55,775 nucleotides of DNA from Aureimonas sp. Leaf427 (GTDB lineage Bacteria > Pseudomonadota > Alphaproteobacteria > Rhizobiales > Rhizobiaceae), in contig NZ_LMQW01000011.1 of the NCBI RefSeq assembly GCF_001425485.1, positions 1-55,775 of the forward strand, written 5' to 3'. The notes beneath the pieces were generated by a model. It was not told the DNA's origin. It did no database searches and saw only the letters and a list, made by a program, of their open reading frames with translations. Of this stretch, positions 1 through 55,775 are shown piece by piece (the first letter of the stretch is position 1; each line of letters opens with the position of its first letter). The translations under genes and the position numbers were made by a program.

Positions 1-2
1 TC

Positions 3-80
3 GCTACTCGTTACGACCGCCGCACCATCCACTTCAAAGGCTTCGTCCACTTGGCCGGCGCCATGCTCTGGTTGGGCTGA
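3..80 (+). mobile_element. 3' end of an IS5-type transposase gene (partial, cut by window edge)
   Basis: Reading from base 3 gives 25 codons and a TGA. The peptide begins ATRYDRRTIHFKGF and ends LAGAMLWLG, which matches the usual C-terminus of IS5-family DDE transposases (an ATRYDK motif, about ten residues, then a hydrophobic LA-x-x-x-x-WL end). The rest of the gene lies outside the window, so the catalytic domain cannot be checked. The insertion sequence probably ends between 81 and 127, just beyond the yqgE stop codon; I could not identify its terminal repeat. The family call is from memory of the motif. Confidence 0.72.
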
Positions 81-127
81 ATGTCGATCCGGCCTAGAGC
101 ATCGGACGGCGGCGCCGAATGTCCATG

Positions 128-712
128 TCAGGCGTGGCCGGCCTCGGCATTGAGGAAGATCGGATCGACGCCGAGCAGGCCGAGCGCCCGTCCATAGGCC
201 TCCTCGAGCACGGGATCGAAGATGATGCCGACATCGGCCCGGCAGGTCAGCCAGCCATTGGCGGCGATCTCGGCCTCGAGCTGCCCGGCGCTCCATCCGG
301 CATAGCCGAGCGCCATCATGGCCGCCTTCGGGCCGATGCCGGCGGAGATGGCCTTCAAAATGTCGAGTGTCGGCGTCAGCGACACTTCGTCGGCGACGGA
401 CACGGTCGATTCCGAATCGTAGTCGTCGGAATGGAGCACGAAGCCGCGCCCGCGCTCGACCGGCCCGCCCATGCAGACCTTGATCTCCCGGCCCTTGTCC
501 GGAAGGCGGATCTCCTCCTCGTTGCCGACGATGCCGAGCTGCGTCAAAAGGGCGGGAAAGGAGATCGGTTGCTTCTTGTTGATGATGAAGCCCATCGCGC
601 CGCTTGGCGAATGGGCGCAGACATAGACGACGCTCCGCTGAAAGCGCTCGTCCACCATGCCCGGCATGGCGATGAGGAAATGGCCTTCGAGCGAGGTCGG
701 CTCCATCGGCAT
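128..712 (-). CDS. yqgE: YqgE/AlgH family protein (UPF0301)
   Basis: A 194-residue protein with the complete family signature: N-terminal SLEGHFLIAMPGM, then VYVCAHSPSGAMGFIIN, a GGPV segment, and the C-terminal GVDP and EAGHA ending. Its molecular function is not established. I chose the ATG at 712 because AAGGAA sits about eight bases upstream; an in-frame ATG at 736 and another at 775 would add residues not typical of the family. It is divergent from the DsbD-like gene. The gene is intact although an IS tail lies just past its 3' end. Confidence 0.9.
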   Translation of the reverse strand: MPMEPTSLEGHFLIAMPGMVDERFQRSVVYVCAHSPSGAMGFIINKKQPISFPALLTQLGIVGNEEEIRLPDKGREIKVCMGGPVERGRGFVLHSDDYDSESTVSVADEVSLTPTLDILKAISAGIGPKAAMMALGYAGWSAGQLEAEIAANGWLTCRADVGIIFDPVLEEAYGRALGLLGVDPIFLNAEAGHA

Positions 713-838
713 ATCTCTTTCCTTCGTGTCATCCATGACGATCAGATAGGAAGCATGCCCAAGACGGTCACCCACCTTTCCGCACCCGGTATCTGCGACG
801 ATTGGGCCACGAGCCCGGCCATGGGATCAAGCGCTTGC

Positions 839-1732
839 ATGGCCGGACCACGTCTTTTCGGCCGACTGCGTCATTCCGGACGCGGCGCGGGCTTCGGCAG
901 GCGGATCGCCGCCCCGCTCCTCGCCGCCTGTCTCGCCCTTTTCGGACAGGCCCAAGGGGCGCTCGCCGACGCCGCGGTGTCGATGGAGGGCGCCGGCCTC
1001 CGGCTCGTCGCCGAGCCCCCGTCGGCGGACGGCGTCGTCCGCGCCGCCCTGCTCGTCGATCTCGAACCCGGCTGGAAGACCTATTGGCTCGACCCCGGCG
1101 ACGCCGGCATTCCGCCGCGCCTCGATCTCTACGCCGGCGCCGATCTCCAGCATCTCGACGCGCAGTTTCCCCTGCCGCATCGCCTGAGCGAGCCCTACGG
1201 CGCCTCGAACGTCTATTCGCAGCCCTTCGCCGTCGCCCTGACGCTGCGCCGGTCAGACGCGCCCGAAGCAGGAAAGCCCGCGACGATCGATCTTTCCCTG
1301 ACGCTCGGCCTCTGCCGCGACATCTGCATTCCCGCGTCCGCGCGCCTGACGCTCGACATCGCCGCGATCAGGCCGGCGGATGCGCGGCTCGTCGCCTATG
1401 CCTTCGAGGCGCTGCCGGAGCCGAGCACGGGCGAGGTCGGCATCCAGTCCGCCCGGCTCGGCGAGGGCGGCGGCGCCATCGAGGTGGATGCGGCCGCACC
1501 GAGCGATCGGCCGTCGTCGGAAACCGACCTCTTCCTCGCCGGTCCCGCCGGCTGGTTCTTCGGCGCGCCGGGTGCACCGAAGCGCGACGGGCGGCGGCTC
1601 ACCTTCACCGTTCCGGTTCTCGGCCGCCCGAAAGCGGCGGGAGAAGCGCCGCCGCCGGGGGTCGATGCCGTGCTCTCGCTCGGCGCCCACGCCTTCCGGG
1701 CGGAGAATATTCCCGTCTCGGCCCCGAGATAG
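839..1732 (+). CDS. Secreted DsbD N-terminal-domain-like protein
   Basis: About 297 residues. The N-terminus is basic followed by a hydrophobic stretch (IAAPLLAACLALFGQAQGALA), a plausible Sec signal peptide, so the product is expected in the periplasm. The mature part resembles the DsbD N-terminal (DsbDalpha) fold: GWKTYWLDPGDAG, an SNVYSQPF region and LGLCRDICIP with its Cys-x3-Cys pair. There is no DsbD membrane or thioredoxin domain, so it is probably a stand-alone thiol carrier or thiol-related protein; substrate unknown. The start is uncertain: ATGs at 755 (AGGA just upstream), 821 and 839 are all in frame. I prefer 839 because it puts the signal peptide nearest the N-terminus. Confidence 0.75.
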   Translation: MAGPRLFGRLRHSGRGAGFGRRIAAPLLAACLALFGQAQGALADAAVSMEGAGLRLVAEPPSADGVVRAALLVDLEPGWKTYWLDPGDAGIPPRLDLYAGADLQHLDAQFPLPHRLSEPYGASNVYSQPFAVALTLRRSDAPEAGKPATIDLSLTLGLCRDICIPASARLTLDIAAIRPADARLVAYAFEALPEPSTGEVGIQSARLGEGGGAIEVDAAAPSDRPSSETDLFLAGPAGWFFGAPGAPKRDGRRLTFTVPVLGRPKAAGEAPPPGVDAVLSLGAHAFRAENIPVSAPR

Positions 1733-1829
1733 GCACCCGCCAACCTCGACAGCGATCCGGTCCCATCTATCTTTTCACCAGCCGCCGGCTCGACGAGCCG
1801 CCGGAGCTTTCACGAGGGGATCGACGGAC

Positions 1830-2315
1830 ATGACCATCAAGATCGGCGACAGCATTCCGAACGCCACGCTGAAGACCAAGACGAGCGACGGTCCGAGCGA
1901 TCTCTCCACGGCCGAGATCTTCGGCGGCAAGAAGGTCGTCCTCTTCGCCGTGCCCGGCGCCTTCACGCCCACCTGCTCGATGAACCACCTGCCGGGCTTC
2001 CTCGACAATTACGAGGCGATCCTCGCCAAGGGCGTCGACACGGTCGCCGTCGTCGCGGTGAACGATATCTTCGTCATGGCGGCCTGGGCGAAATCGACGG
2101 GCGCGGAAGGCAAGATCCTCTTCCTCTCCGACGGCAATGCGGACTTCGCCAAGGCGATCGGCCTCGACGTCGATCTCTCCGTCGCCGGCCTCGGCGTGCG
2201 CTCCAAGCGCTACTCGATGATCGTGGAAGACGGCGTCGTGAAGGCCCTAAACATCGAGGAGTCGCCCGGTCAGGCCGAAACCTCCTCGGCCACCGCGCTT
2301 CTCGAACAGCTGTAG
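1830..2315 (+). CDS. Peroxiredoxin, Prx5/PrxII type
   Basis: 161 residues, normal for atypical 2-Cys/glutaredoxin-dependent Prx5 enzymes that reduce hydrogen peroxide and alkyl hydroperoxides in the cytoplasm. The active site reads PGAFTPTCS with the peroxidatic Cys near residue 49. VNDIFVMAAWAK and FLSDGNADFAKAIGLDVD are typical downstream motifs. The start ATG follows GAGGGG. It is convergent with rnhA, with a palindromic repeat in the gap. Confidence 0.93.
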   Translation: MTIKIGDSIPNATLKTKTSDGPSDLSTAEIFGGKKVVLFAVPGAFTPTCSMNHLPGFLDNYEAILAKGVDTVAVVAVNDIFVMAAWAKSTGAEGKILFLSDGNADFAKAIGLDVDLSVAGLGVRSKRYSMIVEDGVVKALNIEESPGQAETSSATALLEQL

Positions 2316-2359
2316 ATCTCGGCGCCTCTCAAGCGGCAGGAGGCACCCTGCCCCCGAAA

Positions 2360-2425
2360 CTGCCGATCTCCCTCCTTGCGGGGGAGATGGCCGGCAGGCC
2401 AGAGGGGGGTGCCTCCCGCTACCCC
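2360..2425. repeat. Half copy of a palindromic intergenic element (RIME-like)
   Basis: The stretch has a GATCTCCC stem, a short loop and GGGGGAGAT, followed by GGCCGGCAGGCCAGAGGGGGG. The same words recur at 38942-39066, 46201-46340 and, more diverged, 41252-41394, where two copies face each other. Here only one arm is present, between the convergent peroxiredoxin and rnhA genes. The name follows the general pattern of rhizobial intergenic mosaic elements; identity to a named family is inference. Confidence 0.65.
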
Positions 2426-2496
2426 CCCGAAAGTGACTCCGAGCCGCCCACAAGCGCCCCGGAACCAGAAACCTGCGCTACTCAGGACGCCCGGTC

Positions 2497-3051
2497 CTAC
2501 CGCGCCTTCTGCACGATCCCGTGCAGCATCTTCGGCGCCGCAGGTTTGGCGCCGCCCGCCTTCCCGCCGGCCTTGAACGGCGCCATGCCCGTTCGCGCGA
2601 GCTCGTCCGCCCGCTCGTTCAGCTCGTGGCCCGCATGGCCCTTCACCCAGTGAAACGTCACGTCGTGCACCGTGCGGGCCGCGTCCAGCGCCTGCCAGAG
2701 CTCGGCATTCTTCACCGGCTTCTTGTCGGCGGTGCGCCAGCCATTGCGCTTCCAGCCGTGGATCCACTTGGTGATGCCGTCGCGCAGATATTGCGAGTCC
2801 GAGTGCAGATCGACCGGCATCGGGCGCTTCAGCGATCCGAGCGACTCGATCGCGGCCAGAAGCTCCATGCGATTGTTGGTCGTCATGGCCTCGCCGCCGG
2901 ACAGCTCCTTACGCGTGCCCGCATAGTTGAGGATCGCGCCCCAGCCGCCCGGGCCGGGATTTCCCGAGCAGGCGCCGTCGGTATAGATCTCGACGCGCTT
3001 GCTCCCACCGCTCTCGCCGATGTCGATGTCGCCCATCTCGGTGTCGCTCAT
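2497..3051 (-). CDS. rnhA: Ribonuclease HI
   Basis: 184 residues. It cleaves the RNA strand of RNA-DNA hybrids. The Asp-Glu-Asp-Asp metal site is visible: D25 in [17 protein letters not shown]63 in [11 protein letters not shown]85 in DLHSDSQYL and D149 in NERADELA, with the catalytic His in VKGHAGH. It carries about 18 extra N-terminal residues and a Gly/Lys/Ala-rich tail. The start ATG overlaps the thrB stop in an ATGA, and it is the last gene of the oxidase-ispH-thrB string. Confidence 0.95.
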
Positions 3052-4022
3052 GCCGGTGCTCTCTCGATGCCGTAGTCGGCGGCGCTCGTAACGCCGCGAT
3101 GGAAGCGGAGCTTGCGCAGATATTCGCGCGGGTCCTTCTTGGTGACGAAGCTGTCGTCCGGCACGTTCAGCCAGTCGTAGAGCCGCGTCAGGAGGAAGCG
3201 CATCGCCGCGCCGCGCGCCAGCATGGGCAGCGCCGCGATCTCCTTCGCCGAGAGCGGGCGCATCTCGCGATAGCCCTCGATCATCGCCCGGCCCTTGGTC
3301 ACGTTGAACGCGCCGTCCTGCTCGAAGCACCAGGCGCAGAGGCAGATGGCGAGGTCGTAGGCGAGAATGTCGTTGCAGGCGAAGTAGAAGTCGATGAGCC
3401 CGGACAGCTTGCCGCCGAGGAAGAACACGTTGTCGGCGAAGAGATCGGCATGGATGACGCCCGTCGGCAGGCCCGAAGGCCAGGACGCTTCGAGCACGTC
3501 GATCTCGCGGGCGATCTCCGCGGCAAGGCCCGGCTCGATCCGGTCGGCGCCCTCGCCGCAGGCCTCGGCCAGCGGGCGCCAGGCGTCGACGGTCAGGGCG
3601 TTCGGCCGCACGAGGGGAAAGTCGGAGGCCGCGACGTGCATCCGCGCCATCTCGGCCCCGACGGCCCGACACTCGGAAACGCCCGGCCGGCGCGTCCACA
3701 TGCCTTCGAGAAAGGTGAAGATCGCCGCCGGACGTCCCGCCAGCTCGCCCAGCCGCTCGCCGTTCCGCGCGTTGACGGGCAGCGGGCAGGAGAGGCCGCG
3801 CTCGGCCAGATGCTCCATCAGCCCGATGAAGAAGGGCAGATCGTCCCGGTTCACCCGCTTCTCGTAGAGCGTCAGGATGAAGGTGCCGGCCTCGGTGCGC
3901 AGTAGGAAGTTGGAGTTCTCCACCCCTTCGGCGATGCCCTTGTAGCTCAGCAGCGCGCCGAGATCGTAGGCGCCGAGAAACGCCGCCAGCTGCGGCTCCG
4001 TGACGTCGGTATAGACGGCCAT
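3048..4022 (-). CDS. thrB: Homoserine kinase, APH-fold type
   Basis: 324 residues. It phosphorylates homoserine in threonine biosynthesis. This is the aminoglycoside-phosphotransferase-fold type of homoserine kinase found in alphaproteobacteria, not the GHMP type. It begins [12 protein letters not shown], with a nucleotide-binding region near [13 protein letters not shown], the catalytic loop [11 protein letters not shown] and the metal-binding [10 protein letters not shown]. The start codon lies one base after the ispH stop, and its own stop overlaps rnhA, so the three genes are almost certainly co-transcribed. Confidence 0.93.
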
Positions 4023-4023
4023 C

Positions 4024-5052
4024 TCACGCCTCTCCGGACAGGACGGGGCCGGCGCGGTCGCCATGAACGAAGGCCATGTCGGCGGCCTCCAGCGGCGTGT
4101 CGCGGAGCGTGCGCATGACGGGGAAGTTCTCGGTCTCGATCGCGGTGCGCACCAGCTCGATGCGAACGTCGTAGCGGGCGCGCAGCGCGTCGATGATCTC
4201 GTCGATGACGATCTCGGGCGCGGAGGCCCCGGCGGACATGGAGAGCGTCGCGCCCTCGCCGATGAGCCCCCAGGGAATATCCGTCGCGCGCTGCACGAGC
4301 GCGGAGGCGAGCGCGCCGGCCCGCGTCGCGACCTCGACGAGGCGCATCGAGTTGGAGGAGTTCGGCGCGCCGACGATCAGGAACATGTCCGTCCCCGGCG
4401 CCGCCGCCTTCACCGCATCCTGCCGGTTGGTCGTCGCATAGCAGATGGAATCCGACGAGGGCGCCTGGAGCTCCGGGAACTTCGCTTCCAGCGCGGCGAT
4501 CACGCCCGCCGTGTCGTCCACCGAAAGGGTCGTCTGCGTGACATAGCCGAGCGCCGCCGGATCGGCCGGCTCGAACGCGGCGACGTCCGCCTCGCTCTCG
4601 ATCAGCGAGACCGTGCCCGGCTCCAGCTGGCCCATCGTGCCGATGACCTCGGGATGCCCCTTGTGACCGATAAGGAGAACGTGGCGGCCGCGCTTGACGT
4701 GCAGCATGGCCTGCTTGTGCACCTTGGAGACGAGCGGACAGGTCGCGTCGAGATAGAGAAGATCGCGCCCTGCGGCCTCCGCCGGAACGGATTTCGGCAC
4801 GCCATGGGCGGAGAAGACCACCGGCTGGCCGTCCGCCGGCACGTCTGACACCTCGCGCACGAAGACCGCGCCGAGCGTCTCCAGGCCCTGCACCACATAG
4901 CGGTTGTGCACGATCTCGTGGCGCACATAGACCGGCGCGCCGTATTTCTTGATCGCGAGCACGACGATCTGGATGGCGCGGTCGACGCCCGCGCAGAAGC
5001 CTCGCGGCTCGCAGAGCCGAAGGGTCAGGCGGGGCTTTGGCGAGGTCGGCAT
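4024..5052 (-). CDS. ispH: 4-hydroxy-3-methylbut-2-enyl diphosphate reductase
   Basis: 342 residues. It is the [4Fe-4S] enzyme for the last step of the MEP isoprenoid pathway, giving IPP and DMAPP. The three cluster cysteines are in [22 protein letters not shown] and [12 protein letters not shown]; the substrate motifs HEIVHN, SAHGVP and the SSNSMRL segment are present. I use the ATG at 5052 ([10 protein letters not shown]), which gives the usual family length; an in-frame ATG at 5118 would add a 22-residue Pro/Ala-rich leader. It lies in the conserved SURF1-ispH-thrB order. Confidence 0.95.
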
Positions 5053-5149
5053 CGATGCGCTGTCCCGTTGAAAGACCGGAGCCGCTGGGCGGCCGGGGAT
5101 CGGCGCGAATGAAGGCATGGCACCGCCCCCTGTCAAGGCTGAAGCGGCC

Positions 5150-5944
5150 TCATGCCGCCGAGCCCTTGCGAAGCCGCCCGACCACCAGAAGCACCAGCAT
5201 GACGGCGAGGACCAGAGCCAGCCCGTACCAGGTGATGGCATATTCGAGATGGCTGTTCGGAATGTCGACCACCGTCGTTCCGCCCACCGGCCCGTCGCTG
5301 GACGAGGCGCCCGGCCCCGCATCGACCAGAAAGGGCAGAAGGCCCGCGACATCGGCGGAAGGCAGTGCCCGCGCGAGATCCGGCAGGCTCTTCCAGAAGA
5401 AGACGTTCTTCACCGGGTCGTTGTCCGGAATGAAGGAACTTGGCCGCGCCGTCTCGCCGTTGCGCGCGATGCCGGCAATCTCGACCTCGCCCTGCGCCTG
5501 CCCGGCCGCGCGGCTCTCCGGCGCCTTGCGGTCGTAGGGCACGAAGCCGCGATTGACGAAGACCGTGCGCCCATCCGCCAGACGCAGCGGCGTGTAGACG
5601 TTCCAGCCCGCCTGCCCCTCGAAGGTCGAGAGGAAATGCCGCTCGTCGGTGTGCAAGAACCGCCCGGTCAGGCGAACCGGCATGTAGTCGACGTCGCCGG
5701 TCTCGGCGAAGACGCGCTCGACCTCCGCCAGCGGCAGCGGCTCGGAATGGACGCGCGCGTCGATCGTCGCGATCAGCGCGGTCTTCCAGCCGAGCCGCTC
5801 GACCTGCCATGTGCCGAGACCGAGCAGGATCGCGATGCCGGCGAGGCAGAGGACGACCGCCGCGATGAACCCGCCGCGCCCGATGCGCCGTCCGATGGCG
5901 GCAGGAACGGTCCCGCCGGGGGCCTCAGCGCTCGGCATCGTCAT
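5150..5944 (-). CDS. SURF1 family cytochrome c oxidase assembly protein
   Basis: 264 residues with one transmembrane helix near each end (about residues 27-47 and 237-257), the standard SURF1 topology with a large periplasmic loop. The loop holds GTWQVERLGWK, VRLTGRF, GWNVYTPLRL, VFVNRGFVPYDRK and the C-terminal NSHLEYAITWYGLA. SURF1 helps insert or deliver heme a to subunit I of aa3-type oxidases. It overlaps the upstream DUF983 gene by 20 bases, as in other alphaproteobacterial oxidase operons. Confidence 0.93.
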   Translation of the reverse strand: MTMPSAEAPGGTVPAAIGRRIGRGGFIAAVVLCLAGIAILLGLGTWQVERLGWKTALIATIDARVHSEPLPLAEVERVFAETGDVDYMPVRLTGRFLHTDERHFLSTFEGQAGWNVYTPLRLADGRTVFVNRGFVPYDRKAPESRAAGQAQGEVEIAGIARNGETARPSSFIPDNDPVKNVFFWKSLPDLARALPSADVAGLLPFLVDAGPGASSSDGPVGGTTVVDIPNSHLEYAITWYGLALVLAVMLVLLVVGRLRKGSAA

Positions 5945-6323
5945 CCGTGGAAAGCCGTCCCTGGGACGCGCTATTGCGATATTGCAGCCCGATCATCAGC
6001 CCTTTCAGGACGCGCAGAAGCGGCAGGCAAAGCACGAGGGCAAGCGGTATCCAGAGGAGGAAATGGACCCAGAGCGGCGGGTTCCACGTCACCTCCGTGT
6101 AGAGCGCGAGCCCGACCACGACGAAGCTGATGATCAGGATGACGAAGACGGCGGGACCGTCGCCGGAATCGATGAACGTGTAGTCGAGGCCGCAATTGGT
6201 GCAGGCCGGCCGGACCGAGAGGAAGCCCTTGAAGAGCCGCCCCTCGCCGCAGCGCGGACAACGGTTGCGCATCGCCATCTGGCCGGCATCGACCGGGGCG
6301 TGGAACGCGGTGTCATCGTGCAT
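5925..6323 (-). CDS. DUF983 membrane protein with zinc-ribbon
   Basis: 132 residues starting MHDDTAF; an ATG at 6338 is also in frame. The N-terminal half has two CxxC knuckles (RCPRCGEGRLF and ACTNCGLDYTF), likely a small zinc ribbon, followed by two hydrophobic helices (AVFVILIISFVVVGLALY and LLWIPLALVLCLPLLRVL). This is the DUF983 pattern. The family sits in cytochrome oxidase operons next to coxC and SURF1, so a role in oxidase assembly is likely, but its activity is not defined. Confidence 0.9.
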   Translation of the reverse strand: MHDDTAFHAPVDAGQMAMRNRCPRCGEGRLFKGFLSVRPACTNCGLDYTFIDSGDGPAVFVILIISFVVVGLALYTEVTWNPPLWVHFLLWIPLALVLCLPLLRVLKGLMIGLQYRNSASQGRLSTDDDAER

Positions 6324-6499
6324 GCCGGCTGTCCTCAACAGGAGTTCGAACGACGGGATGGCGGAAACGAGAAGAGGCGGTCGCTTGCGCGCCGCCTCCG
6401 GTCTCTGCGGGACGGGAGCCCCGATCGTCTCGATGCGCGGGCTTTGCTGCGCCGGTGAGGCTCGGCGCGATCCCGCGCCGGGCGATCACCCCGAACGGA

Positions 6500-7378
6500 T
6501 CACTCCGCGTGGATCGTGCCGCCCCAGCTTCCCCAGATGTAGATGGCGAAGAAGAGGAAGAGCCAGACCACGTCGACGAAGTGCCAGTACCACGCGGCCG
6601 CCTCGAAGCCGAAATGCTTCTTGGAGGTGAACTGGCCCTTCACGGCGCGGATCAGGCAGACGATCAGGAAGATCGTGCCGACCAGAACGTGGAAGCCGTG
6701 GAAGCCCGTCGCCATGAAGAAGGTCGAGCCGTAGATCGAGCCGGCGAAGGCGAAGGGCGCGTGGGCGTATTCGTAGTACTGAACGTAGGAGAAGATCGCG
6801 CCGAGAACGCAGGTCAGCGCAAGACCGGTGATCAGCCCCTTGCGGTCGTCGTGCAGAAGCGCGTGGTGCGCCCAGGTGACGGTCGTGCCGGAGAGGAGCA
6901 GCGTCACGGTGTTGAAGAGCGGCAGGTGCAGCGGATCGAGAACCTCGATGCCGACCGGGGGCCACTGGCCACCGAGAACCTGGGTCCGCGCGGCCTGGAT
7001 GGCTTCACCCGGAAAGAGGCTCGCATCGAAGAAGGCCCAGAACCACGCCACGAAGAACATCACCTCGGAGGCGATGAACATGATCATGCCGTAGCGCAGA
7101 TGCATGGACACGACCGGCGTGTGCGCGCCCTCCTGGCCTTCCTTGATCGTGTCCGACCACCAGGCGAACATGACGTAGAGAACCAGCGCCAGACCGATGA
7201 AGAAGATCCACGGCGTGGCGAGATCGACGCCCGCGAACAGGAACTGCTGCTCGGAATGGAGCCGCATCCAGGCCACCGCGCCGAACATCATGATGAAGGC
7301 GCCGAGCGAGGCGAGGAACGGCCACGGGCTCGGGTCGATGATGTGGTAGTCGTGCTGCTTGCCGTGCGTGTCGGCCAT
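6500..7378 (-). CDS. ctaE: Cytochrome c oxidase subunit III
   Basis: 292 residues starting [20 protein letters not shown], the usual subunit III opening. Seven hydrophobic segments are visible, with [36 protein letters not shown] and [14 protein letters not shown] as hallmarks. It stabilises the catalytic core of the proton-pumping aa3 oxidase in the inner membrane. It follows ctaG by about 110 bases with no obvious terminator, so it is probably in the same transcript. Confidence 0.96.
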
Positions 7379-7489
7379 GTCAGAAGTCCCCGGTCGTTCC
7401 GTGCCCGTCATCGTCTTATACGAAGCCGGCAGCATGCTTTACCAGCCCATCCATCCCGCCTCGTCCCGAAAGACGGCGGACGGGCGCCC

Positions 7490-8095
7490 TTAGAGTTTGT
7501 TCGTCGCCGGCCCGGCGGCCGGTGTCGCGGGCACCGCCGCGACGGGTTCGGCTCCCTCGACCGGGAAGAACGTGTAGGACAGGGTGATCGCGGGCGATCC
7601 CTTCATGTCCTCCGAATCCAGCATCTTCGGGTCGACGTAGAAGATGACCGGCATGTCCTTCGACTCGCCCGGCTGCAGCGTCTGCTCGGTGAAGCAGAAA
7701 CAGGCGATCTTGTTGAAGAAGACGCCCGCCGCCTCCGGCGTGACGTTGTAGGTCGCCTGCGCCGTCACCGGCTTGTCCGAGCGGTTGACGACCCGGTAGC
7801 TCGTCTGGCGCGTCTCGCCGAGCTTGACCTTGATCTCGCGCTCCACCGGCTGGAACGCCCAGGGCACGCTCTTCGAGGCATTGGCATCGAAGCGCACGAG
7901 CACTTCGCTGTCCACGACATGCTCGGACGCGGCCTCGGCGCGCTGCGTCGTGCCGCCATAGCCCGTGGCCTGGCAGAACATCTGGTAGAGCGGCACCGCG
8001 GCATAGGAGGCGCCGAGCATTCCGAAGGCGAAGGCGCCGCAGGCGACCGCGATGGTCAGGCCCTGGCGGCTCTTGCGAGGTTCGGCGGCGCTCAC
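7490..8095 (-). CDS. ctaG: Cytochrome c oxidase assembly protein CtaG/Cox11
   Basis: 201 residues. Cox11-type copper chaperones deliver Cu(B) to subunit I. One N-terminal transmembrane helix (about residues 13-35, ending in YAAVPLYQMFCQATGYGGT) anchors a periplasmic domain that has the copper-binding KIACFCFTEQTL motif, followed by MPVIFYVDP and a beta-rich end. The C-terminal ~20 residues are a Pro/Ala linker-like tail. Its ATG overlaps the coxF stop by four bases (ATGA). Confidence 0.96.
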   Translation of the reverse strand: MSAAEPRKSRQGLTIAVACGAFAFGMLGASYAAVPLYQMFCQATGYGGTTQRAEAASEHVVDSEVLVRFDANASKSVPWAFQPVEREIKVKLGETRQTSYRVVNRSDKPVTAQATYNVTPEAAGVFFNKIACFCFTEQTLQPGESKDMPVIFYVDPKMLDSEDMKGSPAITLSYTFFPVEGAEPVAAVPATPAAGPATNKL

Positions 8096-8232
8096 GTCGG
8101 CGAGCCCATCTTGGCGATCGTCACGACGTAGAAGAGCACGACGAGCGCGACCAGAAAGACGCCGATGGCGACGGAGCGCCGGCGCCGGGCGCTCTCTTCG
8201 GCCTTGGTGAGGGTGACGAAATCGTCCTTCAT
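8092..8232 (-). CDS. CoxF-like small membrane protein
   Basis: 46 residues: a short charged N-terminus (MKDDFVTLTKAEESARRRR) followed by one transmembrane helix (SVAIGVFLVALVVLFYVVTIAKM). Small single-helix proteins of this type lie between ctaB and ctaG in alphaproteobacterial oxidase operons and are often called CoxF. Its function is not known; position suggests oxidase assembly. It overlaps ctaG in an ATGA and starts ten bases after the ctaB stop. Confidence 0.85.
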   Translation of the reverse strand: MKDDFVTLTKAEESARRRRSVAIGVFLVALVVLFYVVTIAKMGSPT

Positions 8233-8242
8233 CGGAGCCACC

Positions 8243-9187
8243 TCAGACGAGCCCGGCACGGGCGACGATCGCCTCGCCGAGGAGAATCGCGAAGAGCGCG
8301 AAGAGATAGACAATCGAGAAGGCGAAGAGCCGCTTGGCCGGCAGCATCTTCGGATCGGCATCGGCCATGCGGTAGGCGCCGATGGCGAGCCACACGAACC
8401 AGGCGCCGAGACCGACGCTCGCGACGCCGTAGACGAGGCCGCCGAAGCCGAGCGCGAAGGGCGCGATGCCGACGGGAACGAGGATCAGCGAATAAAGCAG
8501 GATCTGGAAGCGCGTCGCCGCCTCGCCCGCGACGTTCGGCAGCATCGGAATGCCGGCGCGGCCGTAATCCTTCATCTTGAACAGCGAGAGCGCCCAGAAA
8601 TGCGGCGGCGTCCAGAGGAAGATGAGGAGGAAGAGGACGATGCTCTCGACCGACACGCCGCCGGTCACGGCCGCCCAGCCGATCATCGGCGGAAAGGCAC
8701 CGGCAGCGCCGCCGATGACGATGTTCTGCGGCGTCGAGCGCTTGAGGCCCATCGTGTAGACGACGGCATAAAAGAAGATCGTGAAGGCGAGGAGCCCGGC
8801 CGCGAACCAGTTGGAGGCAAGCCCCAGCACCATGACGGACAGGCCGGAGAGCGCGAGGCCGAAGGCCAGCGCCGTGCGCGCCTCGATGCGGCCGGCGGGC
8901 ACCGGCCGCTGGGCCGTGCGCGTCATGATCGCGTCGATGTCGGCGTCCCACCACATGTTCAGCGCGCCGGAGGCGCCGGCGCCGAGCGCGATGGCGAGGA
9001 TCGCGACGACGCCGAGCGAGACGTCGATCGGGCCCGGCGCCATCATCAGGCCGGTGATGGCGGTCAGGACGACCAGCGACATGACGCGGGGCTTCAGGAG
9101 CGCCAGGAAGTCGCGCGGCTCCGCAAGGCTGATGCCGCTGCGCGCGACGCCTTCGGCTCCGTCGAGATGGTCGATTGCGATCGTCAC
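8243..9187 (-). CDS. ctaB: Heme o synthase (protoheme IX farnesyltransferase)
   Basis: 314 residues. A UbiA-superfamily membrane prenyltransferase that farnesylates heme b to heme o for the oxidase. The Asp-rich motif is in [23 protein letters not shown], and about eight to nine hydrophobic helices follow, including [23 protein letters not shown]. The start codon is GTG at 9187, with GAGGTGAT placed well upstream. It follows ctaD after a 141-base gap that contains a strong hairpin. Confidence 0.95.
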
Positions 9188-9274
9188 GTCATCACCTCGG
9201 GCATCGCCTCCCCCGCGGGCGATCGGGCCCGCAGGCCGTGGATCGAAGCGGGGACCGGCGGTCCAGTTCGGAAT

Positions 9275-9305
9275 GGCATGGCCCCGGTCGAAGCGGGGCC
9301 ATGCC
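9275..9305. other. Strong hairpin between ctaD and ctaB
   Basis: GGCATGGCCCC pairs with GGGGCCATGCC (11 bp, 12 with the next G-C) around a seven-base loop. It begins about 24 bases after the ctaD stop. On the minus strand no T-run follows, so it does not look like a simple intrinsic terminator. A processing, stability or partial-attenuation role that sets subunit I levels above assembly factors is possible; this is inference. Confidence 0.6.
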
Positions 9306-9328
9306 TGAAGCGAAGTCTCGAATCCGCC

Positions 9329-11931
<2,603 letters not shown>

Positions 11932-12301
11932 CAAATGCTCTCCCCGTCGCGTCCCCTGAAGCCGGCTCGATCCACGCTGGATGCGACAGCCGACCCCGAC
12001 ACGGGCGACGCCCATGATATCCGGCGCCTGCGATGCTTAAAACCACGAAAGCCCGATATCTGCAACATTTCCAAACAAGGAGCCGAAGCGCTTCGCGTCG
12101 CGGCGAAATCCCGTCCGGCGGGCGGCTCGCGACGGGGAGGACGCTAAGCCTTTTCCCGGCCATGATCGACCGGCCATATCGCCGCGCTTCGGGACCTTCG
12201 GGCAGGGATCGCGGTCGGTCGTGCGGCTGCGGGGCCGCCTGTGCTATGGATCTCGAAACGAAGCTTTCAGGCGCCGCGACGGCCGCCGTTCGGATGGATT
12301 G
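11932..12301. other. Divergent intergenic region ctaC / ialB
   Basis: 370 bases without a supported gene. It must contain the promoters for the oxidase operon (leftward) and ialB (rightward). I see an AT-richer patch at about 12035-12085 and a CCCGTC...GACGGG inverted pair near 12110-12140. No -35/-10 pair is convincing enough to call. Confidence 0.5.
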
Positions 12302-12841
12302 ATGATACGTTTTTTGAAGACGGCGCTCGCCGCGACGATTCTGGCCGGCTCGCTTTCCGGGGCGGCCGTCGCCCAGTCGAGCGCGGGCGGCACCGTGAAG
12401 TCCAAGCATGGGGCCTGGGCCATCGCCTGCGAGACGCCGCCGGGCGCCCCCGGCGAGCAATGCGCGCTGGTCCAGACGGTCGTCTCCGAGCAGCGCCCGG
12501 AAATCGGGCTCGTCGTCATCGTCCTGAAGACGGCCGATAAGAAGGCGACGATCCTGCGCGTCCAGACGCCGCTCGGCGTCTTCCTCCCCATGCACATCCA
12601 GGTCGCGATCGACGGGGGCTATTTCGGCAATCTCCAGTTCATGCGCTGCTTCGCCGACGGCTGCTACGCGGAGGCGATTCTCGACAAGCCCGACACGATC
12701 AACGGCCAGCAGACGACGCTGCAGGCCGCGCTCGCCAAGGCCAAGACGGTGGTCTTCAGCGTATTCCCGACCGTCGAGGAGGGCACCGGCTTCGAGATCG
12801 ACATGGCCGGCTTTAACGAGGGCTTCGCCGCGCTGCCCTGA
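12302..12841 (+). CDS. Invasion-associated locus B (IalB) family protein
   Basis: 179 residues. A signal peptide (MIRFLKTALAATILAGSLSGAAVAQ) is followed by an IalB domain: HGAWAIACETPPG, CALVQT, VLRVQTPLGVFLPMHIQVAIDGG, MRCFADGCYAEA and FPTVEEGTGFEI. The four conserved cysteines are present. IalB was named in Bartonella for red-cell invasion, but paralogues are widespread in free-living Hyphomicrobiales, where the role is unknown. ATG at 12302 gives a clean signal peptide; longer in-frame starts would bury it. Confidence 0.88.
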   Translation: MIRFLKTALAATILAGSLSGAAVAQSSAGGTVKSKHGAWAIACETPPGAPGEQCALVQTVVSEQRPEIGLVVIVLKTADKKATILRVQTPLGVFLPMHIQVAIDGGYFGNLQFMRCFADGCYAEAILDKPDTINGQQTTLQAALAKAKTVVFSVFPTVEEGTGFEIDMAGFNEGFAALP

Positions 12842-12958
12842 CCCCGGCACTTTGCCGAGCGTCGGAGCTTGGTAGACCGGCGCCCAGCGCTTATGTGACG
12901 GGCGGCGCGGCATCGAGCCCGCCGCCGAACCTGCCGCAGAACCCGAAGGATTTCCGCC

Positions 12959-14377
12959 ATGGCCGCTTCGCTGATCGAGCGCTTCGACATCTCGCGCGCC
13001 GAGATCGACCGCATCCTCGGCGAGACGTTGTCGGGCGCCGACGACGGCGAGCTCTTCCTCGAAGTGCGCGAGCAGGAATCGCTCTCCTTCGACAACGGGC
13101 GCCTGAAGGCGGGCTCCTATTCCTCCGACCAGGGCTTCGGCCTTCGGGTCGTGGCGGGCGAGGCGATCGGCTTCGCCCATGCCGGCGATCTGTCGGAGGG
13201 CGCGCTGCGCCGCGCCGCCTCCGCCGTCGAGGCCGTCAAGAGCGGCCATAGCGGCACGGCGGCCGAAGGCCCCGCCGGCACGAATCAGAAGCTCTACGGC
13301 GAGGAGAACCCGATCCCCTCCCCCGGCTTCGAGACCAAGGTGAAGCTTCTCCAGGAGATCGACGCCTATCTGAGGGCCAAGGACGAGGCGGTGCGCCAGG
13401 TGTCCGTCACGCTCGGCTCGCAATGGCAGACGGTCGAGATCCTGCGCGCGGACGGGCGCCTCGCCCGCGACATCCGGCCGCTCGTGCGCATCAACGTCTC
13501 CGTCGTCGCAGGCCGCGGCGATCGGCAGGAAACGGGCTCGCATGGCGCGGGCGGGCGGACCGGCTTCGGCGAGTTCTTCGTGGAGGCGACCTGGAAGTCG
13601 ATCGCCGACGAGGCGTTGCGTCAGGCGCTGGTCAATCTGAACGCCGTGCCCGCCCCGGCCGGCGTGTTCGACATCGTGCTCGGCGCGGGCTGGCCGGGCG
13701 TCATGCTGCACGAAGCGGTCGGTCACGGGCTGGAGGGCGACTTCAACCGCAAGAAGACGTCCGCCTTTTCCGGCCTGCTGGGTCAGCAGGTCGCCGCGCG
13801 GGGCGTCACCGTCGTCGACGACGGCACGATCGCCGAACGGCGGGGCTCGCTCACCATCGACGACGAGGGCACGCCGACGAATCGCACCGTCCTCATCGAG
13901 GACGGCAAGCTCGTCGCCTATATGCAGGATCGCCAGAACGCCCGGCTGATGGGCATGGCGCCCACCGGCAACGGCCGCCGCCAGTCCTATGCCTACGCGC
14001 CGATGCCCCGCATGACGAACACGATGATGCTCGGCGGCGCCTCGACGCCCGAGGAGATCCTCGCCTCCGTCAAGGACGGCATCTACGCCGTGTCCTTCAA
14101 CGGCGGGCAGGTGGACATCACCTCCGGCAAATTCGTCTTCAACTGCACCGAGGCCTACCGCATCCGCAACGGCGTCGTCGGCGAGCCCCTGAAGGGCGCC
14201 ATGCTGATCGGCAACGGCCCCGAGGCGATGCACCGCGTCTCCATGATCGGCAACGACCTCGCGCTCGACACCGGCATCGGCATGTGCGGCAAGGCCGGCC
14301 AGGGCGTCCCCGTCGGCGTCGGCCAGCCGCACCTGCGCATGGATCAGGTGACGGTGGGCGGCACGGAGGCCAATTGA
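12959..14377 (+). CDS. tldD: Metalloprotease TldD
   Basis: 472 residues, normal TldD length. TldD with TldE/PmbA forms a zinc protease that degrades unfolded peptides. The zinc site HEAVGHGLEGD (HExxxH) lies about residue 250 and a third-ligand region MCGKAGQGVPVGVGQPHLRM near the C-terminus. No tldE partner is in the window. TldD next to ialB and ctaC is a common alphaproteobacterial arrangement. Confidence 0.96.
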   Translation: MAASLIERFDISRAEIDRILGETLSGADDGELFLEVREQESLSFDNGRLKAGSYSSDQGFGLRVVAGEAIGFAHAGDLSEGALRRAASAVEAVKSGHSGTAAEGPAGTNQKLYGEENPIPSPGFETKVKLLQEIDAYLRAKDEAVRQVSVTLGSQWQTVEILRADGRLARDIRPLVRINVSVVAGRGDRQETGSHGAGGRTGFGEFFVEATWKSIADEALRQALVNLNAVPAPAGVFDIVLGAGWPGVMLHEAVGHGLEGDFNRKKTSAFSGLLGQQVAARGVTVVDDGTIAERRGSLTIDDEGTPTNRTVLIEDGKLVAYMQDRQNARLMGMAPTGNGRRQSYAYAPMPRMTNTMMLGGASTPEEILASVKDGIYAVSFNGGQVDITSGKFVFNCTEAYRIRNGVVGEPLKGAMLIGNGPEAMHRVSMIGNDLALDTGIGMCGKAGQGVPVGVGQPHLRMDQVTVGGTEAN

Positions 14378-14415
14378 TACCTGTAAGGGGTCTAGGTACC
14401 TAAATCGGGACCAAT

Positions 14416-14431
14416 GGATACTTTCGTATCC
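14416..14431. other. Small hairpin between convergent tldD and pdxH
   Basis: GGATAC, a TTTC loop and GTATCC form a six-base perfect stem in the 89-base convergent gap; a ten-base palindrome TAGGTACCTA lies about 20 bases to the left. There is no T-run on either side. It may be a weak bidirectional 3'-end structure; function is not shown. Confidence 0.3.
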
Positions 14432-14466
14432 TGTATCGTCGCACCGATCGAAGACGAGAGTCTTCT

Positions 14467-15081
14467 TTACGGATACAACCGCCCCCGCCCCCAACCGTCG
14501 CCCTCGCGGGTGAACAAAATCCGGTCGTGCAGCCGGAATTCGCCGTCCTGCCAGAACTCGATCTGGTCCGGCACGATTCGGAACCCCGACCAGTGCGAAG
14601 GGCGCGGGATCGTCTCGCCGGGGTGGCGGGCGTCGATCTCCGCGACGCGGTCGAGCAGGGTCTGCCGTCCGTCCAGCGGGCGCGACTGCTCCGAGGCCCA
14701 GGCGCCGAGGCGGCTGGTGCGCGGGCGGGTCGCGTAATAGGCGTCGGCCTCTGCGTCCGAGACGACCTCCGAGCGGCCGCGCACGCGGACCTGCCGGCGC
14801 AGCGACTTCCAGTGGAAGTTGAGCGCCGCCTTGCCGCTGGCGAGGATCTCGCGCCCTTTCGCACTGCCGAAATTCGTGTAGAAAACGAACCCGCGATGGT
14901 CGAGCCCCTTCAGGAGCACCATCCGCACATCGGGCAGGCCGCTCTCGTCGACGGTCGCGAGCGCCATGGCGTTCGGATCGTTGATCTCGGCGGCGGTCGC
15001 CTCCTCCAGCCAGCTGGCGAAGAGCGGAAACGGGTCCGTTCCCGCCGGCGTTTCACCGAGAGTTAATCCATCGTTCGTCAT
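14467..15081 (-). CDS. pdxH: Pyridoxamine/pyridoxine 5'-phosphate oxidase
   Basis: 204 residues. An FMN enzyme that makes pyridoxal 5'-phosphate. Motifs: [76 protein letters not shown] and the C-terminal RLYP. The start is ATG at 15081. It is divergent from the lipoprotein gene and convergent with tldD. Confidence 0.96.
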
Positions 15082-15162
15082 GATGACCGCAAGCTCCACG
15101 CCAAGTGTTCGACGGCTATAGTGGATCGCCGAACCGATGCACCAGATCCAAGATGGCATGAG

Positions 15163-15579
15163 ATGGCGATGAAACCGATTCGGCCACTGGCGATGATCCT
15201 TCTTGCGACGCTTTGCAGCGGCTGCGTCGTCCTGGGCGGCGGCGCGGATGCGGGGATCGACGAGACGGTGACGGCCGGCATCCCGCCGCAGGAGCCGACG
15301 ACGCCGCCCGATCAGGCCTCCGACCAGATGACCGTGCGCAACGCCGTCTCCGCCGCCGATCTTTCCGCGGCCGACGGCGAGCCGCGCTCCTGGGCCAATG
15401 CCGACACGGGCGCGACCGGCGTCATCACCGCCATCGCCGAGAGCCGCGCGGGCGACACGATCTGCCGCACCTTCCAGACCTCCCGCCAGCGCTTCGACGG
15501 CATCGCGCTCTACAAGGGCGAGGCCTGCACGAAGGGCGGCGGCCAATGGACGCTGACGCGATTCGCCGAAGGGCAGTAG
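15163..15579 (+). CDS. RT0821/Lpp0805-type surface lipoprotein
   Basis: About 138 residues with a lipoprotein signal peptide; the lipobox is LCSGC, with the lipidated Cys near residue 19. A Thr/Pro/Asp-rich linker follows, then [37 protein letters not shown] (read in parts) and a [15 protein letters not shown] end, the pattern of the RT0821/Lpp0805 (17-kDa antigen-like) family. It is probably outer-membrane anchored; function unknown. ATGs at 15163 and 15169 are both usable. Confidence 0.8.
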
Positions 15580-15731
15580 GCCGGGCGCCGGCCCGCCGCC
15601 GGCGATTCGTCCGCGATTCCCGGACGGATGGGTCGCCGCTCTTAAAATTTCTTTCGCGCTGCGCCATATAGAGACGTCGTCCGGCGTATCGAGCGCCGGC
15701 CAATCCCCTTTGTCCTGAGGACCGAGCACTG

Positions 15732-16676
15732 ATGCGTGATCCCTACGCCGTTCTCGGCGTTGCCAAGAGCGCGAGCGAGAAGGACATCAAGTCCGCCTTC
15801 CGCCAGCTTGCCAAGAAGTACCATCCCGACGCGAACGCCAACGATGCGTCGGCCAGCGCGCGCTTCAACGAGGCCAATCAGGCCTACGAGATCCTCGGCG
15901 ACAAGGACAAGCGGGCCCAGTTCGACCGCGGCGAGATCGATGGCGAGGGCAAGCCGAAGTACCAAGGCTTTCCCGGCCAGGGCCCGTTCGGCGGCGGCGG
16001 GGCCGGCGGCGGAAGGGGCCCTGCGGGCTTCGACTTCCGCTCCCAGCGTGGCGGCGCGGCGGACGACGGCGGCGAAGGCATGTTCTCCGATTTCTTCGAG
16101 CAGGCCTTCGGCGGCCGGGGCGGCGGGCGAGCTGGCTTTTCCCAGGCCCGGACCGGCCAAGTGAAGGGCGAGGACATTCGCGCCACGCTGAAGGTGCGCC
16201 TGGAGGACATCGTCTCCAAGGACAAGGTCGAGGCGATCTTTCCGACCGGAAAGCGGCTGGCGATCAACCTGCCCGACGGCGTCGAGAACGGTCAGGTCAT
16301 CCGCCTGCGCGGCCAGGGCCAGCCGGCCCCCTTCGCCGGCGGCACGCCGGGCGACGCGCTGGTGACGATCGACTACGTCGCCCATCCCCGCTTCGAGGTG
16401 GCCGGCCGCGACCTGACGCTCGACCTGCCGGTGCCGGTGGAGACCGCCGTTCTCGGCGGCAAGGTTCCCGTCGAGACGCTGGACGGGCGCATCTCGCTCT
16501 CGCTGGCGCCCTGGTCGAATTCGGGCCGCACCCTGCGCCTGAAGGGCAAAGGCCTGACGAGGACCGGCGGCGGGCGCGGCGACATCCTCGCCAATATCCG
16601 CATCGTCCTGCCCAAGGACCCCGACCCGTCCCTTGTCGAGTTCTTTCGCGCCAAGGTGGAGCCGGCGGAGGGTTGA
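15732..16676 (+). CDS. J-domain co-chaperone, DnaJ/CbpA class B type
   Basis: 314 residues. The N-terminal J domain has [19 protein letters not shown] (in parts) and the HPD tripeptide at residues 31-33, so it should stimulate a DnaK. A Gly/Phe-rich linker runs from about 80 to 140, followed by a C-terminal client-binding domain ([16 protein letters not shown] and later [14 protein letters not shown]). There are no zinc-finger cysteines, so it is CbpA-like, not canonical DnaJ. The ATG follows GAGGACCGAG. Confidence 0.93.
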
Positions 16677-16747
16677 GAGCCTGAACCGACAGTCGGCGGC
16701 CGAGGATCGGCGCGTGATCCTGGGGCCCGGCGAGGAGACGATCGCAG

Positions 16748-16767
16748 CCGATATCCCTCGATATCGG
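16748..16767. promoter_or_regulatory. Perfect palindrome upstream of fabI (candidate operator)
   Basis: CCGATATC, spacer CCTC, GATATCGG: two perfect eight-base arms in the 275-base gap before fabI, about 185 bases upstream of its ATG and 71 bases after the dnaJ-like stop. No T-run follows, so a regulator site seems more likely than a terminator. The regulator is unknown. Confidence 0.4.
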
Positions 16768-16875
16768 TGAGATCCTCGACGAAGCGAGGCCCGAGAAGCG
16801 CCGCCGAACCGGCCCGTCCGAGTTTCGGTTCGAGCTCGAAGCGCCCTGCGTGCGTTTTCGCAACCCCCTGATCGC

Positions 16876-16904
16876 TTGATGGTCCGGCCGGCCTATGCCA
16901 TACC
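16876..16904 (+). promoter_or_regulatory. Candidate promoter for fabI
   Basis: TTGATG, 17 bases, CATACC, ending about 48 bases upstream of the fabI start. The -35 fits the alphaproteobacterial housekeeping pattern; the -10 is weak. Called from sequence only. Confidence 0.35.
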
Positions 16905-16951
16905 GCCGCCGCATGAAAGACGTCGGGATCGAGCGGGAAAGCGTAAGCACC

Positions 16952-17770
16952 ATGGCAGCATCGAACGGGCTGATGGCCGGCAAGCGCGGACTCGTGATGG
17001 GCGTGGCCAACAACCGCTCGATCGCCTACGGCATCGCCAAGGCCCTGACGGACGCCGGCGCGGAGATCGCGCTGACCTACCAGGGTGACGCCCTGAAGAA
17101 GCGCGTCGAGCCCTTGGCGGCCGAGCTCAACGCCTTCGTCGTCGGCCATTGCGACGTTTCCGACGCCGCCACGATCGACGCCTGCTTCGACACGATCGCA
17201 GAGCGCTGGGGCAAGATCGACTTCCTCGTCCACGCGATCGGCTTCTCCGACAAGGACGAGCTGACCGGCCGCTACGTCGATACGAGCGAGGCGAACTTCT
17301 CCAAGACGATGCTGATCTCGGTCTACTCGTTCACGGCCGTTGCGCAGCGCGCGGAAAAGCTGATGACCGACGGCGGCTCGATGGTCACGCTGACCTATTA
17401 CGGCGCCGAAAAGGTCATGCCGCACTATAATGTGATGGGCGTCGCGAAGGCTGCGCTGGAGGCCTCCGTGCGCTATCTCGCGGTCGATCTCGGCGGCAAG
17501 GCGATCCGCGTCAACGCGATCTCGGCCGGCCCGATCAAGACGCTCGCCGCCTCCGGCATCGGCGACTTCCGCTACATTCTGAAGTGGAACGAGTACAACT
17601 CGCCGCTGAAGCGCACCGTGACGATCGACGAGGTCGGCAATTCCGCGCTCTACCTCCTGTCCGATCTTTCCACCGCCGTCACCGGCGAAATCCACCATGT
17701 CGATTCCGGCTATCACACGGTCGGCATGAAGGCCGTGGACGCTCCCGACATCTCGGTCGTGAAGGACTGA
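16952..17770 (+). CDS. fabI: Enoyl-[acyl-carrier-protein] reductase (NADH)
   Basis: 272 residues. It reduces enoyl-ACP in the last step of each fatty-acid elongation cycle. The short-chain dehydrogenase fold has GVANNRSIAYGIAKAL (cofactor loop), CDVSDAATID and the FabI active site YYGAEKVMPHYNVMGVAKAAL with Tyr-x6-Lys. The C-terminus has GPIKTLAASGIGDF. I use ATG at 16952; an ATG at 16895 would add 19 residues. Its stop overlaps the likely start of the next gene. Confidence 0.95.
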   Translation: MAASNGLMAGKRGLVMGVANNRSIAYGIAKALTDAGAEIALTYQGDALKKRVEPLAAELNAFVVGHCDVSDAATIDACFDTIAERWGKIDFLVHAIGFSDKDELTGRYVDTSEANFSKTMLISVYSFTAVAQRAEKLMTDGGSMVTLTYYGAEKVMPHYNVMGVAKAALEASVRYLAVDLGGKAIRVNAISAGPIKTLAASGIGDFRYILKWNEYNSPLKRTVTIDEVGNSALYLLSDLSTAVTGEIHHVDSGYHTVGMKAVDAPDISVVKD

Positions 17771-18387
17771 CGATCTCCGATCTCGCCAGCCTCAGCGATC
17801 TCCCCCGCTTCTATCTCTGCCGCCACGGGCAGACCGACTGGAACGCCGAAGGGCGGCTCCAGGGGCAGGAGGAGATCGACATCAACGAGCGCGGCCGCGC
17901 GCAGGCCCGCCGCAACGGCCGCGTGCTCGCCGAGCGCCTGGGCGCGGACGCATCCACGTTCCGCTTCCTGGCGAGCCCCATGCGGCGCACGCGCGAGACG
18001 ATGGAGATCGTCAGGGCCGCGATGGGGCTCGACCCCGCCGCCTACGAGACGGACGAGCGGCTGTTGGAGCTGAGCTTCGGCGATTGGCAGGGCTCGACGC
18101 TGCGCGAGGTCGAGACGCTCGCGCCCGATCTGATCGCGGCGCGCGAGGCCGCCAAATGGGTCTTTCGCCCGCCCGGCGAGACGGCGGAGAGCTACGACAT
18201 GCTGGCCGGGCGCGTGGCGCCGGTCTTCGCCGAGTTGAAGGGCCCGACCGTGATCGTCGCCCATGGCGGCACGATCCGGTCTTTCCTCAAGCTCTATACG
18301 GGCCTTGCGCCGAGCGAAGCGGCGCATCGTCCGATCCCGCAGGATCGGTTCATCGAAGTCGTGGACGGCACGCTGTCCTGGCTCTGA
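17767..18387 (+). CDS. Histidine phosphatase family protein with non-standard start
   Basis: About 206 residues. The phosphohistidine motif LCRHGQTDWNAEGRLQG is near the N-terminus, with later SPMRRTRETM, LLELSFGDWQG and VIVAHGGTIRSF, so this is a phosphoglycerate-mutase-like phosphatase; substrate unknown. There is no ATG, GTG or TTG between deep inside fabI (ATG at 17584, 61 codons back) and the RHG motif. Candidate starts are the CTG at 17767, which overlaps the fabI stop as CTGA, or the ATC at 17773, six bases after AAGGA. Coordinates use the CTG. Confidence 0.85.
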   Translation: MTISDLASLSDLPRFYLCRHGQTDWNAEGRLQGQEEIDINERGRAQARRNGRVLAERLGADASTFRFLASPMRRTRETMEIVRAAMGLDPAAYETDERLLELSFGDWQGSTLREVETLAPDLIAAREAAKWVFRPPGETAESYDMLAGRVAPVFAELKGPTVIVAHGGTIRSFLKLYTGLAPSEAAHRPIPQDRFIEVVDGTLSWL

Positions 18388-18412
18388 GAGCCGGTTCGAG
18401 CGATCGACGGGT

Positions 18413-18649
18413 TCAGGCGCGAACGGCTTCCACGGGGCCGACGATCACATGGGCTTCCATGCCGGGACCGACGGCGTCGTAGTCGAAGCTGCCGGGCAGG
18501 CTGTAGGTGGAGCCGTCGGCGAAGACGAGCAGCGCGCGATCGCGGTCGACCTCGGCGATGATGCCGCTCTTCTCCTCGGCGCAGGCCGGGATCGTCAGGG
18601 CGACGCAGAGAAACGAGCTGGCGAAGAATGCGACGATCTGCTTCGTCAT
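18413..18649 (-). CDS. DUF1344 small periplasmic protein
   Basis: 78 residues: a signal peptide (MTKQIVAFFASSFLCVALTIPACA) and a ~54-residue domain reading SGIIAEVDRDRALLVFADG, STYSLPGSFDYDAVGPGM and a HVIVGPV end. This is the DUF1344 pattern. Function unknown. GAGGACAGG precedes the ATG. It is convergent with the phosphatase and divergent from aroC. Confidence 0.82.
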   Translation of the reverse strand: MTKQIVAFFASSFLCVALTIPACAEEKSGIIAEVDRDRALLVFADGSTYSLPGSFDYDAVGPGMEAHVIVGPVEAVRA

Positions 18650-18807
18650 AACCTGTCCTCCTCGGCCGACCCTGCGGCACGAAACCTGTTGAACCCTGCC
18701 ACCCGCGCCCGCAAACCCCTTGCGGACCGTAGCCATCCACGCACCATCCGGGCCGATTGTGGCGGTTTGCGACACCGATCGGCCTTCGTGGCATCCCGTT
18801 ACAAAAT

Positions 18808-18835
18808 TTGACGCGCGACGACGCCCTGACATAAA
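18808..18835 (+). promoter_or_regulatory. Candidate promoter for aroC
   Basis: TTGACG, 16 bases, CATAAA, ending 82 bases before the aroC ATG, in a region of lower GC than the surroundings. Good match to an alphaproteobacterial sigma-70 promoter. Confidence 0.5.
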
Positions 18836-18917
18836 CCCCGAGCCTGCCGGCCGAAGCGACCCGGCGCACCGAGCGCCGACCCGCAGAGCGCCGATCAACG
18901 AAGCGAACGCCCGCCCC

Positions 18918-20011
18918 ATGTCCCACAACACCTTCGGCCATCTCTTCCGCGTGACGACCTGGGGCGAGAGCCATGGACCGGCGATCGGCTGCGTCGTCGA
19001 CGGCCTGCCACCCGGCCTCTCCTTTTCGCAAACCTACCTTCAAGACTTCCTTAACAAGCGCCGTCCCGGTCAGTCCCGATTCACCACGCAGCGGCGCGAG
19101 CCGGACGAGGTGCGCGTTCTCTCCGGCACGATGCCGGGCGAGACCGAGGGCGAGCTGATCTCGACGGGAACGCCGATCGCGCTGGAAATCCAGAATGTCG
19201 ATCAGCGCTCCAAGGACTATTCCGACATTGCCCAGCGCTACCGCCCGGGCCATGCCGACATCGCCTACGACATGAAATACGGCGTGCGCGATTATCGCGG
19301 CGGCGGGCGGTCCTCGGCGCGCGAGACGGCCTGCCGGGTCGCGGCAGGAGCGCTGGCCCGGCTCGTCCTGCCGGACGTCGCGATCCGCGGAGCCCTCGTG
19401 AAGATCGGCACGATCGCCATCGACCGCGCGCGCTGGGACGATGCCGAGATCGACCGCAACCCGTTCTTCTGTCCCGATGCCGAGACGGCCGCGCTCTGGG
19501 AGATCCATCTCGACGCCGTGCGCAAGTCCGGCTCCTCGGTCGGCGCGGTGGTCGAGGTCACGGCGACGGGCGTGCCGGGCGGGCTCGGCGCCCCCCTCTA
19601 TGCCAAGCTCGACACCGACATCGCGGCCAACCTCATGTCGATCAACGCCGTGAAGGGCGTCGAGATCGGCAACGGCTTCGAGGCGGCCGAGCTTTCCGGC
19701 GAGGCGAATGCCGACGAGATCCGCATCGGCGCGGACGGACGGCCGGAGTTTCTCTCCAACAATGCCGGCGGCATTCTCGGCGGCATCTCGACGGGACAGC
19801 CGATCGTCGCGCGCTTCGCGGTCAAGCCCACCTCCTCCATCCTCACCCCGCGCCGCTCGATCGATGCGGCGGGCCAGGAGGTGGACGTGATGACCAAGGG
19901 CCGGCACGACCCTTGCGTCGGCATCCGCGCGGTGCCGATCGGCGAGGCGATGCTGGCCTGCGCGCTGGCGGACCATGTGCTTCGCGATCGCGGCCAGACG
20001 GGGCGGATGCG

Positions 20012-20015
<4 letters not shown>
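18918..20015 (+). CDS. aroC: Chorismate synthase
   Basis: 365 residues. FMN-dependent last step of the shikimate pathway. Signatures: [71 protein letters not shown] and [13 protein letters not shown]. The ATG at 18918 gives the normal [19 protein letters not shown] opening. Its TGA overlaps the GTG of the next gene (GTGA). Confidence 0.98.
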
Positions 20016-20938
<923 letters not shown>

Positions 20939-20958
20939 GCCCCAGGAAGGAACTCCCC

Positions 20959-21234
20959 ATGCCATCGGACACGACGCTCGCCGCCCTGCCGGCCGACGAT
21001 TCGGACATCAAGCGCATGAGCTTCGAGGAAGCGCTCTCGGGGCTGGAAAGCATCGTCTCCGATCTCGAGCGCGGCGATGTGCCGCTCGACATCTCCATCC
21101 GCATCTACGAGCGCGGCGAGAAGCTGAAGAACCATTGCGAGCGCCTGCTCTCGGCCGCCGAGGACAAGGTGGAGAAGATCAAGCTCTCCCGGGCCGGCAA
21201 GCCGACCGGCGCCGAGCCGCTCGATCCGGCCTGA
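20959..21234 (+). CDS. xseB: Exodeoxyribonuclease VII small subunit
   Basis: 91 residues. The helical-hairpin domain [20 protein letters not shown] and [26 protein letters not shown] (in parts) is diagnostic. With XseA it degrades single-stranded DNA; xseA is not in the window. The deacetylase-xseB-dxs order is widespread in the order. AGGAA precedes the ATG. Confidence 0.93.
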
Positions 21235-21434
21235 CGTGTCCGGCGGGTCCGAAGCGACGCCAGGCTGCGGGGATCGCAACGCGCGGCCCGCGCCGTCTCG
21301 TAAGGCGTCCGACACGACGGGACTTGATCGCGCCGGGTTTTGCATAATCTAAGCACTCCGAGTTTCCCCGAAGCGCAAGGCAAGGCGCGAGGCCAGCGGC
21401 CTTCAGCCGGGGGACCGCCATCGACGAAAGGTGG

Positions 21435-23360
21435 ATGATCCACGTGCCGGATATCTCTGAGACGCCCCTGCTCGACACGATCGACACGCCCGCCGACCTG
21501 CGCCGGCTGAAGGAGAGCGATCTCCGGCAGGTCGCCGACGAGCTGCGCACCGATCTCATCGACGCGGTGTCGCGCACCGGCGGGCATCTGGGCGCCGGCC
21601 TCGGCGTGGTCGAGCTGACCGTGGCATTGCACTACGTCTTCGACACGCCGGACGACCGGCTGATCTGGGACGTCGGCCATCAGGCCTATCCGCACAAGAT
21701 CCTGACCGGCCGGCGCAAGGGCATGCGCACCGTGCGCCAGGAGGGCGGGCTGTCCGGCTTCGCCAAGCGCACCGAGAGCGAATACGACCCGTTCGGCGCC
21801 GGCCACTCCTCGACCTCCATCTCGGCCGGGCTCGGCATGGCCGTCGCCCGCGATCTCGACGGCGGCGCGCGCAACGTCGTCGCCGTGATCGGCGACGGCT
21901 CCATGTCGGCGGGCATGGCCTACGAGGCGATGAACAATGCCGGCGCGCTCGACGCCCGGCTGATCGTCATCCTCAACGACAACGACATGTCGATCGCCCC
22001 GCCGACCGGCGCGATGAGCGCCTATCTGGCGCGCCTCGTCTCCAGCAAGACCTATCGCGGCCTTCGCGAGAGCGCCAAGAAGGCCTCCAAGATCCTGCCC
22101 GGCTTCATGCGCGAGAGCGCCCGCAAGACCGAGGAATACACGCGCGGCTTCTTCACCGGCGGCACCCTCTTCGAGGAGCTCGGCTTCTACTATGTCGGCC
22201 CGATCGACGGCCACGATCTCGACCATCTCCTGCCCGTCCTCAAGAACGTGCGCGACGCCAAGGACGGGCCGATCCTCGTCCATGTCGTGACCCAGAAGGG
22301 CAAGGGCTACGGTCCCGCCGAGACCTCCGCCGACAAGTATCACGGCGTCTCGAAGTTCGACGTCGTCACGGGCGCGCAGGCCAAGGCCAAGGCCAATGCG
22401 CCGAGCTACACGAGCGTCTTCGCCGAAAGCCTCGTTCAGGAGGCGCGGCTCGACGAGAAGATCGTCGCCGTGAACGCCGCCATGCCGGGCGGCACGGGCC
22501 TCGACCTCTTCGGCGAGGCCTTCCCGACCCGCACCTTCGACGTCGGCATCGCCGAGCAGCACGCCGTGACCTTCTGCGCCGGCCTTGCTTCCGAAGGCTA
22601 CAAGCCCTTCGCCGCGATCTACTCGACCTTCCTCCAGCGTGCCTACGACCAGATCGTCCACGACGTCGCGATCCAGAGCCTGCCCGTGCGCTTCGCGATC
22701 GACCGGGCCGGCTTCGTCGGCGCGGACGGCCCGACCCATGCCGGCTCCTTCGACACGGGCTTCCTCTGCCCCCTGCCCGGCATGGTCGTCATGGCCGCCA
22801 GCGACGAGGCGGAGCTGCGGCACATGGTTCGCACGGCGGTCGCCTATGACGACGGCCCCATCTCCTTCCGCTATCCCCGGGGCAACGGCACGGGCGTCGA
22901 TCTGCCCGAGCGCGGCGAGGTGCTGGAGATCGGCCGGGGCCGGATCGTGCGCGAGGGCACCAAGGTCGCGATCCTCTCCTTCGGCTCGCGCCTCGCCGAC
23001 GCGGTCGCCGCCGCCGAAGAGCTCGAGACCTTCGGCCTCTCCACGACCGTCGCCGACGCGCGCTTCGCCAAGCCCCTCGACGCCGATCTCGTGACACGGC
23101 TGGCGCGGGACCACGAGGTCCTGATTCTTCTGGAAGAGGGCGCGAGCGGCGGCTTCGCCGCGCAGGTCCTCCAGTTCATGGCGGCGCGCGGGCTTCTCGA
23201 TCAGGGTATCAAGGTGCGCCCGATGACGATGCCCGATCTCTTCGTCGACCATGCCAATCCCGACGCGATGATCCGCCAGGCCGGCCTCGACAAGTCCGGC
23301 ATCGTCGACACCGTCTTCAAGGCGCTGGGCGACAGCGCCCGGCGGGTGATGCAGGCTTAA
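21435..23360 (+). CDS. dxs: 1-deoxy-D-xylulose-5-phosphate synthase
   Basis: 641 residues. The TPP enzyme that starts the MEP pathway by joining pyruvate and glyceraldehyde 3-phosphate. Motifs: [21 protein letters not shown] (in parts), [17 protein letters not shown], the TPP site [43 protein letters not shown] and [23 protein letters not shown] precedes the ATG. About 200 bases upstream are non-coding; they include a TTGATC and a CATAAT, but spaced too closely to call a promoter. Confidence 0.98.
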
Positions 23361-23440
23361 AACGGCTCTAAACGGGCGGGAGGAGGGTCGGAACGCCCTC
23401 CGGCCTTGCCATTTGCAGCGCGACGCCGCATGACCCGGCC

Positions 23441-24205
23441 ATGGCAGCCACCGAAGAACAGCATCTTTCCCGCGTGCGGCTCGATCAGCTCGTCGCCGAG
23501 CGGGGCCTCGTCGCGAGCCGTGCGCGGGCGCGCGACGCGATCCTGCGCGGTCATGTGCGCGTGAACGGGCAGGTCGTGACCAAGCCCAGCCTCAATGTCG
23601 AGCCCGACTCCCAGCTCGATCTCGACGATCCCGCCGCCGACTTCGTCTCGCGCGGCGGGCTCAAGCTCGACGCGGCCCTCGACGCCTTCGGCATCGACGT
23701 CGCCGGCCGCTCGGCGCTCGACGTCGGCGTCTCCACCGGCGGCTTCACCGATTCGCTCTTGAAGCGCGGCGTCGCCCATGTCGTGGCGATCGATGTCGGC
23801 CACGGCCAGCTCCACCCGCGCATCGCCGCCGACGAGCGCGTCAGCGCCATCGAGGGGCTGAACGCCCGCGATCTCGACGAGGATCATCTCGGCGGCCACG
23901 CCATCGACCTCGTCGTCGCCGATGTCAGCTTCATCTCGCTCCGGCTCGCGCTGCCGCCCGCGCTCGATCTCGCCGAGCCCGGCGCCGATGCCGTGCTCCT
24001 GGTGAAGCCGCAGTTCGAGGCCGGCCGCGAAGCCATCGCCAAGAACGGCCTCCTGCGCGATCCCGACAGCGCGACGGCGGTCGCCGAGAGTCTCAAGGAC
24101 TGGCTGGGCGAGCAGGAGGGCTGGACGGCCATCGCGCTCATCCCCTCCTCGATCGAGGGCGGGGACGGCAACCGGGAATTCCTCCTCCACGGCCGCAAGG
24201 CATGA
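23441..24205 (+). CDS. tlyA: TlyA family RNA methyltransferase / hemolysin A-like
   Basis: 254 residues. An N-terminal S4 RNA-binding domain (RLDQLVAERGLVASRARARD in parts, VRVNGQVV) is followed by an FtsJ-like SAM methyltransferase domain with VSRGGLKLDAALDAF, ALDVGVSTGGFTDSLL, VVADVSFISL and LVKPQFE. Known TlyA enzymes 2'-O-methylate rRNA; the exact target here is inferred. The stop overlaps the next gene in an ATGA. Confidence 0.93.
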   Translation: MAATEEQHLSRVRLDQLVAERGLVASRARARDAILRGHVRVNGQVVTKPSLNVEPDSQLDLDDPAADFVSRGGLKLDAALDAFGIDVAGRSALDVGVSTGGFTDSLLKRGVAHVVAIDVGHGQLHPRIAADERVSAIEGLNARDLDEDHLGGHAIDLVVADVSFISLRLALPPALDLAEPGADAVLLVKPQFEAGREAIAKNGLLRDPDSATAVAESLKDWLGEQEGWTAIALIPSSIEGGDGNREFLLHGRKA

Positions 24206-25428
24206 GCCGCACGCTTCTCATCGACCATCTCGGCGCCAAGGGCGACGGCGTCGCGCTGGAGGACGGCGCGCCGCTCTACGTGCCCTTCACCCTGCCGGGC
24301 GAGCGGGTCGAGGCCGAAATGTCCGGCGCGCGCGGCCGGCTCGTCCTCGTCGAGACGCCCTCGCCCCGCCGCGTCGAGCCGCCCTGCCCGCATTTCGGCA
24401 CCTGCGGCGGCTGCGATCTCCAGCATGCCGATGCCGCGCTCTACCGCGCCTACAAGCGCGATCTCGTCGTCTCCGCGCTGGCGAGCCGCGGCATCGAGAC
24501 CGAGGTGGCGCCGCTCGTTCCCGGCCGCCGCGGCACGCGCCGCCGCGCCGTCTTCTCCGGCATGAAGGACGGCAACCGCATCGACTTCGGCTTTTTCGGC
24601 GCTCTGACGAACACGATCGTGCCGATCGAGACCTGCCTCGTCGTGGTGCCCGAGATCGCGCGCCGCCTGTCCGATCTGCGCGCCCTCGCGCTCCTCGTCG
24701 CCGGCCGGGCCACGCCGATGCGCATGGTGGTGACGGCGAGCGACGTCGGCTTCGACATTTCCCTCTCCGACACCGCCAAGATCACCGACACGCTGCGCCA
24801 GTCGATCGTCGCCTTCGCCCTGCGCCAGGATTTCGCGCGCGTGACGGTGGGCGACGAGACGATCGTCGAGACGCGCCGTCCGACGATCGACGTCGCGCGC
24901 TCCACCGTGCCCCTGCCGCCCGGCGGTTTCCTCCAGGCGACGGCGGAGGCCGAGGAGGCCATGTCGGCGCTCGTCACGCGCCATCTCGCCGGCTCGAAAT
25001 CCGTCGCCGACCTCTTCGCCGGCATCGGCACGTTCGGCCTGCGGCTCGCGCGCACCTCGGCCGTGCATGCGGTGGAAAGCGAGGAAAAGGCGCTCGCCTC
25101 GCTCGACGCCGCGCGCCGCAAGTCGCAAGGGCTGAAACCCGTGACGACCGAGCGCCGCGATCTCTATCGCCGGCCGATGACCGCCAAGGAACTGTCGCGC
25201 TTTCAGGGCGTCGTCTTCGATCCGCCGCGCGCGGGCGCCGAGGCGCAGGTCCACGAACTCGCGCTCTCGAAGGTCCGGACGGTCGCCGCCGTCTCCTGCA
25301 ATCCCGCGACGCTGGCCCGCGACCTTCGCGTCCTCGTCGACGGCGGCTTCCGCCTTCTCGGCGTGACGCCCATCGACCAGTTCCACTGGTCTCACCATGT
25401 CGAGGCGGTCGCTCTCCTCGAGCGCTAG
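24202..25428 (+). CDS. Class I RNA methyltransferase (RlmC/RlmD/TrmA-like, m5U type)
   Basis: 408 residues. An N-terminal TRAM-like beta-barrel (LIDHLGAKGDGVA ... VPFTLPGERVEAEM) is followed by iron-sulfur cysteines in CPHFGTCGGCDLQHA, the SAM motif VADLFAGIGTFGLRLA, a VFDPPRAGAE motif IV and the catalytic Cys in VSCNPATLARDL. This set marks the family that makes 5-methyluridine in rRNA or tRNA; which position cannot be told. Coupled to tlyA by ATGA. Confidence 0.92.
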   Translation: MSRTLLIDHLGAKGDGVALEDGAPLYVPFTLPGERVEAEMSGARGRLVLVETPSPRRVEPPCPHFGTCGGCDLQHADAALYRAYKRDLVVSALASRGIETEVAPLVPGRRGTRRRAVFSGMKDGNRIDFGFFGALTNTIVPIETCLVVVPEIARRLSDLRALALLVAGRATPMRMVVTASDVGFDISLSDTAKITDTLRQSIVAFALRQDFARVTVGDETIVETRRPTIDVARSTVPLPPGGFLQATAEAEEAMSALVTRHLAGSKSVADLFAGIGTFGLRLARTSAVHAVESEEKALASLDAARRKSQGLKPVTTERRDLYRRPMTAKELSRFQGVVFDPPRAGAEAQVHELALSKVRTVAAVSCNPATLARDLRVLVDGGFRLLGVTPIDQFHWSHHVEAVALLER

Positions 25429-25524
25429 CCTAGACCCTCGACCCAAGGCACATGACGGGCCGGTCATCCGTGGAGCGCGGTCTCCCGGCAGGACCCGGCG
25501 ATCTTGCAGGGAGTGACCGGCCGA

Positions 25525-26166
25525 ATGCTCGAAGCGATCATGGGCTTCGTCGCCGACTACGGCGTCGTCGTGGTCTGCCTCTCGATCCTCGTCGAGTCCT
25601 CGGGCCTGCCCGTGCCCGGCGAGAGCATGCTCGTCGCGGCGGGCGTGCTGGCCAGCCAGGGCCGGCTGGATTTCTGGCAGGTCTTCCTCGCCGCCACGCT
25701 CGGCGGCATCGCCGGGGACAATGTCGGCTATCTGCTCGGCCGCCGATACGGCCGCCGCTTCGTCTACAAATACGGGATCAAGGCCGGCCTGCCGAAGGCG
25801 CGCATCGCCGAGCTGGAGCGGCGGTTCCTGGAGCGCGGACCGCCCATCGTGCTCTTCGCGAGATTCATCTTCATCCTGCGCCAGCTCTGCGGCTTCCTCG
25901 CCGGCACCGCGCACATGCCCTGGTGGCGCTTCTCGTTCTACAACGTGCTGGGCGCGGCGCTCTGGTCCGGCGCCTATGCCGGCGGCGCCTATCTCCTGGG
26001 GGCCGCCGTCGAGCGCTATCTCGCCGCCAGCCACTGGGTCTTCGCCGGCGTCGCCGCGATCTTCGTCGTCGCCCTGTCGACGACCATCTGGAAGTTCCTG
26101 CGCGAGGCACGCGGCGCGCCGAAGGAAGAGGACGACCTTCCCCCGCCTCCGCCGATCGTGCCCTGA
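25525..26166 (+). CDS. DedA family inner-membrane protein
   Basis: 213 residues, about five to six hydrophobic segments. DedA/SNARE-associated signatures: SSGLPVPGESMLVAAGVL, GGIAGDNVGYLLGRRYGRRF (in parts), and ARFIFILRQLCGFLAGTAHMP. DedA proteins act in phospholipid (undecaprenyl or PE) translocation and membrane homeostasis. ATG at 25525 is preferred over the TTG at 25504. The C-terminus is acidic and Pro-rich. Confidence 0.92.
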   Translation: MLEAIMGFVADYGVVVVCLSILVESSGLPVPGESMLVAAGVLASQGRLDFWQVFLAATLGGIAGDNVGYLLGRRYGRRFVYKYGIKAGLPKARIAELERRFLERGPPIVLFARFIFILRQLCGFLAGTAHMPWWRFSFYNVLGAALWSGAYAGGAYLLGAAVERYLAASHWVFAGVAAIFVVALSTTIWKFLREARGAPKEEDDLPPPPPIVP

Positions 26167-26226
26167 TCTTCGAAGGATGCGCCTGGCATCACCCCGAGAT
26201 CGCCGCCCGCGCCGCTATCCCCGCTC

Positions 26227-26979
26227 TCAGCCCTTGCTCTTCGACATGAAGGCCATGAAGGCGGCCCGCGCCTCCGCCGAGGTCAGCCGCTCGCCGAAAT
26301 GCTTGAGCTCCACCGCGATCCGCTCCAGCAGCTCCTCGCGCGGCCCTCGCAGGAGATCGCGCCCGATCGCGAGCGCCTCCGGCGGCTTGGACGCCAGCGC
26401 CTTGGCGGCGGCGAAAGCCTCGGCCTCCACGGCGTCGGCATCGACGAGGCGGGTCACGAGGTCGGCGTCGAGCGCGGCATCGGCGTCGAAGACCTCGCCG
26501 AGCACGAGCAGCGCATAGGCCCGGCGCACGCCCATGAGGCGCGGCCCGAGAAGGCTGGAGCCGGCTTCGGGCACGAGGCCGAGATCGAGGAACGGCGTGC
26601 GGAAGACCGAGCGCGGCGAGGCCAGCACGATGTCGCAATGCATCAGCATGGTGGTGCCGATGCCGATCGCGAGCCCGTCCACCGCCGCGACGATCGGCTT
26701 GGTGCCGGTCGCCAGCGCCTCGATGAAGCTCGTCACCTCGCTCGTCGGCTGGCCGGCCGTGGCGATCGCGACGAAGTCGGCGATGTCGTTGCCCGCCGAG
26801 AAGGCGCCGGGAACGCCCGCGATCAGCGTCGCGCGGATCTCCGGGTCGGCGTCGGCGCGGCGCAGCGCTTCGGCCATGGCGGCATACATCGCCCGGTCGA
26901 TCGCGTTCTTCTTGTCCGGCCGGTTCATCCGCAGCGTCTGGACGCGGTCCTCGACGGTGATCTCGATATGGGCGCTCAT
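26227..26979 (-). CDS. Enoyl-CoA hydratase/isomerase (crotonase) family
   Basis: 250 residues. The crotonase fold has MNRPDKKNAIDRAMY, the oxyanion-hole segments FSAGNDIADF and AAVDGLAIGIGTTM, FRTPFLDLGLVPEAGSS and the C-terminal SAEARAAFMAFMSK. One catalytic Glu is likely in LVPEAGSS; the other canonical Glu of hydratases is not obvious, so it could be an isomerase. It is coupled to the acyl-CoA dehydrogenase upstream by an ATGA overlap, which suggests that the two enzymes act on one acyl-CoA chain. Confidence 0.92.
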   Translation of the reverse strand: MSAHIEITVEDRVQTLRMNRPDKKNAIDRAMYAAMAEALRRADADPEIRATLIAGVPGAFSAGNDIADFVAIATAGQPTSEVTSFIEALATGTKPIVAAVDGLAIGIGTTMLMHCDIVLASPRSVFRTPFLDLGLVPEAGSSLLGPRLMGVRRAYALLVLGEVFDADAALDADLVTRLVDADAVEAEAFAAAKALASKPPEALAIGRDLLRGPREELLERIAVELKHFGERLTSAEARAAFMAFMSKSKG

Positions 26980-28775
26980 GCCGCGATCCCCGTGCCGAGA
27001 ACGGCGCTGGCCGCGGCCTTCAGGCTTGCCGCACCCTCCGTCACCTGCCGCTTCAGGCCGGCCGTCTCGGCGAGGAGATTTTCCGCCATGAAGCGCGCGA
27101 GCGCCACGCGCTCGTCCGCCCCCGCCTCCACCAGCGCGCCGCGCGCCAGATAGACGGCGCCGGCAACGAGGCCGAAGAGCTTGAGATACGGCGTCGCGCC
27201 GGCCAGCGCCGGGTCCGTCTGCTTGGCGGCGAGCTGCTCCGCCAGGAAGGCGGTGGCGGCGCGCAGATCGGCGAGGCCCTCGGACAGCGCCTCGGCCGTG
27301 CGCCCGAAATCCGGCCGGTTGGCGCCGCGCACGGCCTCGATCGTCTCTTCGAGTTCGCTGAGATAGGCCGCAACCGCCCCGCCGCCGGAGAGCGGCAGCT
27401 TGCGCATGACGAGGTCGATCGCCTGGATGCCGTTCGTGCCCTCGTAGATCGGCGCGATGCGCACGTCGCGATAGTGGCGGGCGGCTCCCGTCTCCTCGAT
27501 GAAGCCCATGCCGCCATGGACCTGGATGCCGAGCGAGGCGACCTCGACGCCGACATCGGTCGGGAAGGCCTTGGCGATCGGCGTCAGGAGATGGGCCCGG
27601 TCGCGCCATTCCGCTCGCTCGCCGTCCCCGGCGCTCTCGTCGTGGCTGCGGTCGATCGCATGGCCGCAGGCGAAGGTGATGGCGCGCGCCGCCGCCGTCA
27701 GCGCCTTCATGGTGAGGAGCATGCGCTGGATGTCGGGATGCTCGATGATCGGGCTCATCGCGCCCGCCGTCCCCGCCGAGGAGCGGCCCTGGCGGCGCTC
27801 GCCGGCAAAGGCGATCGCCTGCTGCGTCGCCGCCTCCGCGATGCCGACGCCCTGCGTGCCCACGTGCAGCCGCGCATTGTTCATCATGGTGAACATGCAG
27901 GCGAGGCCCTTGTTCTCCTCGCCGACGAGCCAGCCGATGGCGCCGGCCTCCCCGGTCTCGCCCGTGCCGTCGCCGTAGATCATGGTGCAGGTCGGCGAGC
28001 CATGGATGCCGAGCTTGTGCTCGATCGAATGGCAGAACACGTCGTTGCGGGCGCCGAGCGAGCCGTCCGCGCCGACGAGGAACTTCGGCACGAGGAAGAG
28101 CGAGATACCCTTCACCCCGGCCGGCGCGTCCGGCAGGCGCGCGAGGACGAGATGGACGATGTTGTCGGTCCAGTCGTGCTCGCCATAGGTGATGTAGATC
28201 TTCTGGCCGAAGATGCGGTAGGAGCCGTCGCCGGCCCGCTCGGCGCGCGTGCGAAGGGCCGCCAGATCGGAGCCGGCGGCGGGCTCGGTAAGGTTCATCG
28301 TGCCCATCCAAGCGCCGGTGACGAGCTTTTCCAGATAGATCGCCTTCAGCTCGTCCGAGCCATGCGCCGCGATCGCCTCGACGGCGCCGACGGTGAGCAT
28401 CGGCCCGAGCGCGAAGGCCATGGAGGCGCTGTTCCACATCTCGAAGACCGCCGCCGACAGCGCCACCGGCAGGCCCTGGCCGCCATGGCTCTCCGGCCCG
28501 GTCAGCCCGTTCCAGCCGCCCTCCGCCCATCGCCTGTAGAGATCGGCCCAGCCCTTCGGCGTCGTCACGCGGCCGTTTTCGGCCCGCGCGCCCTCGGTGT
28601 CGCCGATGCCGGCGAGCGGCGCGACCTCCTCGGTCGCGAAACGGCCGGCCTCCTCAAGAATCGCGTCGAGCAGGTCGAGCGACAGTCCGCCGGCTCGGCC
28701 GTCCTCGATGGAGGCGCCGAGGCCGGAGATGGATTTGAGTGCGAACGCGATGTCCGCCACGGGCGCCTTGTACAT
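26976..28775 (-). CDS. Acyl-CoA dehydrogenase, ~600-residue type (DmdC/AcdA-like)
   Basis: 599 residues, longer than the usual 380-residue enzymes because of a C-terminal extension. It opens MYKAPVADIAFALKSISGL, has an acyl-CoA dehydrogenase core (MGTMNLTEPAAGSDLAALRTRA in parts, FGQKIYITYGEHDWT), the EERRQGRSSAGTAG-like central region and APIYEGTNGIQAIDLV, where the Glu is the probable base. Family members include 3-methylmercaptopropionyl-CoA dehydrogenase, but many act on other acyl-CoAs, so the substrate is open. Its upstream region holds the palindrome at 28836-28857. Confidence 0.93.
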   Translation of the reverse strand: MYKAPVADIAFALKSISGLGASIEDGRAGGLSLDLLDAILEEAGRFATEEVAPLAGIGDTEGARAENGRVTTPKGWADLYRRWAEGGWNGLTGPESHGGQGLPVALSAAVFEMWNSASMAFALGPMLTVGAVEAIAAHGSDELKAIYLEKLVTGAWMGTMNLTEPAAGSDLAALRTRAERAGDGSYRIFGQKIYITYGEHDWTDNIVHLVLARLPDAPAGVKGISLFLVPKFLVGADGSLGARNDVFCHSIEHKLGIHGSPTCTMIYGDGTGETGEAGAIGWLVGEENKGLACMFTMMNNARLHVGTQGVGIAEAATQQAIAFAGERRQGRSSAGTAGAMSPIIEHPDIQRMLLTMKALTAAARAITFACGHAIDRSHDESAGDGERAEWRDRAHLLTPIAKAFPTDVGVEVASLGIQVHGGMGFIEETGAARHYRDVRIAPIYEGTNGIQAIDLVMRKLPLSGGGAVAAYLSELEETIEAVRGANRPDFGRTAEALSEGLADLRAATAFLAEQLAAKQTDPALAGATPYLKLFGLVAGAVYLARGALVEAGADERVALARFMAENLLAETAGLKRQVTEGAASLKAAASAVLGTGIAA

Positions 28776-28835
28776 GGTTCGGGTCCTCCTTGCCGCCCGC
28801 GCGAGTGCCGGCAGCCCCGCCATGATCGCTATGCG

Positions 28836-28857
28836 CGATTGACGTAATCGTCAATCG
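28836..28857. promoter_or_regulatory. Palindromic operator, copy 1 (acyl-CoA dehydrogenase / FAH divergent promoter)
   Basis: CGATTGACG, spacer TAAT, CGTCAATCG: perfect nine-base arms 61 bases upstream of the 599-residue dehydrogenase and 143 bases upstream of the divergent FAH-family gene. The TTGACG on either strand could itself be a -35 element, so a bound regulator would block both promoters. A second copy lies upstream of fadE (33119-33138). The form resembles sites of MerR-type LiuR or other fatty/branched acyl-CoA regulators; that assignment is inference. Confidence 0.75.
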
Positions 28858-28999
28858 TCGAGCTATGATGGCGGACCGAGAAAGGCGCGTCGAGCAACTC
28901 GCCAAGCCGTGATCCTGTCCTAGAATGATGGCTAGACACAAAAGGCGAGTCAGGAGGACCGAACGTGGCGAAGCTGCGGTCGGAAGGGGGACGATCGAC

Positions 29000-29842
29000 A
29001 TGCGGCTGGTGCGCTTTGGCGACCGCGGACGGGAGAAGAGCGGGCTTCTCGACGGGATGGATCGGTTGCGCGATCTCTCCGGACATCTCCCGCTGCTCGC
29101 CGGAGAGGCGCTCGATCCGGCAGCGCTCGCCAGGATCGCCGCGCTCGACGCGGAAGACCTGCCCCTGGTCGAGAGCCGCCCGCGCCTCTGCGCGCCGCTG
29201 ATGCACATCGGCAAGATCATCGGCGTCGGGCCCAACTATCACGAGAGCGCGGCGCTCGCCGGCTTCAAGATCCACCCCGAGCCGACCGTCCTCATGAAGG
29301 CGCCGAGCGCGGTATCCGGCCCGAACGATCCGATCGAGATCCCCCGCCTCTCCAACCGCACGGACTGGGGCGTGGAACTCGCGGTCGTCATCGGTCGCAC
29401 GGCGAAATACGTGAATGTCGAGCAGGCGATGGACCATGTGGCGGGCTTCACCCTCGCCAACGACATCACCGAGCGTTCCTTCCAGCTCCAGCGCGGCGGC
29501 CAGTGGTTCAAGGGCAAGTCGCACGACACGTTCGCCCCGCTCGGCCCCTGGCTCGTCACCCGCGACGAACTCCGGCGCTACGACGACATCACCCTTTGGC
29601 TTGACGTCAACGGCGAGCGCATGCAGGAGATCTCGACCTCCCGCATGATCTTCAAGGTGCCCTACCTCGTCTCCTACATCTCCCGCTTCACGCGGCTCGA
29701 CCCAGGCGACGTGATCCTGACCGGCACGCCCGGCGGCGTCGGCCTCTCCATCGACCCACCCCGCTTCCTCGCCCCCGGCGACCGGATGACGCTCGGCGGC
29801 GAAGGCCTCGGCGTCCAGGACTATGTCTGCGTGGCGAGTTGA
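29000..29842 (+). CDS. Fumarylacetoacetate hydrolase (FAH) family protein
   Basis: 280 residues. FAH domain from about residue 70: KIIGVGPNYHESA, EPTVLMKAPSAVSGPND, the metal-binding WGVELAVVIGRTA, GFTLANDITERSFQ, and the RMIFKVPYLVSYISRF ... LTGTPGGVG end. Enzymes of this family include 2-hydroxyhepta-2,4-diene-dioate isomerases, 2,4-diketo-3-deoxy-L-fuconate hydrolases and acylpyruvases; the substrate cannot be told. ATG at 29000 gives the usual MRLVRFGD opening. It is divergent from the acyl-CoA dehydrogenase and may share its operator. Confidence 0.9.
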   Translation: MRLVRFGDRGREKSGLLDGMDRLRDLSGHLPLLAGEALDPAALARIAALDAEDLPLVESRPRLCAPLMHIGKIIGVGPNYHESAALAGFKIHPEPTVLMKAPSAVSGPNDPIEIPRLSNRTDWGVELAVVIGRTAKYVNVEQAMDHVAGFTLANDITERSFQLQRGGQWFKGKSHDTFAPLGPWLVTRDELRRYDDITLWLDVNGERMQEISTSRMIFKVPYLVSYISRFTRLDPGDVILTGTPGGVGLSIDPPRFLAPGDRMTLGGEGLGVQDYVCVAS

Positions 29843-29849
29843 GACGTAT

Positions 29850-30365
29850 CTAGCGATCCGTGATCCCGACGGCGGTTGCGAGCCGCACGTTCGAAGATTG
29901 CGCCGCATTCAGAAGAGCGTCGAAATCTTCGGGAGGATGGCCGTCGTCCAGCATGGCCTTGAAAACCGCATAGGCATCCGCCCGGCTTCCATAGGCCCGC
30001 AGCGTCGCGTCGTCGTTGACCCAGGCGAGGACGATGATCCGGCTGGCGCTGTCGAACCGGAAGAACAGCCGATATTGCTGGAAGGACTTCGCCCGGAACC
30101 AGTGCTTACGCCCGCTGCCGAGCGTGTCGCCCTGGCGAAACTTCGGGGCGGCCGGGTCCGCCGGGATATCCTGCGTCACGAGCTTGAGGATCGCCGCCAG
30201 TCGCTTCGCGCTGGCCTTCGTCCGGTAGGTCGAGGGATCACGCGATCGGTGTGCCGCGACCTCTTCGGCCAAGGCCTCGATCTGGTCCAGAAACACCGGA
30301 TGCGCGTAGATCGACCAACCGTTGACGACGAGAGGAGCCTTCGCCGGCTCCGGTGTCCCGCTCAT
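29850..30365 (-). CDS. yhaV: YhaV-type RNase toxin of a type II toxin-antitoxin pair
   Basis: 171 residues. It matches the YhaV (SohB(PrlF)-YhaV) toxins: VNGWSIYAHPVFLDQIE, FRQGDTLGSGRKHWFRAKSF (in parts), YRLFFRFD, the highly characteristic IIVLAWVNDDATLRAYGS, RADAYAVFKAMLDDGHPP. YhaV is a RelE-superfamily endoribonuclease that inhibits translation. The start overlaps the antitoxin stop in an ATGA. It is convergent with the FAH gene, seven bases apart. Confidence 0.93.
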   Translation of the reverse strand: MSGTPEPAKAPLVVNGWSIYAHPVFLDQIEALAEEVAAHRSRDPSTYRTKASAKRLAAILKLVTQDIPADPAAPKFRQGDTLGSGRKHWFRAKSFQQYRLFFRFDSASRIIVLAWVNDDATLRAYGSRADAYAVFKAMLDDGHPPEDFDALLNAAQSSNVRLATAVGITDR

Positions 30366-30691
30366 TCGTCATCGGGACAAAGAGGCTGGTCGAGATCGAA
30401 TTCGACGTCGCCGACCAGCTCCGCCAGGCGATCCGCCAGCGCTCCGTCGAAGGCCGCGAGATGTTCAGGATGGCTGCGCATATCGCCTTCTAGAAGGTCG
30501 AGAAAGGCCCCGAGCGCGGGATCGGACGGCGTCGGCTCGACCGCGAGTTCGATATAGACCCGCCCGCCCGGCTCGGTGCGATAACGGATCTGGTCGCCCT
30601 TCCCCAGCTTCAGATGCCGGCGCACGGCGCTCGGAACCGTCGTCTGGTAGCGGGCGGTCAGCCTGGAGACGTCTTCGACAGGCGCGCTCAT
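30362..30691 (-). CDS. prlF: PrlF-type antitoxin
   Basis: 109 residues. The N-terminal AbrB/SpoVT swapped-hairpin domain reads SRLTARYQTTVPSAVRRHLKL (in parts) and GKGDQIRYRTEPGG; the acidic C-terminal half would bind and neutralise YhaV. I chose ATG at 30691 because GGAGAG lies just upstream; an ATG at 30718 is in frame but has no ribosome site. PrlF antitoxins repress their own operon, and a palindrome lies across the likely promoter. Confidence 0.9.
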   Translation of the reverse strand: MSAPVEDVSRLTARYQTTVPSAVRRHLKLGKGDQIRYRTEPGGRVYIELAVEPTPSDPALGAFLDLLEGDMRSHPEHLAAFDGALADRLAELVGDVEFDLDQPLCPDDE

Positions 30692-30724
30692 GGCACTCTC
30701 CGGCGGCAGGAATGACATGCCGCC

Positions 30725-30753
30725 AAGGTAATGCAAGTGCATTGCCTCATCAA
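30725..30753 (-). promoter_or_regulatory. Candidate prlF-yhaV promoter with embedded operator
   Basis: On the minus strand TTGATG, 17 bases, TACCTT ends about 34 bases before the prlF ATG. The -10 is weak. Between and across the two hexamers lies the palindrome GGTAATGCAAGTGCATTGCC (plus strand 30727-30746; arms match 8 of 9, spacer two bases). This layout fits autorepression by the PrlF-YhaV complex. Confidence 0.5.
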
Positions 30754-30780
30754 CCCGATCCTCGAACCCTTCGGACAGTG

Positions 30781-33048
30781 CTACTCCGCCGCCTCCGCCC
30801 GGCGCGCTCCCTGGTCCGGCTCCCGGTCATGCTGGCCGGCGATCGGGGAGACGTCGGCCATCGGAAAGGCGTCGACCTCGATGACGCGGCGCACGGCCTC
30901 GCGGGCGGCGGAGAGCTTGGCGAGCTCGGCCTCGTCGATCAGCCCGGCGTCGCGCGCGGCCTCCGGCGAGGCAGATTTCGCCTCGCGCAGGCGCTTCTCC
31001 AGCGGCGCGACCTCGGTGACGAGGGCGAAGGCCCCTTCGAGATCGCGAACCGGATGCCCCTCGCGGCCCTGCCCGAGATAGAGATCCGGCGTCAGGCGGT
31101 CGCGCTGCGAGGAGGGGCGCATCAGGATCTCGGCGACCTCCGTCGTCAGTTCGTCCGCCGGCAGCGGCATGGGGATGCCAAAGGGAAAGGCCGCGACCCG
31201 CGTCGCCATGGCCGCCCAGCGCGCCGGCAGGTTGTCGAGCACGCCAGCGAAGGCGACGCCGAGACGGTTATAGCCCTTCTGCATGACATATTCGACGATC
31301 GGCCGGTCCGCCTCCGGCCGGCCCTCCGTCTCGAAGCGCTTCAGGCTCGCGCCGAGGAGATAGAGCTCCGACAGGATGTCGCCGAGCCGCGCCGATATCA
31401 TCTCGCGCCGCTTCAGCGAGCCGCCGAGCGTCAGGAGCGAGAGGTCGGAGATCATGGAGAAGGCGGAGGCATAGCGCGAGAGCTGGCGCCAATGGCTGGT
31501 GAAGGCCGCGCCCTTGGGATGATGCGCCGCGAGCCCGCCCGTCCAGCCGTGGATCGTCGCCGTTGCGGCGTTCTTGGCGGCGTGGAGCGCGTGGGACCAG
31601 AAGTGCTTGTCGAAGGCCTCGAGCCCCCGCGTCTCGTCGGGATCGGCGATCGCCTCCATCTCCTTCAGCATGAAGGGATGGGCGCGGATGGCGCCCTGGC
31701 CGAAGATCATCAGGCTGCGCGTCAGGATGTTCGCGCCCTCGACCGTGATGCCGATCGGCACGGAGCGGTACTGGCCGCCGAGATAGTTGCGCGGCCCGTC
31801 GATGATCGCCTTGCCGCCGTGGATATCCATCGCCCGCTCGGTCGACTGGCGCATCCGCTCGGTCGCCTGCGACTTCATGATGGCGGAGACGACGGAGGGG
31901 CGGTGCCCCTCGTCCAGCGCAGCGCAGGTCAGCCGCCGCGCGGCATCGACGAGATAGGCGTTGGCGGCAAGGTCCGCGAGCTTCTCCTGGATGCCCTCGA
32001 ACATGCCGATCGGCGTGTTGAACTGCGTGCGCACGCGCGCATAGGCGCCCGAGACGCGCGCCGTGTAGGCGCAGGCGGCGGCGGACTGCGAGGGCAGCGA
32101 GATGCCGCGCCCGGCGGCCAGCGCGCGCATGAGCATGGTCCAGCCCTGCCCGATCTGCGCCTCCCCGCCGAGCACCCAGTCCATGGGAATGAAGACGTCG
32201 CGCCCCTCCAGCGGTCCGTTCTGGAAGAAGGTGAACTGCGGAATGTGCCGGTCGCCGGTCTTCACGCCCGGCACCGTCGTCGGGATCAGCGCGACCGTGA
32301 TGCCGAGATCGGTGCCGCGTCCGAGGCGCTGTTCGGGATCGAAGAGCTTGAAGGCGAGCCCCATGACCGTCGCGACGGGCCCGAGCGTGATGTAGCGCTT
32401 GGAGAAGTTCAGGCGGATGCCGAGAACCTGCCGTCCCTCGTGCTCGCCCATCTCGACCACGCCGCGATCCTGCATGGCGGCAGCGTCCGAGCCCGCGTCG
32501 GCCGAGGTCAGGCCGAAGCAGGGGATCTCGCGCCCGTCGGCCAGGCGCGGCAGCCAGTGCTGGCGCTGCTCCTCCGTGCCGAAATGCAGCAGCAGCTCGC
32601 CGGGTCCGAGCGAGTTCGGCACCATGACCGTGACGCCCGCCGTGACGCTGGCCGACGAGATCGTGCGCACGACCTCCGAATGGGCGAGGTTGGAGAAGCC
32701 CAGGCCCCCGTAGCGCTTCGGGATGACCATGCCGAAGAACTTGTTCGACCGCATGAAGTCCCAGACGGGCTTCGGGAGATCGTGGTCCTTCCAGGCCATC
32801 TGCCACTCGTCGATCATCGAGCAGAGCTCGGCGACCGGCCCGTCCATAAAGCGCTGCTCGTCCGGCGAGAGGCGCGCGGCCGGCATGGCCAGAAGCTTGT
32901 CCCAGTCGGGGCTGCCGCTGAAGAGCTCGCCGTCCCACCAGACGGTGCCGGCCTCGATCGCCTCGCGCTCCGTGGCGGAGATCGCGGGCATGGCGCCCTT
33001 CGCCCAGCGGAAGATCGGCTTGGTCAGACGGTCCTTGCGAAACGACAC
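30781..33048 (-). CDS. fadE: Acyl-CoA dehydrogenase FadE
   Basis: 755 residues, close to the long FadE type with its C-terminal DUF1974 domain. It catalyses the first oxidation of fatty acyl-CoA beta-oxidation. Motifs: WDFMRSNKFFGMVIPKRYGGLGFS (in parts), LTSADAGSDAAAMQDRG, YRSVPIGITVEGANILTRS and MIFGQGAIRAHP. It has its own upstream region with a copy of the palindrome. The toxin-antitoxin pair follows 90 bases after its stop. Confidence 0.95.
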   Translation of the reverse strand: MSFRKDRLTKPIFRWAKGAMPAISATEREAIEAGTVWWDGELFSGSPDWDKLLAMPAARLSPDEQRFMDGPVAELCSMIDEWQMAWKDHDLPKPVWDFMRSNKFFGMVIPKRYGGLGFSNLAHSEVVRTISSASVTAGVTVMVPNSLGPGELLLHFGTEEQRQHWLPRLADGREIPCFGLTSADAGSDAAAMQDRGVVEMGEHEGRQVLGIRLNFSKRYITLGPVATVMGLAFKLFDPEQRLGRGTDLGITVALIPTTVPGVKTGDRHIPQFTFFQNGPLEGRDVFIPMDWVLGGEAQIGQGWTMLMRALAAGRGISLPSQSAAACAYTARVSGAYARVRTQFNTPIGMFEGIQEKLADLAANAYLVDAARRLTCAALDEGHRPSVVSAIMKSQATERMRQSTERAMDIHGGKAIIDGPRNYLGGQYRSVPIGITVEGANILTRSLMIFGQGAIRAHPFMLKEMEAIADPDETRGLEAFDKHFWSHALHAAKNAATATIHGWTGGLAAHHPKGAAFTSHWRQLSRYASAFSMISDLSLLTLGGSLKRREMISARLGDILSELYLLGASLKRFETEGRPEADRPIVEYVMQKGYNRLGVAFAGVLDNLPARWAAMATRVAAFPFGIPMPLPADELTTEVAEILMRPSSQRDRLTPDLYLGQGREGHPVRDLEGAFALVTEVAPLEKRLREAKSASPEAARDAGLIDEAELAKLSAAREAVRRVIEVDAFPMADVSPIAGQHDREPDQGARRAEAAE

Positions 33049-33118
33049 GGCGCTTTCCTCCCGATGATGCTTCTCGGTCCTGCGACTTGAACCGCCGAAC
33101 GGCGCATTCGTTGCGCAT

Positions 33119-33138
33119 GATTGACGTTTACGTCAATC
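33119..33138. promoter_or_regulatory. Palindromic operator, copy 2 (fadE promoter)
   Basis: GATTGACGTTTACGTCAATC: perfect eight-base arms with a four-base spacer, 71 bases upstream of the fadE ATG. The arms are identical to those at 28836-28857 (ATTGACG/CGTCAAT). Two such copies in front of two acyl-CoA dehydrogenase genes are unlikely by chance and point to one regulator. Confidence 0.78.
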
Positions 33139-33164
33139 CCCGACCATTGGTTCCCTTCGCCGGA

Positions 33165-34427
33165 TCAGAGACGCGCGATGGCGCGATGGCCGATGTCGCT
33201 GCGCCAGAACCCTTCGGGCCATTCGACCTCGGCCAGCGCCGCATAGGCCTTGACCGCCGCCTCCGCAACGTCCGCGCCGACCGCCGTGACGCCGAGCACG
33301 CGGCCGCCTTCGGCGAGAAGCGTCTCGCCCTCCAGCCGCGTGCCCGCATGGAACACGATCGCGCGATCGTCGTCCTCGGGCAGCGCGGCGATGACGCTCC
33401 CCTTGGCGAAGCTGCCGGGATAGCCCCGCGTCGCCGCGACGACGCAGACGGCGGCTTCCTCGCGCCAGACCGGCGCGGCTTGGGAGAGATCGCCCTTCGC
33501 GGAGGCGAGAAGCAGGGGCAGGAGATCGCTCTCCAGCCGCATCATCAGCACCTGACATTCCGGATCGCCGAAGCGGACATTGTATTCGATGAGCTTCGGC
33601 CCGGCCTCGGTGAGGATGAGGCCGGCATAGAGAACGCCCGAGAACGGCGTGCCCGCCTCGCGCATGCCCTTTAGCGTCGGCTCGACGATGCGGGTCATGG
33701 CCTCCTCGATTAGCTCCGGCGTCATGATGAGGGCGGGCGAATAGGCGCCCATGCCGCCGGTGTTCGGGCCCTCGTCGCCGTCGAAGGCGCGCTTGTGGTC
33801 CTGCGCCGTGCCGAAGAGCACCGCGCGGCTCCCGTCGCAGAGGCAGAAGAGGCTGGCCTCCTCGCCGAAGAGGCACTCCTCCACCACGATCGCCGCGCCC
33901 GGCGTTCCGTCGAGGGCGGCCTCCACGGCCGCGAGCGCCTCCTCCAGCGCCATGGCGACGGTGACGCCCTTGCCGGCCGCGAGACCGTCCGCCTTGACGA
34001 CGATCGGCGCGCCGGTCGCGCGCACGTAATCCAGGGCCGCCTCGCGGTCGGTGAAGCGGCGATAGGCGGCGGTCGGAATGTCCATCCGGGCGCAGAGATC
34101 CTTGGTGAACCCCTTGGAGCCCTCCAGCTCCGCCGCGGCGGCGGAGGGGCCGAAGACCGCGATGCCGGCCCCGCGCAACACGTCGGCAAGGCCGGCGACG
34201 AGCGGCGCCTCGGGACCGACGACCACGAAGCCGATCGCCTCAGCCCGGCAGAAGGCGAGGACGGCGGCGGAGTCGGCGACGTCGAGCGGCGCGATCTCGG
34301 CGAGCTTGGCGATGCCGGGATTGCCGGGGGCGGCGACGAGGCGGCCGAGCTCGGGCGACTGTTTCAGCTTGTAGGCCAGCGCATGCTCGCGTCCGCCCGA
34401 GCCGATGAGGAGGATATCGATCGCCAT
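33165..34427 (-). CDS. purD: Phosphoribosylamine-glycine ligase
   Basis: 420 residues. ATP-grasp enzyme making GAR in purine synthesis. Motifs: [79 protein letters not shown] and [12 protein letters not shown]. It is divergent from ubiA. fadE lies downstream on the same strand but with its own operator. Confidence 0.97.
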
Positions 34428-34592
34428 GCTTGCCCTGCCGTTCGCAATCTGCCGCGGAAGGTCCGGCGATAGGCACCCCCTCCCGCGGCGTCAAGGGCGC
34501 GGGCGGCAGCGGGGCGAGCCGTTCCTCGCGACGGCGACGGCCCTGCGGAAGCCGGCCTTGACGCGGCAGCCGTTCGGAGCACTCTCCGGCGC

Positions 34593-35594
34593 ATGTCGAA
34601 TCGTCCCCATGAAGCAGTCACCGGCGGCGCGGTGGCGGATGCAGCGGCGGCCAACTGGGTCCACCGTTTCCTGCCCCGGGCGCTCTGGCCCTATGCCCAG
34701 CTCGCCCGCTGGGACCGGCCGATCGGCTGGCAGCTGCTTCTGTGGCCGTGCTGGTGGTCGGCGGCTCTCGCGCCGCAACTGATCGCCCCGACGGCGCTGA
34801 CGACGGGCCTGCCGAACGTCTGGCATCTCGTCCTGTTCTTCGTCGGGTCGGTGGCCATGCGCGGGGCCGGCTGCACCTATAACGACCTCGTCGATGCCCG
34901 GATCGACGCCAAGGTCGCGCGCACGCGCTCGCGCCCGCTGCCGTCGGGCCGCGTCACCAAGCGCCAGGCCAAGCTCTTCCTGGTGCTCCAGGCGCTGGTC
35001 GGCTTTCTCGTGCTGGTGCAGTTCAATCTCTTCGCGATCGTGCTCGGCCTGTCCTCGCTCGGCTTCGTCGCGGTCTATCCGTTCCTGAAGCGCGTGACGG
35101 ACTGGCCCCAGCTTGGCCTCGGCCTCGCCTTTTCCTGGGGCGCGCTCATGGGCTGGGCGGCGCTTTGGGGCTCGCTCTCGCTCTCGCCCGTGCTGCTCTA
35201 TTTCGGCGCCATCGCCTGGACGGTCGGCTACGACACGATCTACGCCCATCAGGACAAGGAGGACGACGCCCTGATCGGCGTCCGCTCGACGGCGCGGCTC
35301 TTCGGCCGGAAGACCAAGCCCGCCCTCGCCATCCTCTACGGCACGGCGCTCGCCCTCTTCGCGGGCGCCTTCGTCACGGCGTCCACCGGCCTCTGGTGGG
35401 GGCCGAGCTGGCCGGCCTATGCCGGTCTTGCCGTCGGCGCCGCTCAGATGTTCTGGCAGATCCGCAGTCTCGACATCGACGATCCCGACCAGTGCATCCG
35501 CCTGTTCCGCTCGAACAACCGATTCGGCGCGATCGTCTTCTTCGGACTGGTCCTGTCGGCGCTGTGGTCGCTCTCCTTCCCCCTGCCGCAATAG
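34593..35594 (+). CDS. ubiA: 4-hydroxybenzoate polyprenyltransferase
   Basis: 333 residues. Attaches the polyprenyl chain to 4-hydroxybenzoate in ubiquinone synthesis, in the inner membrane. The two Asp-rich motifs are NDLVDARIDAKVARTRSRPLPSG (in parts) and DTIYAHQDKEDDALIGVRST (in parts), with eight or so hydrophobic helices. YARLxRxDRPIGxxLL opening appears as YAQLARWDRPIGWQLLLWPC. The tail of 36 residues before the first helix is somewhat long. Confidence 0.96.
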   Translation: MSNRPHEAVTGGAVADAAAANWVHRFLPRALWPYAQLARWDRPIGWQLLLWPCWWSAALAPQLIAPTALTTGLPNVWHLVLFFVGSVAMRGAGCTYNDLVDARIDAKVARTRSRPLPSGRVTKRQAKLFLVLQALVGFLVLVQFNLFAIVLGLSSLGFVAVYPFLKRVTDWPQLGLGLAFSWGALMGWAALWGSLSLSPVLLYFGAIAWTVGYDTIYAHQDKEDDALIGVRSTARLFGRKTKPALAILYGTALALFAGAFVTASTGLWWGPSWPAYAGLAVGAAQMFWQIRSLDIDDPDQCIRLFRSNNRFGAIVFFGLVLSALWSLSFPLPQ

Positions 35595-35619
35595 GGGCAA
35601 GGGCAGCGGCGCAGTCCGA

Positions 35620-36201
35620 TCAGTCGCGGGCGATGATCTCCTGCCCGGAAATGCGCAGGGCGAGGCCGAGGCCGCCCGGCTTGCGGCGGGCGAGGAAGCG
35701 CGGCCGGCGCATGGAATGGGCGCTCGACGAGCGGCGGCGCGGGGCAGCGCCCGTGGAGCGGACCTGGCCGAGCGTCTCCTCCAGCGGCACGACGGCGCCG
35801 CCGGCCTCGACCATCAGCATGGGCAGGTTGAAGAGGTCCGACCAGGAGCGCCAGTCGGCGGCAACGTCGTAGAGGTCGGACGCGACGAGCAGCGGCACGG
35901 AGAGCTTGGGGTCCGCGTGGTGCAGCTCCAGCGTCACGGTGACGGCGCCGGTGTCGTCCTCCATCGCGCGGGCCGCGACGCCCTTGAAGGCGCGGGCCGG
36001 AAGCGCGATCGACATGGGGATGCCCGAGCGCTCGAGCGCGCGGGTGATGACCACGCCGCGACGGTCGATCCGGTAGGCGACGGTCTCGCCGTCCTGCATC
36101 ATCTCGAAGGTCTGGCGACGATCCGCGAAGGCCGGGTCGACGCGGATCGGCATGTCGGCCCACTCGGGACGGTTCGAAACGGTTTGCGTAGCCTTGGTCA
36201 T
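35620..36201 (-). CDS. DUF6101 family protein
   Basis: 193 residues, no signal peptide or membrane segment. It has a conserved-looking core (PIRVDPAFADRRQTFEM, ITRALERSGIPMSIALPARAFKGVAARA in parts, VTLELHHADPKLSVPLL, WRSWSDLFNLPMLMVE) and a basic C-terminal part (RRRSSSAHSMRRPRFLARRKPGG in parts). I recognise it as the DUF6101 type that neighbours ubiA in Hyphomicrobiales; function unknown. GAGGCG precedes the ATG at 36201. Confidence 0.78.
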   Translation of the reverse strand: MTKATQTVSNRPEWADMPIRVDPAFADRRQTFEMMQDGETVAYRIDRRGVVITRALERSGIPMSIALPARAFKGVAARAMEDDTGAVTVTLELHHADPKLSVPLLVASDLYDVAADWRSWSDLFNLPMLMVEAGGAVVPLEETLGQVRSTGAAPRRRSSSAHSMRRPRFLARRKPGGLGLALRISGQEIIARD

Positions 36202-36376
36202 CTCTGCGCCTCTTGTCGTTCCGGGAAGCACTTGCGCGCGTCATCCGAAGCGGCCGATATGTTCCGGCCTTTGGTGACTTGAAGCTACAGCGATCGTCTT
36301 GCTCGCGACCTAAGAAAGGCGGTTAAATGACCATGACCAACGGCACGGTTACTGATGTTAGAATATGAATCGACTT

Positions 36377-37801
36377 TTAAACGACTTTGCCGGGATTGAG
36401 GATTCGGTAAGGATCGAACACCCCCTTCAAACGGCGCATCAGCTCGATCTCCGGCCCAGCTTTCGCGCCGGCCAGGTCGTCGCGCTTCAGCTGCCCGATG
36501 CCGTGCTCGGCCGAGAAGCTGCCGTCGTAGCCGGCGACGATGCCGTGGACGATGTCGGCGATCTCGTGCCAGCGGGCGAGGAAGGCCGCCTTGTCCGCGC
36601 CGAGCGGCTGGGAAATGTTGTAGTGGATATTGCCGTCGCCGAGATGGCCGAAGGCGACGATGCGCGCGCCGGGCATGGCGGCCAGCACCGCTGCGTCCGC
36701 CTCCGCCAGGAAATCGGGCACGCGCGCGACGGGCACGGAGACGTCGTGCTTGATCGATCCGCCCTCCGGCTTCTGCGCCCAGCTCAGCTCCTCGCGCATG
36801 GTCCAGAAGCGCTCGGCCTCGACCAGCGAGGGCGCGATGGCGGCGTCCTCGACGGCGCTCGCCTCGAAGGCGGCCTCCAGCACCTCCTCCATCGCCTGCC
36901 GCGCGTCCTCGCCCGAGCGCGATGAGGAGATTTCGACGAGCACGTACCACGGATGGGCGGCCTCCAGCGGATCGCGCGCGCCCTTCGTATGGGCCAGCGT
37001 GAACGCCATGCCCTGCCGGCCGATCAGCTCGAAGCCGGTGAGCTGCCCGCCCACCCGCCGCTCGGCGATCCCGAGCAGCGTCAGCGCGTCCTGCGGGGTC
37101 TTCACGCCGACATAGGCGACCTCGCGCCCGGCCGGCCGGGGAAAGAGGCGCAGGACCGCCGCCGTGATGATGCCGAGCGTTCCCTCCGCGCCGATCAGAA
37201 GATCCTTCCAGTCGTAGCCGCGATTGTCCTTCTTCAGCTTGCGCAGGCCGTTCAGGATCTCGCCGGAGGGCAGAACGGCTTCGAGCCCGAGGCACAGATC
37301 GCGCGCATTGCCATAGGCGAGGACACCCGTGCCGCCCGCATTGGAGGAGAGATTGCCGCCGATCTGGCAGGAGCCTTGCGAGCCGAGCGAGAGAGGAAAG
37401 AGGAGGCCCGCCTCTTCCGCCGCGCTCTGCGCCTGCGCCAGCACGACGCCCGCCTCCACCACGAGAACGCGCCCGACCGGGTCGATCTCGCGGATGCGGT
37501 TCATCCGCTCCAGCGAGAGCACGATCTCGCCCTCCGAGCGCGGCGACTGCCCGCCGACGAGCCCGGTATTGCCGCCCTGCGGCACGACGGGCGTGCGCGT
37601 CTCGTTCGCGAGCGTCAGGATCGCCGAGACCTCCTCCACCGAAGCCGGCCGAAGCACGAGGCGCGTGCGCCCCGCATAGAGATCGCGCGGCTCGACCAGA
37701 TAGCGCGCGAGAAGATCGGGCGAGGTCAGGGCGTTGGCAGGGCCGGTGATGGCGGCGAAGCGGGCGAGGAGATCGTCGGAAAGCGGGCTGATGGAATCCA
37801 T
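36377..37801 (-). CDS. FAD-binding oxidoreductase, GlcD / D-2-hydroxyacid dehydrogenase type
   Basis: 474 residues. The FAD-binding (PCMH) domain has TPVVPQGGNTGLVGGQSP and GNLSSNAGGTGVLAYGNARDL (in parts) plus LLIGAEGTLGIIT; the C-terminal domain has FGHLGDGNIHYNIS and AEHGIGQLKR, which carry the metal-binding His residues of the D-2-hydroxyglutarate / D-lactate dehydrogenase group. The exact substrate is open. It follows tsaC by about 100 bases. Confidence 0.92.
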   Translation of the reverse strand: MDSISPLSDDLLARFAAITGPANALTSPDLLARYLVEPRDLYAGRTRLVLRPASVEEVSAILTLANETRTPVVPQGGNTGLVGGQSPRSEGEIVLSLERMNRIREIDPVGRVLVVEAGVVLAQAQSAAEEAGLLFPLSLGSQGSCQIGGNLSSNAGGTGVLAYGNARDLCLGLEAVLPSGEILNGLRKLKKDNRGYDWKDLLIGAEGTLGIITAAVLRLFPRPAGREVAYVGVKTPQDALTLLGIAERRVGGQLTGFELIGRQGMAFTLAHTKGARDPLEAAHPWYVLVEISSSRSGEDARQAMEEVLEAAFEASAVEDAAIAPSLVEAERFWTMREELSWAQKPEGGSIKHDVSVPVARVPDFLAEADAAVLAAMPGARIVAFGHLGDGNIHYNISQPLGADKAAFLARWHEIADIVHGIVAGYDGSFSAEHGIGQLKRDDLAGAKAGPEIELMRRLKGVFDPYRILNPGKVV

Positions 37802-37904
37802 GGCGGCATGATTAACGCCGCCTTACCGAAGCGTCGAGAGGCCCTCGGAGGAGCCGCGATCTTCGACATGCCTTTCGACCATGCCGGGATCGCGGCCGCC
37901 CGTA

Positions 37905-38876
37905 TCAGCCCGGCGTCACGAGGCTACGGGGCGCGGCCGCGCGCGACAGCCGGTCGTTGAGCGCCTCGCCGAGCCCGTGGCGCGGGATGGGCACGACCGC
38001 GATCCGCTCGATCTCCGGCCGGTCGAGCGCGGCGAGCACGGCGAAAAGCTTCGACGCCGCCTCGCGCAAGCTCCCGGACGGGCTGAGATCGAAGACAGCG
38101 GCAGCCGCCTCCATGCCCGGAAGCTCCAGGCCCCCGAAGGTGACGAGCGCCTCGCCCGGCTCCACCCATGCGGCGTCGAGCCGCACGGCGCCGGCCGGCG
38201 CATAATGCGACACGAGCTGCCCCGGCGCCTCGATCGCCGGCCCCGGCGCCGTGCGCAGAACGGCAAGCCCCGTCGCCGCCTCGATCTCGGCGGGATCGAG
38301 CCCGCCCGCCCGCAGGAGATGCAGCCGCCCGTCCGCGACCTTCAGGATGGTCGATTCCAGCCCCACCGCCGCCGGCCCCGCGTCGAGCACGAGATCGACC
38401 GCGCCGCCGAGGCTCGCCTCCACATGCGCCGCCGTCGTCGGGCTGACACGGCCGGACCGGTTGGCGCTCGGCGCCGCGATCGGCGCATCGAGGCGCCGTG
38501 CGATCTCCGCCATGACACCGATCGGCATGCGCACCGCGATCGTCGGCAGCCCCGCGCTCGCCAGCGGATGGACGGGCGAGGACAGGGCGGCCGGCAGAAC
38601 GAGCGTCAGCGGCCCCGGCCAGAAGGCCTCGGCGAGCGCCAAGGCGAGATCGTCGAAAACGGCGAGGCGCCGCGCCATGTCGAGATCGCAGACATGCGAG
38701 ATCAGCGGATTGAAGCGCGGCCGCCCCTTGGCCTCGAAGATCCGCGCGACCGCCTCGCCATTCGTCGCGTCCGCGCCGAGCCCGTAGACCGTCTCCGTCG
38801 GCATCGCGACCAGCCCGCCCGCCGCAAGCCGAGCGACGGCGGCCTCGATCGACCTTGGATCGTCGGCCGGGATCAT
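37905..38876 (-). CDS. tsaC: L-threonylcarbamoyladenylate synthase (Sua5 type)
   Basis: 323 residues. Makes threonylcarbamoyl-AMP for the t6A modification of ANN-decoding tRNAs. The YrdC domain has MPTETVYGLGADATN, KGRPRFNPLISHV, WPGPLTLVL, RMPIGVMAE and SANRSGRVSPTTAAHV; a linker APGQLVSHYAPAGA leads to the Sua5 C-terminal domain, so it is the two-domain Sua5 form. ATG at 38876. The region upstream (38877-39369) holds no gene. Confidence 0.95.
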   Translation of the reverse strand: MIPADDPRSIEAAVARLAAGGLVAMPTETVYGLGADATNGEAVARIFEAKGRPRFNPLISHVCDLDMARRLAVFDDLALALAEAFWPGPLTLVLPAALSSPVHPLASAGLPTIAVRMPIGVMAEIARRLDAPIAAPSANRSGRVSPTTAAHVEASLGGAVDLVLDAGPAAVGLESTILKVADGRLHLLRAGGLDPAEIEAATGLAVLRTAPGPAIEAPGQLVSHYAPAGAVRLDAAWVEPGEALVTFGGLELPGMEAAAAVFDLSPSGSLREAASKLFAVLAALDRPEIERIAVVPIPRHGLGEALNDRLSRAAAPRSLVTPG

Positions 38877-38941
38877 GGGTGTAAGTCCGTGATGGGACGA
38901 CGATTTCGATGAAGATAGGCCAACTGGCCGGGCTCGCGGCT

Positions 38942-39066
38942 GCGCGCCCCCCTCTGTCCTGCCGGACATCTCCCCCTCAAGGGGGGAGATCGGCAGCTCG
39001 ATCGGCAGAGACTATCCTGATCTCCCCCCTTGAGGGGGAGATGCCGGCAGGCAGAGGGGGGCGCGC
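38942..39066. repeat. Palindromic intergenic element, full copy B
   Basis: A 125-base inverted repeat. The outer arms GCGCGCCCCCCTCTG / CAGAGGGGGGCGCGC are perfect, and the arms match over about 48 bases except for two one-base indels. Each arm also contains its own small hairpin (ATCTCCCCCTCAAGGGGGGAG-like). Compare 2360-2425, 41252-41394 and 46201-46340. RIME-like. Confidence 0.8.
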
Positions 39067-39114
39067 CTCGCTCGACCGCTGAAAACCCGTCACCAAGACT
39101 CAAACCCGAAACGC

Positions 39115-39151
39115 AAAAAGGGCAGCGGCCCGAGGGGGGTGGCCGCTGCCC
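39115..39151 (-). terminator. Rho-independent terminator of the GH25 gene
   Basis: On the minus strand GGGCAGCGGCC, a ten-base loop and GGCCGCTGCCC (11-bp perfect stem) are followed by TTTTTGCG. It lies about 220 bases past the GH25 stop codon, so that mRNA has a long 3' untranslated tail. Confidence 0.75.
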
Positions 39152-39369
39152 GATCTCGCATCCGGGGGGAACCGGAAAACGGGTCTTGCGCGCCGCGCCA
39201 TCAAGCCTAGACGCAAATCGGCCGGGGGGAGCCGAGGGGGTTATGCGTGCGGCATCTGCGATGACGTGACGTTCACTTGCAAAATCGCTCATCGGGGAAT
39301 TGGTTCCCCGCAGCGCGTCGAAAGATCAAGAAAAATATGAGGGGCGGCTCGAAGCTTTCCCGCCGGCCG

Positions 39370-40920
39370 TCAGCGCGTGGCGCGAAAGGCGCCGTCGACG
39401 CGGCCCTCGGGCGTCGCCGAGGCGATGGCCTGGACGAGGCGCGCGCCCCGGCCGGAGCCGGCCGCCTGCGAGAGCACGTAGGCCGGCATGGCGAGCGCGG
39501 CCGATTCCGCCTTAGCCGAAGAAAGCTCCAGCCAGCGCCGGACCTTGGAGCGCTCGGCCGGACCGAAGCTGGCGAGCTTCGGCAGCGGCACGGCGTCGGT
39601 CCCGGCGATGCTCGCGACCTCCTTCATCTCGTCCTGCAGCCCGTCGAGCGAGCCGAGCGCGGCAACCTTCACGCCGCCCTGCGCGGGAGGAGCCTTGGAG
39701 ACGGCGGCGGACGCGGAGGCGGTGTTCGCAACCGCCGGCTTGCGGCGCTCCTGAAGCGCCGTTTCGGTCAGGAGCTTCAAGGGATCGATCGTGCGGCGAT
39801 GGCTCTCGGCAGGGCCGTAGGCCGCGACCAGCGAGGCGACTTCGGTCGGCGCCTCCGCGACGGGCTCGCGCTTGGCGGCCCCGGTCCCGGCCGGGTCCGA
39901 CACCGGAAGCGTGACGGCTTCGAGCGCGGGTGCCGCCGCCTGCGGCATGGGCGCTGCGAGCGCCAGAGCCGCGGCGGCCGGCTTGTGGACGGAGACGAGC
40001 CGGTCGAAGCTGCGGGCGACCGCCGAGATCATTTTCGTCGCCTTGGTCTCGAGGCTCGCTACCAGCGTCGGCGCCGCGTTCGGCTCGTTCAGCGGGCGCA
40101 CGAGATCGGCGAAGGGCCAGGCGGCGCGAAGGCCGGCGACGTCGAGGCTCGCGACATTGACGTCGATGTCGCTCTTGGCGCCCTTCACGCGGTAGAAGCA
40201 CTCCTTGGCCGAGCAATTGTGCATGGAGGAGAACTGCCAGAGCGCATAGGTCGGCCAGTTGTCCTCGGGAAAGAGGCCCGTGATGTCGCCGCGATAGCGC
40301 GCGTACCAGAGCGGCAGGCGCGACAGGAGCTTGTAGGTGTCGCGATAGTCGGCGACCCATTTGGCGGTCGAGCCGTTGGTGTAGAGGACGGGATAGCGGC
40401 CGGTGCGGATCTTGATCTGGTCGGCGAAGATCTCGGCATCGGCGAGCGACATCCACTCGGGCGTGTTGTCCTCGATGTCGAGCGCGATCAGCTCGTCCGG
40501 CGCGGGCTCGGCGAAGTCGATGAAGTGGTCGGCCTGCTCGCGCGGATTGCCGGGGCGGCCGAGATGATAGGCGCCCCATTTGAGGCCGAGCGTCTTCGCC
40601 ATCTCGCGGCGGGTCATGTAGAGCTCTTTGGTGACGGAGTATTTCCACCACCGGTTCTTGCACAGAAGCTCGTCGTTGCCGCTCTTGCCGCGGCAGTTCC
40701 ATTCCGGCGGCAGGCCGTCGGACGCCTTGTTGATGAAGGCGGCGATCCGCTTGTCGGAGGTCAGTTCCTTCCAGTCGATCGGATTGAACTCGTAGGCGTC
40801 GATGACGATCGCGCGGTCCGTGGCCTTCCAGGGCTCCTTCCAGTCGGCCGCGGCGGGCGTGGCGAGCACGGCGCAGGCGAGAGCCATGGCTGCCGACAGA
40901 GCGGCGCGCAAGTTCAGCAT
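39370..40920 (-). CDS. Secreted GH25 (lysozyme-like) glycoside hydrolase with long C-terminal tail
   Basis: 516 residues. A signal peptide (about 1-25, ending ATPAAADW) precedes a GH25 muramidase domain to about residue 235: VIDAYEFNPIDWKEL, FINKASDG, WGAYHLGRPGNPREQADHFI (in parts), the catalytic IALDIEDN, YPVLYTNGSTAKWVAD and WPTYALWQFSS. The last ~270 residues are rich in Ala, Pro and Lys with no domain I recognise. It should cut peptidoglycan in the periplasm or outside the cell. Upstream at 40988-41008 and 41041-41070 are inverted repeats that may regulate it. Confidence 0.88.
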   Translation of the reverse strand: MLNLRAALSAAMALACAVLATPAAADWKEPWKATDRAIVIDAYEFNPIDWKELTSDKRIAAFINKASDGLPPEWNCRGKSGNDELLCKNRWWKYSVTKELYMTRREMAKTLGLKWGAYHLGRPGNPREQADHFIDFAEPAPDELIALDIEDNTPEWMSLADAEIFADQIKIRTGRYPVLYTNGSTAKWVADYRDTYKLLSRLPLWYARYRGDITGLFPEDNWPTYALWQFSSMHNCSAKECFYRVKGAKSDIDVNVASLDVAGLRAAWPFADLVRPLNEPNAAPTLVASLETKATKMISAVARSFDRLVSVHKPAAAALALAAPMPQAAAPALEAVTLPVSDPAGTGAAKREPVAEAPTEVASLVAAYGPAESHRRTIDPLKLLTETALQERRKPAVANTASASAAVSKAPPAQGGVKVAALGSLDGLQDEMKEVASIAGTDAVPLPKLASFGPAERSKVRRWLELSSAKAESAALAMPAYVLSQAAGSGRGARLVQAIASATPEGRVDGAFRATR

Positions 40921-41434
40921 CCAGACAGGTCCTTCGTGGTCGATCCCCTGCCGCGGCGGAGACGACGCAACGCTCCCCTGCCCCCTCGGCCCGTCTTATT
41001 TGACGGCCGAATCCGTCCGGTTCCGGGCCGGAGCGATCACATCACGTTGATGGATGAAATATGACGTGATAATTCGGCGAGAAACCGCCTCAAGGCCTTG
41101 AAATCGCTGATGCCGGAAAGCTTGCGTGGACCTAACCAATATTTCAGGACGGTAACATGCCGTGCTCCACACAGCCGCTCAGTGAAGCTCTCCCGAAACA
41201 CCCGCCCAGCTTTCGCCGCAATTGAACAGGCTCGACCTGTCAAATCCAGCGTTCTTCGCCCCTCCGGGGAGAAGGTCCCGGCAGGGGGATGAGGGGCTTG
41301 CCCGCCGTCCTTCGATCCAGCGAGGGCGGCGTTGCTGTCGAGGCTGCCCCCCCTCATCTGCCTGCCGGCATCTTCTCCCCGCAGGGGCGAAGAAAGATAG
41401 GCGTCAAACGTCGCGCCTTCGCCCCGAGCCCCGA
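40921..41434. other. Intergenic region GH25 / glyS (no gene)
   Basis: 514 bases. 41252-41394 is a diverged palindromic element. The part 41040-41240 has lower GC than its neighbours; a reading frame there on the minus strand ends in HISSINVM but has no start codon of its own, so it may be a gene remnant or chance. Confidence 0.5.
41252..41394. repeat. Palindromic intergenic element, diverged copy D
   Basis: TTCTTCGCCCCT at the left and AGGGGCGAAGAA at the right form 12-base perfect ends; inside, the left arm CCCGGCAGGGGGATGAGGGG mirrors the right CCCCTCATCTGCCTGCCGG. It shares GCCGGCAGGCAGA-type words with the other copies but has GAGAAG-type stems in place of GGAGAT. It sits just downstream of glyS. 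Confidence 0.7.
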
Positions 41435-43549
41435 TCAGCCCGCGATCTTCGACACGTCTGCCACCCGCAGCGTCGCCGCCCGGATGCGGGAGAGAAGCGC
41501 CAGACGGTTCGCCCGCACCGCCTCGTCCTCGGCATTGACCAGAACCTTGTCGAAGAAGGCGTCCACCGGCGCGCGAAGACCCGCCAGCGCCGTCATCGCC
41601 CCCGCATAGTCCTCCGCGGCCACGGACCGCTCGACCGCCCCATCCGCCGCATCGATCGCCGCCTGAAGCGCCCCCTCCTCCGCATCCACGAACAGCGCGG
41701 GATCGACGGCCTCCGCGACGCGCGTGCCCTTCTTCTCCTCGGCGGCAAGGATGTTCGCCGCCCGCTTGGTCCCGGCGAGGAGATTCCGGCCGTCCTCCGT
41801 CGCGAGGAATGTGCCAAGGGCTTCGACGCGTCGGGTGATGTCGAGGAGATCGTCGCTCTCGGGTGAAAGCACGGCATCGACGAGATCGTGACGAGCGCCG
41901 GATTCGCGGAGCTGGACCTTCAGGCGGTCGTGGAAGAACGCGGGCAGGTCCCCGGCAGGGACGAGAAGGCGAAGCGGAAAACGAAGCTTGGCGTCCAGCA
42001 CGATCCGGATCACCCCCAACGCCGCCCGTCGCAGCGCATAGGGGTCCTTCGACCCCGTCGGCTTCTCGTCGATCGCCCAGAACCCGACCAGCGTGTCCAG
42101 CTTGTCCGCCAGCGCCACCGCGATCGCCACGGGATCGCTCGGCACGGCGTCGCCCGGGCCCTGCGGCTTGTAGTGCTCCTCGACCGCGGCCTGGACGCTC
42201 GGATGCTCGCCCTGGAGCCCGGCATAGTAGCGGCCCATGAGGCCCTGCAGTTCGGGAAACTCGCCGACCGCCTCGGAGGTGAGGTCGGCCTTCGCCAGCA
42301 AGGCCGCGCGCCGCGCGAGCGCCGGATCGGCGCCGACCAGCGGCGCGATTTCCTCGGCCAGCGCCGCGATGCGGCGCACGCGCTCGCCTTGCGTGCCGAG
42401 CTTGGCATGGAAGGTGACGCCGAGCGCGTCGAGCTTGGCCATGCGCTGGTCGAGCGGCTTGGTAAGGTCGAGCCCGAGCGATTCCGCGGCCGGCTTCAAG
42501 TCCGCCCAGCCCGGCAGGTCGTCCTGGTCGGTCTGCCAGAAGTAGAGCGCGTCCGAGAGGCGCGCGCGCACGACCTTGCCGTTGCCCCGCGCGATCTCCG
42601 AGCCGCCGTCGGAGGCCTCGATGTTGGAGACGAGCAGGAACTTCGTCGACAGCTTGGTCTCGCCCGCGACGCGCGTGACGAAGCACTTCTGGTTGGTCTT
42701 GATGGTGAGGCGGATGACCTCCGGCGGGATCGCGAGGAAGGCCTCCTCGAAGGAGCCCATCAGCACGACCGGCCATTCGACGAGGCCCGAGACCTCTTCG
42801 AGCAGCGCCTCGTCCGGCACGACTTCGAGCCCGCTCGCGAAGGCCAGATTCTCGGCATCGGTGCGGATGATGTCCTTCCGGCGCTCGGCGTCGAGCACGA
42901 CGAACGCCTTTTCCAGGCTCGCCGAATAGTCGTCGAAGCGGCGGACCTTGATCGGGCCCGGCGCGTGGAAGCGATGGCCGAAGGTCGTGTTGCCCGAGGT
43001 GATGCCGCCCACCGTGAAATCCACGGTGACGGGCTCGGAGGTCTCGGGGCCGAAGGTGCAGACGATCGACTGGAGCGGACGCACCCAGCGGAACGAGCCC
43101 GCCTCGGCCGAGGCCTTGCCCCAGCGCATCGACTTCGGCCAGGGAAAGCCTTCGAGAATGGCGGGCATCGCCTCCGCGACGATCTCCTCGGCCGGCCGGC
43201 CGGCCTTCTTCAGATGCGCGACGTAGAAGTCGCCCTTCTTGGGGTCCTTGTGGACATGCGCCTCCTCGATCGAGGCGATGCCGGCGCCGCGCAGGAAGCC
43301 TTCGATCGCCTTGGCGGGGGCGTCCGTGCGCGGGCCCTTGCGCTCCTCGACCGTGTCCTTCGAGCGCGCGTCGACGCCGCGAATGTCCAGCGTCAGCCGG
43401 CGCGGCGTCCAGTATTCGCGCGCGCCCTCGTAGGTCAGGCCCGCCGCGACCAGCGCGTCCGTCAGCGCCTTTTTCAGATCGCCCGCGGCCTTGCGCTGCA
43501 TGCGCGCGGGAATCTCTTCCGAGCGAAGTTCGAGAAGGAGATCGGGCAT
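41435..43549 (-). CDS. glyS: Glycine-tRNA ligase beta subunit
   Basis: 704 residues. Beta chain of the alpha2beta2 glycyl-tRNA synthetase: [21 protein letters not shown] (in parts), [47 protein letters not shown], and KTNQKCFV. The C-terminal domain binds the tRNA. glyQ lies 1.5 kb upstream, separated by two unrelated genes. AAGGAGATC precedes nothing here; the ATG at 43549 is preceded by a poor ribosome site. Confidence 0.97.
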
Positions 43550-43625
43550 GGGTCTGGCTCCCTCCCCCCTCCCGTTTCGGGAGAAGGCCGGCGCGAGGCC
43601 GGAGGCGTCGTTGGAGCCGATCGCC

Positions 43626-44066
43626 TCAGCGCCGCGCGGGCCGCGGGCGCGGCTTGCCGGGGCGGGGCGCCGGAGGGTTTCGATCGGCAGGCGGCAGTGT
43701 CCGCCGCTCTTCGACCACGGCACCGATCGTGTCAAGAACCGCGGCCATGTCGGCGCGAACGAGAGCGTTCGCAAAGCGCAGGACGCGGTATCCCTCGGCC
43801 TCCAGCGCGGCATCCCGCCTCGCGTCGCGCTCCGCGTTCGCCGGCCGGGCATGCTGCTCGCCGTCGAGCTCGATGATGAGACGAAGCGCCGGGGCGACGA
43901 AATCGGCGAGATAGGGTCCGATGCGGATCTGCCGCTCGAACAAGGCGGCCATGTCGGGCTGCCTCCGGCGGAGCGCCTGGAACAGCGTCTCCTCCAGCGC
44001 CGTGCCGTCGGCGCGGATGCGGCGCCGGACGGCGGCCGCCCGGCGCTCGAGTCGGGTCATCGCCAT
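43626..44066 (-). CDS. DUF559 (Vsr/restriction-endonuclease-like fold) protein
   Basis: 146 residues. Core: [62 protein letters not shown]. The Asp in ADF, and the Glu and Asp/His in IIELDGEQH, form the PD-(D/E)xK-type site of DUF559. The C-terminus is Pro/Arg-rich. Cellular role unknown. ATGs at 44066 and 44060 are both possible. It lies between ypfJ and glyS. Confidence 0.88.
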
Positions 44067-44094
44067 CGGCGAGACCCGGGATGGGCACGAGCCC

Positions 44095-45000
44095 TCAGAT
44101 GTCGCCCTTGGTCGTGTCGCACTGGGCCATGTCGCCGGTCTCGAAGCCGCGCTTGAACCAGGTCTGGCGCTGCGCGGACGTGCCGTGGTTGAAGCTGTCG
44201 GGCACGACGTAGCCCTGGCTCTCCTTCTGCAGCGTGTCGTCGCCGATCTGCTGCGCGGCGTTCAGCGCCTCGTCGATGTCGCCCTCCTCCACATAGCCGG
44301 AGGCCTGGCTATCATGCGCCCAGATCCCGGCATAGCAGTCGGCCTGAAGCTCGACGCGCACCGACAGCGCGTTCGCCTCGGTCTCCGAGGAGGCCTGCCG
44401 GCGGGCCTGATCGAAGGCGGGCAGAATCCCCTGCAGGTTCTGGACGTGATGGCCGACCTCGTGCGCCACGACATAGGCCTGCGCGAAGTCGCCGGGCGAG
44501 TTCAGCTGGTCGCGAAGCTGCCGGAAGAAGGTCGTGTCGATATAGAGCTTCTGGTCGCCGGGACAGTAGAACGGCCCCGAGGCCGAACTCGCCTGCCCGC
44601 AGGCGGAGGCGACGCCGCCGCTGAAGAGCACGAGCGTCGGCAGCTGATAGGTCTGGCCCTCCGCCTGGAAGCGCTTCGTCCAGACATCCTCGGTGTCGGC
44701 CAGAACCGTCGCGACGAAATCGTCGGTCTCGTCCGCCGCGCCCTGCACGCCCGGGCCGTTCGCCGTCTGCGTGACGGTGCCGCCGCCCTGCTGGCCGCCC
44801 ATGAACACGTCGATCGGGTTCACGCCGAAGCCGAACCAGAGCACCGCGCCGATGATGATCATGCCGACGATGCCGATGCCGCCGCCACCGGCGCCCCGGC
44901 GCATGGGAATGCGGAAGCCGCCGCCCCCGGGCATTCCGCCCCCGTCCCCGCCGCGGCGGTCCTCGATCTGGCTGGATTGCCGCCGGCCCTTCCACTGCAT
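44095..45000 (-). CDS. YpfJ-type neutral zinc metallopeptidase
   Basis: 301 residues. A Gly-rich basic N-terminus (GGDGGGMPGGGGF) precedes one transmembrane helix (IGIVGMIIIGAVLWFGFGV). The peptidase domain has FYCPGDQKLYIDTTFF, the zinc site VAHEVGHHVQNLQG and ELQADCYAGIWAH, where the Glu is the third ligand. It is probably membrane-anchored with the catalytic part in the periplasm. Substrates are not known. It lies between glyQ and glyS. Confidence 0.92.
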   Translation of the reverse strand: MQWKGRRQSSQIEDRRGGDGGGMPGGGGFRIPMRRGAGGGGIGIVGMIIIGAVLWFGFGVNPIDVFMGGQQGGGTVTQTANGPGVQGAADETDDFVATVLADTEDVWTKRFQAEGQTYQLPTLVLFSGGVASACGQASSASGPFYCPGDQKLYIDTTFFRQLRDQLNSPGDFAQAYVVAHEVGHHVQNLQGILPAFDQARRQASSETEANALSVRVELQADCYAGIWAHDSQASGYVEEGDIDEALNAAQQIGDDTLQKESQGYVVPDSFNHGTSAQRQTWFKRGFETGDMAQCDTTKGDI

Positions 45001-45091
45001 CGATCACATCCTTGTCAGAAGTCCCCGCTCCCCAACGCACGAGATCGCGTTCGGTGCCGTGGGAACTCGCATCGATGATAGAATGAGGAGA

Positions 45092-46039
45092 TCAGGCAGC
45101 CCGAACCAGCGACTGGCCGCCCGCTTCCGTCAGAAGAAACGCCTCGCCGCAGGCCTTGGCGAGCGTGCGCACGCGCAGGATGTAGCTCTGCCGCTCCGTC
45201 ACGGAAATCACGCCGCGCGCGTCGAGGAGGTTGAAGGCGTGGCTCGCCTTGATCGCCTGATCGTAGGCGGGAAAGACGCAGAGATGCAGGGCGCCGGGCG
45301 CGGCGGGGGCGCCGGCGGCGAGCAGCCGGCCGCATTCCGTCTCCGCGTCGATGAAGTGCTGATGCAGGATGGCCGTGTCGGCATATTCGAAATTGTAGCG
45401 CGAGAACTCGCGCTCCGACTGCAGGAACACGTCGCCATAGGTCACCTTCTCGGCGCCCTCTCGGCCGTTGAAGTTGAGGTCGTAGACGTTGTCGACGTTC
45501 TGAACGTACATGGCGAGCCGTTCGAGCCCGTAGGTCAGCTCGCCCGCCACGGGCGCGCATTCGATGCCGCAGACCTGCTGGAAATAGGTGAACTGCGAGA
45601 CCTCCATACCGTCGCACCAGCACTCCCAGCCGAGGCCCCAGGCGCCGAGCGTCGGGCTTTCCCAGTCGTCCTCGACGAAGCGGATGTCGTGGAGCTTGGG
45701 ATCGACGCCAATCGCGGCGAGCGAGCCGAGATAGAGCTCCTGCAGGTTGGACGGGTTCGGCTTCAGGATGACCTGATACTGGTAGTAGTGCTGGAGCCGG
45801 TTCGGGTTCTCGCCGTAGCGCCCGTCCTTCGGCCGGCGCGAGGGCTGGACATAGGCCGCGTTCCAGGGCTTCGGGCCCAGCGCGCGCAGCGTCGTCGCGG
45901 GATGGAAGGTGCCCGCGCCGACCTCCATGTCGTAGGGCTGCAGCACGACGCAGCCGTAATCGGCCCAGTAGCGGTGCAGCGCCAGGATCAGCCCCTGGAA
46001 GGAGCGCTCGGGCGCCATGTGCGGGGCGGCATCGGTCAT
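45092..46039 (-). CDS. glyQ: Glycine-tRNA ligase alpha subunit
   Basis: 315 residues. Catalytic alpha chain: [31 protein letters not shown] (in parts), [23 protein letters not shown] (in parts), [32 protein letters not shown] and [12 protein letters not shown] at 46039 is used; an in-frame ATG at 46048 would add three residues. About 90 bases separate it from ypfJ. Confidence 0.97.
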
Positions 46040-46385
46040 GTCGGGCATCCAGCGGACAGGGGCCGGCATCGACGCACCACGGCATCGGGCGGCAAGAAGG
46101 TTCCCCGGCTGTGCCACGCACGCCGCGAGCCGGTCAAGCCGGGAGCCGATCGCAGGGCCCATGAGGTCGCTTCGAAGAGAACGTCTACGTTGGCGCGAGG
46201 CGCCCCCCTCTGGCTTGCCAGCCATCTCCCCCTCAAGGGGGAGATCGGCGGCTGCAGCGGTCGAGCGAAACTGGAAGCGTTTGAGACAAGCCTGATCTCT
46301 CCCCTTGCGGGGGAGATGCCGGCAGGCAGAGGGGGGTGCTTCGCGCTACCCCATCACACTCGAACCGATGAAACCGCGCCCGAGT
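46040..46385. other. Intergenic region glyQ / small membrane protein (no gene)
   Basis: 346 bases that contain the full palindromic element at 46201-46340. The remaining 160 bases upstream of glyQ must hold its promoter or be read through; no clear hexamers or riboswitch-like structure were found. Confidence 0.5.
46201..46340. repeat. Palindromic intergenic element, full copy C
   Basis: The left arm CCCCCCTCTGGCTTGCC and CATCTCCCCCTCAAGGGGGA faces a right arm reading GGGGGAGATGCCGGCAGG and CAGAGGGGGG, with about 40 unrelated bases between. The same layout as 38942-39066, with more arm differences. It lies upstream of glyQ. Confidence 0.8.
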
Positions 46386-46580
46386 TCAATCCCGCTTCAG
46401 CCGATAGACCCCGTCCTCGCCGCGCACCAGCGTGCCCTGCGCGCCCGTCCGCAGTTCCTGTTCGGACCGGCGGTTGCGGTCGGCCAGCCGCACGGCTTCG
46501 CCCTTCAGCCGGTTGAACCCGTAATAGGCGGCGGCCCCGACGAGGCCGAAGAGGAAGAGTTGTGGCATGAGGTCGACCAT
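46386..46580 (-). CDS. Small single-helix membrane protein, hypothetical
   Basis: 64 residues. One hydrophobic N-terminal helix (LFLFGLVGAAAYYGFNRL) is followed by a charged region and a C-terminal GTLVRGEDGVYRLKRD. I do not know its function. Its place just after the S49 peptidase gene (89 bases) and the bias for sensible codons make it a likely real gene. Confidence 0.7.
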   Translation of the reverse strand: MVDLMPQLFLFGLVGAAAYYGFNRLKGEAVRLADRNRRSEQELRTGAQGTLVRGEDGVYRLKRD

Positions 46581-46669
46581 CAGATCCCGTCCCGCGACTA
46601 TGATACGCCCGCCGGTCCGCGTAAAGGCGTCCGCGCCTTCGCGAAGGCGCCCGGCTCTTCACGATCGGT

Positions 46670-47548
46670 TCAAAGACCGAAGCGGCTCCAGGCGAGGCGC
46701 TCCTCGGCGATCGCCGCCAGCCGCTCGGCCGCGCCGGCGCCCGCGAGATCCGCGCGAAAGCCTCCCGCCCCGTCCAGCACGCTCTGGCCGACGAGCCGGC
46801 GGCCGAGAAAGCCGCGGCTCGGCTGGATGACGACGGGCTTCACCTTGTCGCCGAAGCGCTCCCGCAGCACGGAGCGCAGATCGCCCAGCCGGTCGACGAG
46901 CCCGAGTTCGAGACCTCGGAGCCCCGACCAGAACTGCCCGGTGAAGAGTTCCTCGCTCTCGGCGAGCTTGCCCCCGCGCCGCGACTTGACGAGGTCGATG
47001 AAGGTCTCGTGGATCTCGCGCTGCAAGGACAGGAGATGGGCGACGTCCTCCTCGCGCTCCGGCCGGAACGGGTCGAGCACGGCCTTGTTGCGCCCGGACG
47101 TGTGGACGCGCCGCTCGATGCCGAGCTTCTGCAGCGCCTCCACGAAGCCGAAGCCGCCGGAGACGACGCCGATCGAGCCGACGATCGAGGACGGGTCCGC
47201 GATGATCTCGTCGCCCGCGCAGGCGATCATGTAGCCGCCGGAAGCCGCGACATCCTCGACGAAGACGAGGACGGGCTTCTTCTTCTCCTCGGAGAGATCG
47301 CGGATGCGCTTGAAGATCAGCCGCGACTGCACGGGCGAGCCGCCCGGCGAGTTCACCGAGATCGCCACGGCCGGCGCGTCCTTCATGTCGAAGGCCTTCT
47401 CCAGAAGACCCGCGACTCCGGCCAGCGACAGGCTCGGCCGCAGCGGGCCGGACGCCGCCATGATCGTGCCGCTCAGGCGCACCACCGGAACGGTGACCGT
47501 GGTCTTGCGAAAGCGCTTGGGAAGAAGGGTCTTGAGGGAAAAGGCCAA
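46670..47548 (-). CDS. S49 (SohB/SppA-like) serine peptidase
   Basis: 292 residues. S49 core: VPVVRLSGTI, AVAISVNSPGGSPVQS, VEDVAASGGYMIACAGDEI with the nucleophile Ser in ASGGY, DPSSIVGSIGVVSGGF, and LGLVDRLGDL. The Lys general base is inferred, probably the one in the TSGRNKAVLDPF region. There is no clear signal peptide. No ATG suits the N-terminus; I use the TTG at 47548, eight bases after AGGCGG. It lies downstream of the MITE-like element. Confidence 0.9.
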   Translation of the reverse strand: MAFSLKTLLPKRFRKTTVTVPVVRLSGTIMAASGPLRPSLSLAGVAGLLEKAFDMKDAPAVAISVNSPGGSPVQSRLIFKRIRDLSEEKKKPVLVFVEDVAASGGYMIACAGDEIIADPSSIVGSIGVVSGGFGFVEALQKLGIERRVHTSGRNKAVLDPFRPEREEDVAHLLSLQREIHETFIDLVKSRRGGKLAESEELFTGQFWSGLRGLELGLVDRLGDLRSVLRERFGDKVKPVVIQPSRGFLGRRLVGQSVLDGAGGFRADLAGAGAAERLAAIAEERLAWSRFGL

Positions 47549-47651
47549 GGGTCGGTCCGCCTGTTGCGATGAGAACCGGCCGCGCCGGACGATCCCGATG
47601 TAGGCACGCCGTGCCGCCGCGCAAAGATGGAGCGCGCGGTGCGGGCCTGTC

Positions 47652-47832
47652 ATACCGACGAGCCCTTGAATTAACCTGTTTCGCAGGAGCGGCCTTCGCC
47701 GTGGACGAGGAAGGCGATGGGAGCGGCCTGTCGGCCGTGACCCGAGCCTGACGACGTCCACGACGGAGGAGGCCCGGCCCTGCGGGTGGGCCTTGGCCCA
47801 CGAAACAGGTCAATTCAAGGGCTCGTCGGTAT
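47652..47832. mobile_element. MITE-like element with 32-bp terminal inverted repeats
   Basis: The left end 47652-47683 and the right end 47801-47832 are inverted copies of each other with one mismatch in 32 bases (ATACCGACGAGCC... / ...GGCTCGTCGGTAT). Matching stops sharply at both sides. The 117-base core has no gene but has a nested pair GTGGACG / CGTCCAC. TA dinucleotides lie one base inside each end. The right end coincides with the last base of the TrmN6-like stop codon. Confidence 0.75.
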
Positions 47833-48647
47833 CAGATCTCGAAGCCCACCGTCGCGCGCCCCTCCCCGATCGCCGTCGCGACATCGCTCGGCCGTCCGTC
47901 CTCCTCGGCCAGGACGATCGGCGGCAGGAGGGAAAGCGGCGCCTTGGAGCCGCGCCGGGCGGAGACGAGGATGCGGCTCGCTCGTCGCCCGGCGCTTGGC
48001 TGCACCGGCCGGATGCGGATGTCGCCGTAGCGTCCCTCTCCCGCCTCCAGGATCGCCGGCAGATTGTCCGGCCGCGCGACGAGAAAGAGCGTGCCGCCGT
48101 GGGCGAGCAGCGCGGAGGCAGAGGCGAGCCAGCGCTGCAGGAACCCCGCTTCGGGCATCGCCCGCGCCGCATCGCGCCGCGCATCGGGCGAGGCCCGCCC
48201 GCCCGCCGGATGAAAGGGCGGGTTCGTCAGGATCAGGCCGAAGGCGCCGTCCTTAAGCCCCGCAGCCTCCCGCCCCGCGCGGCCCGCCAGGAGATCGGCG
48301 ACCGCCACCGACAGGCGCGGCGCCAGCGCGGCGTTCTCCTCGAGCATCAGAGAGCGGCGCGAGAGGTCCGCCATGGCCGGGTCCTTCTCGACGAGCGTCA
48401 CGGCAAGGCCGGGGCAGCGCGCGGCGGCGGCGAGCCCGACGACGCCCGAACCCGAGCCGAGATCGGCGGCCCGCCCTTCGCTCTCCGGCGGCGGGCAGGC
48501 GGCCAGAAGCAAGGCGTCGAGCCCGGCGCGAAAGCCCGTCCTCGGCTGGAGAAGATGGAAGGCGCCGCGCAAGAAGGCGTCGCGGCTCGTCTCCGGGTCG
48601 TCGCCCCCCGGGTCGCGCCCCCTCGGATCGCGGCCTTCCCCGGTCAG
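47832..48647 (-). CDS. trmN6: tRNA1(Val) (adenine(37)-N6)-methyltransferase-like, non-standard start
   Basis: About 271 residues from a CTG at 48647. SAM motif DLGSGSGVVGLAAAARCPG, then VEKDPAMADL, LILTNPPFHPAGG with the NPPF N6-adenine motif, and VARPDNLPAIL. The family opens with a DAFL ... L.QPRxGxRAGxDAxLLAA motif, and here DAFLRGAFHLLQPRTGFRAG is in frame, so the start must lie before 48587. No ATG, GTG or TTG exists there before the upstream stop region; the CTG at 48647 overlaps the DUF2007 stop (CTGA) and has AAGGA six bases upstream. A TTG at 48572 would cut the motif. Confidence 0.85.
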   Translation of the reverse strand: MTGEGRDPRGRDPGGDDPETSRDAFLRGAFHLLQPRTGFRAGLDALLLAACPPPESEGRAADLGSGSGVVGLAAAARCPGLAVTLVEKDPAMADLSRRSLMLEENAALAPRLSVAVADLLAGRAGREAAGLKDGAFGLILTNPPFHPAGGRASPDARRDAARAMPEAGFLQRWLASASALLAHGGTLFLVARPDNLPAILEAGEGRYGDIRIRPVQPSAGRRASRILVSARRGSKAPLSLLPPIVLAEEDGRPSDVATAIGEGRATVGFEI

Positions 48648-48862
48648 GAGAGTTCCTTGCCGAGATCGGCATCGCGCAGGATGCGCCGCGCCTGCTCGAT
48701 GCGGTCGGCGTCCACCAGGATGCGGCGCGGCAATACGCCGATCGAGCCGTCGAGAATGCTCATATGGCTGTCGGCGACGAAATGTCCGATTCCGGCATCG
48801 GTCAGAAGCGAATCGACGAAGGAGATCGTCACGACGTCGTTGGATCGCAGGAGTTCGATCAT
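48644..48862 (-). CDS. DUF2007 domain protein
   Basis: 72 residues reading MIELLRSNDVVTISFVDSLL, AGIGHFVADSHMSIL, IGVLPRRILV and DADRIEQARRILRDADL. This is the short DUF2007 ('putative signal-transducing') domain, found beside the methyltransferase and polyprenyl synthase genes in this order. Function unknown. The AGGAG-like GGACGACATG start at 48862 is clear of the neighbouring divergent gene. Confidence 0.85.
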   Translation of the reverse strand: MIELLRSNDVVTISFVDSLLTDAGIGHFVADSHMSILDGSIGVLPRRILVDADRIEQARRILRDADLGKELS

Positions 48863-49215
48863 GTCGTCCGAAACGTCCCGTGCTCGCTCATGTCCTTGGC
48901 CTCTCTTCGTTTTGCCGGTGCGCCGGCTCTTTTCGGCCGGCACACGCAAGTTTGCGGGATGCGCCGGCGATGGATGAGGGTGCGCCTCTTGTTTTTACGG
49001 TCCACCCCGTGTCTTGCAGGCGCGAAGACCGAGGGAAGCATGGCATCCGGGCGGCCCGGCGGGCAAGATGGCGCGGCGCGAGCGGCGCAAACGTGCGGCG
49101 AAGAGGCAGAGCGTCCGTCATCCGCCTTAACGCCGCGCCGCCGCGCCCCATGTTCAAGGCTTGCTGCCCTAGGCTTCCCGTGATTAGTCCTCGCGCGAAC
49201 AACGGAGAGACCATC
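48863..49215. other. Divergent intergenic region DUF2007 / polyprenyl synthase
   Basis: 353 bases with no gene. It should hold the divergent promoters. A GTGCGCCGGC ... GCCGGCAC hairpin lies at about 48917-48943, and a TTGTTTTTACGG patch near 48990; neither is enough for a call. Confidence 0.45.
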
Positions 49216-50229
49216 GTGAGTGTTGCCAACCCCGCCCGTGAGACGCCCGCCCGGGCCTCGATCGAGCCGATCGTCCGGCTGACATCCGCCGCGATGGGCG
49301 AGGTCAACGCGATGATCCTCGCCATGGCCGGATCGAACGTCACCCTGATCCCGGAGATCGCCGAGCACCTGATCTCGTCCGGCGGCAAGCGCCTGCGGCC
49401 CATGCTGACGATCGCCTCCGCCATCGCCCATGGCTACAAGGGCTCCGCCCATGTGAAGCTCGCCGCCAGCGTCGAGTTCATGCACACCGCGACGCTGCTG
49501 CACGACGACGTCGTGGACGAGAGCGATCTTCGCCGGGGGCGCGAGACCGCGCGCATGATCTGGGGCAACCAGGCGAGCGTGCTCGTCGGCGACTTCCTGC
49601 TCGGACAGGCCTTCAAGACCATGGTCGAGGTCGGCTCGCTGGAAGCCCTGCGCATCCTGTCGGGCGCCTCCGCCGTCATCGCCGAGGGCGAGGTCTGGCA
49701 GCTCTCCGCCGCCAAGCACATGACGACGACCGAGGCCGACTATCTCCAGGTGATCGAGGCCAAGACCGCCGCGCTCTTCGCCGCCGCGACCGAGGTCGGC
49801 CCCGTCGTCGCCGGCTCCGGCCCGGAAGCTTGCGCGCGCATGCGCGCCTACGGGCTCAATCTCGGCCTCGCCTTCCAGCTTCTCGACGACGTGCTCGACT
49901 ATCGCGGCACGGCCAAGGCGCTCGGCAAGAATGTCGGCGACGATTTCCGCGAGGGCAAGATCACGCTTCCCGTCATCCTCGCCCACCAGCGCGGAACGGA
50001 GGCCGAGCGCGCCTTCTGGCGCGAGGCGATGGAGAAGGGCGCCAACGACGACGCGGCGCTTCTCGAGGCGCAGCGCCTTCTGGAGCGCCACGGCGCGCTG
50101 GAGGAGACGATCGCGCGCGCCCGTGCCTTCGGCGAGATCGCCTTCGAATCCGCCGCCGCCCTGCCGCGTTCGGAGGCCCGCGAGGCGCTGATCGAGGTCG
50201 TCGCCTTCAGCATCGAGCGCATCAACTAG
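49216..50229 (+). CDS. ispB: Polyprenyl (octaprenyl-type) diphosphate synthase
   Basis: 337 residues. Builds the isoprenoid side chain of ubiquinone. First Asp-rich motif LLHDDVVDESDLRRG, second LLDDVLDYRG; also SSGGKRLRPMLTI, GDFLLGQAFK and GKNVGDDFREGKITLP. The start is GTG at 49216 with GGAGAG upstream; there is no closer ATG. The chain length cannot be told from the sequence. Confidence 0.93.
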   Translation: MSVANPARETPARASIEPIVRLTSAAMGEVNAMILAMAGSNVTLIPEIAEHLISSGGKRLRPMLTIASAIAHGYKGSAHVKLAASVEFMHTATLLHDDVVDESDLRRGRETARMIWGNQASVLVGDFLLGQAFKTMVEVGSLEALRILSGASAVIAEGEVWQLSAAKHMTTTEADYLQVIEAKTAALFAAATEVGPVVAGSGPEACARMRAYGLNLGLAFQLLDDVLDYRGTAKALGKNVGDDFREGKITLPVILAHQRGTEAERAFWREAMEKGANDDAALLEAQRLLERHGALEETIARARAFGEIAFESAAALPRSEAREALIEVVAFSIERIN

Positions 50230-50479
50230 CCGCGATCCCACGTCGCAGGAACCGCAACCACGCCTTGCGGCCCCAAAATGGTCATCCTGCGGGCACAACG
50301 ACGTGGTGGCGCGTGTACGACGAGGATCGTGGCGTTGCAGAGGCAATTGCCGTAAACATCTTCGCCCGCAATCAAAACGGCCACGGGCAGGCCGGGCGCG
50401 ACCGTGAAGACGCCAGCCGAACCCTTCCGACCTCGCGGGAACGACGAGTCGGCTCCAGAGAGGATCTCATCCCTTGCCC

Positions 50480-52354
50480 ATGAAGCGTCCAGCCCGTCTC
50501 GCCCTCGCCGCCCTGATCGGGCTCTCGCCGCTGTCGGCCGGATCGGTCCTTGCCGCCGGCACGGACCTTGCGGCGAGCAAGGCGGGCATCGGCTCGGCGC
50601 AGTCGCTGTCGGGCGCCTATCTCGCGGCGAAGTCGGCCCAGGCCGGCGGCGATCTCTCGGCGGCCACCACCTTCTATTCCGATGCGCTGACGCTCGATCC
50701 GACCTCCGAGCCGCTGCAGCAGGATGCGATGTTCGCCTTCCTCGCCGCCGGCAATTTCGAGCAGGCCGCCGAGCTCGCCGCCAAGATTCGCGACACGCCG
50801 GAGGCCGGAAAGGTCGCCCGCCTCGCGCTCGGCATCGATCTCCTGCGCCGCGGCAGCTACACGCCCGCCATCGCCGAGTTCGACATCGTCGATCCGAGCG
50901 ACCTCGACGCGCTCCTGATCGGCCATCTCTCCGCCTGGGCCGACACGGGCGCCGGCAATGTCGACGGCGCCCTCTCGCGCCTGAAGGAGCTTCAGGGCGC
51001 GACCTGGTATCCGATCTTCAACGACTATCAGGCCGGCCTCATCGCCTCGCTCGCCGGCAAGCCCGACATCGCGCGCAAGTCCTTCGCCGCCGTGATCGAC
51101 GATTCCGCCAATGCCCAGGTCTCGCCGGATGCGTTCCTCGCCGCCGCCGAGGCGCTGGCCCGGCTGGAAGCCCGCGACGGCAAGAAGACCGCCGCCGTCG
51201 CCGCGCTCGACAAGGGCCTCGACGTCGCCGACACCTACGATCCGCTGCTGCACCTGAAGGCGCGCATCGAGAAGGGCGAGACGATCGAGCCCGCCCTGTC
51301 CAGCGTCAAGGAAGGCGCGGCGGAGACGCTCTACATCCTCGGGCAGGCGATCAACCGCGGCGAGGGCCAGCAGGTCGCCCTCCTCTATTTTCAGCTCGCC
51401 CGCGCGCTCGCGCCGACCGACCCGAACCTGCTCATGGCACTGGCCGGCATCGCCGAGCGCGGCGAGCATGTGGACGAGGCGATCGCCTACTATCGCCAGA
51501 TTCCGAAGGACTCCGCCCTCTATCGCGCCGCCCGCCTCCAGACCGGCCTCGACCTCTGGTATGCCGAGCGCAAGGACGAGGCCAAAGCCCATCTGCGCAA
51601 GGCCGTCGCGGACTATCCGCACGATCTCCAAGCCTATCTGGCGCTCGCCGACGTGCTTTCGGCCGACAAGGATTATGCCGAATCCGCCAAGGCGCTGGAC
51701 AAGGCGGTCGAGATCGCCGTGCCCGCCAAGAAGGAAACCTGGAATCTCTACTACCAGCGCGGCATCGCCCACGAGCGGCTGAAGCAGTGGGACAAGGCCG
51801 AGCCGGACTTCCGCAAGGCGCTGACCCTCTCGCCCGACCAGCCGCAGGTGCTGAACTATCTCGGCTATTCCATGGTGGACATGGACCGGAACCTCGACGA
51901 GGGCCTGGACATGATCAAGCGCGCGGTCGAGCTTCGCCCGAACGACGGCTACATCATCGATTCGCTCGGCTGGGCCTACTACCGCCTCGCGCGCTACGAC
52001 GACGCCGTCGAGCAGCTCGAGCGCGCCGTTCTGATCACGCCGGTGGACCCGACGATCAACGACCATCTCGGCGACGCCTACTGGCGCGTCGGGCGCACCC
52101 GCGAGGCGCGCTTCCAGTGGAGCCGCGCGCTCGTCGGCGAGCCAAAGCCCGAAGCGGCCGAGGTGACGAAGATCGAGGCCAAGCTGAAGGACGGCCTGCC
52201 GCCGGAGACGCGCAAGGCCGAGATCGACGGCTCCGGCAAGCCGCTGAAGGCGGGCGCCGCCGAGGCCCTCGCGACCGCCGCGGACGCGGCGCAGCCGAAG
52301 GCGCCGGGCGCCGCGCCGGCGGTCCAGCCCAAAACCGAAGGCGTGCCGAACTGA
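50480..52354 (+). CDS. Secreted tetratricopeptide-repeat protein
   Basis: 624 residues. Signal peptide (KRPARLALAALIGLSPLSAGSVLA in parts), then TPR-type helices through the whole length; clear repeats are YLALADVLSADKDYAESAKAL, YYQRGIAHERLKQWDKAEPDF, VLNYLGYSMVDMDRNLDEGLDM (in parts) and DSLGWAYYRLARYDDAVEQLE. A Pro/Ala tail ends it. Probably a periplasmic or outer-membrane-associated scaffold; partner unknown. A TTG at 50474 is also in frame. Its stop overlaps the presumed start of ispE. Confidence 0.9.
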   Translation: MKRPARLALAALIGLSPLSAGSVLAAGTDLAASKAGIGSAQSLSGAYLAAKSAQAGGDLSAATTFYSDALTLDPTSEPLQQDAMFAFLAAGNFEQAAELAAKIRDTPEAGKVARLALGIDLLRRGSYTPAIAEFDIVDPSDLDALLIGHLSAWADTGAGNVDGALSRLKELQGATWYPIFNDYQAGLIASLAGKPDIARKSFAAVIDDSANAQVSPDAFLAAAEALARLEARDGKKTAAVAALDKGLDVADTYDPLLHLKARIEKGETIEPALSSVKEGAAETLYILGQAINRGEGQQVALLYFQLARALAPTDPNLLMALAGIAERGEHVDEAIAYYRQIPKDSALYRAARLQTGLDLWYAERKDEAKAHLRKAVADYPHDLQAYLALADVLSADKDYAESAKALDKAVEIAVPAKKETWNLYYQRGIAHERLKQWDKAEPDFRKALTLSPDQPQVLNYLGYSMVDMDRNLDEGLDMIKRAVELRPNDGYIIDSLGWAYYRLARYDDAVEQLERAVLITPVDPTINDHLGDAYWRVGRTREARFQWSRALVGEPKPEAAEVTKIEAKLKDGLPPETRKAEIDGSGKPLKAGAAEALATAADAAQPKAPGAAPAVQPKTEGVPN

Positions 52355-53304
52355 GCGCGGTCGCCCCGCGCCTCGGCCCCGCCCCCACCGCCGCCTTCCG
52401 GCCGGAGGGCACGGAGCGCGCCTCCGCCAAGATCAACCTCGCGCTGCACGTCACCGGGCGGCGCGAGGACGGCTATCACCTGCTCGACAGTCTCGTCGCC
52501 TTCGCCGAGATCGGCGACACGGTCGCCGCTCGCCCCTGCGAGGCGGACGGGCTGACACTCGCCGGCCGTTTCGCGGGCGACGTCCCGGCGGGGGAGGAGA
52601 ACATCCTCCTCCAGGCGCTGCGTCTGGCGCGGCCGCTTCTGGCGAACCGGGGCATCGCGCTCGGTCCCCTCGCGCTCCATCTCGACAAGCGCCTGCCCGT
52701 TGCCTCCGGCATCGGCGGCGGCTCGGCGGATGCCGCCGCGCTCCTGCGCTTCCTCGCCGCCGGCGATGCCGGGCTTCGCGCCGCGCTGACCGAGAGCGCG
52801 CTCGCCCTCGGCGCCGACGTTCCCATGTGCCTGACGGAGCAGCCATGCCGGATCGGGGGCATCGGCGAGACGATCGAGCCGCTCGCCGCCTTTCCGGCCA
52901 TCGCCCTCGTCCTCGTCAATCCCGGCCTGCCCGTCTCGACGCCCGCCGTCTTCCGCGCCCTCGTCCGCCGCGACAACCCGCCCTTGCCCCCCCTTCCGCC
53001 GGAAGGGTTCCGCGAGGCAGAGGCCCTCGTCGCCTATCTCGGCGGGTCGCGGAACGATCTCGAAGCCCCAGCCCTCACCCTCGCTCCCCCCATCGGCGCG
53101 GCGCGGCAGGCGCTGGAGCGGGAAGGCGCGCTCTTCTCGCGCATGTCGGGCTCGGGCGCGACGGTCTTCGGCCTCTTCGCGAGCGCCGCCCATGCCGAGC
53201 GCGCCGCGCGGATCATCCTCGGCGAGGAGCCCGGCTGGTGGGTGGAAGCCTCGACGCTTCGCCCGGCCGCCGGCCTGGATGCAACAGGGATGGGACCATC
53301 ATGA
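52351..53304 (+). CDS. ispE: 4-diphosphocytidyl-2-C-methyl-D-erythritol kinase, non-standard start
   Basis: About 317 residues. GHMP kinase of the MEP pathway: ASAKINLALHVTGRREDGYH, the ATP loop LPVASGIGGGSADAAALLRFL (in parts), LGADVPMCL and RMSGSGATVFGLF. No ATG, GTG or TTG lies between the preceding stop and the AKINL motif. The best candidate is the CTG at 52351, which overlaps the TPR stop as CTGA; AAGG lies nine bases upstream. The stop overlaps moaB in an ATGA. Confidence 0.9.
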   Translation: MSAVAPRLGPAPTAAFRPEGTERASAKINLALHVTGRREDGYHLLDSLVAFAEIGDTVAARPCEADGLTLAGRFAGDVPAGEENILLQALRLARPLLANRGIALGPLALHLDKRLPVASGIGGGSADAAALLRFLAAGDAGLRAALTESALALGADVPMCLTEQPCRIGGIGETIEPLAAFPAIALVLVNPGLPVSTPAVFRALVRRDNPPLPPLPPEGFREAEALVAYLGGSRNDLEAPALTLAPPIGAARQALEREGALFSRMSGSGATVFGLFASAAHAERAARIILGEEPGWWVEASTLRPAAGLDATGMGPS

Positions 53305-53846
53305 GCGAACGCGCCTTCATCCCTTTGTCGATCGCCGTCCTCACCGTCTCCGACACGCGGAGCCTCGCCGAGGACCGCTCGGGCACGACCCTCGCCGAGC
53401 GCCTCGCCGCCGCCGGCCACCGCCTCGCCGACCGCCGCATCGTGACAGACGACATCGAATCCATCCGCGCCACGGTCGTCGAATGGTCGAAGGACCCCGC
53501 CATCGACGTCGTCATCACGACGGGCGGCACCGGCTTCACCGGCCGCGACGTAACGCCGGAAGCCCTGGAGCCGATCTTCGAGAAGCACATGGATGGCTTC
53601 TCCGCGATCTTCCACCGCGTCTCCTTCGAGACGATCGGCGTCTCCACCATCCAGTCCCGCGCGACCGGCGGCGTCCTCAACGCCACCTTCGTCTTCGCCC
53701 TCCCCGGCTCCCCCGGCGCCTGCCGCGACGCCTGGGACCACATCCTCAGGCCCCAGCTCGACTACCGCCACAAGCCCTGCAACTTCGTGGAAATCATGCC
53801 GCGGCTGGACGAACACCTGCGGCGCGGAGGCGGCAAGTCGGCGTGA
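53301..53846 (+). CDS. moaB: Molybdenum cofactor biosynthesis protein B
   Basis: 181 residues. MoaB/MogA family: IAVLTVSDTRSLAEDRSG, DDIESIRATV, DVVITTGGTGFTGRDVTPEAL (in parts), HMDGFSAIFHRVSFETIG (in parts), FALPGSPGACRDAWDHI (in parts). It adenylylates or binds molybdopterin. ATG overlaps the ispE stop (ATGA). No other Moco gene is in the window. Confidence 0.95.
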   Translation: MSERAFIPLSIAVLTVSDTRSLAEDRSGTTLAERLAAAGHRLADRRIVTDDIESIRATVVEWSKDPAIDVVITTGGTGFTGRDVTPEALEPIFEKHMDGFSAIFHRVSFETIGVSTIQSRATGGVLNATFVFALPGSPGACRDAWDHILRPQLDYRHKPCNFVEIMPRLDEHLRRGGGKSA

Positions 53847-54191
53847 GGAGCGGGAGGCAGAGGGTGGACGTGGTCGTGCCGGCCGGGCACCTGCCATCGA
53901 CGACTCCGCGCAAAATGCCGTCACTGTCGCTTTGCCAGATCGCCTATTTCGCGACGTCACAAAGGTCGTGACATCAAGCGTCCCTTTACTCGGGATGTTT
54001 GCGACGAGCGGAAAGCCGAATTCGGCTCATTGCGGGCATTGGCACCGGCTTATACCGCCCTCTGCAGCGGATCCCTTGCACCGGCTGGCATCGAGAGGTT
54101 GTCGGAAATCAGTGGAAACAAGTTATCCTGAAAAGACAAACGAAGACGAAGGATCAAGAATCTGGCTGGTTCAGGCTGAGTCTGATGGACT
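53847..54191. other. Intergenic region moaB / GGDEF gene (no gene)
   Basis: 345 bases between two convergent genes. GC falls noticeably after about 53930. Short reading frames exist but none has a ribosome site or a recognisable product. No hairpin with a T-run was found. Confidence 0.5.
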
Positions 54192-55169
54192 CTAACATGC
54201 CGAGACCCGGTTGCGACCGGCCCGCTTCGAGAGATACAACCCCTCGTCGGCGCGCTTGAGAACATCGCTGGAAAAGCGATCGGGCCGATTGAATTCGCTG
54301 ACTCCGCCGCTGATCGTCCCTTCGTAGCGCAGGCTTTCCCGAAGGGCGGCCGGAACATGCCCGCGCAGTCGCTCTGCAATGTCCAGCGCATCGCGACGAT
54401 GGGTTCCCGGCATCACGACCACGAATTCGTCGCCCCCGAAACGGGCAATCACATCGCTCTGACGCAAATGCTGCCGGCATATGCGGGCGATCTCCACCAG
54501 GGCGGCATCGCCTGCCTGATGTCCCATTTCGTCATTCAGCCGTTTGAAATTGTCGAGATCGAAAACGAGGACCGACGTCTGTGATTCTTCCTGTTGGAAG
54601 ATCGCCAGTTGTCGGTCCAGGGTCTCGATCAGCTTGCGCCGGTTGTAGAGCCCCGTCAGGGCGTCCGTTTCGCTCAGTTGGCGCAGCTTTCGCTGAACTT
54701 CGTTCTTGTCGGTGATGTTGCTCGCCACCCAGACGACGGCAGCCTCGCCCTCCACCGGAAAATTGAGCGCCTGAACGCGGCCTTCAAACCAGATGGAATG
54801 GCTCGGCCCTTCGCCGGCTCCCTGAACGTCGCTGCCGCTGAGCTCGTATTCGACGATATGGAGCACGCCGCTTTTCAGCGCCTTCTCAATTTCGGTGGCG
54901 AACCACTGTGCCTTTTGCTCTTTCAGCACGTCAAACATACTGCGTCCGACAAGAGCGCTACCGTCATGATAATGCCTGAGATCCTTTCCCCCGAATATGG
55001 CTGCATATCTGCCACTCCGCGTCAGGATGAATGCGGGATCTGGAAACGAGGAAAGGATGGACATCAATTGCTGCTGCGTAAACAAGGCATCATTTCCCCA
55101 CGTTGCGTGACGCAGCGGCACTGCTGAGAATATACCGAGAGTTTCATTTACAAATGGTACATCTTTCAC
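54192..55169 (-). CDS. PAS-GGDEF diguanylate cyclase
   Basis: 325 residues from a GTG at 55169. A PAS-like sensor domain spans about 35-155 (FPDPAFILTRSGRYAAIFGG, VGRSMFDVL, VVWVASNITDKNEVQRKL) and a GGDEF domain 165-325: DALTGLYNRRKLIETL, LVFDLDNFKRLNDEMGHQAGD (in parts), ARFGGDEFVVVMPG and GRNRV. The active-site GGDEF is intact, and RQSD five residues before it is a full I-site, so the enzyme should make c-di-GMP and be product-inhibited. No transmembrane helix. Codons are less GC-biased than neighbours. The start is uncertain: ATGs at 55162 (out of frame) and 55064 were weighed. Confidence 0.92.
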   Translation of the reverse strand: MKDVPFVNETLGIFSAVPLRHATWGNDALFTQQQLMSILSSFPDPAFILTRSGRYAAIFGGKDLRHYHDGSALVGRSMFDVLKEQKAQWFATEIEKALKSGVLHIVEYELSGSDVQGAGEGPSHSIWFEGRVQALNFPVEGEAAVVWVASNITDKNEVQRKLRQLSETDALTGLYNRRKLIETLDRQLAIFQQEESQTSVLVFDLDNFKRLNDEMGHQAGDAALVEIARICRQHLRQSDVIARFGGDEFVVVMPGTHRRDALDIAERLRGHVPAALRESLRYEGTISGGVSEFNRPDRFSSDVLKRADEGLYLSKRAGRNRVSAC

Positions 55170-55775
55170 CTGAAGACCAAACTTCGATCACCGCCGAGGT
55201 AACACAACGGAATTTCATCTTTCCAAATGCGAAATCTTGGGGCTAAAAACCAGTAAGGCCGGCTCGACCGCCAGAATGAGGTCATCGAGTCGCCCATTGC
55301 CGACTCCGGTGAGGCGTGGTCGCTTTTGGCGCGAAGCAGCCGAAGTATCGCTTCTGACATTCGCGACGCACGAATTTCGCTGAATGGCACACGAGCATTT
55401 CCATCGCAGAGCTCACCCGCAAAAGTCGGAGTTTTGCGACTGATTTTTGCGCGTGCCGAATGACCGGTTCAGCTTGAGCCTTCCCATCGCCCCCGCCTGA
55501 AACTTATCCCCACCCTCCCCGCCTCCCCTATCCTCCCTCTCACCACCAGCCCACGAGACGGGCGCGAATGATCACCGGGATCGTTCGGGGGCTGGGGGGC
55601 GGGTCTTGGGAGGATGCCTTCTTCGGAAAGGCGGAGCCCCTCGGTCAGGATGTTCGCGTCGGCCCTGCGACAAGCGGGGTTGCGGGAGAGATGAGGCGCG
55701 GGACCTGGGGCGAAGTCGTGGCCCAATGCCGACCTCGCGACGCCGCACGAAGCGGGATTAACCATCCCGTCCACG
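55170..55775. other. Right end of window, no supported gene
   Basis: 606 bases. Lower GC to about 55460, then a C-rich tract (55480-55550) and GC-rich sequence. Reading frames at 55166-55390 (minus) and 55469-55774 (minus) exist but lack recognisable domains; see rejected items. Confidence 0.45.

What the first reader, a model, noticed from the sequence alone, without database searches (positions are those of the whole stretch)
17767..52354. Three genes appear to start at CTG (or ATC) inside CTGA stop-start overlaps
The histidine phosphatase (17767), the TrmN6-like methyltransferase (48647, minus) and ispE (52351) each have a conserved N-terminal motif in frame but no ATG, GTG or TTG between that motif and the upstream gene's stop. 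In all three, a CTG overlaps the upstream TGA as CTGA, exactly where neighbouring pairs show ATGA (thrB/rnhA, coxF/ctaG, tlyA/RNA methyltransferase, dehydrogenase/crotonase, prlF/yhaV, ispE/moaB) or GTGA (aroC/deacetylase). AAGGA lies six bases before the CTG of trmN6. For the phosphatase AAGGA is better spaced to an ATC at 17773. This suggests that translational coupling tolerates CTG as a start here. Standard gene callers would miss or shorten these genes.
Basis: partly seen in the sequence, partly recalled or inferred. Interest (0 to 1): 0.75.

Follow-up and report, generated by a model that had tools for sequence, protein, structure and literature searches.

The report
Core genes without standard start codons
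In a bacterium related to Aureimonas, a few housekeeping genes lack the usual start codon and probably begin at a rare one such as CTG, right where the previous gene stops; related species show the same kind of loss in other genes, so it is unlikely to be a sequencing mistake in every case.

Summary
The histidine phosphatase (17767), trmN6-like methyltransferase (48647, minus) and ispE (52351) have no ATG, GTG or TTG between the upstream stop and the conserved N-terminus, and each has an in-frame CTG inside CTGA. All relatives compared have a standard start codon there (29/29, 29/29 and 28/28). Codon usage places the coding boundary at the CTG (phosphatase) or two codons before it (ispE); trmN6 is weak. 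CTGA itself is no signal: 133 of 142 in-frame CTGA junctions in sampled parts of four genomes have a standard start nearby. Similar losses exist elsewhere: tilS has no usable standard start in A. glaciei and two other congeners, two of which share CTGCTGACG over the upstream stop, while the window's genome and one congener have GTG there; ispE has none in eight named Mesorhizobium records. Best reading: rare non-standard initiation, most likely CUG coupled to termination, in an order whose initiator tRNA has one of three conserved G-C pairs changed. Start identity (CUG, AUY or ACG) is unmeasured, and trmN6 may be ordinary.

The parts
16895..17770 (+). fabI-type enoyl-ACP reductase; its last codons GAC TGA create the CTGA
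   Evidence: Pfam adh_short_C2 6.4e-93; sequence
17767..18387 (+). histidine phosphatase without nearby ATG/GTG/TTG start; candidate starts CTG 17767 or ATC 17773
   Evidence: Pfam His_Phos_1 3.1e-40; codon-usage boundary at 17767, D 23.5
17767..17770 (+). CTGA overlap of fabI stop and candidate CTG start; GAAGGA lies directly before it, 6 nt before ATC 17773
20935..20938 (+). control CTGA (deacetylase stop / xseB frame) with an ordinary ATG 8 codons downstream
48644..48862 (-). DUF2007 gene upstream of trmN6
   Evidence: Pfam DUF2007 1.1e-23
47832..48647 (-). trmN6-like methyltransferase; CTG 48647 candidate start; TTG 48572 inside the motif; ATG 48672 in another frame
   Evidence: Pfam MTS 5.8e-13
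50480..52354 (+). TPR protein gene; its last codons AAC TGA create the CTGA
   Evidence: Pfam TPR families
52351..53304 (+). ispE without a nearby standard start; CTG 52351 is the best near-cognate candidate
   Evidence: Pfam GHMP_kinases_N and _C; one match in the genome; codon-usage boundary 52345, D 41.8
53301..53846 (+). moaB-like gene starting with ATGA over the ispE stop (ordinary overlap)
   Evidence: Pfam MoCF_biosynth 3.2e-35

Best explanation
ispE and the histidine phosphatase are intact genes whose ATG/GTG start was lost in this lineage; they are translated from a non-standard codon at or next to the upstream gene's stop. The most likely codon is the CUG in CUGA (ispE; phosphatase CUG or AUC), reached by ribosomes that have just terminated on the upstream gene. 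trmN6 may be a third case. Shown: absence of standard starts; coding signal of the leader up to the junction; a similar absence in tilS of congeners. Inferred: use of CUG, coupling, and a permissive role of the order's initiator tRNA, which has A29-U41 in place of G29-C41.
For: No standard start nearby. Leaders read as coding in this frame only: summed log-odds +9.8 against -22.1 and -5.2 (ispE), +5.5 against -15.4 and -9.5 (phosphatase), +1.7 against -12.4 and -15.3 (trmN6); 9.8 is reached by 1.6% and 5.5 by 7.6% of 2630 intergenic pieces of 24 codons, best of three frames (the phosphatase leader is only 13 codons, so that comparison is rough). No standard start in another frame that one indel would join to ispE or the phosphatase. 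No frameshift seen in 128 protein comparisons to this contig. tilS: no standard start upstream in the whole open frame of G003 (320 codons) or G004 (55 codons), none nearer than 358 codons in G005; G003 and G005 share CTGCTGACG at the ybgF stop, G004 has CTG ACT 19 bases after it; the window's own genome and G001 have GTG; tilS leaders of G003 and G005 also read as coding in frame (+8.1 and +1.6, other frames -11.6 or lower). ispE: 8 of the 17 Mesorhizobium loci examined, making up 8 of the 9 genes flagged among 299. Initiator tRNA stem TCAGG/CCTGA at 16 of 17 pattern sites, in 16 of 20 genomes.
Against: In the window's three genes the loss is private to this one species, so base errors are not excluded by conservation; one search tests gene bodies, not leaders. 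CTG is a common codon and 14% of junctions have in-frame CTGA. Published figures make CUG poor: 0.86% of AUG efficiency and 0.024% of bacterial starts (PMC11497404, one section read); in mycobacteria CTG was not enriched as a leadered start while ATT was (PMC4633059, passages). The C30-G40 tRNA's loss of discrimination comes from weaker preference for GUG/UUG, not better initiation on CUG (PMC11497404, passage), which weakens the tRNA idea. In Mesorhizobium ispE the column aligned with GTG/ATG is CTG in only 30 of 42 genomes and not NTG in 8, while ATT/ATC before it is kept in 40, so AUY may be the start there. In tilS of G003 and G005 ACG stands where an outgroup has ATG. A permease in the same genome lacks a standard start without an in-frame CTGA.
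Confidence: 0.55

Rival explanations
1. Translation starts at another near-cognate codon: ATC 17773 in the phosphatase, ATT/ATC in Mesorhizobium ispE, ACG in tilS.
For: GAAGGA is better spaced for ATC 17773; ATY kept in 40 of 42 Mesorhizobium genomes; tilS ACG aligns with an outgroup ATG; ATT but not CTG was enriched as a leadered start in mycobacteria (PMC4633059, passages).
Against: In ispE of the window CTG is the only NTG or ATN codon before the conserved AKIN motif; tilS of the window's genome and of G001 has GTG close by.
Confidence: 0.25
2. Sequence errors in this assembly removed ordinary start codons.
For: All three losses are private to this genome and lie in one contig; ispE has GTC where a congener has GTG; trmN6 has G-runs and an ATG (48672) in another frame; an error that itself destroyed a start codon is not excluded by any search.
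Against: No frameshift in 128 comparisons with this contig; tilS and Mesorhizobium ispE show similar losses in several independent genomes.
Confidence: 0.12
3. trmN6 alone: it starts at TTG 48572 within the motif, or at ATG 48672 with a real or apparent one-base shift.
For: TTG 48572 is in frame; a Jiella locus (L115) has MPISAMNSP in the other register, matching the window's ATG 48672 stretch; the coding boundary moves to 48614 in another run.
Against: TTG would drop conserved residues; the leader scores as coding only in the CTG frame.
Confidence: 0.45
4. Translation starts at GTG far upstream inside the preceding gene (52117, 17584).
For: The frames are open.
Against: Codon usage there is strongly non-coding (D 41.8 and 23.5); impossible for tilS in G003 and for ispE in eight Mesorhizobium loci, whose frames hold no standard start upstream.
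Confidence: 0.03

Closest known systems
Rare CUG-initiated bacterial genes
   Same: Non-standard start that differs from AUG at the first base
   Different: Here inferred in core genes, for tilS in several species of one genus, mostly at gene junctions; no N-terminus measured
-4 nt NTGA overlaps with termination-reinitiation coupling
   Same: Stop and candidate start share bases; passages of PMC12548453 call the class NTGA
   Different: The passages read of PMC10666635 name ATGA or GTGA; CTGA occurs 0 times in its main text
AUU/AUC starts such as infC (recalled)
   Same: Non-standard start in a housekeeping gene
   Different: infC-type autoregulation was not examined; the codon differs
Initiator tRNA M1 variant (C30-G40), PMC11497404
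   Same: One of the three conserved anticodon-stem G-C pairs is changed
   Different: Here the changed pair is 29-41 (A-U), natural and shared across the relatives that matched; its effect on CUG is untested

Membership tests
CUG-initiated gene | No standard start at the N-terminus | tested here: met
   ispE, phosphatase; trmN6 only if TTG 48572 is discounted
CUG-initiated gene | CTG in frame at the start of the coding signal | tested here: met
   (phosphatase exact, ispE boundary 2 codons upstream); trmN6 inconclusive
CUG-initiated gene | Protein N-terminus is Met at CTG | not testable with these tools
   needs proteomics or ribosome profiling
CUG-initiated gene | NTG exchange at the homologous start in relatives | tested here: inconclusive
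   tilS: GTG ACG in G001 against CTG ACG (G003, G005) and CTG ACT (G004), but distance to the motif varies and G000 has GTG CTG ACG; Mesorhizobium ispE mixed; not seen for the three window genes
-4 nt overlap with coupled reinitiation | Candidate start overlaps the upstream stop as NTGA | tested here: met
-4 nt overlap with coupled reinitiation | Downstream translation depends on upstream translation | not testable with these tools
   needs reporters
Initiator tRNA lacking the full set of three G-C pairs | Change in pair 29-41, 30-40 or 31-39 | tested here: met
   TCAGG/CCTGA stem, i.e. A29-U41; the conserved set is G29-C41, G30-C40, G31-C39 per PMC11497404

The most novel reading that the evidence does not exclude
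In Hyphomicrobiales the natural A29-U41 initiator tRNA relaxes start-codon selection, so that CUG (and AUY) is a usable further start at coupled gene junctions; core genes such as tilS and ispE have therefore repeatedly lost standard starts, and gene callers that allow only ATG, GTG and TTG mis-annotate them across the order.
Probability: 0.22. Interest if true: 0.75.

Novelty: new variant of a known kind. Interest (0 to 1): 0.5.

Why it matters
If right, gene callers limited to ATG, GTG and TTG would truncate or miss core genes in these bacteria, and a natural initiator-tRNA variant gives a testable idea of why a normally avoided start codon is tolerated.

Tried and rejected
CTGA as a signal in itself: rejected. 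Of 142 in-frame CTGA junctions, 133 have a standard start near; of the other 9, five have one a little further on (G000 C12:33710, C12:387013, C1:383839; G003 61465; G005 667286) and four are the three window genes and A. glaciei tilS. A genome-wide CTG habit: rejected for the sampled 1.24 Mb of G000; 12 of 1036 genes exceed D 8 and most of these have a standard start near or another fault. The G003 61465 gene noted as a further case (notebook) matches TldD-like proteins whose ATG lies 40 codons on (the family name is recalled). I first read G003 trmN6 as lacking a start; it has GTG after GGGGAGGGGG. C1:433738 looks like another frame fault. An amino-acid permease (C12:115825; name recalled) lacks a standard start within 40 codons but has no in-frame CTGA, and no close relative was found to test it; kept as a counter-example. 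G005 tilS was not picked up by the gene finder. Dropped rows: L060 (no N-terminus) from the ispE table; L119 and L122 (motif not found) from the 80 named ispE loci. Literature: ten searches listed no report of CTG starts in these genes; many papers are not held. Samhita et al. 2012 is known to me by recall and as a reference entry; Hecht et al. 2017 was not held. On rereading I lowered the novel case from 0.25 to 0.22 because of the passage on GUG/UUG preference.
Full report
Observation. The three genes are as described. Each conserved reading frame runs up to the upstream gene's stop with no ATG, GTG or TTG on the way, and each has CTG inside CTGA. ispE is the sharpest case: one match in this genome, nearest standard starts 78 codons upstream inside the TPR gene or at codon 159. 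The phosphatase's first internal standard start lies beyond its RHG motif. trmN6 has a TTG inside its motif.

Relatives. The window is contig C11 of a 5.4 Mb genome; one congener, G003, has a contig of the same length (573469) as Aureimonas glaciei NZ_BMJJ01000002.1, so I take it to be that species. Six genomes of the genus are held. Loci were cut for 30 of 40 genomes per gene. All relatives compared have a standard start codon close to the N-terminus: 29 of 29 for the phosphatase, 28 of 28 for ispE, 29 of 29 for trmN6, and the 73 of 80 named loci in which trmN6 was found. So the losses in the window are private to it. In congeners the phosphatase's ATG or GTG lies about eight codons before RHG, downstream of the fabI stop; the GGA(C/T)TGA in G000, G001, G003 and G004 is the Asp-stop of FabI. 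For ispE, G003 and G005 read CTG ACG ATG, G004 reads CTG AGC GCC GTG, the window reads CTG AGC GCG GTC. For trmN6 the ATG of G001, G002 and G004 overlaps the DUF2007 gene in another register, and G003 has GTG after that gene's stop. The picture of ATGA replaced by CTGA is therefore not what the relatives show.

Is the leader translated? A codon-usage survey (D = log-odds lost between the best coding boundary and the best standard start) covered 1.24 Mb of this genome and about 0.4 Mb of each of three congeners: 12 of 1036, 2 of 347 (G003), 3 of 355 (G001) and 6 of 332 (G005) genes exceed D 8. ispE (41.8) and the phosphatase (23.5) are two of the four above D 20 in this genome. Their leaders score as coding only in this frame. 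trmN6 is weak: D about 5, and its boundary moves between runs. In the other frames no standard start runs open into ispE or the phosphatase, whereas trmN6 has ATG 48672 one register off. Protein comparison showed no frameshift in this contig (0 of 128 comparisons, from 886 redundant query proteins of three congeners, against 1 of 66 in C12 and 0 of 53 in C1); that speaks for gene bodies, not for leaders.

Independent cases. The only D>20 case in the sampled part of A. glaciei is tilS, at CTGCTGACG over the ybgF stop, with no standard start upstream in its frame. A second congener (G005, 64% identical protein) has the same nine bases and no standard start nearer than 358 codons; a third (G004) has CTG ACT 19 bases past the ybgF stop and no standard start upstream in its frame; the window's own genome and G001 have GTG; G002 has a GTG 57 codons before the motif. 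In an outgroup (G007) the junction reads CTG CTG ATG, so ACG has taken the place of ATG in G003 and G005. In ispE, 10 of 78 named loci evaluated (of 80) have no standard start within 45 codons before the motif: eight Mesorhizobium records, one Hyphomicrobiales MAG with nearly the same sequence (its contig begins about 41 codons before the match) and one Rhizobiaceae MAG; in the eight Mesorhizobium records there is none in the whole frame upstream. In a 17-locus Mesorhizobium set ispE accounts for 8 of the 9 genes above D 8 among 299; two other sets gave 3 of 168 and 10 of 484 above D 8, of which three (L193, L121, L151) have no standard start within 40 codons and were not resolved. A pattern search found the ispE leader in 42 of 146 genomes of that genus (the rest did not match and were not judged): the start column is CTG 30, GTG 2, TTG 2, CTT 2, CTA 2, CTC 1, CCC 1, CCG 1, GCG 1, preceded by ATT/ATC in 40 and ACT in 2. 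A non-standard start is very likely in this clade, but CTG or ATY is open; the CTG/CTT/CTC/CTA/TTG mix looks partly like an ordinary leucine codon.

Mechanism. CUG is a poor start (0.86% of AUG efficiency) and 0.024% of bacterial starts, as cited in PMC11497404 (one section and passages read); in mycobacteria CTG failed where ATT was enriched (PMC4633059, passages). The first paper reports that changing initiator-tRNA pair 30-40 removes discrimination against CUG, but through weaker preference for GUG and UUG rather than better use of CUG. In this genome and relatives the initiator tRNA has TCAGG/CCTGA, i.e. A29-U41, at 16 of 17 pattern sites (16 of 20 genomes matched; none of the sites is GGG/CCC); of six tRNAs read in full five are of this type and the sixth, a second site in G004, differs. 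That unusual initiator tRNAs occur in rhizobia is recalled (Samhita et al. 2012); the link to CUG starts is my inference. Coupling is suggested by the overlap with the upstream stop, not shown. NTGA is the commonest overlap class (PMC12548453, passages); CTGA occurs 0 times in the main text of PMC10666635.

Verdict.

Noticed in passing
L336:1483-1559 (G000:C3): Initiator tRNA gene with anticodon stem TCAGG/CCTGA, i.e. A29-U41 instead of G29-C41, shared by the relatives that matched.
   Followed up: partly
G000:C12 minus 115825: Permease-like gene with coding signal but no standard start within 40 codons; an in-frame ATT lies nine codons upstream of the boundary.
   Followed up: partly
G000:C1 433738: 708-codon frame whose coding signal starts without a standard start shortly after in-frame stops; looks like a frame fault or decayed gene.
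   Followed up: no
47652-47832: Inverted repeat, arms 47652-47683 and 47801-47832 (31 of 32 bases alike), downstream of trmN6, MITE- or REP-like.
   Followed up: partly
17771-17802: The phosphatase leader holds CGATCTC at 17771, 17778 and 17796, perhaps a local duplication.
   Followed up: no
L142 (Mesorhizobium erdmanii ispE): The start column is GCG; only an in-frame CTGA at the upstream stop and ATC/ATT codons remain as NTG or ATN candidates.
   Followed up: partly
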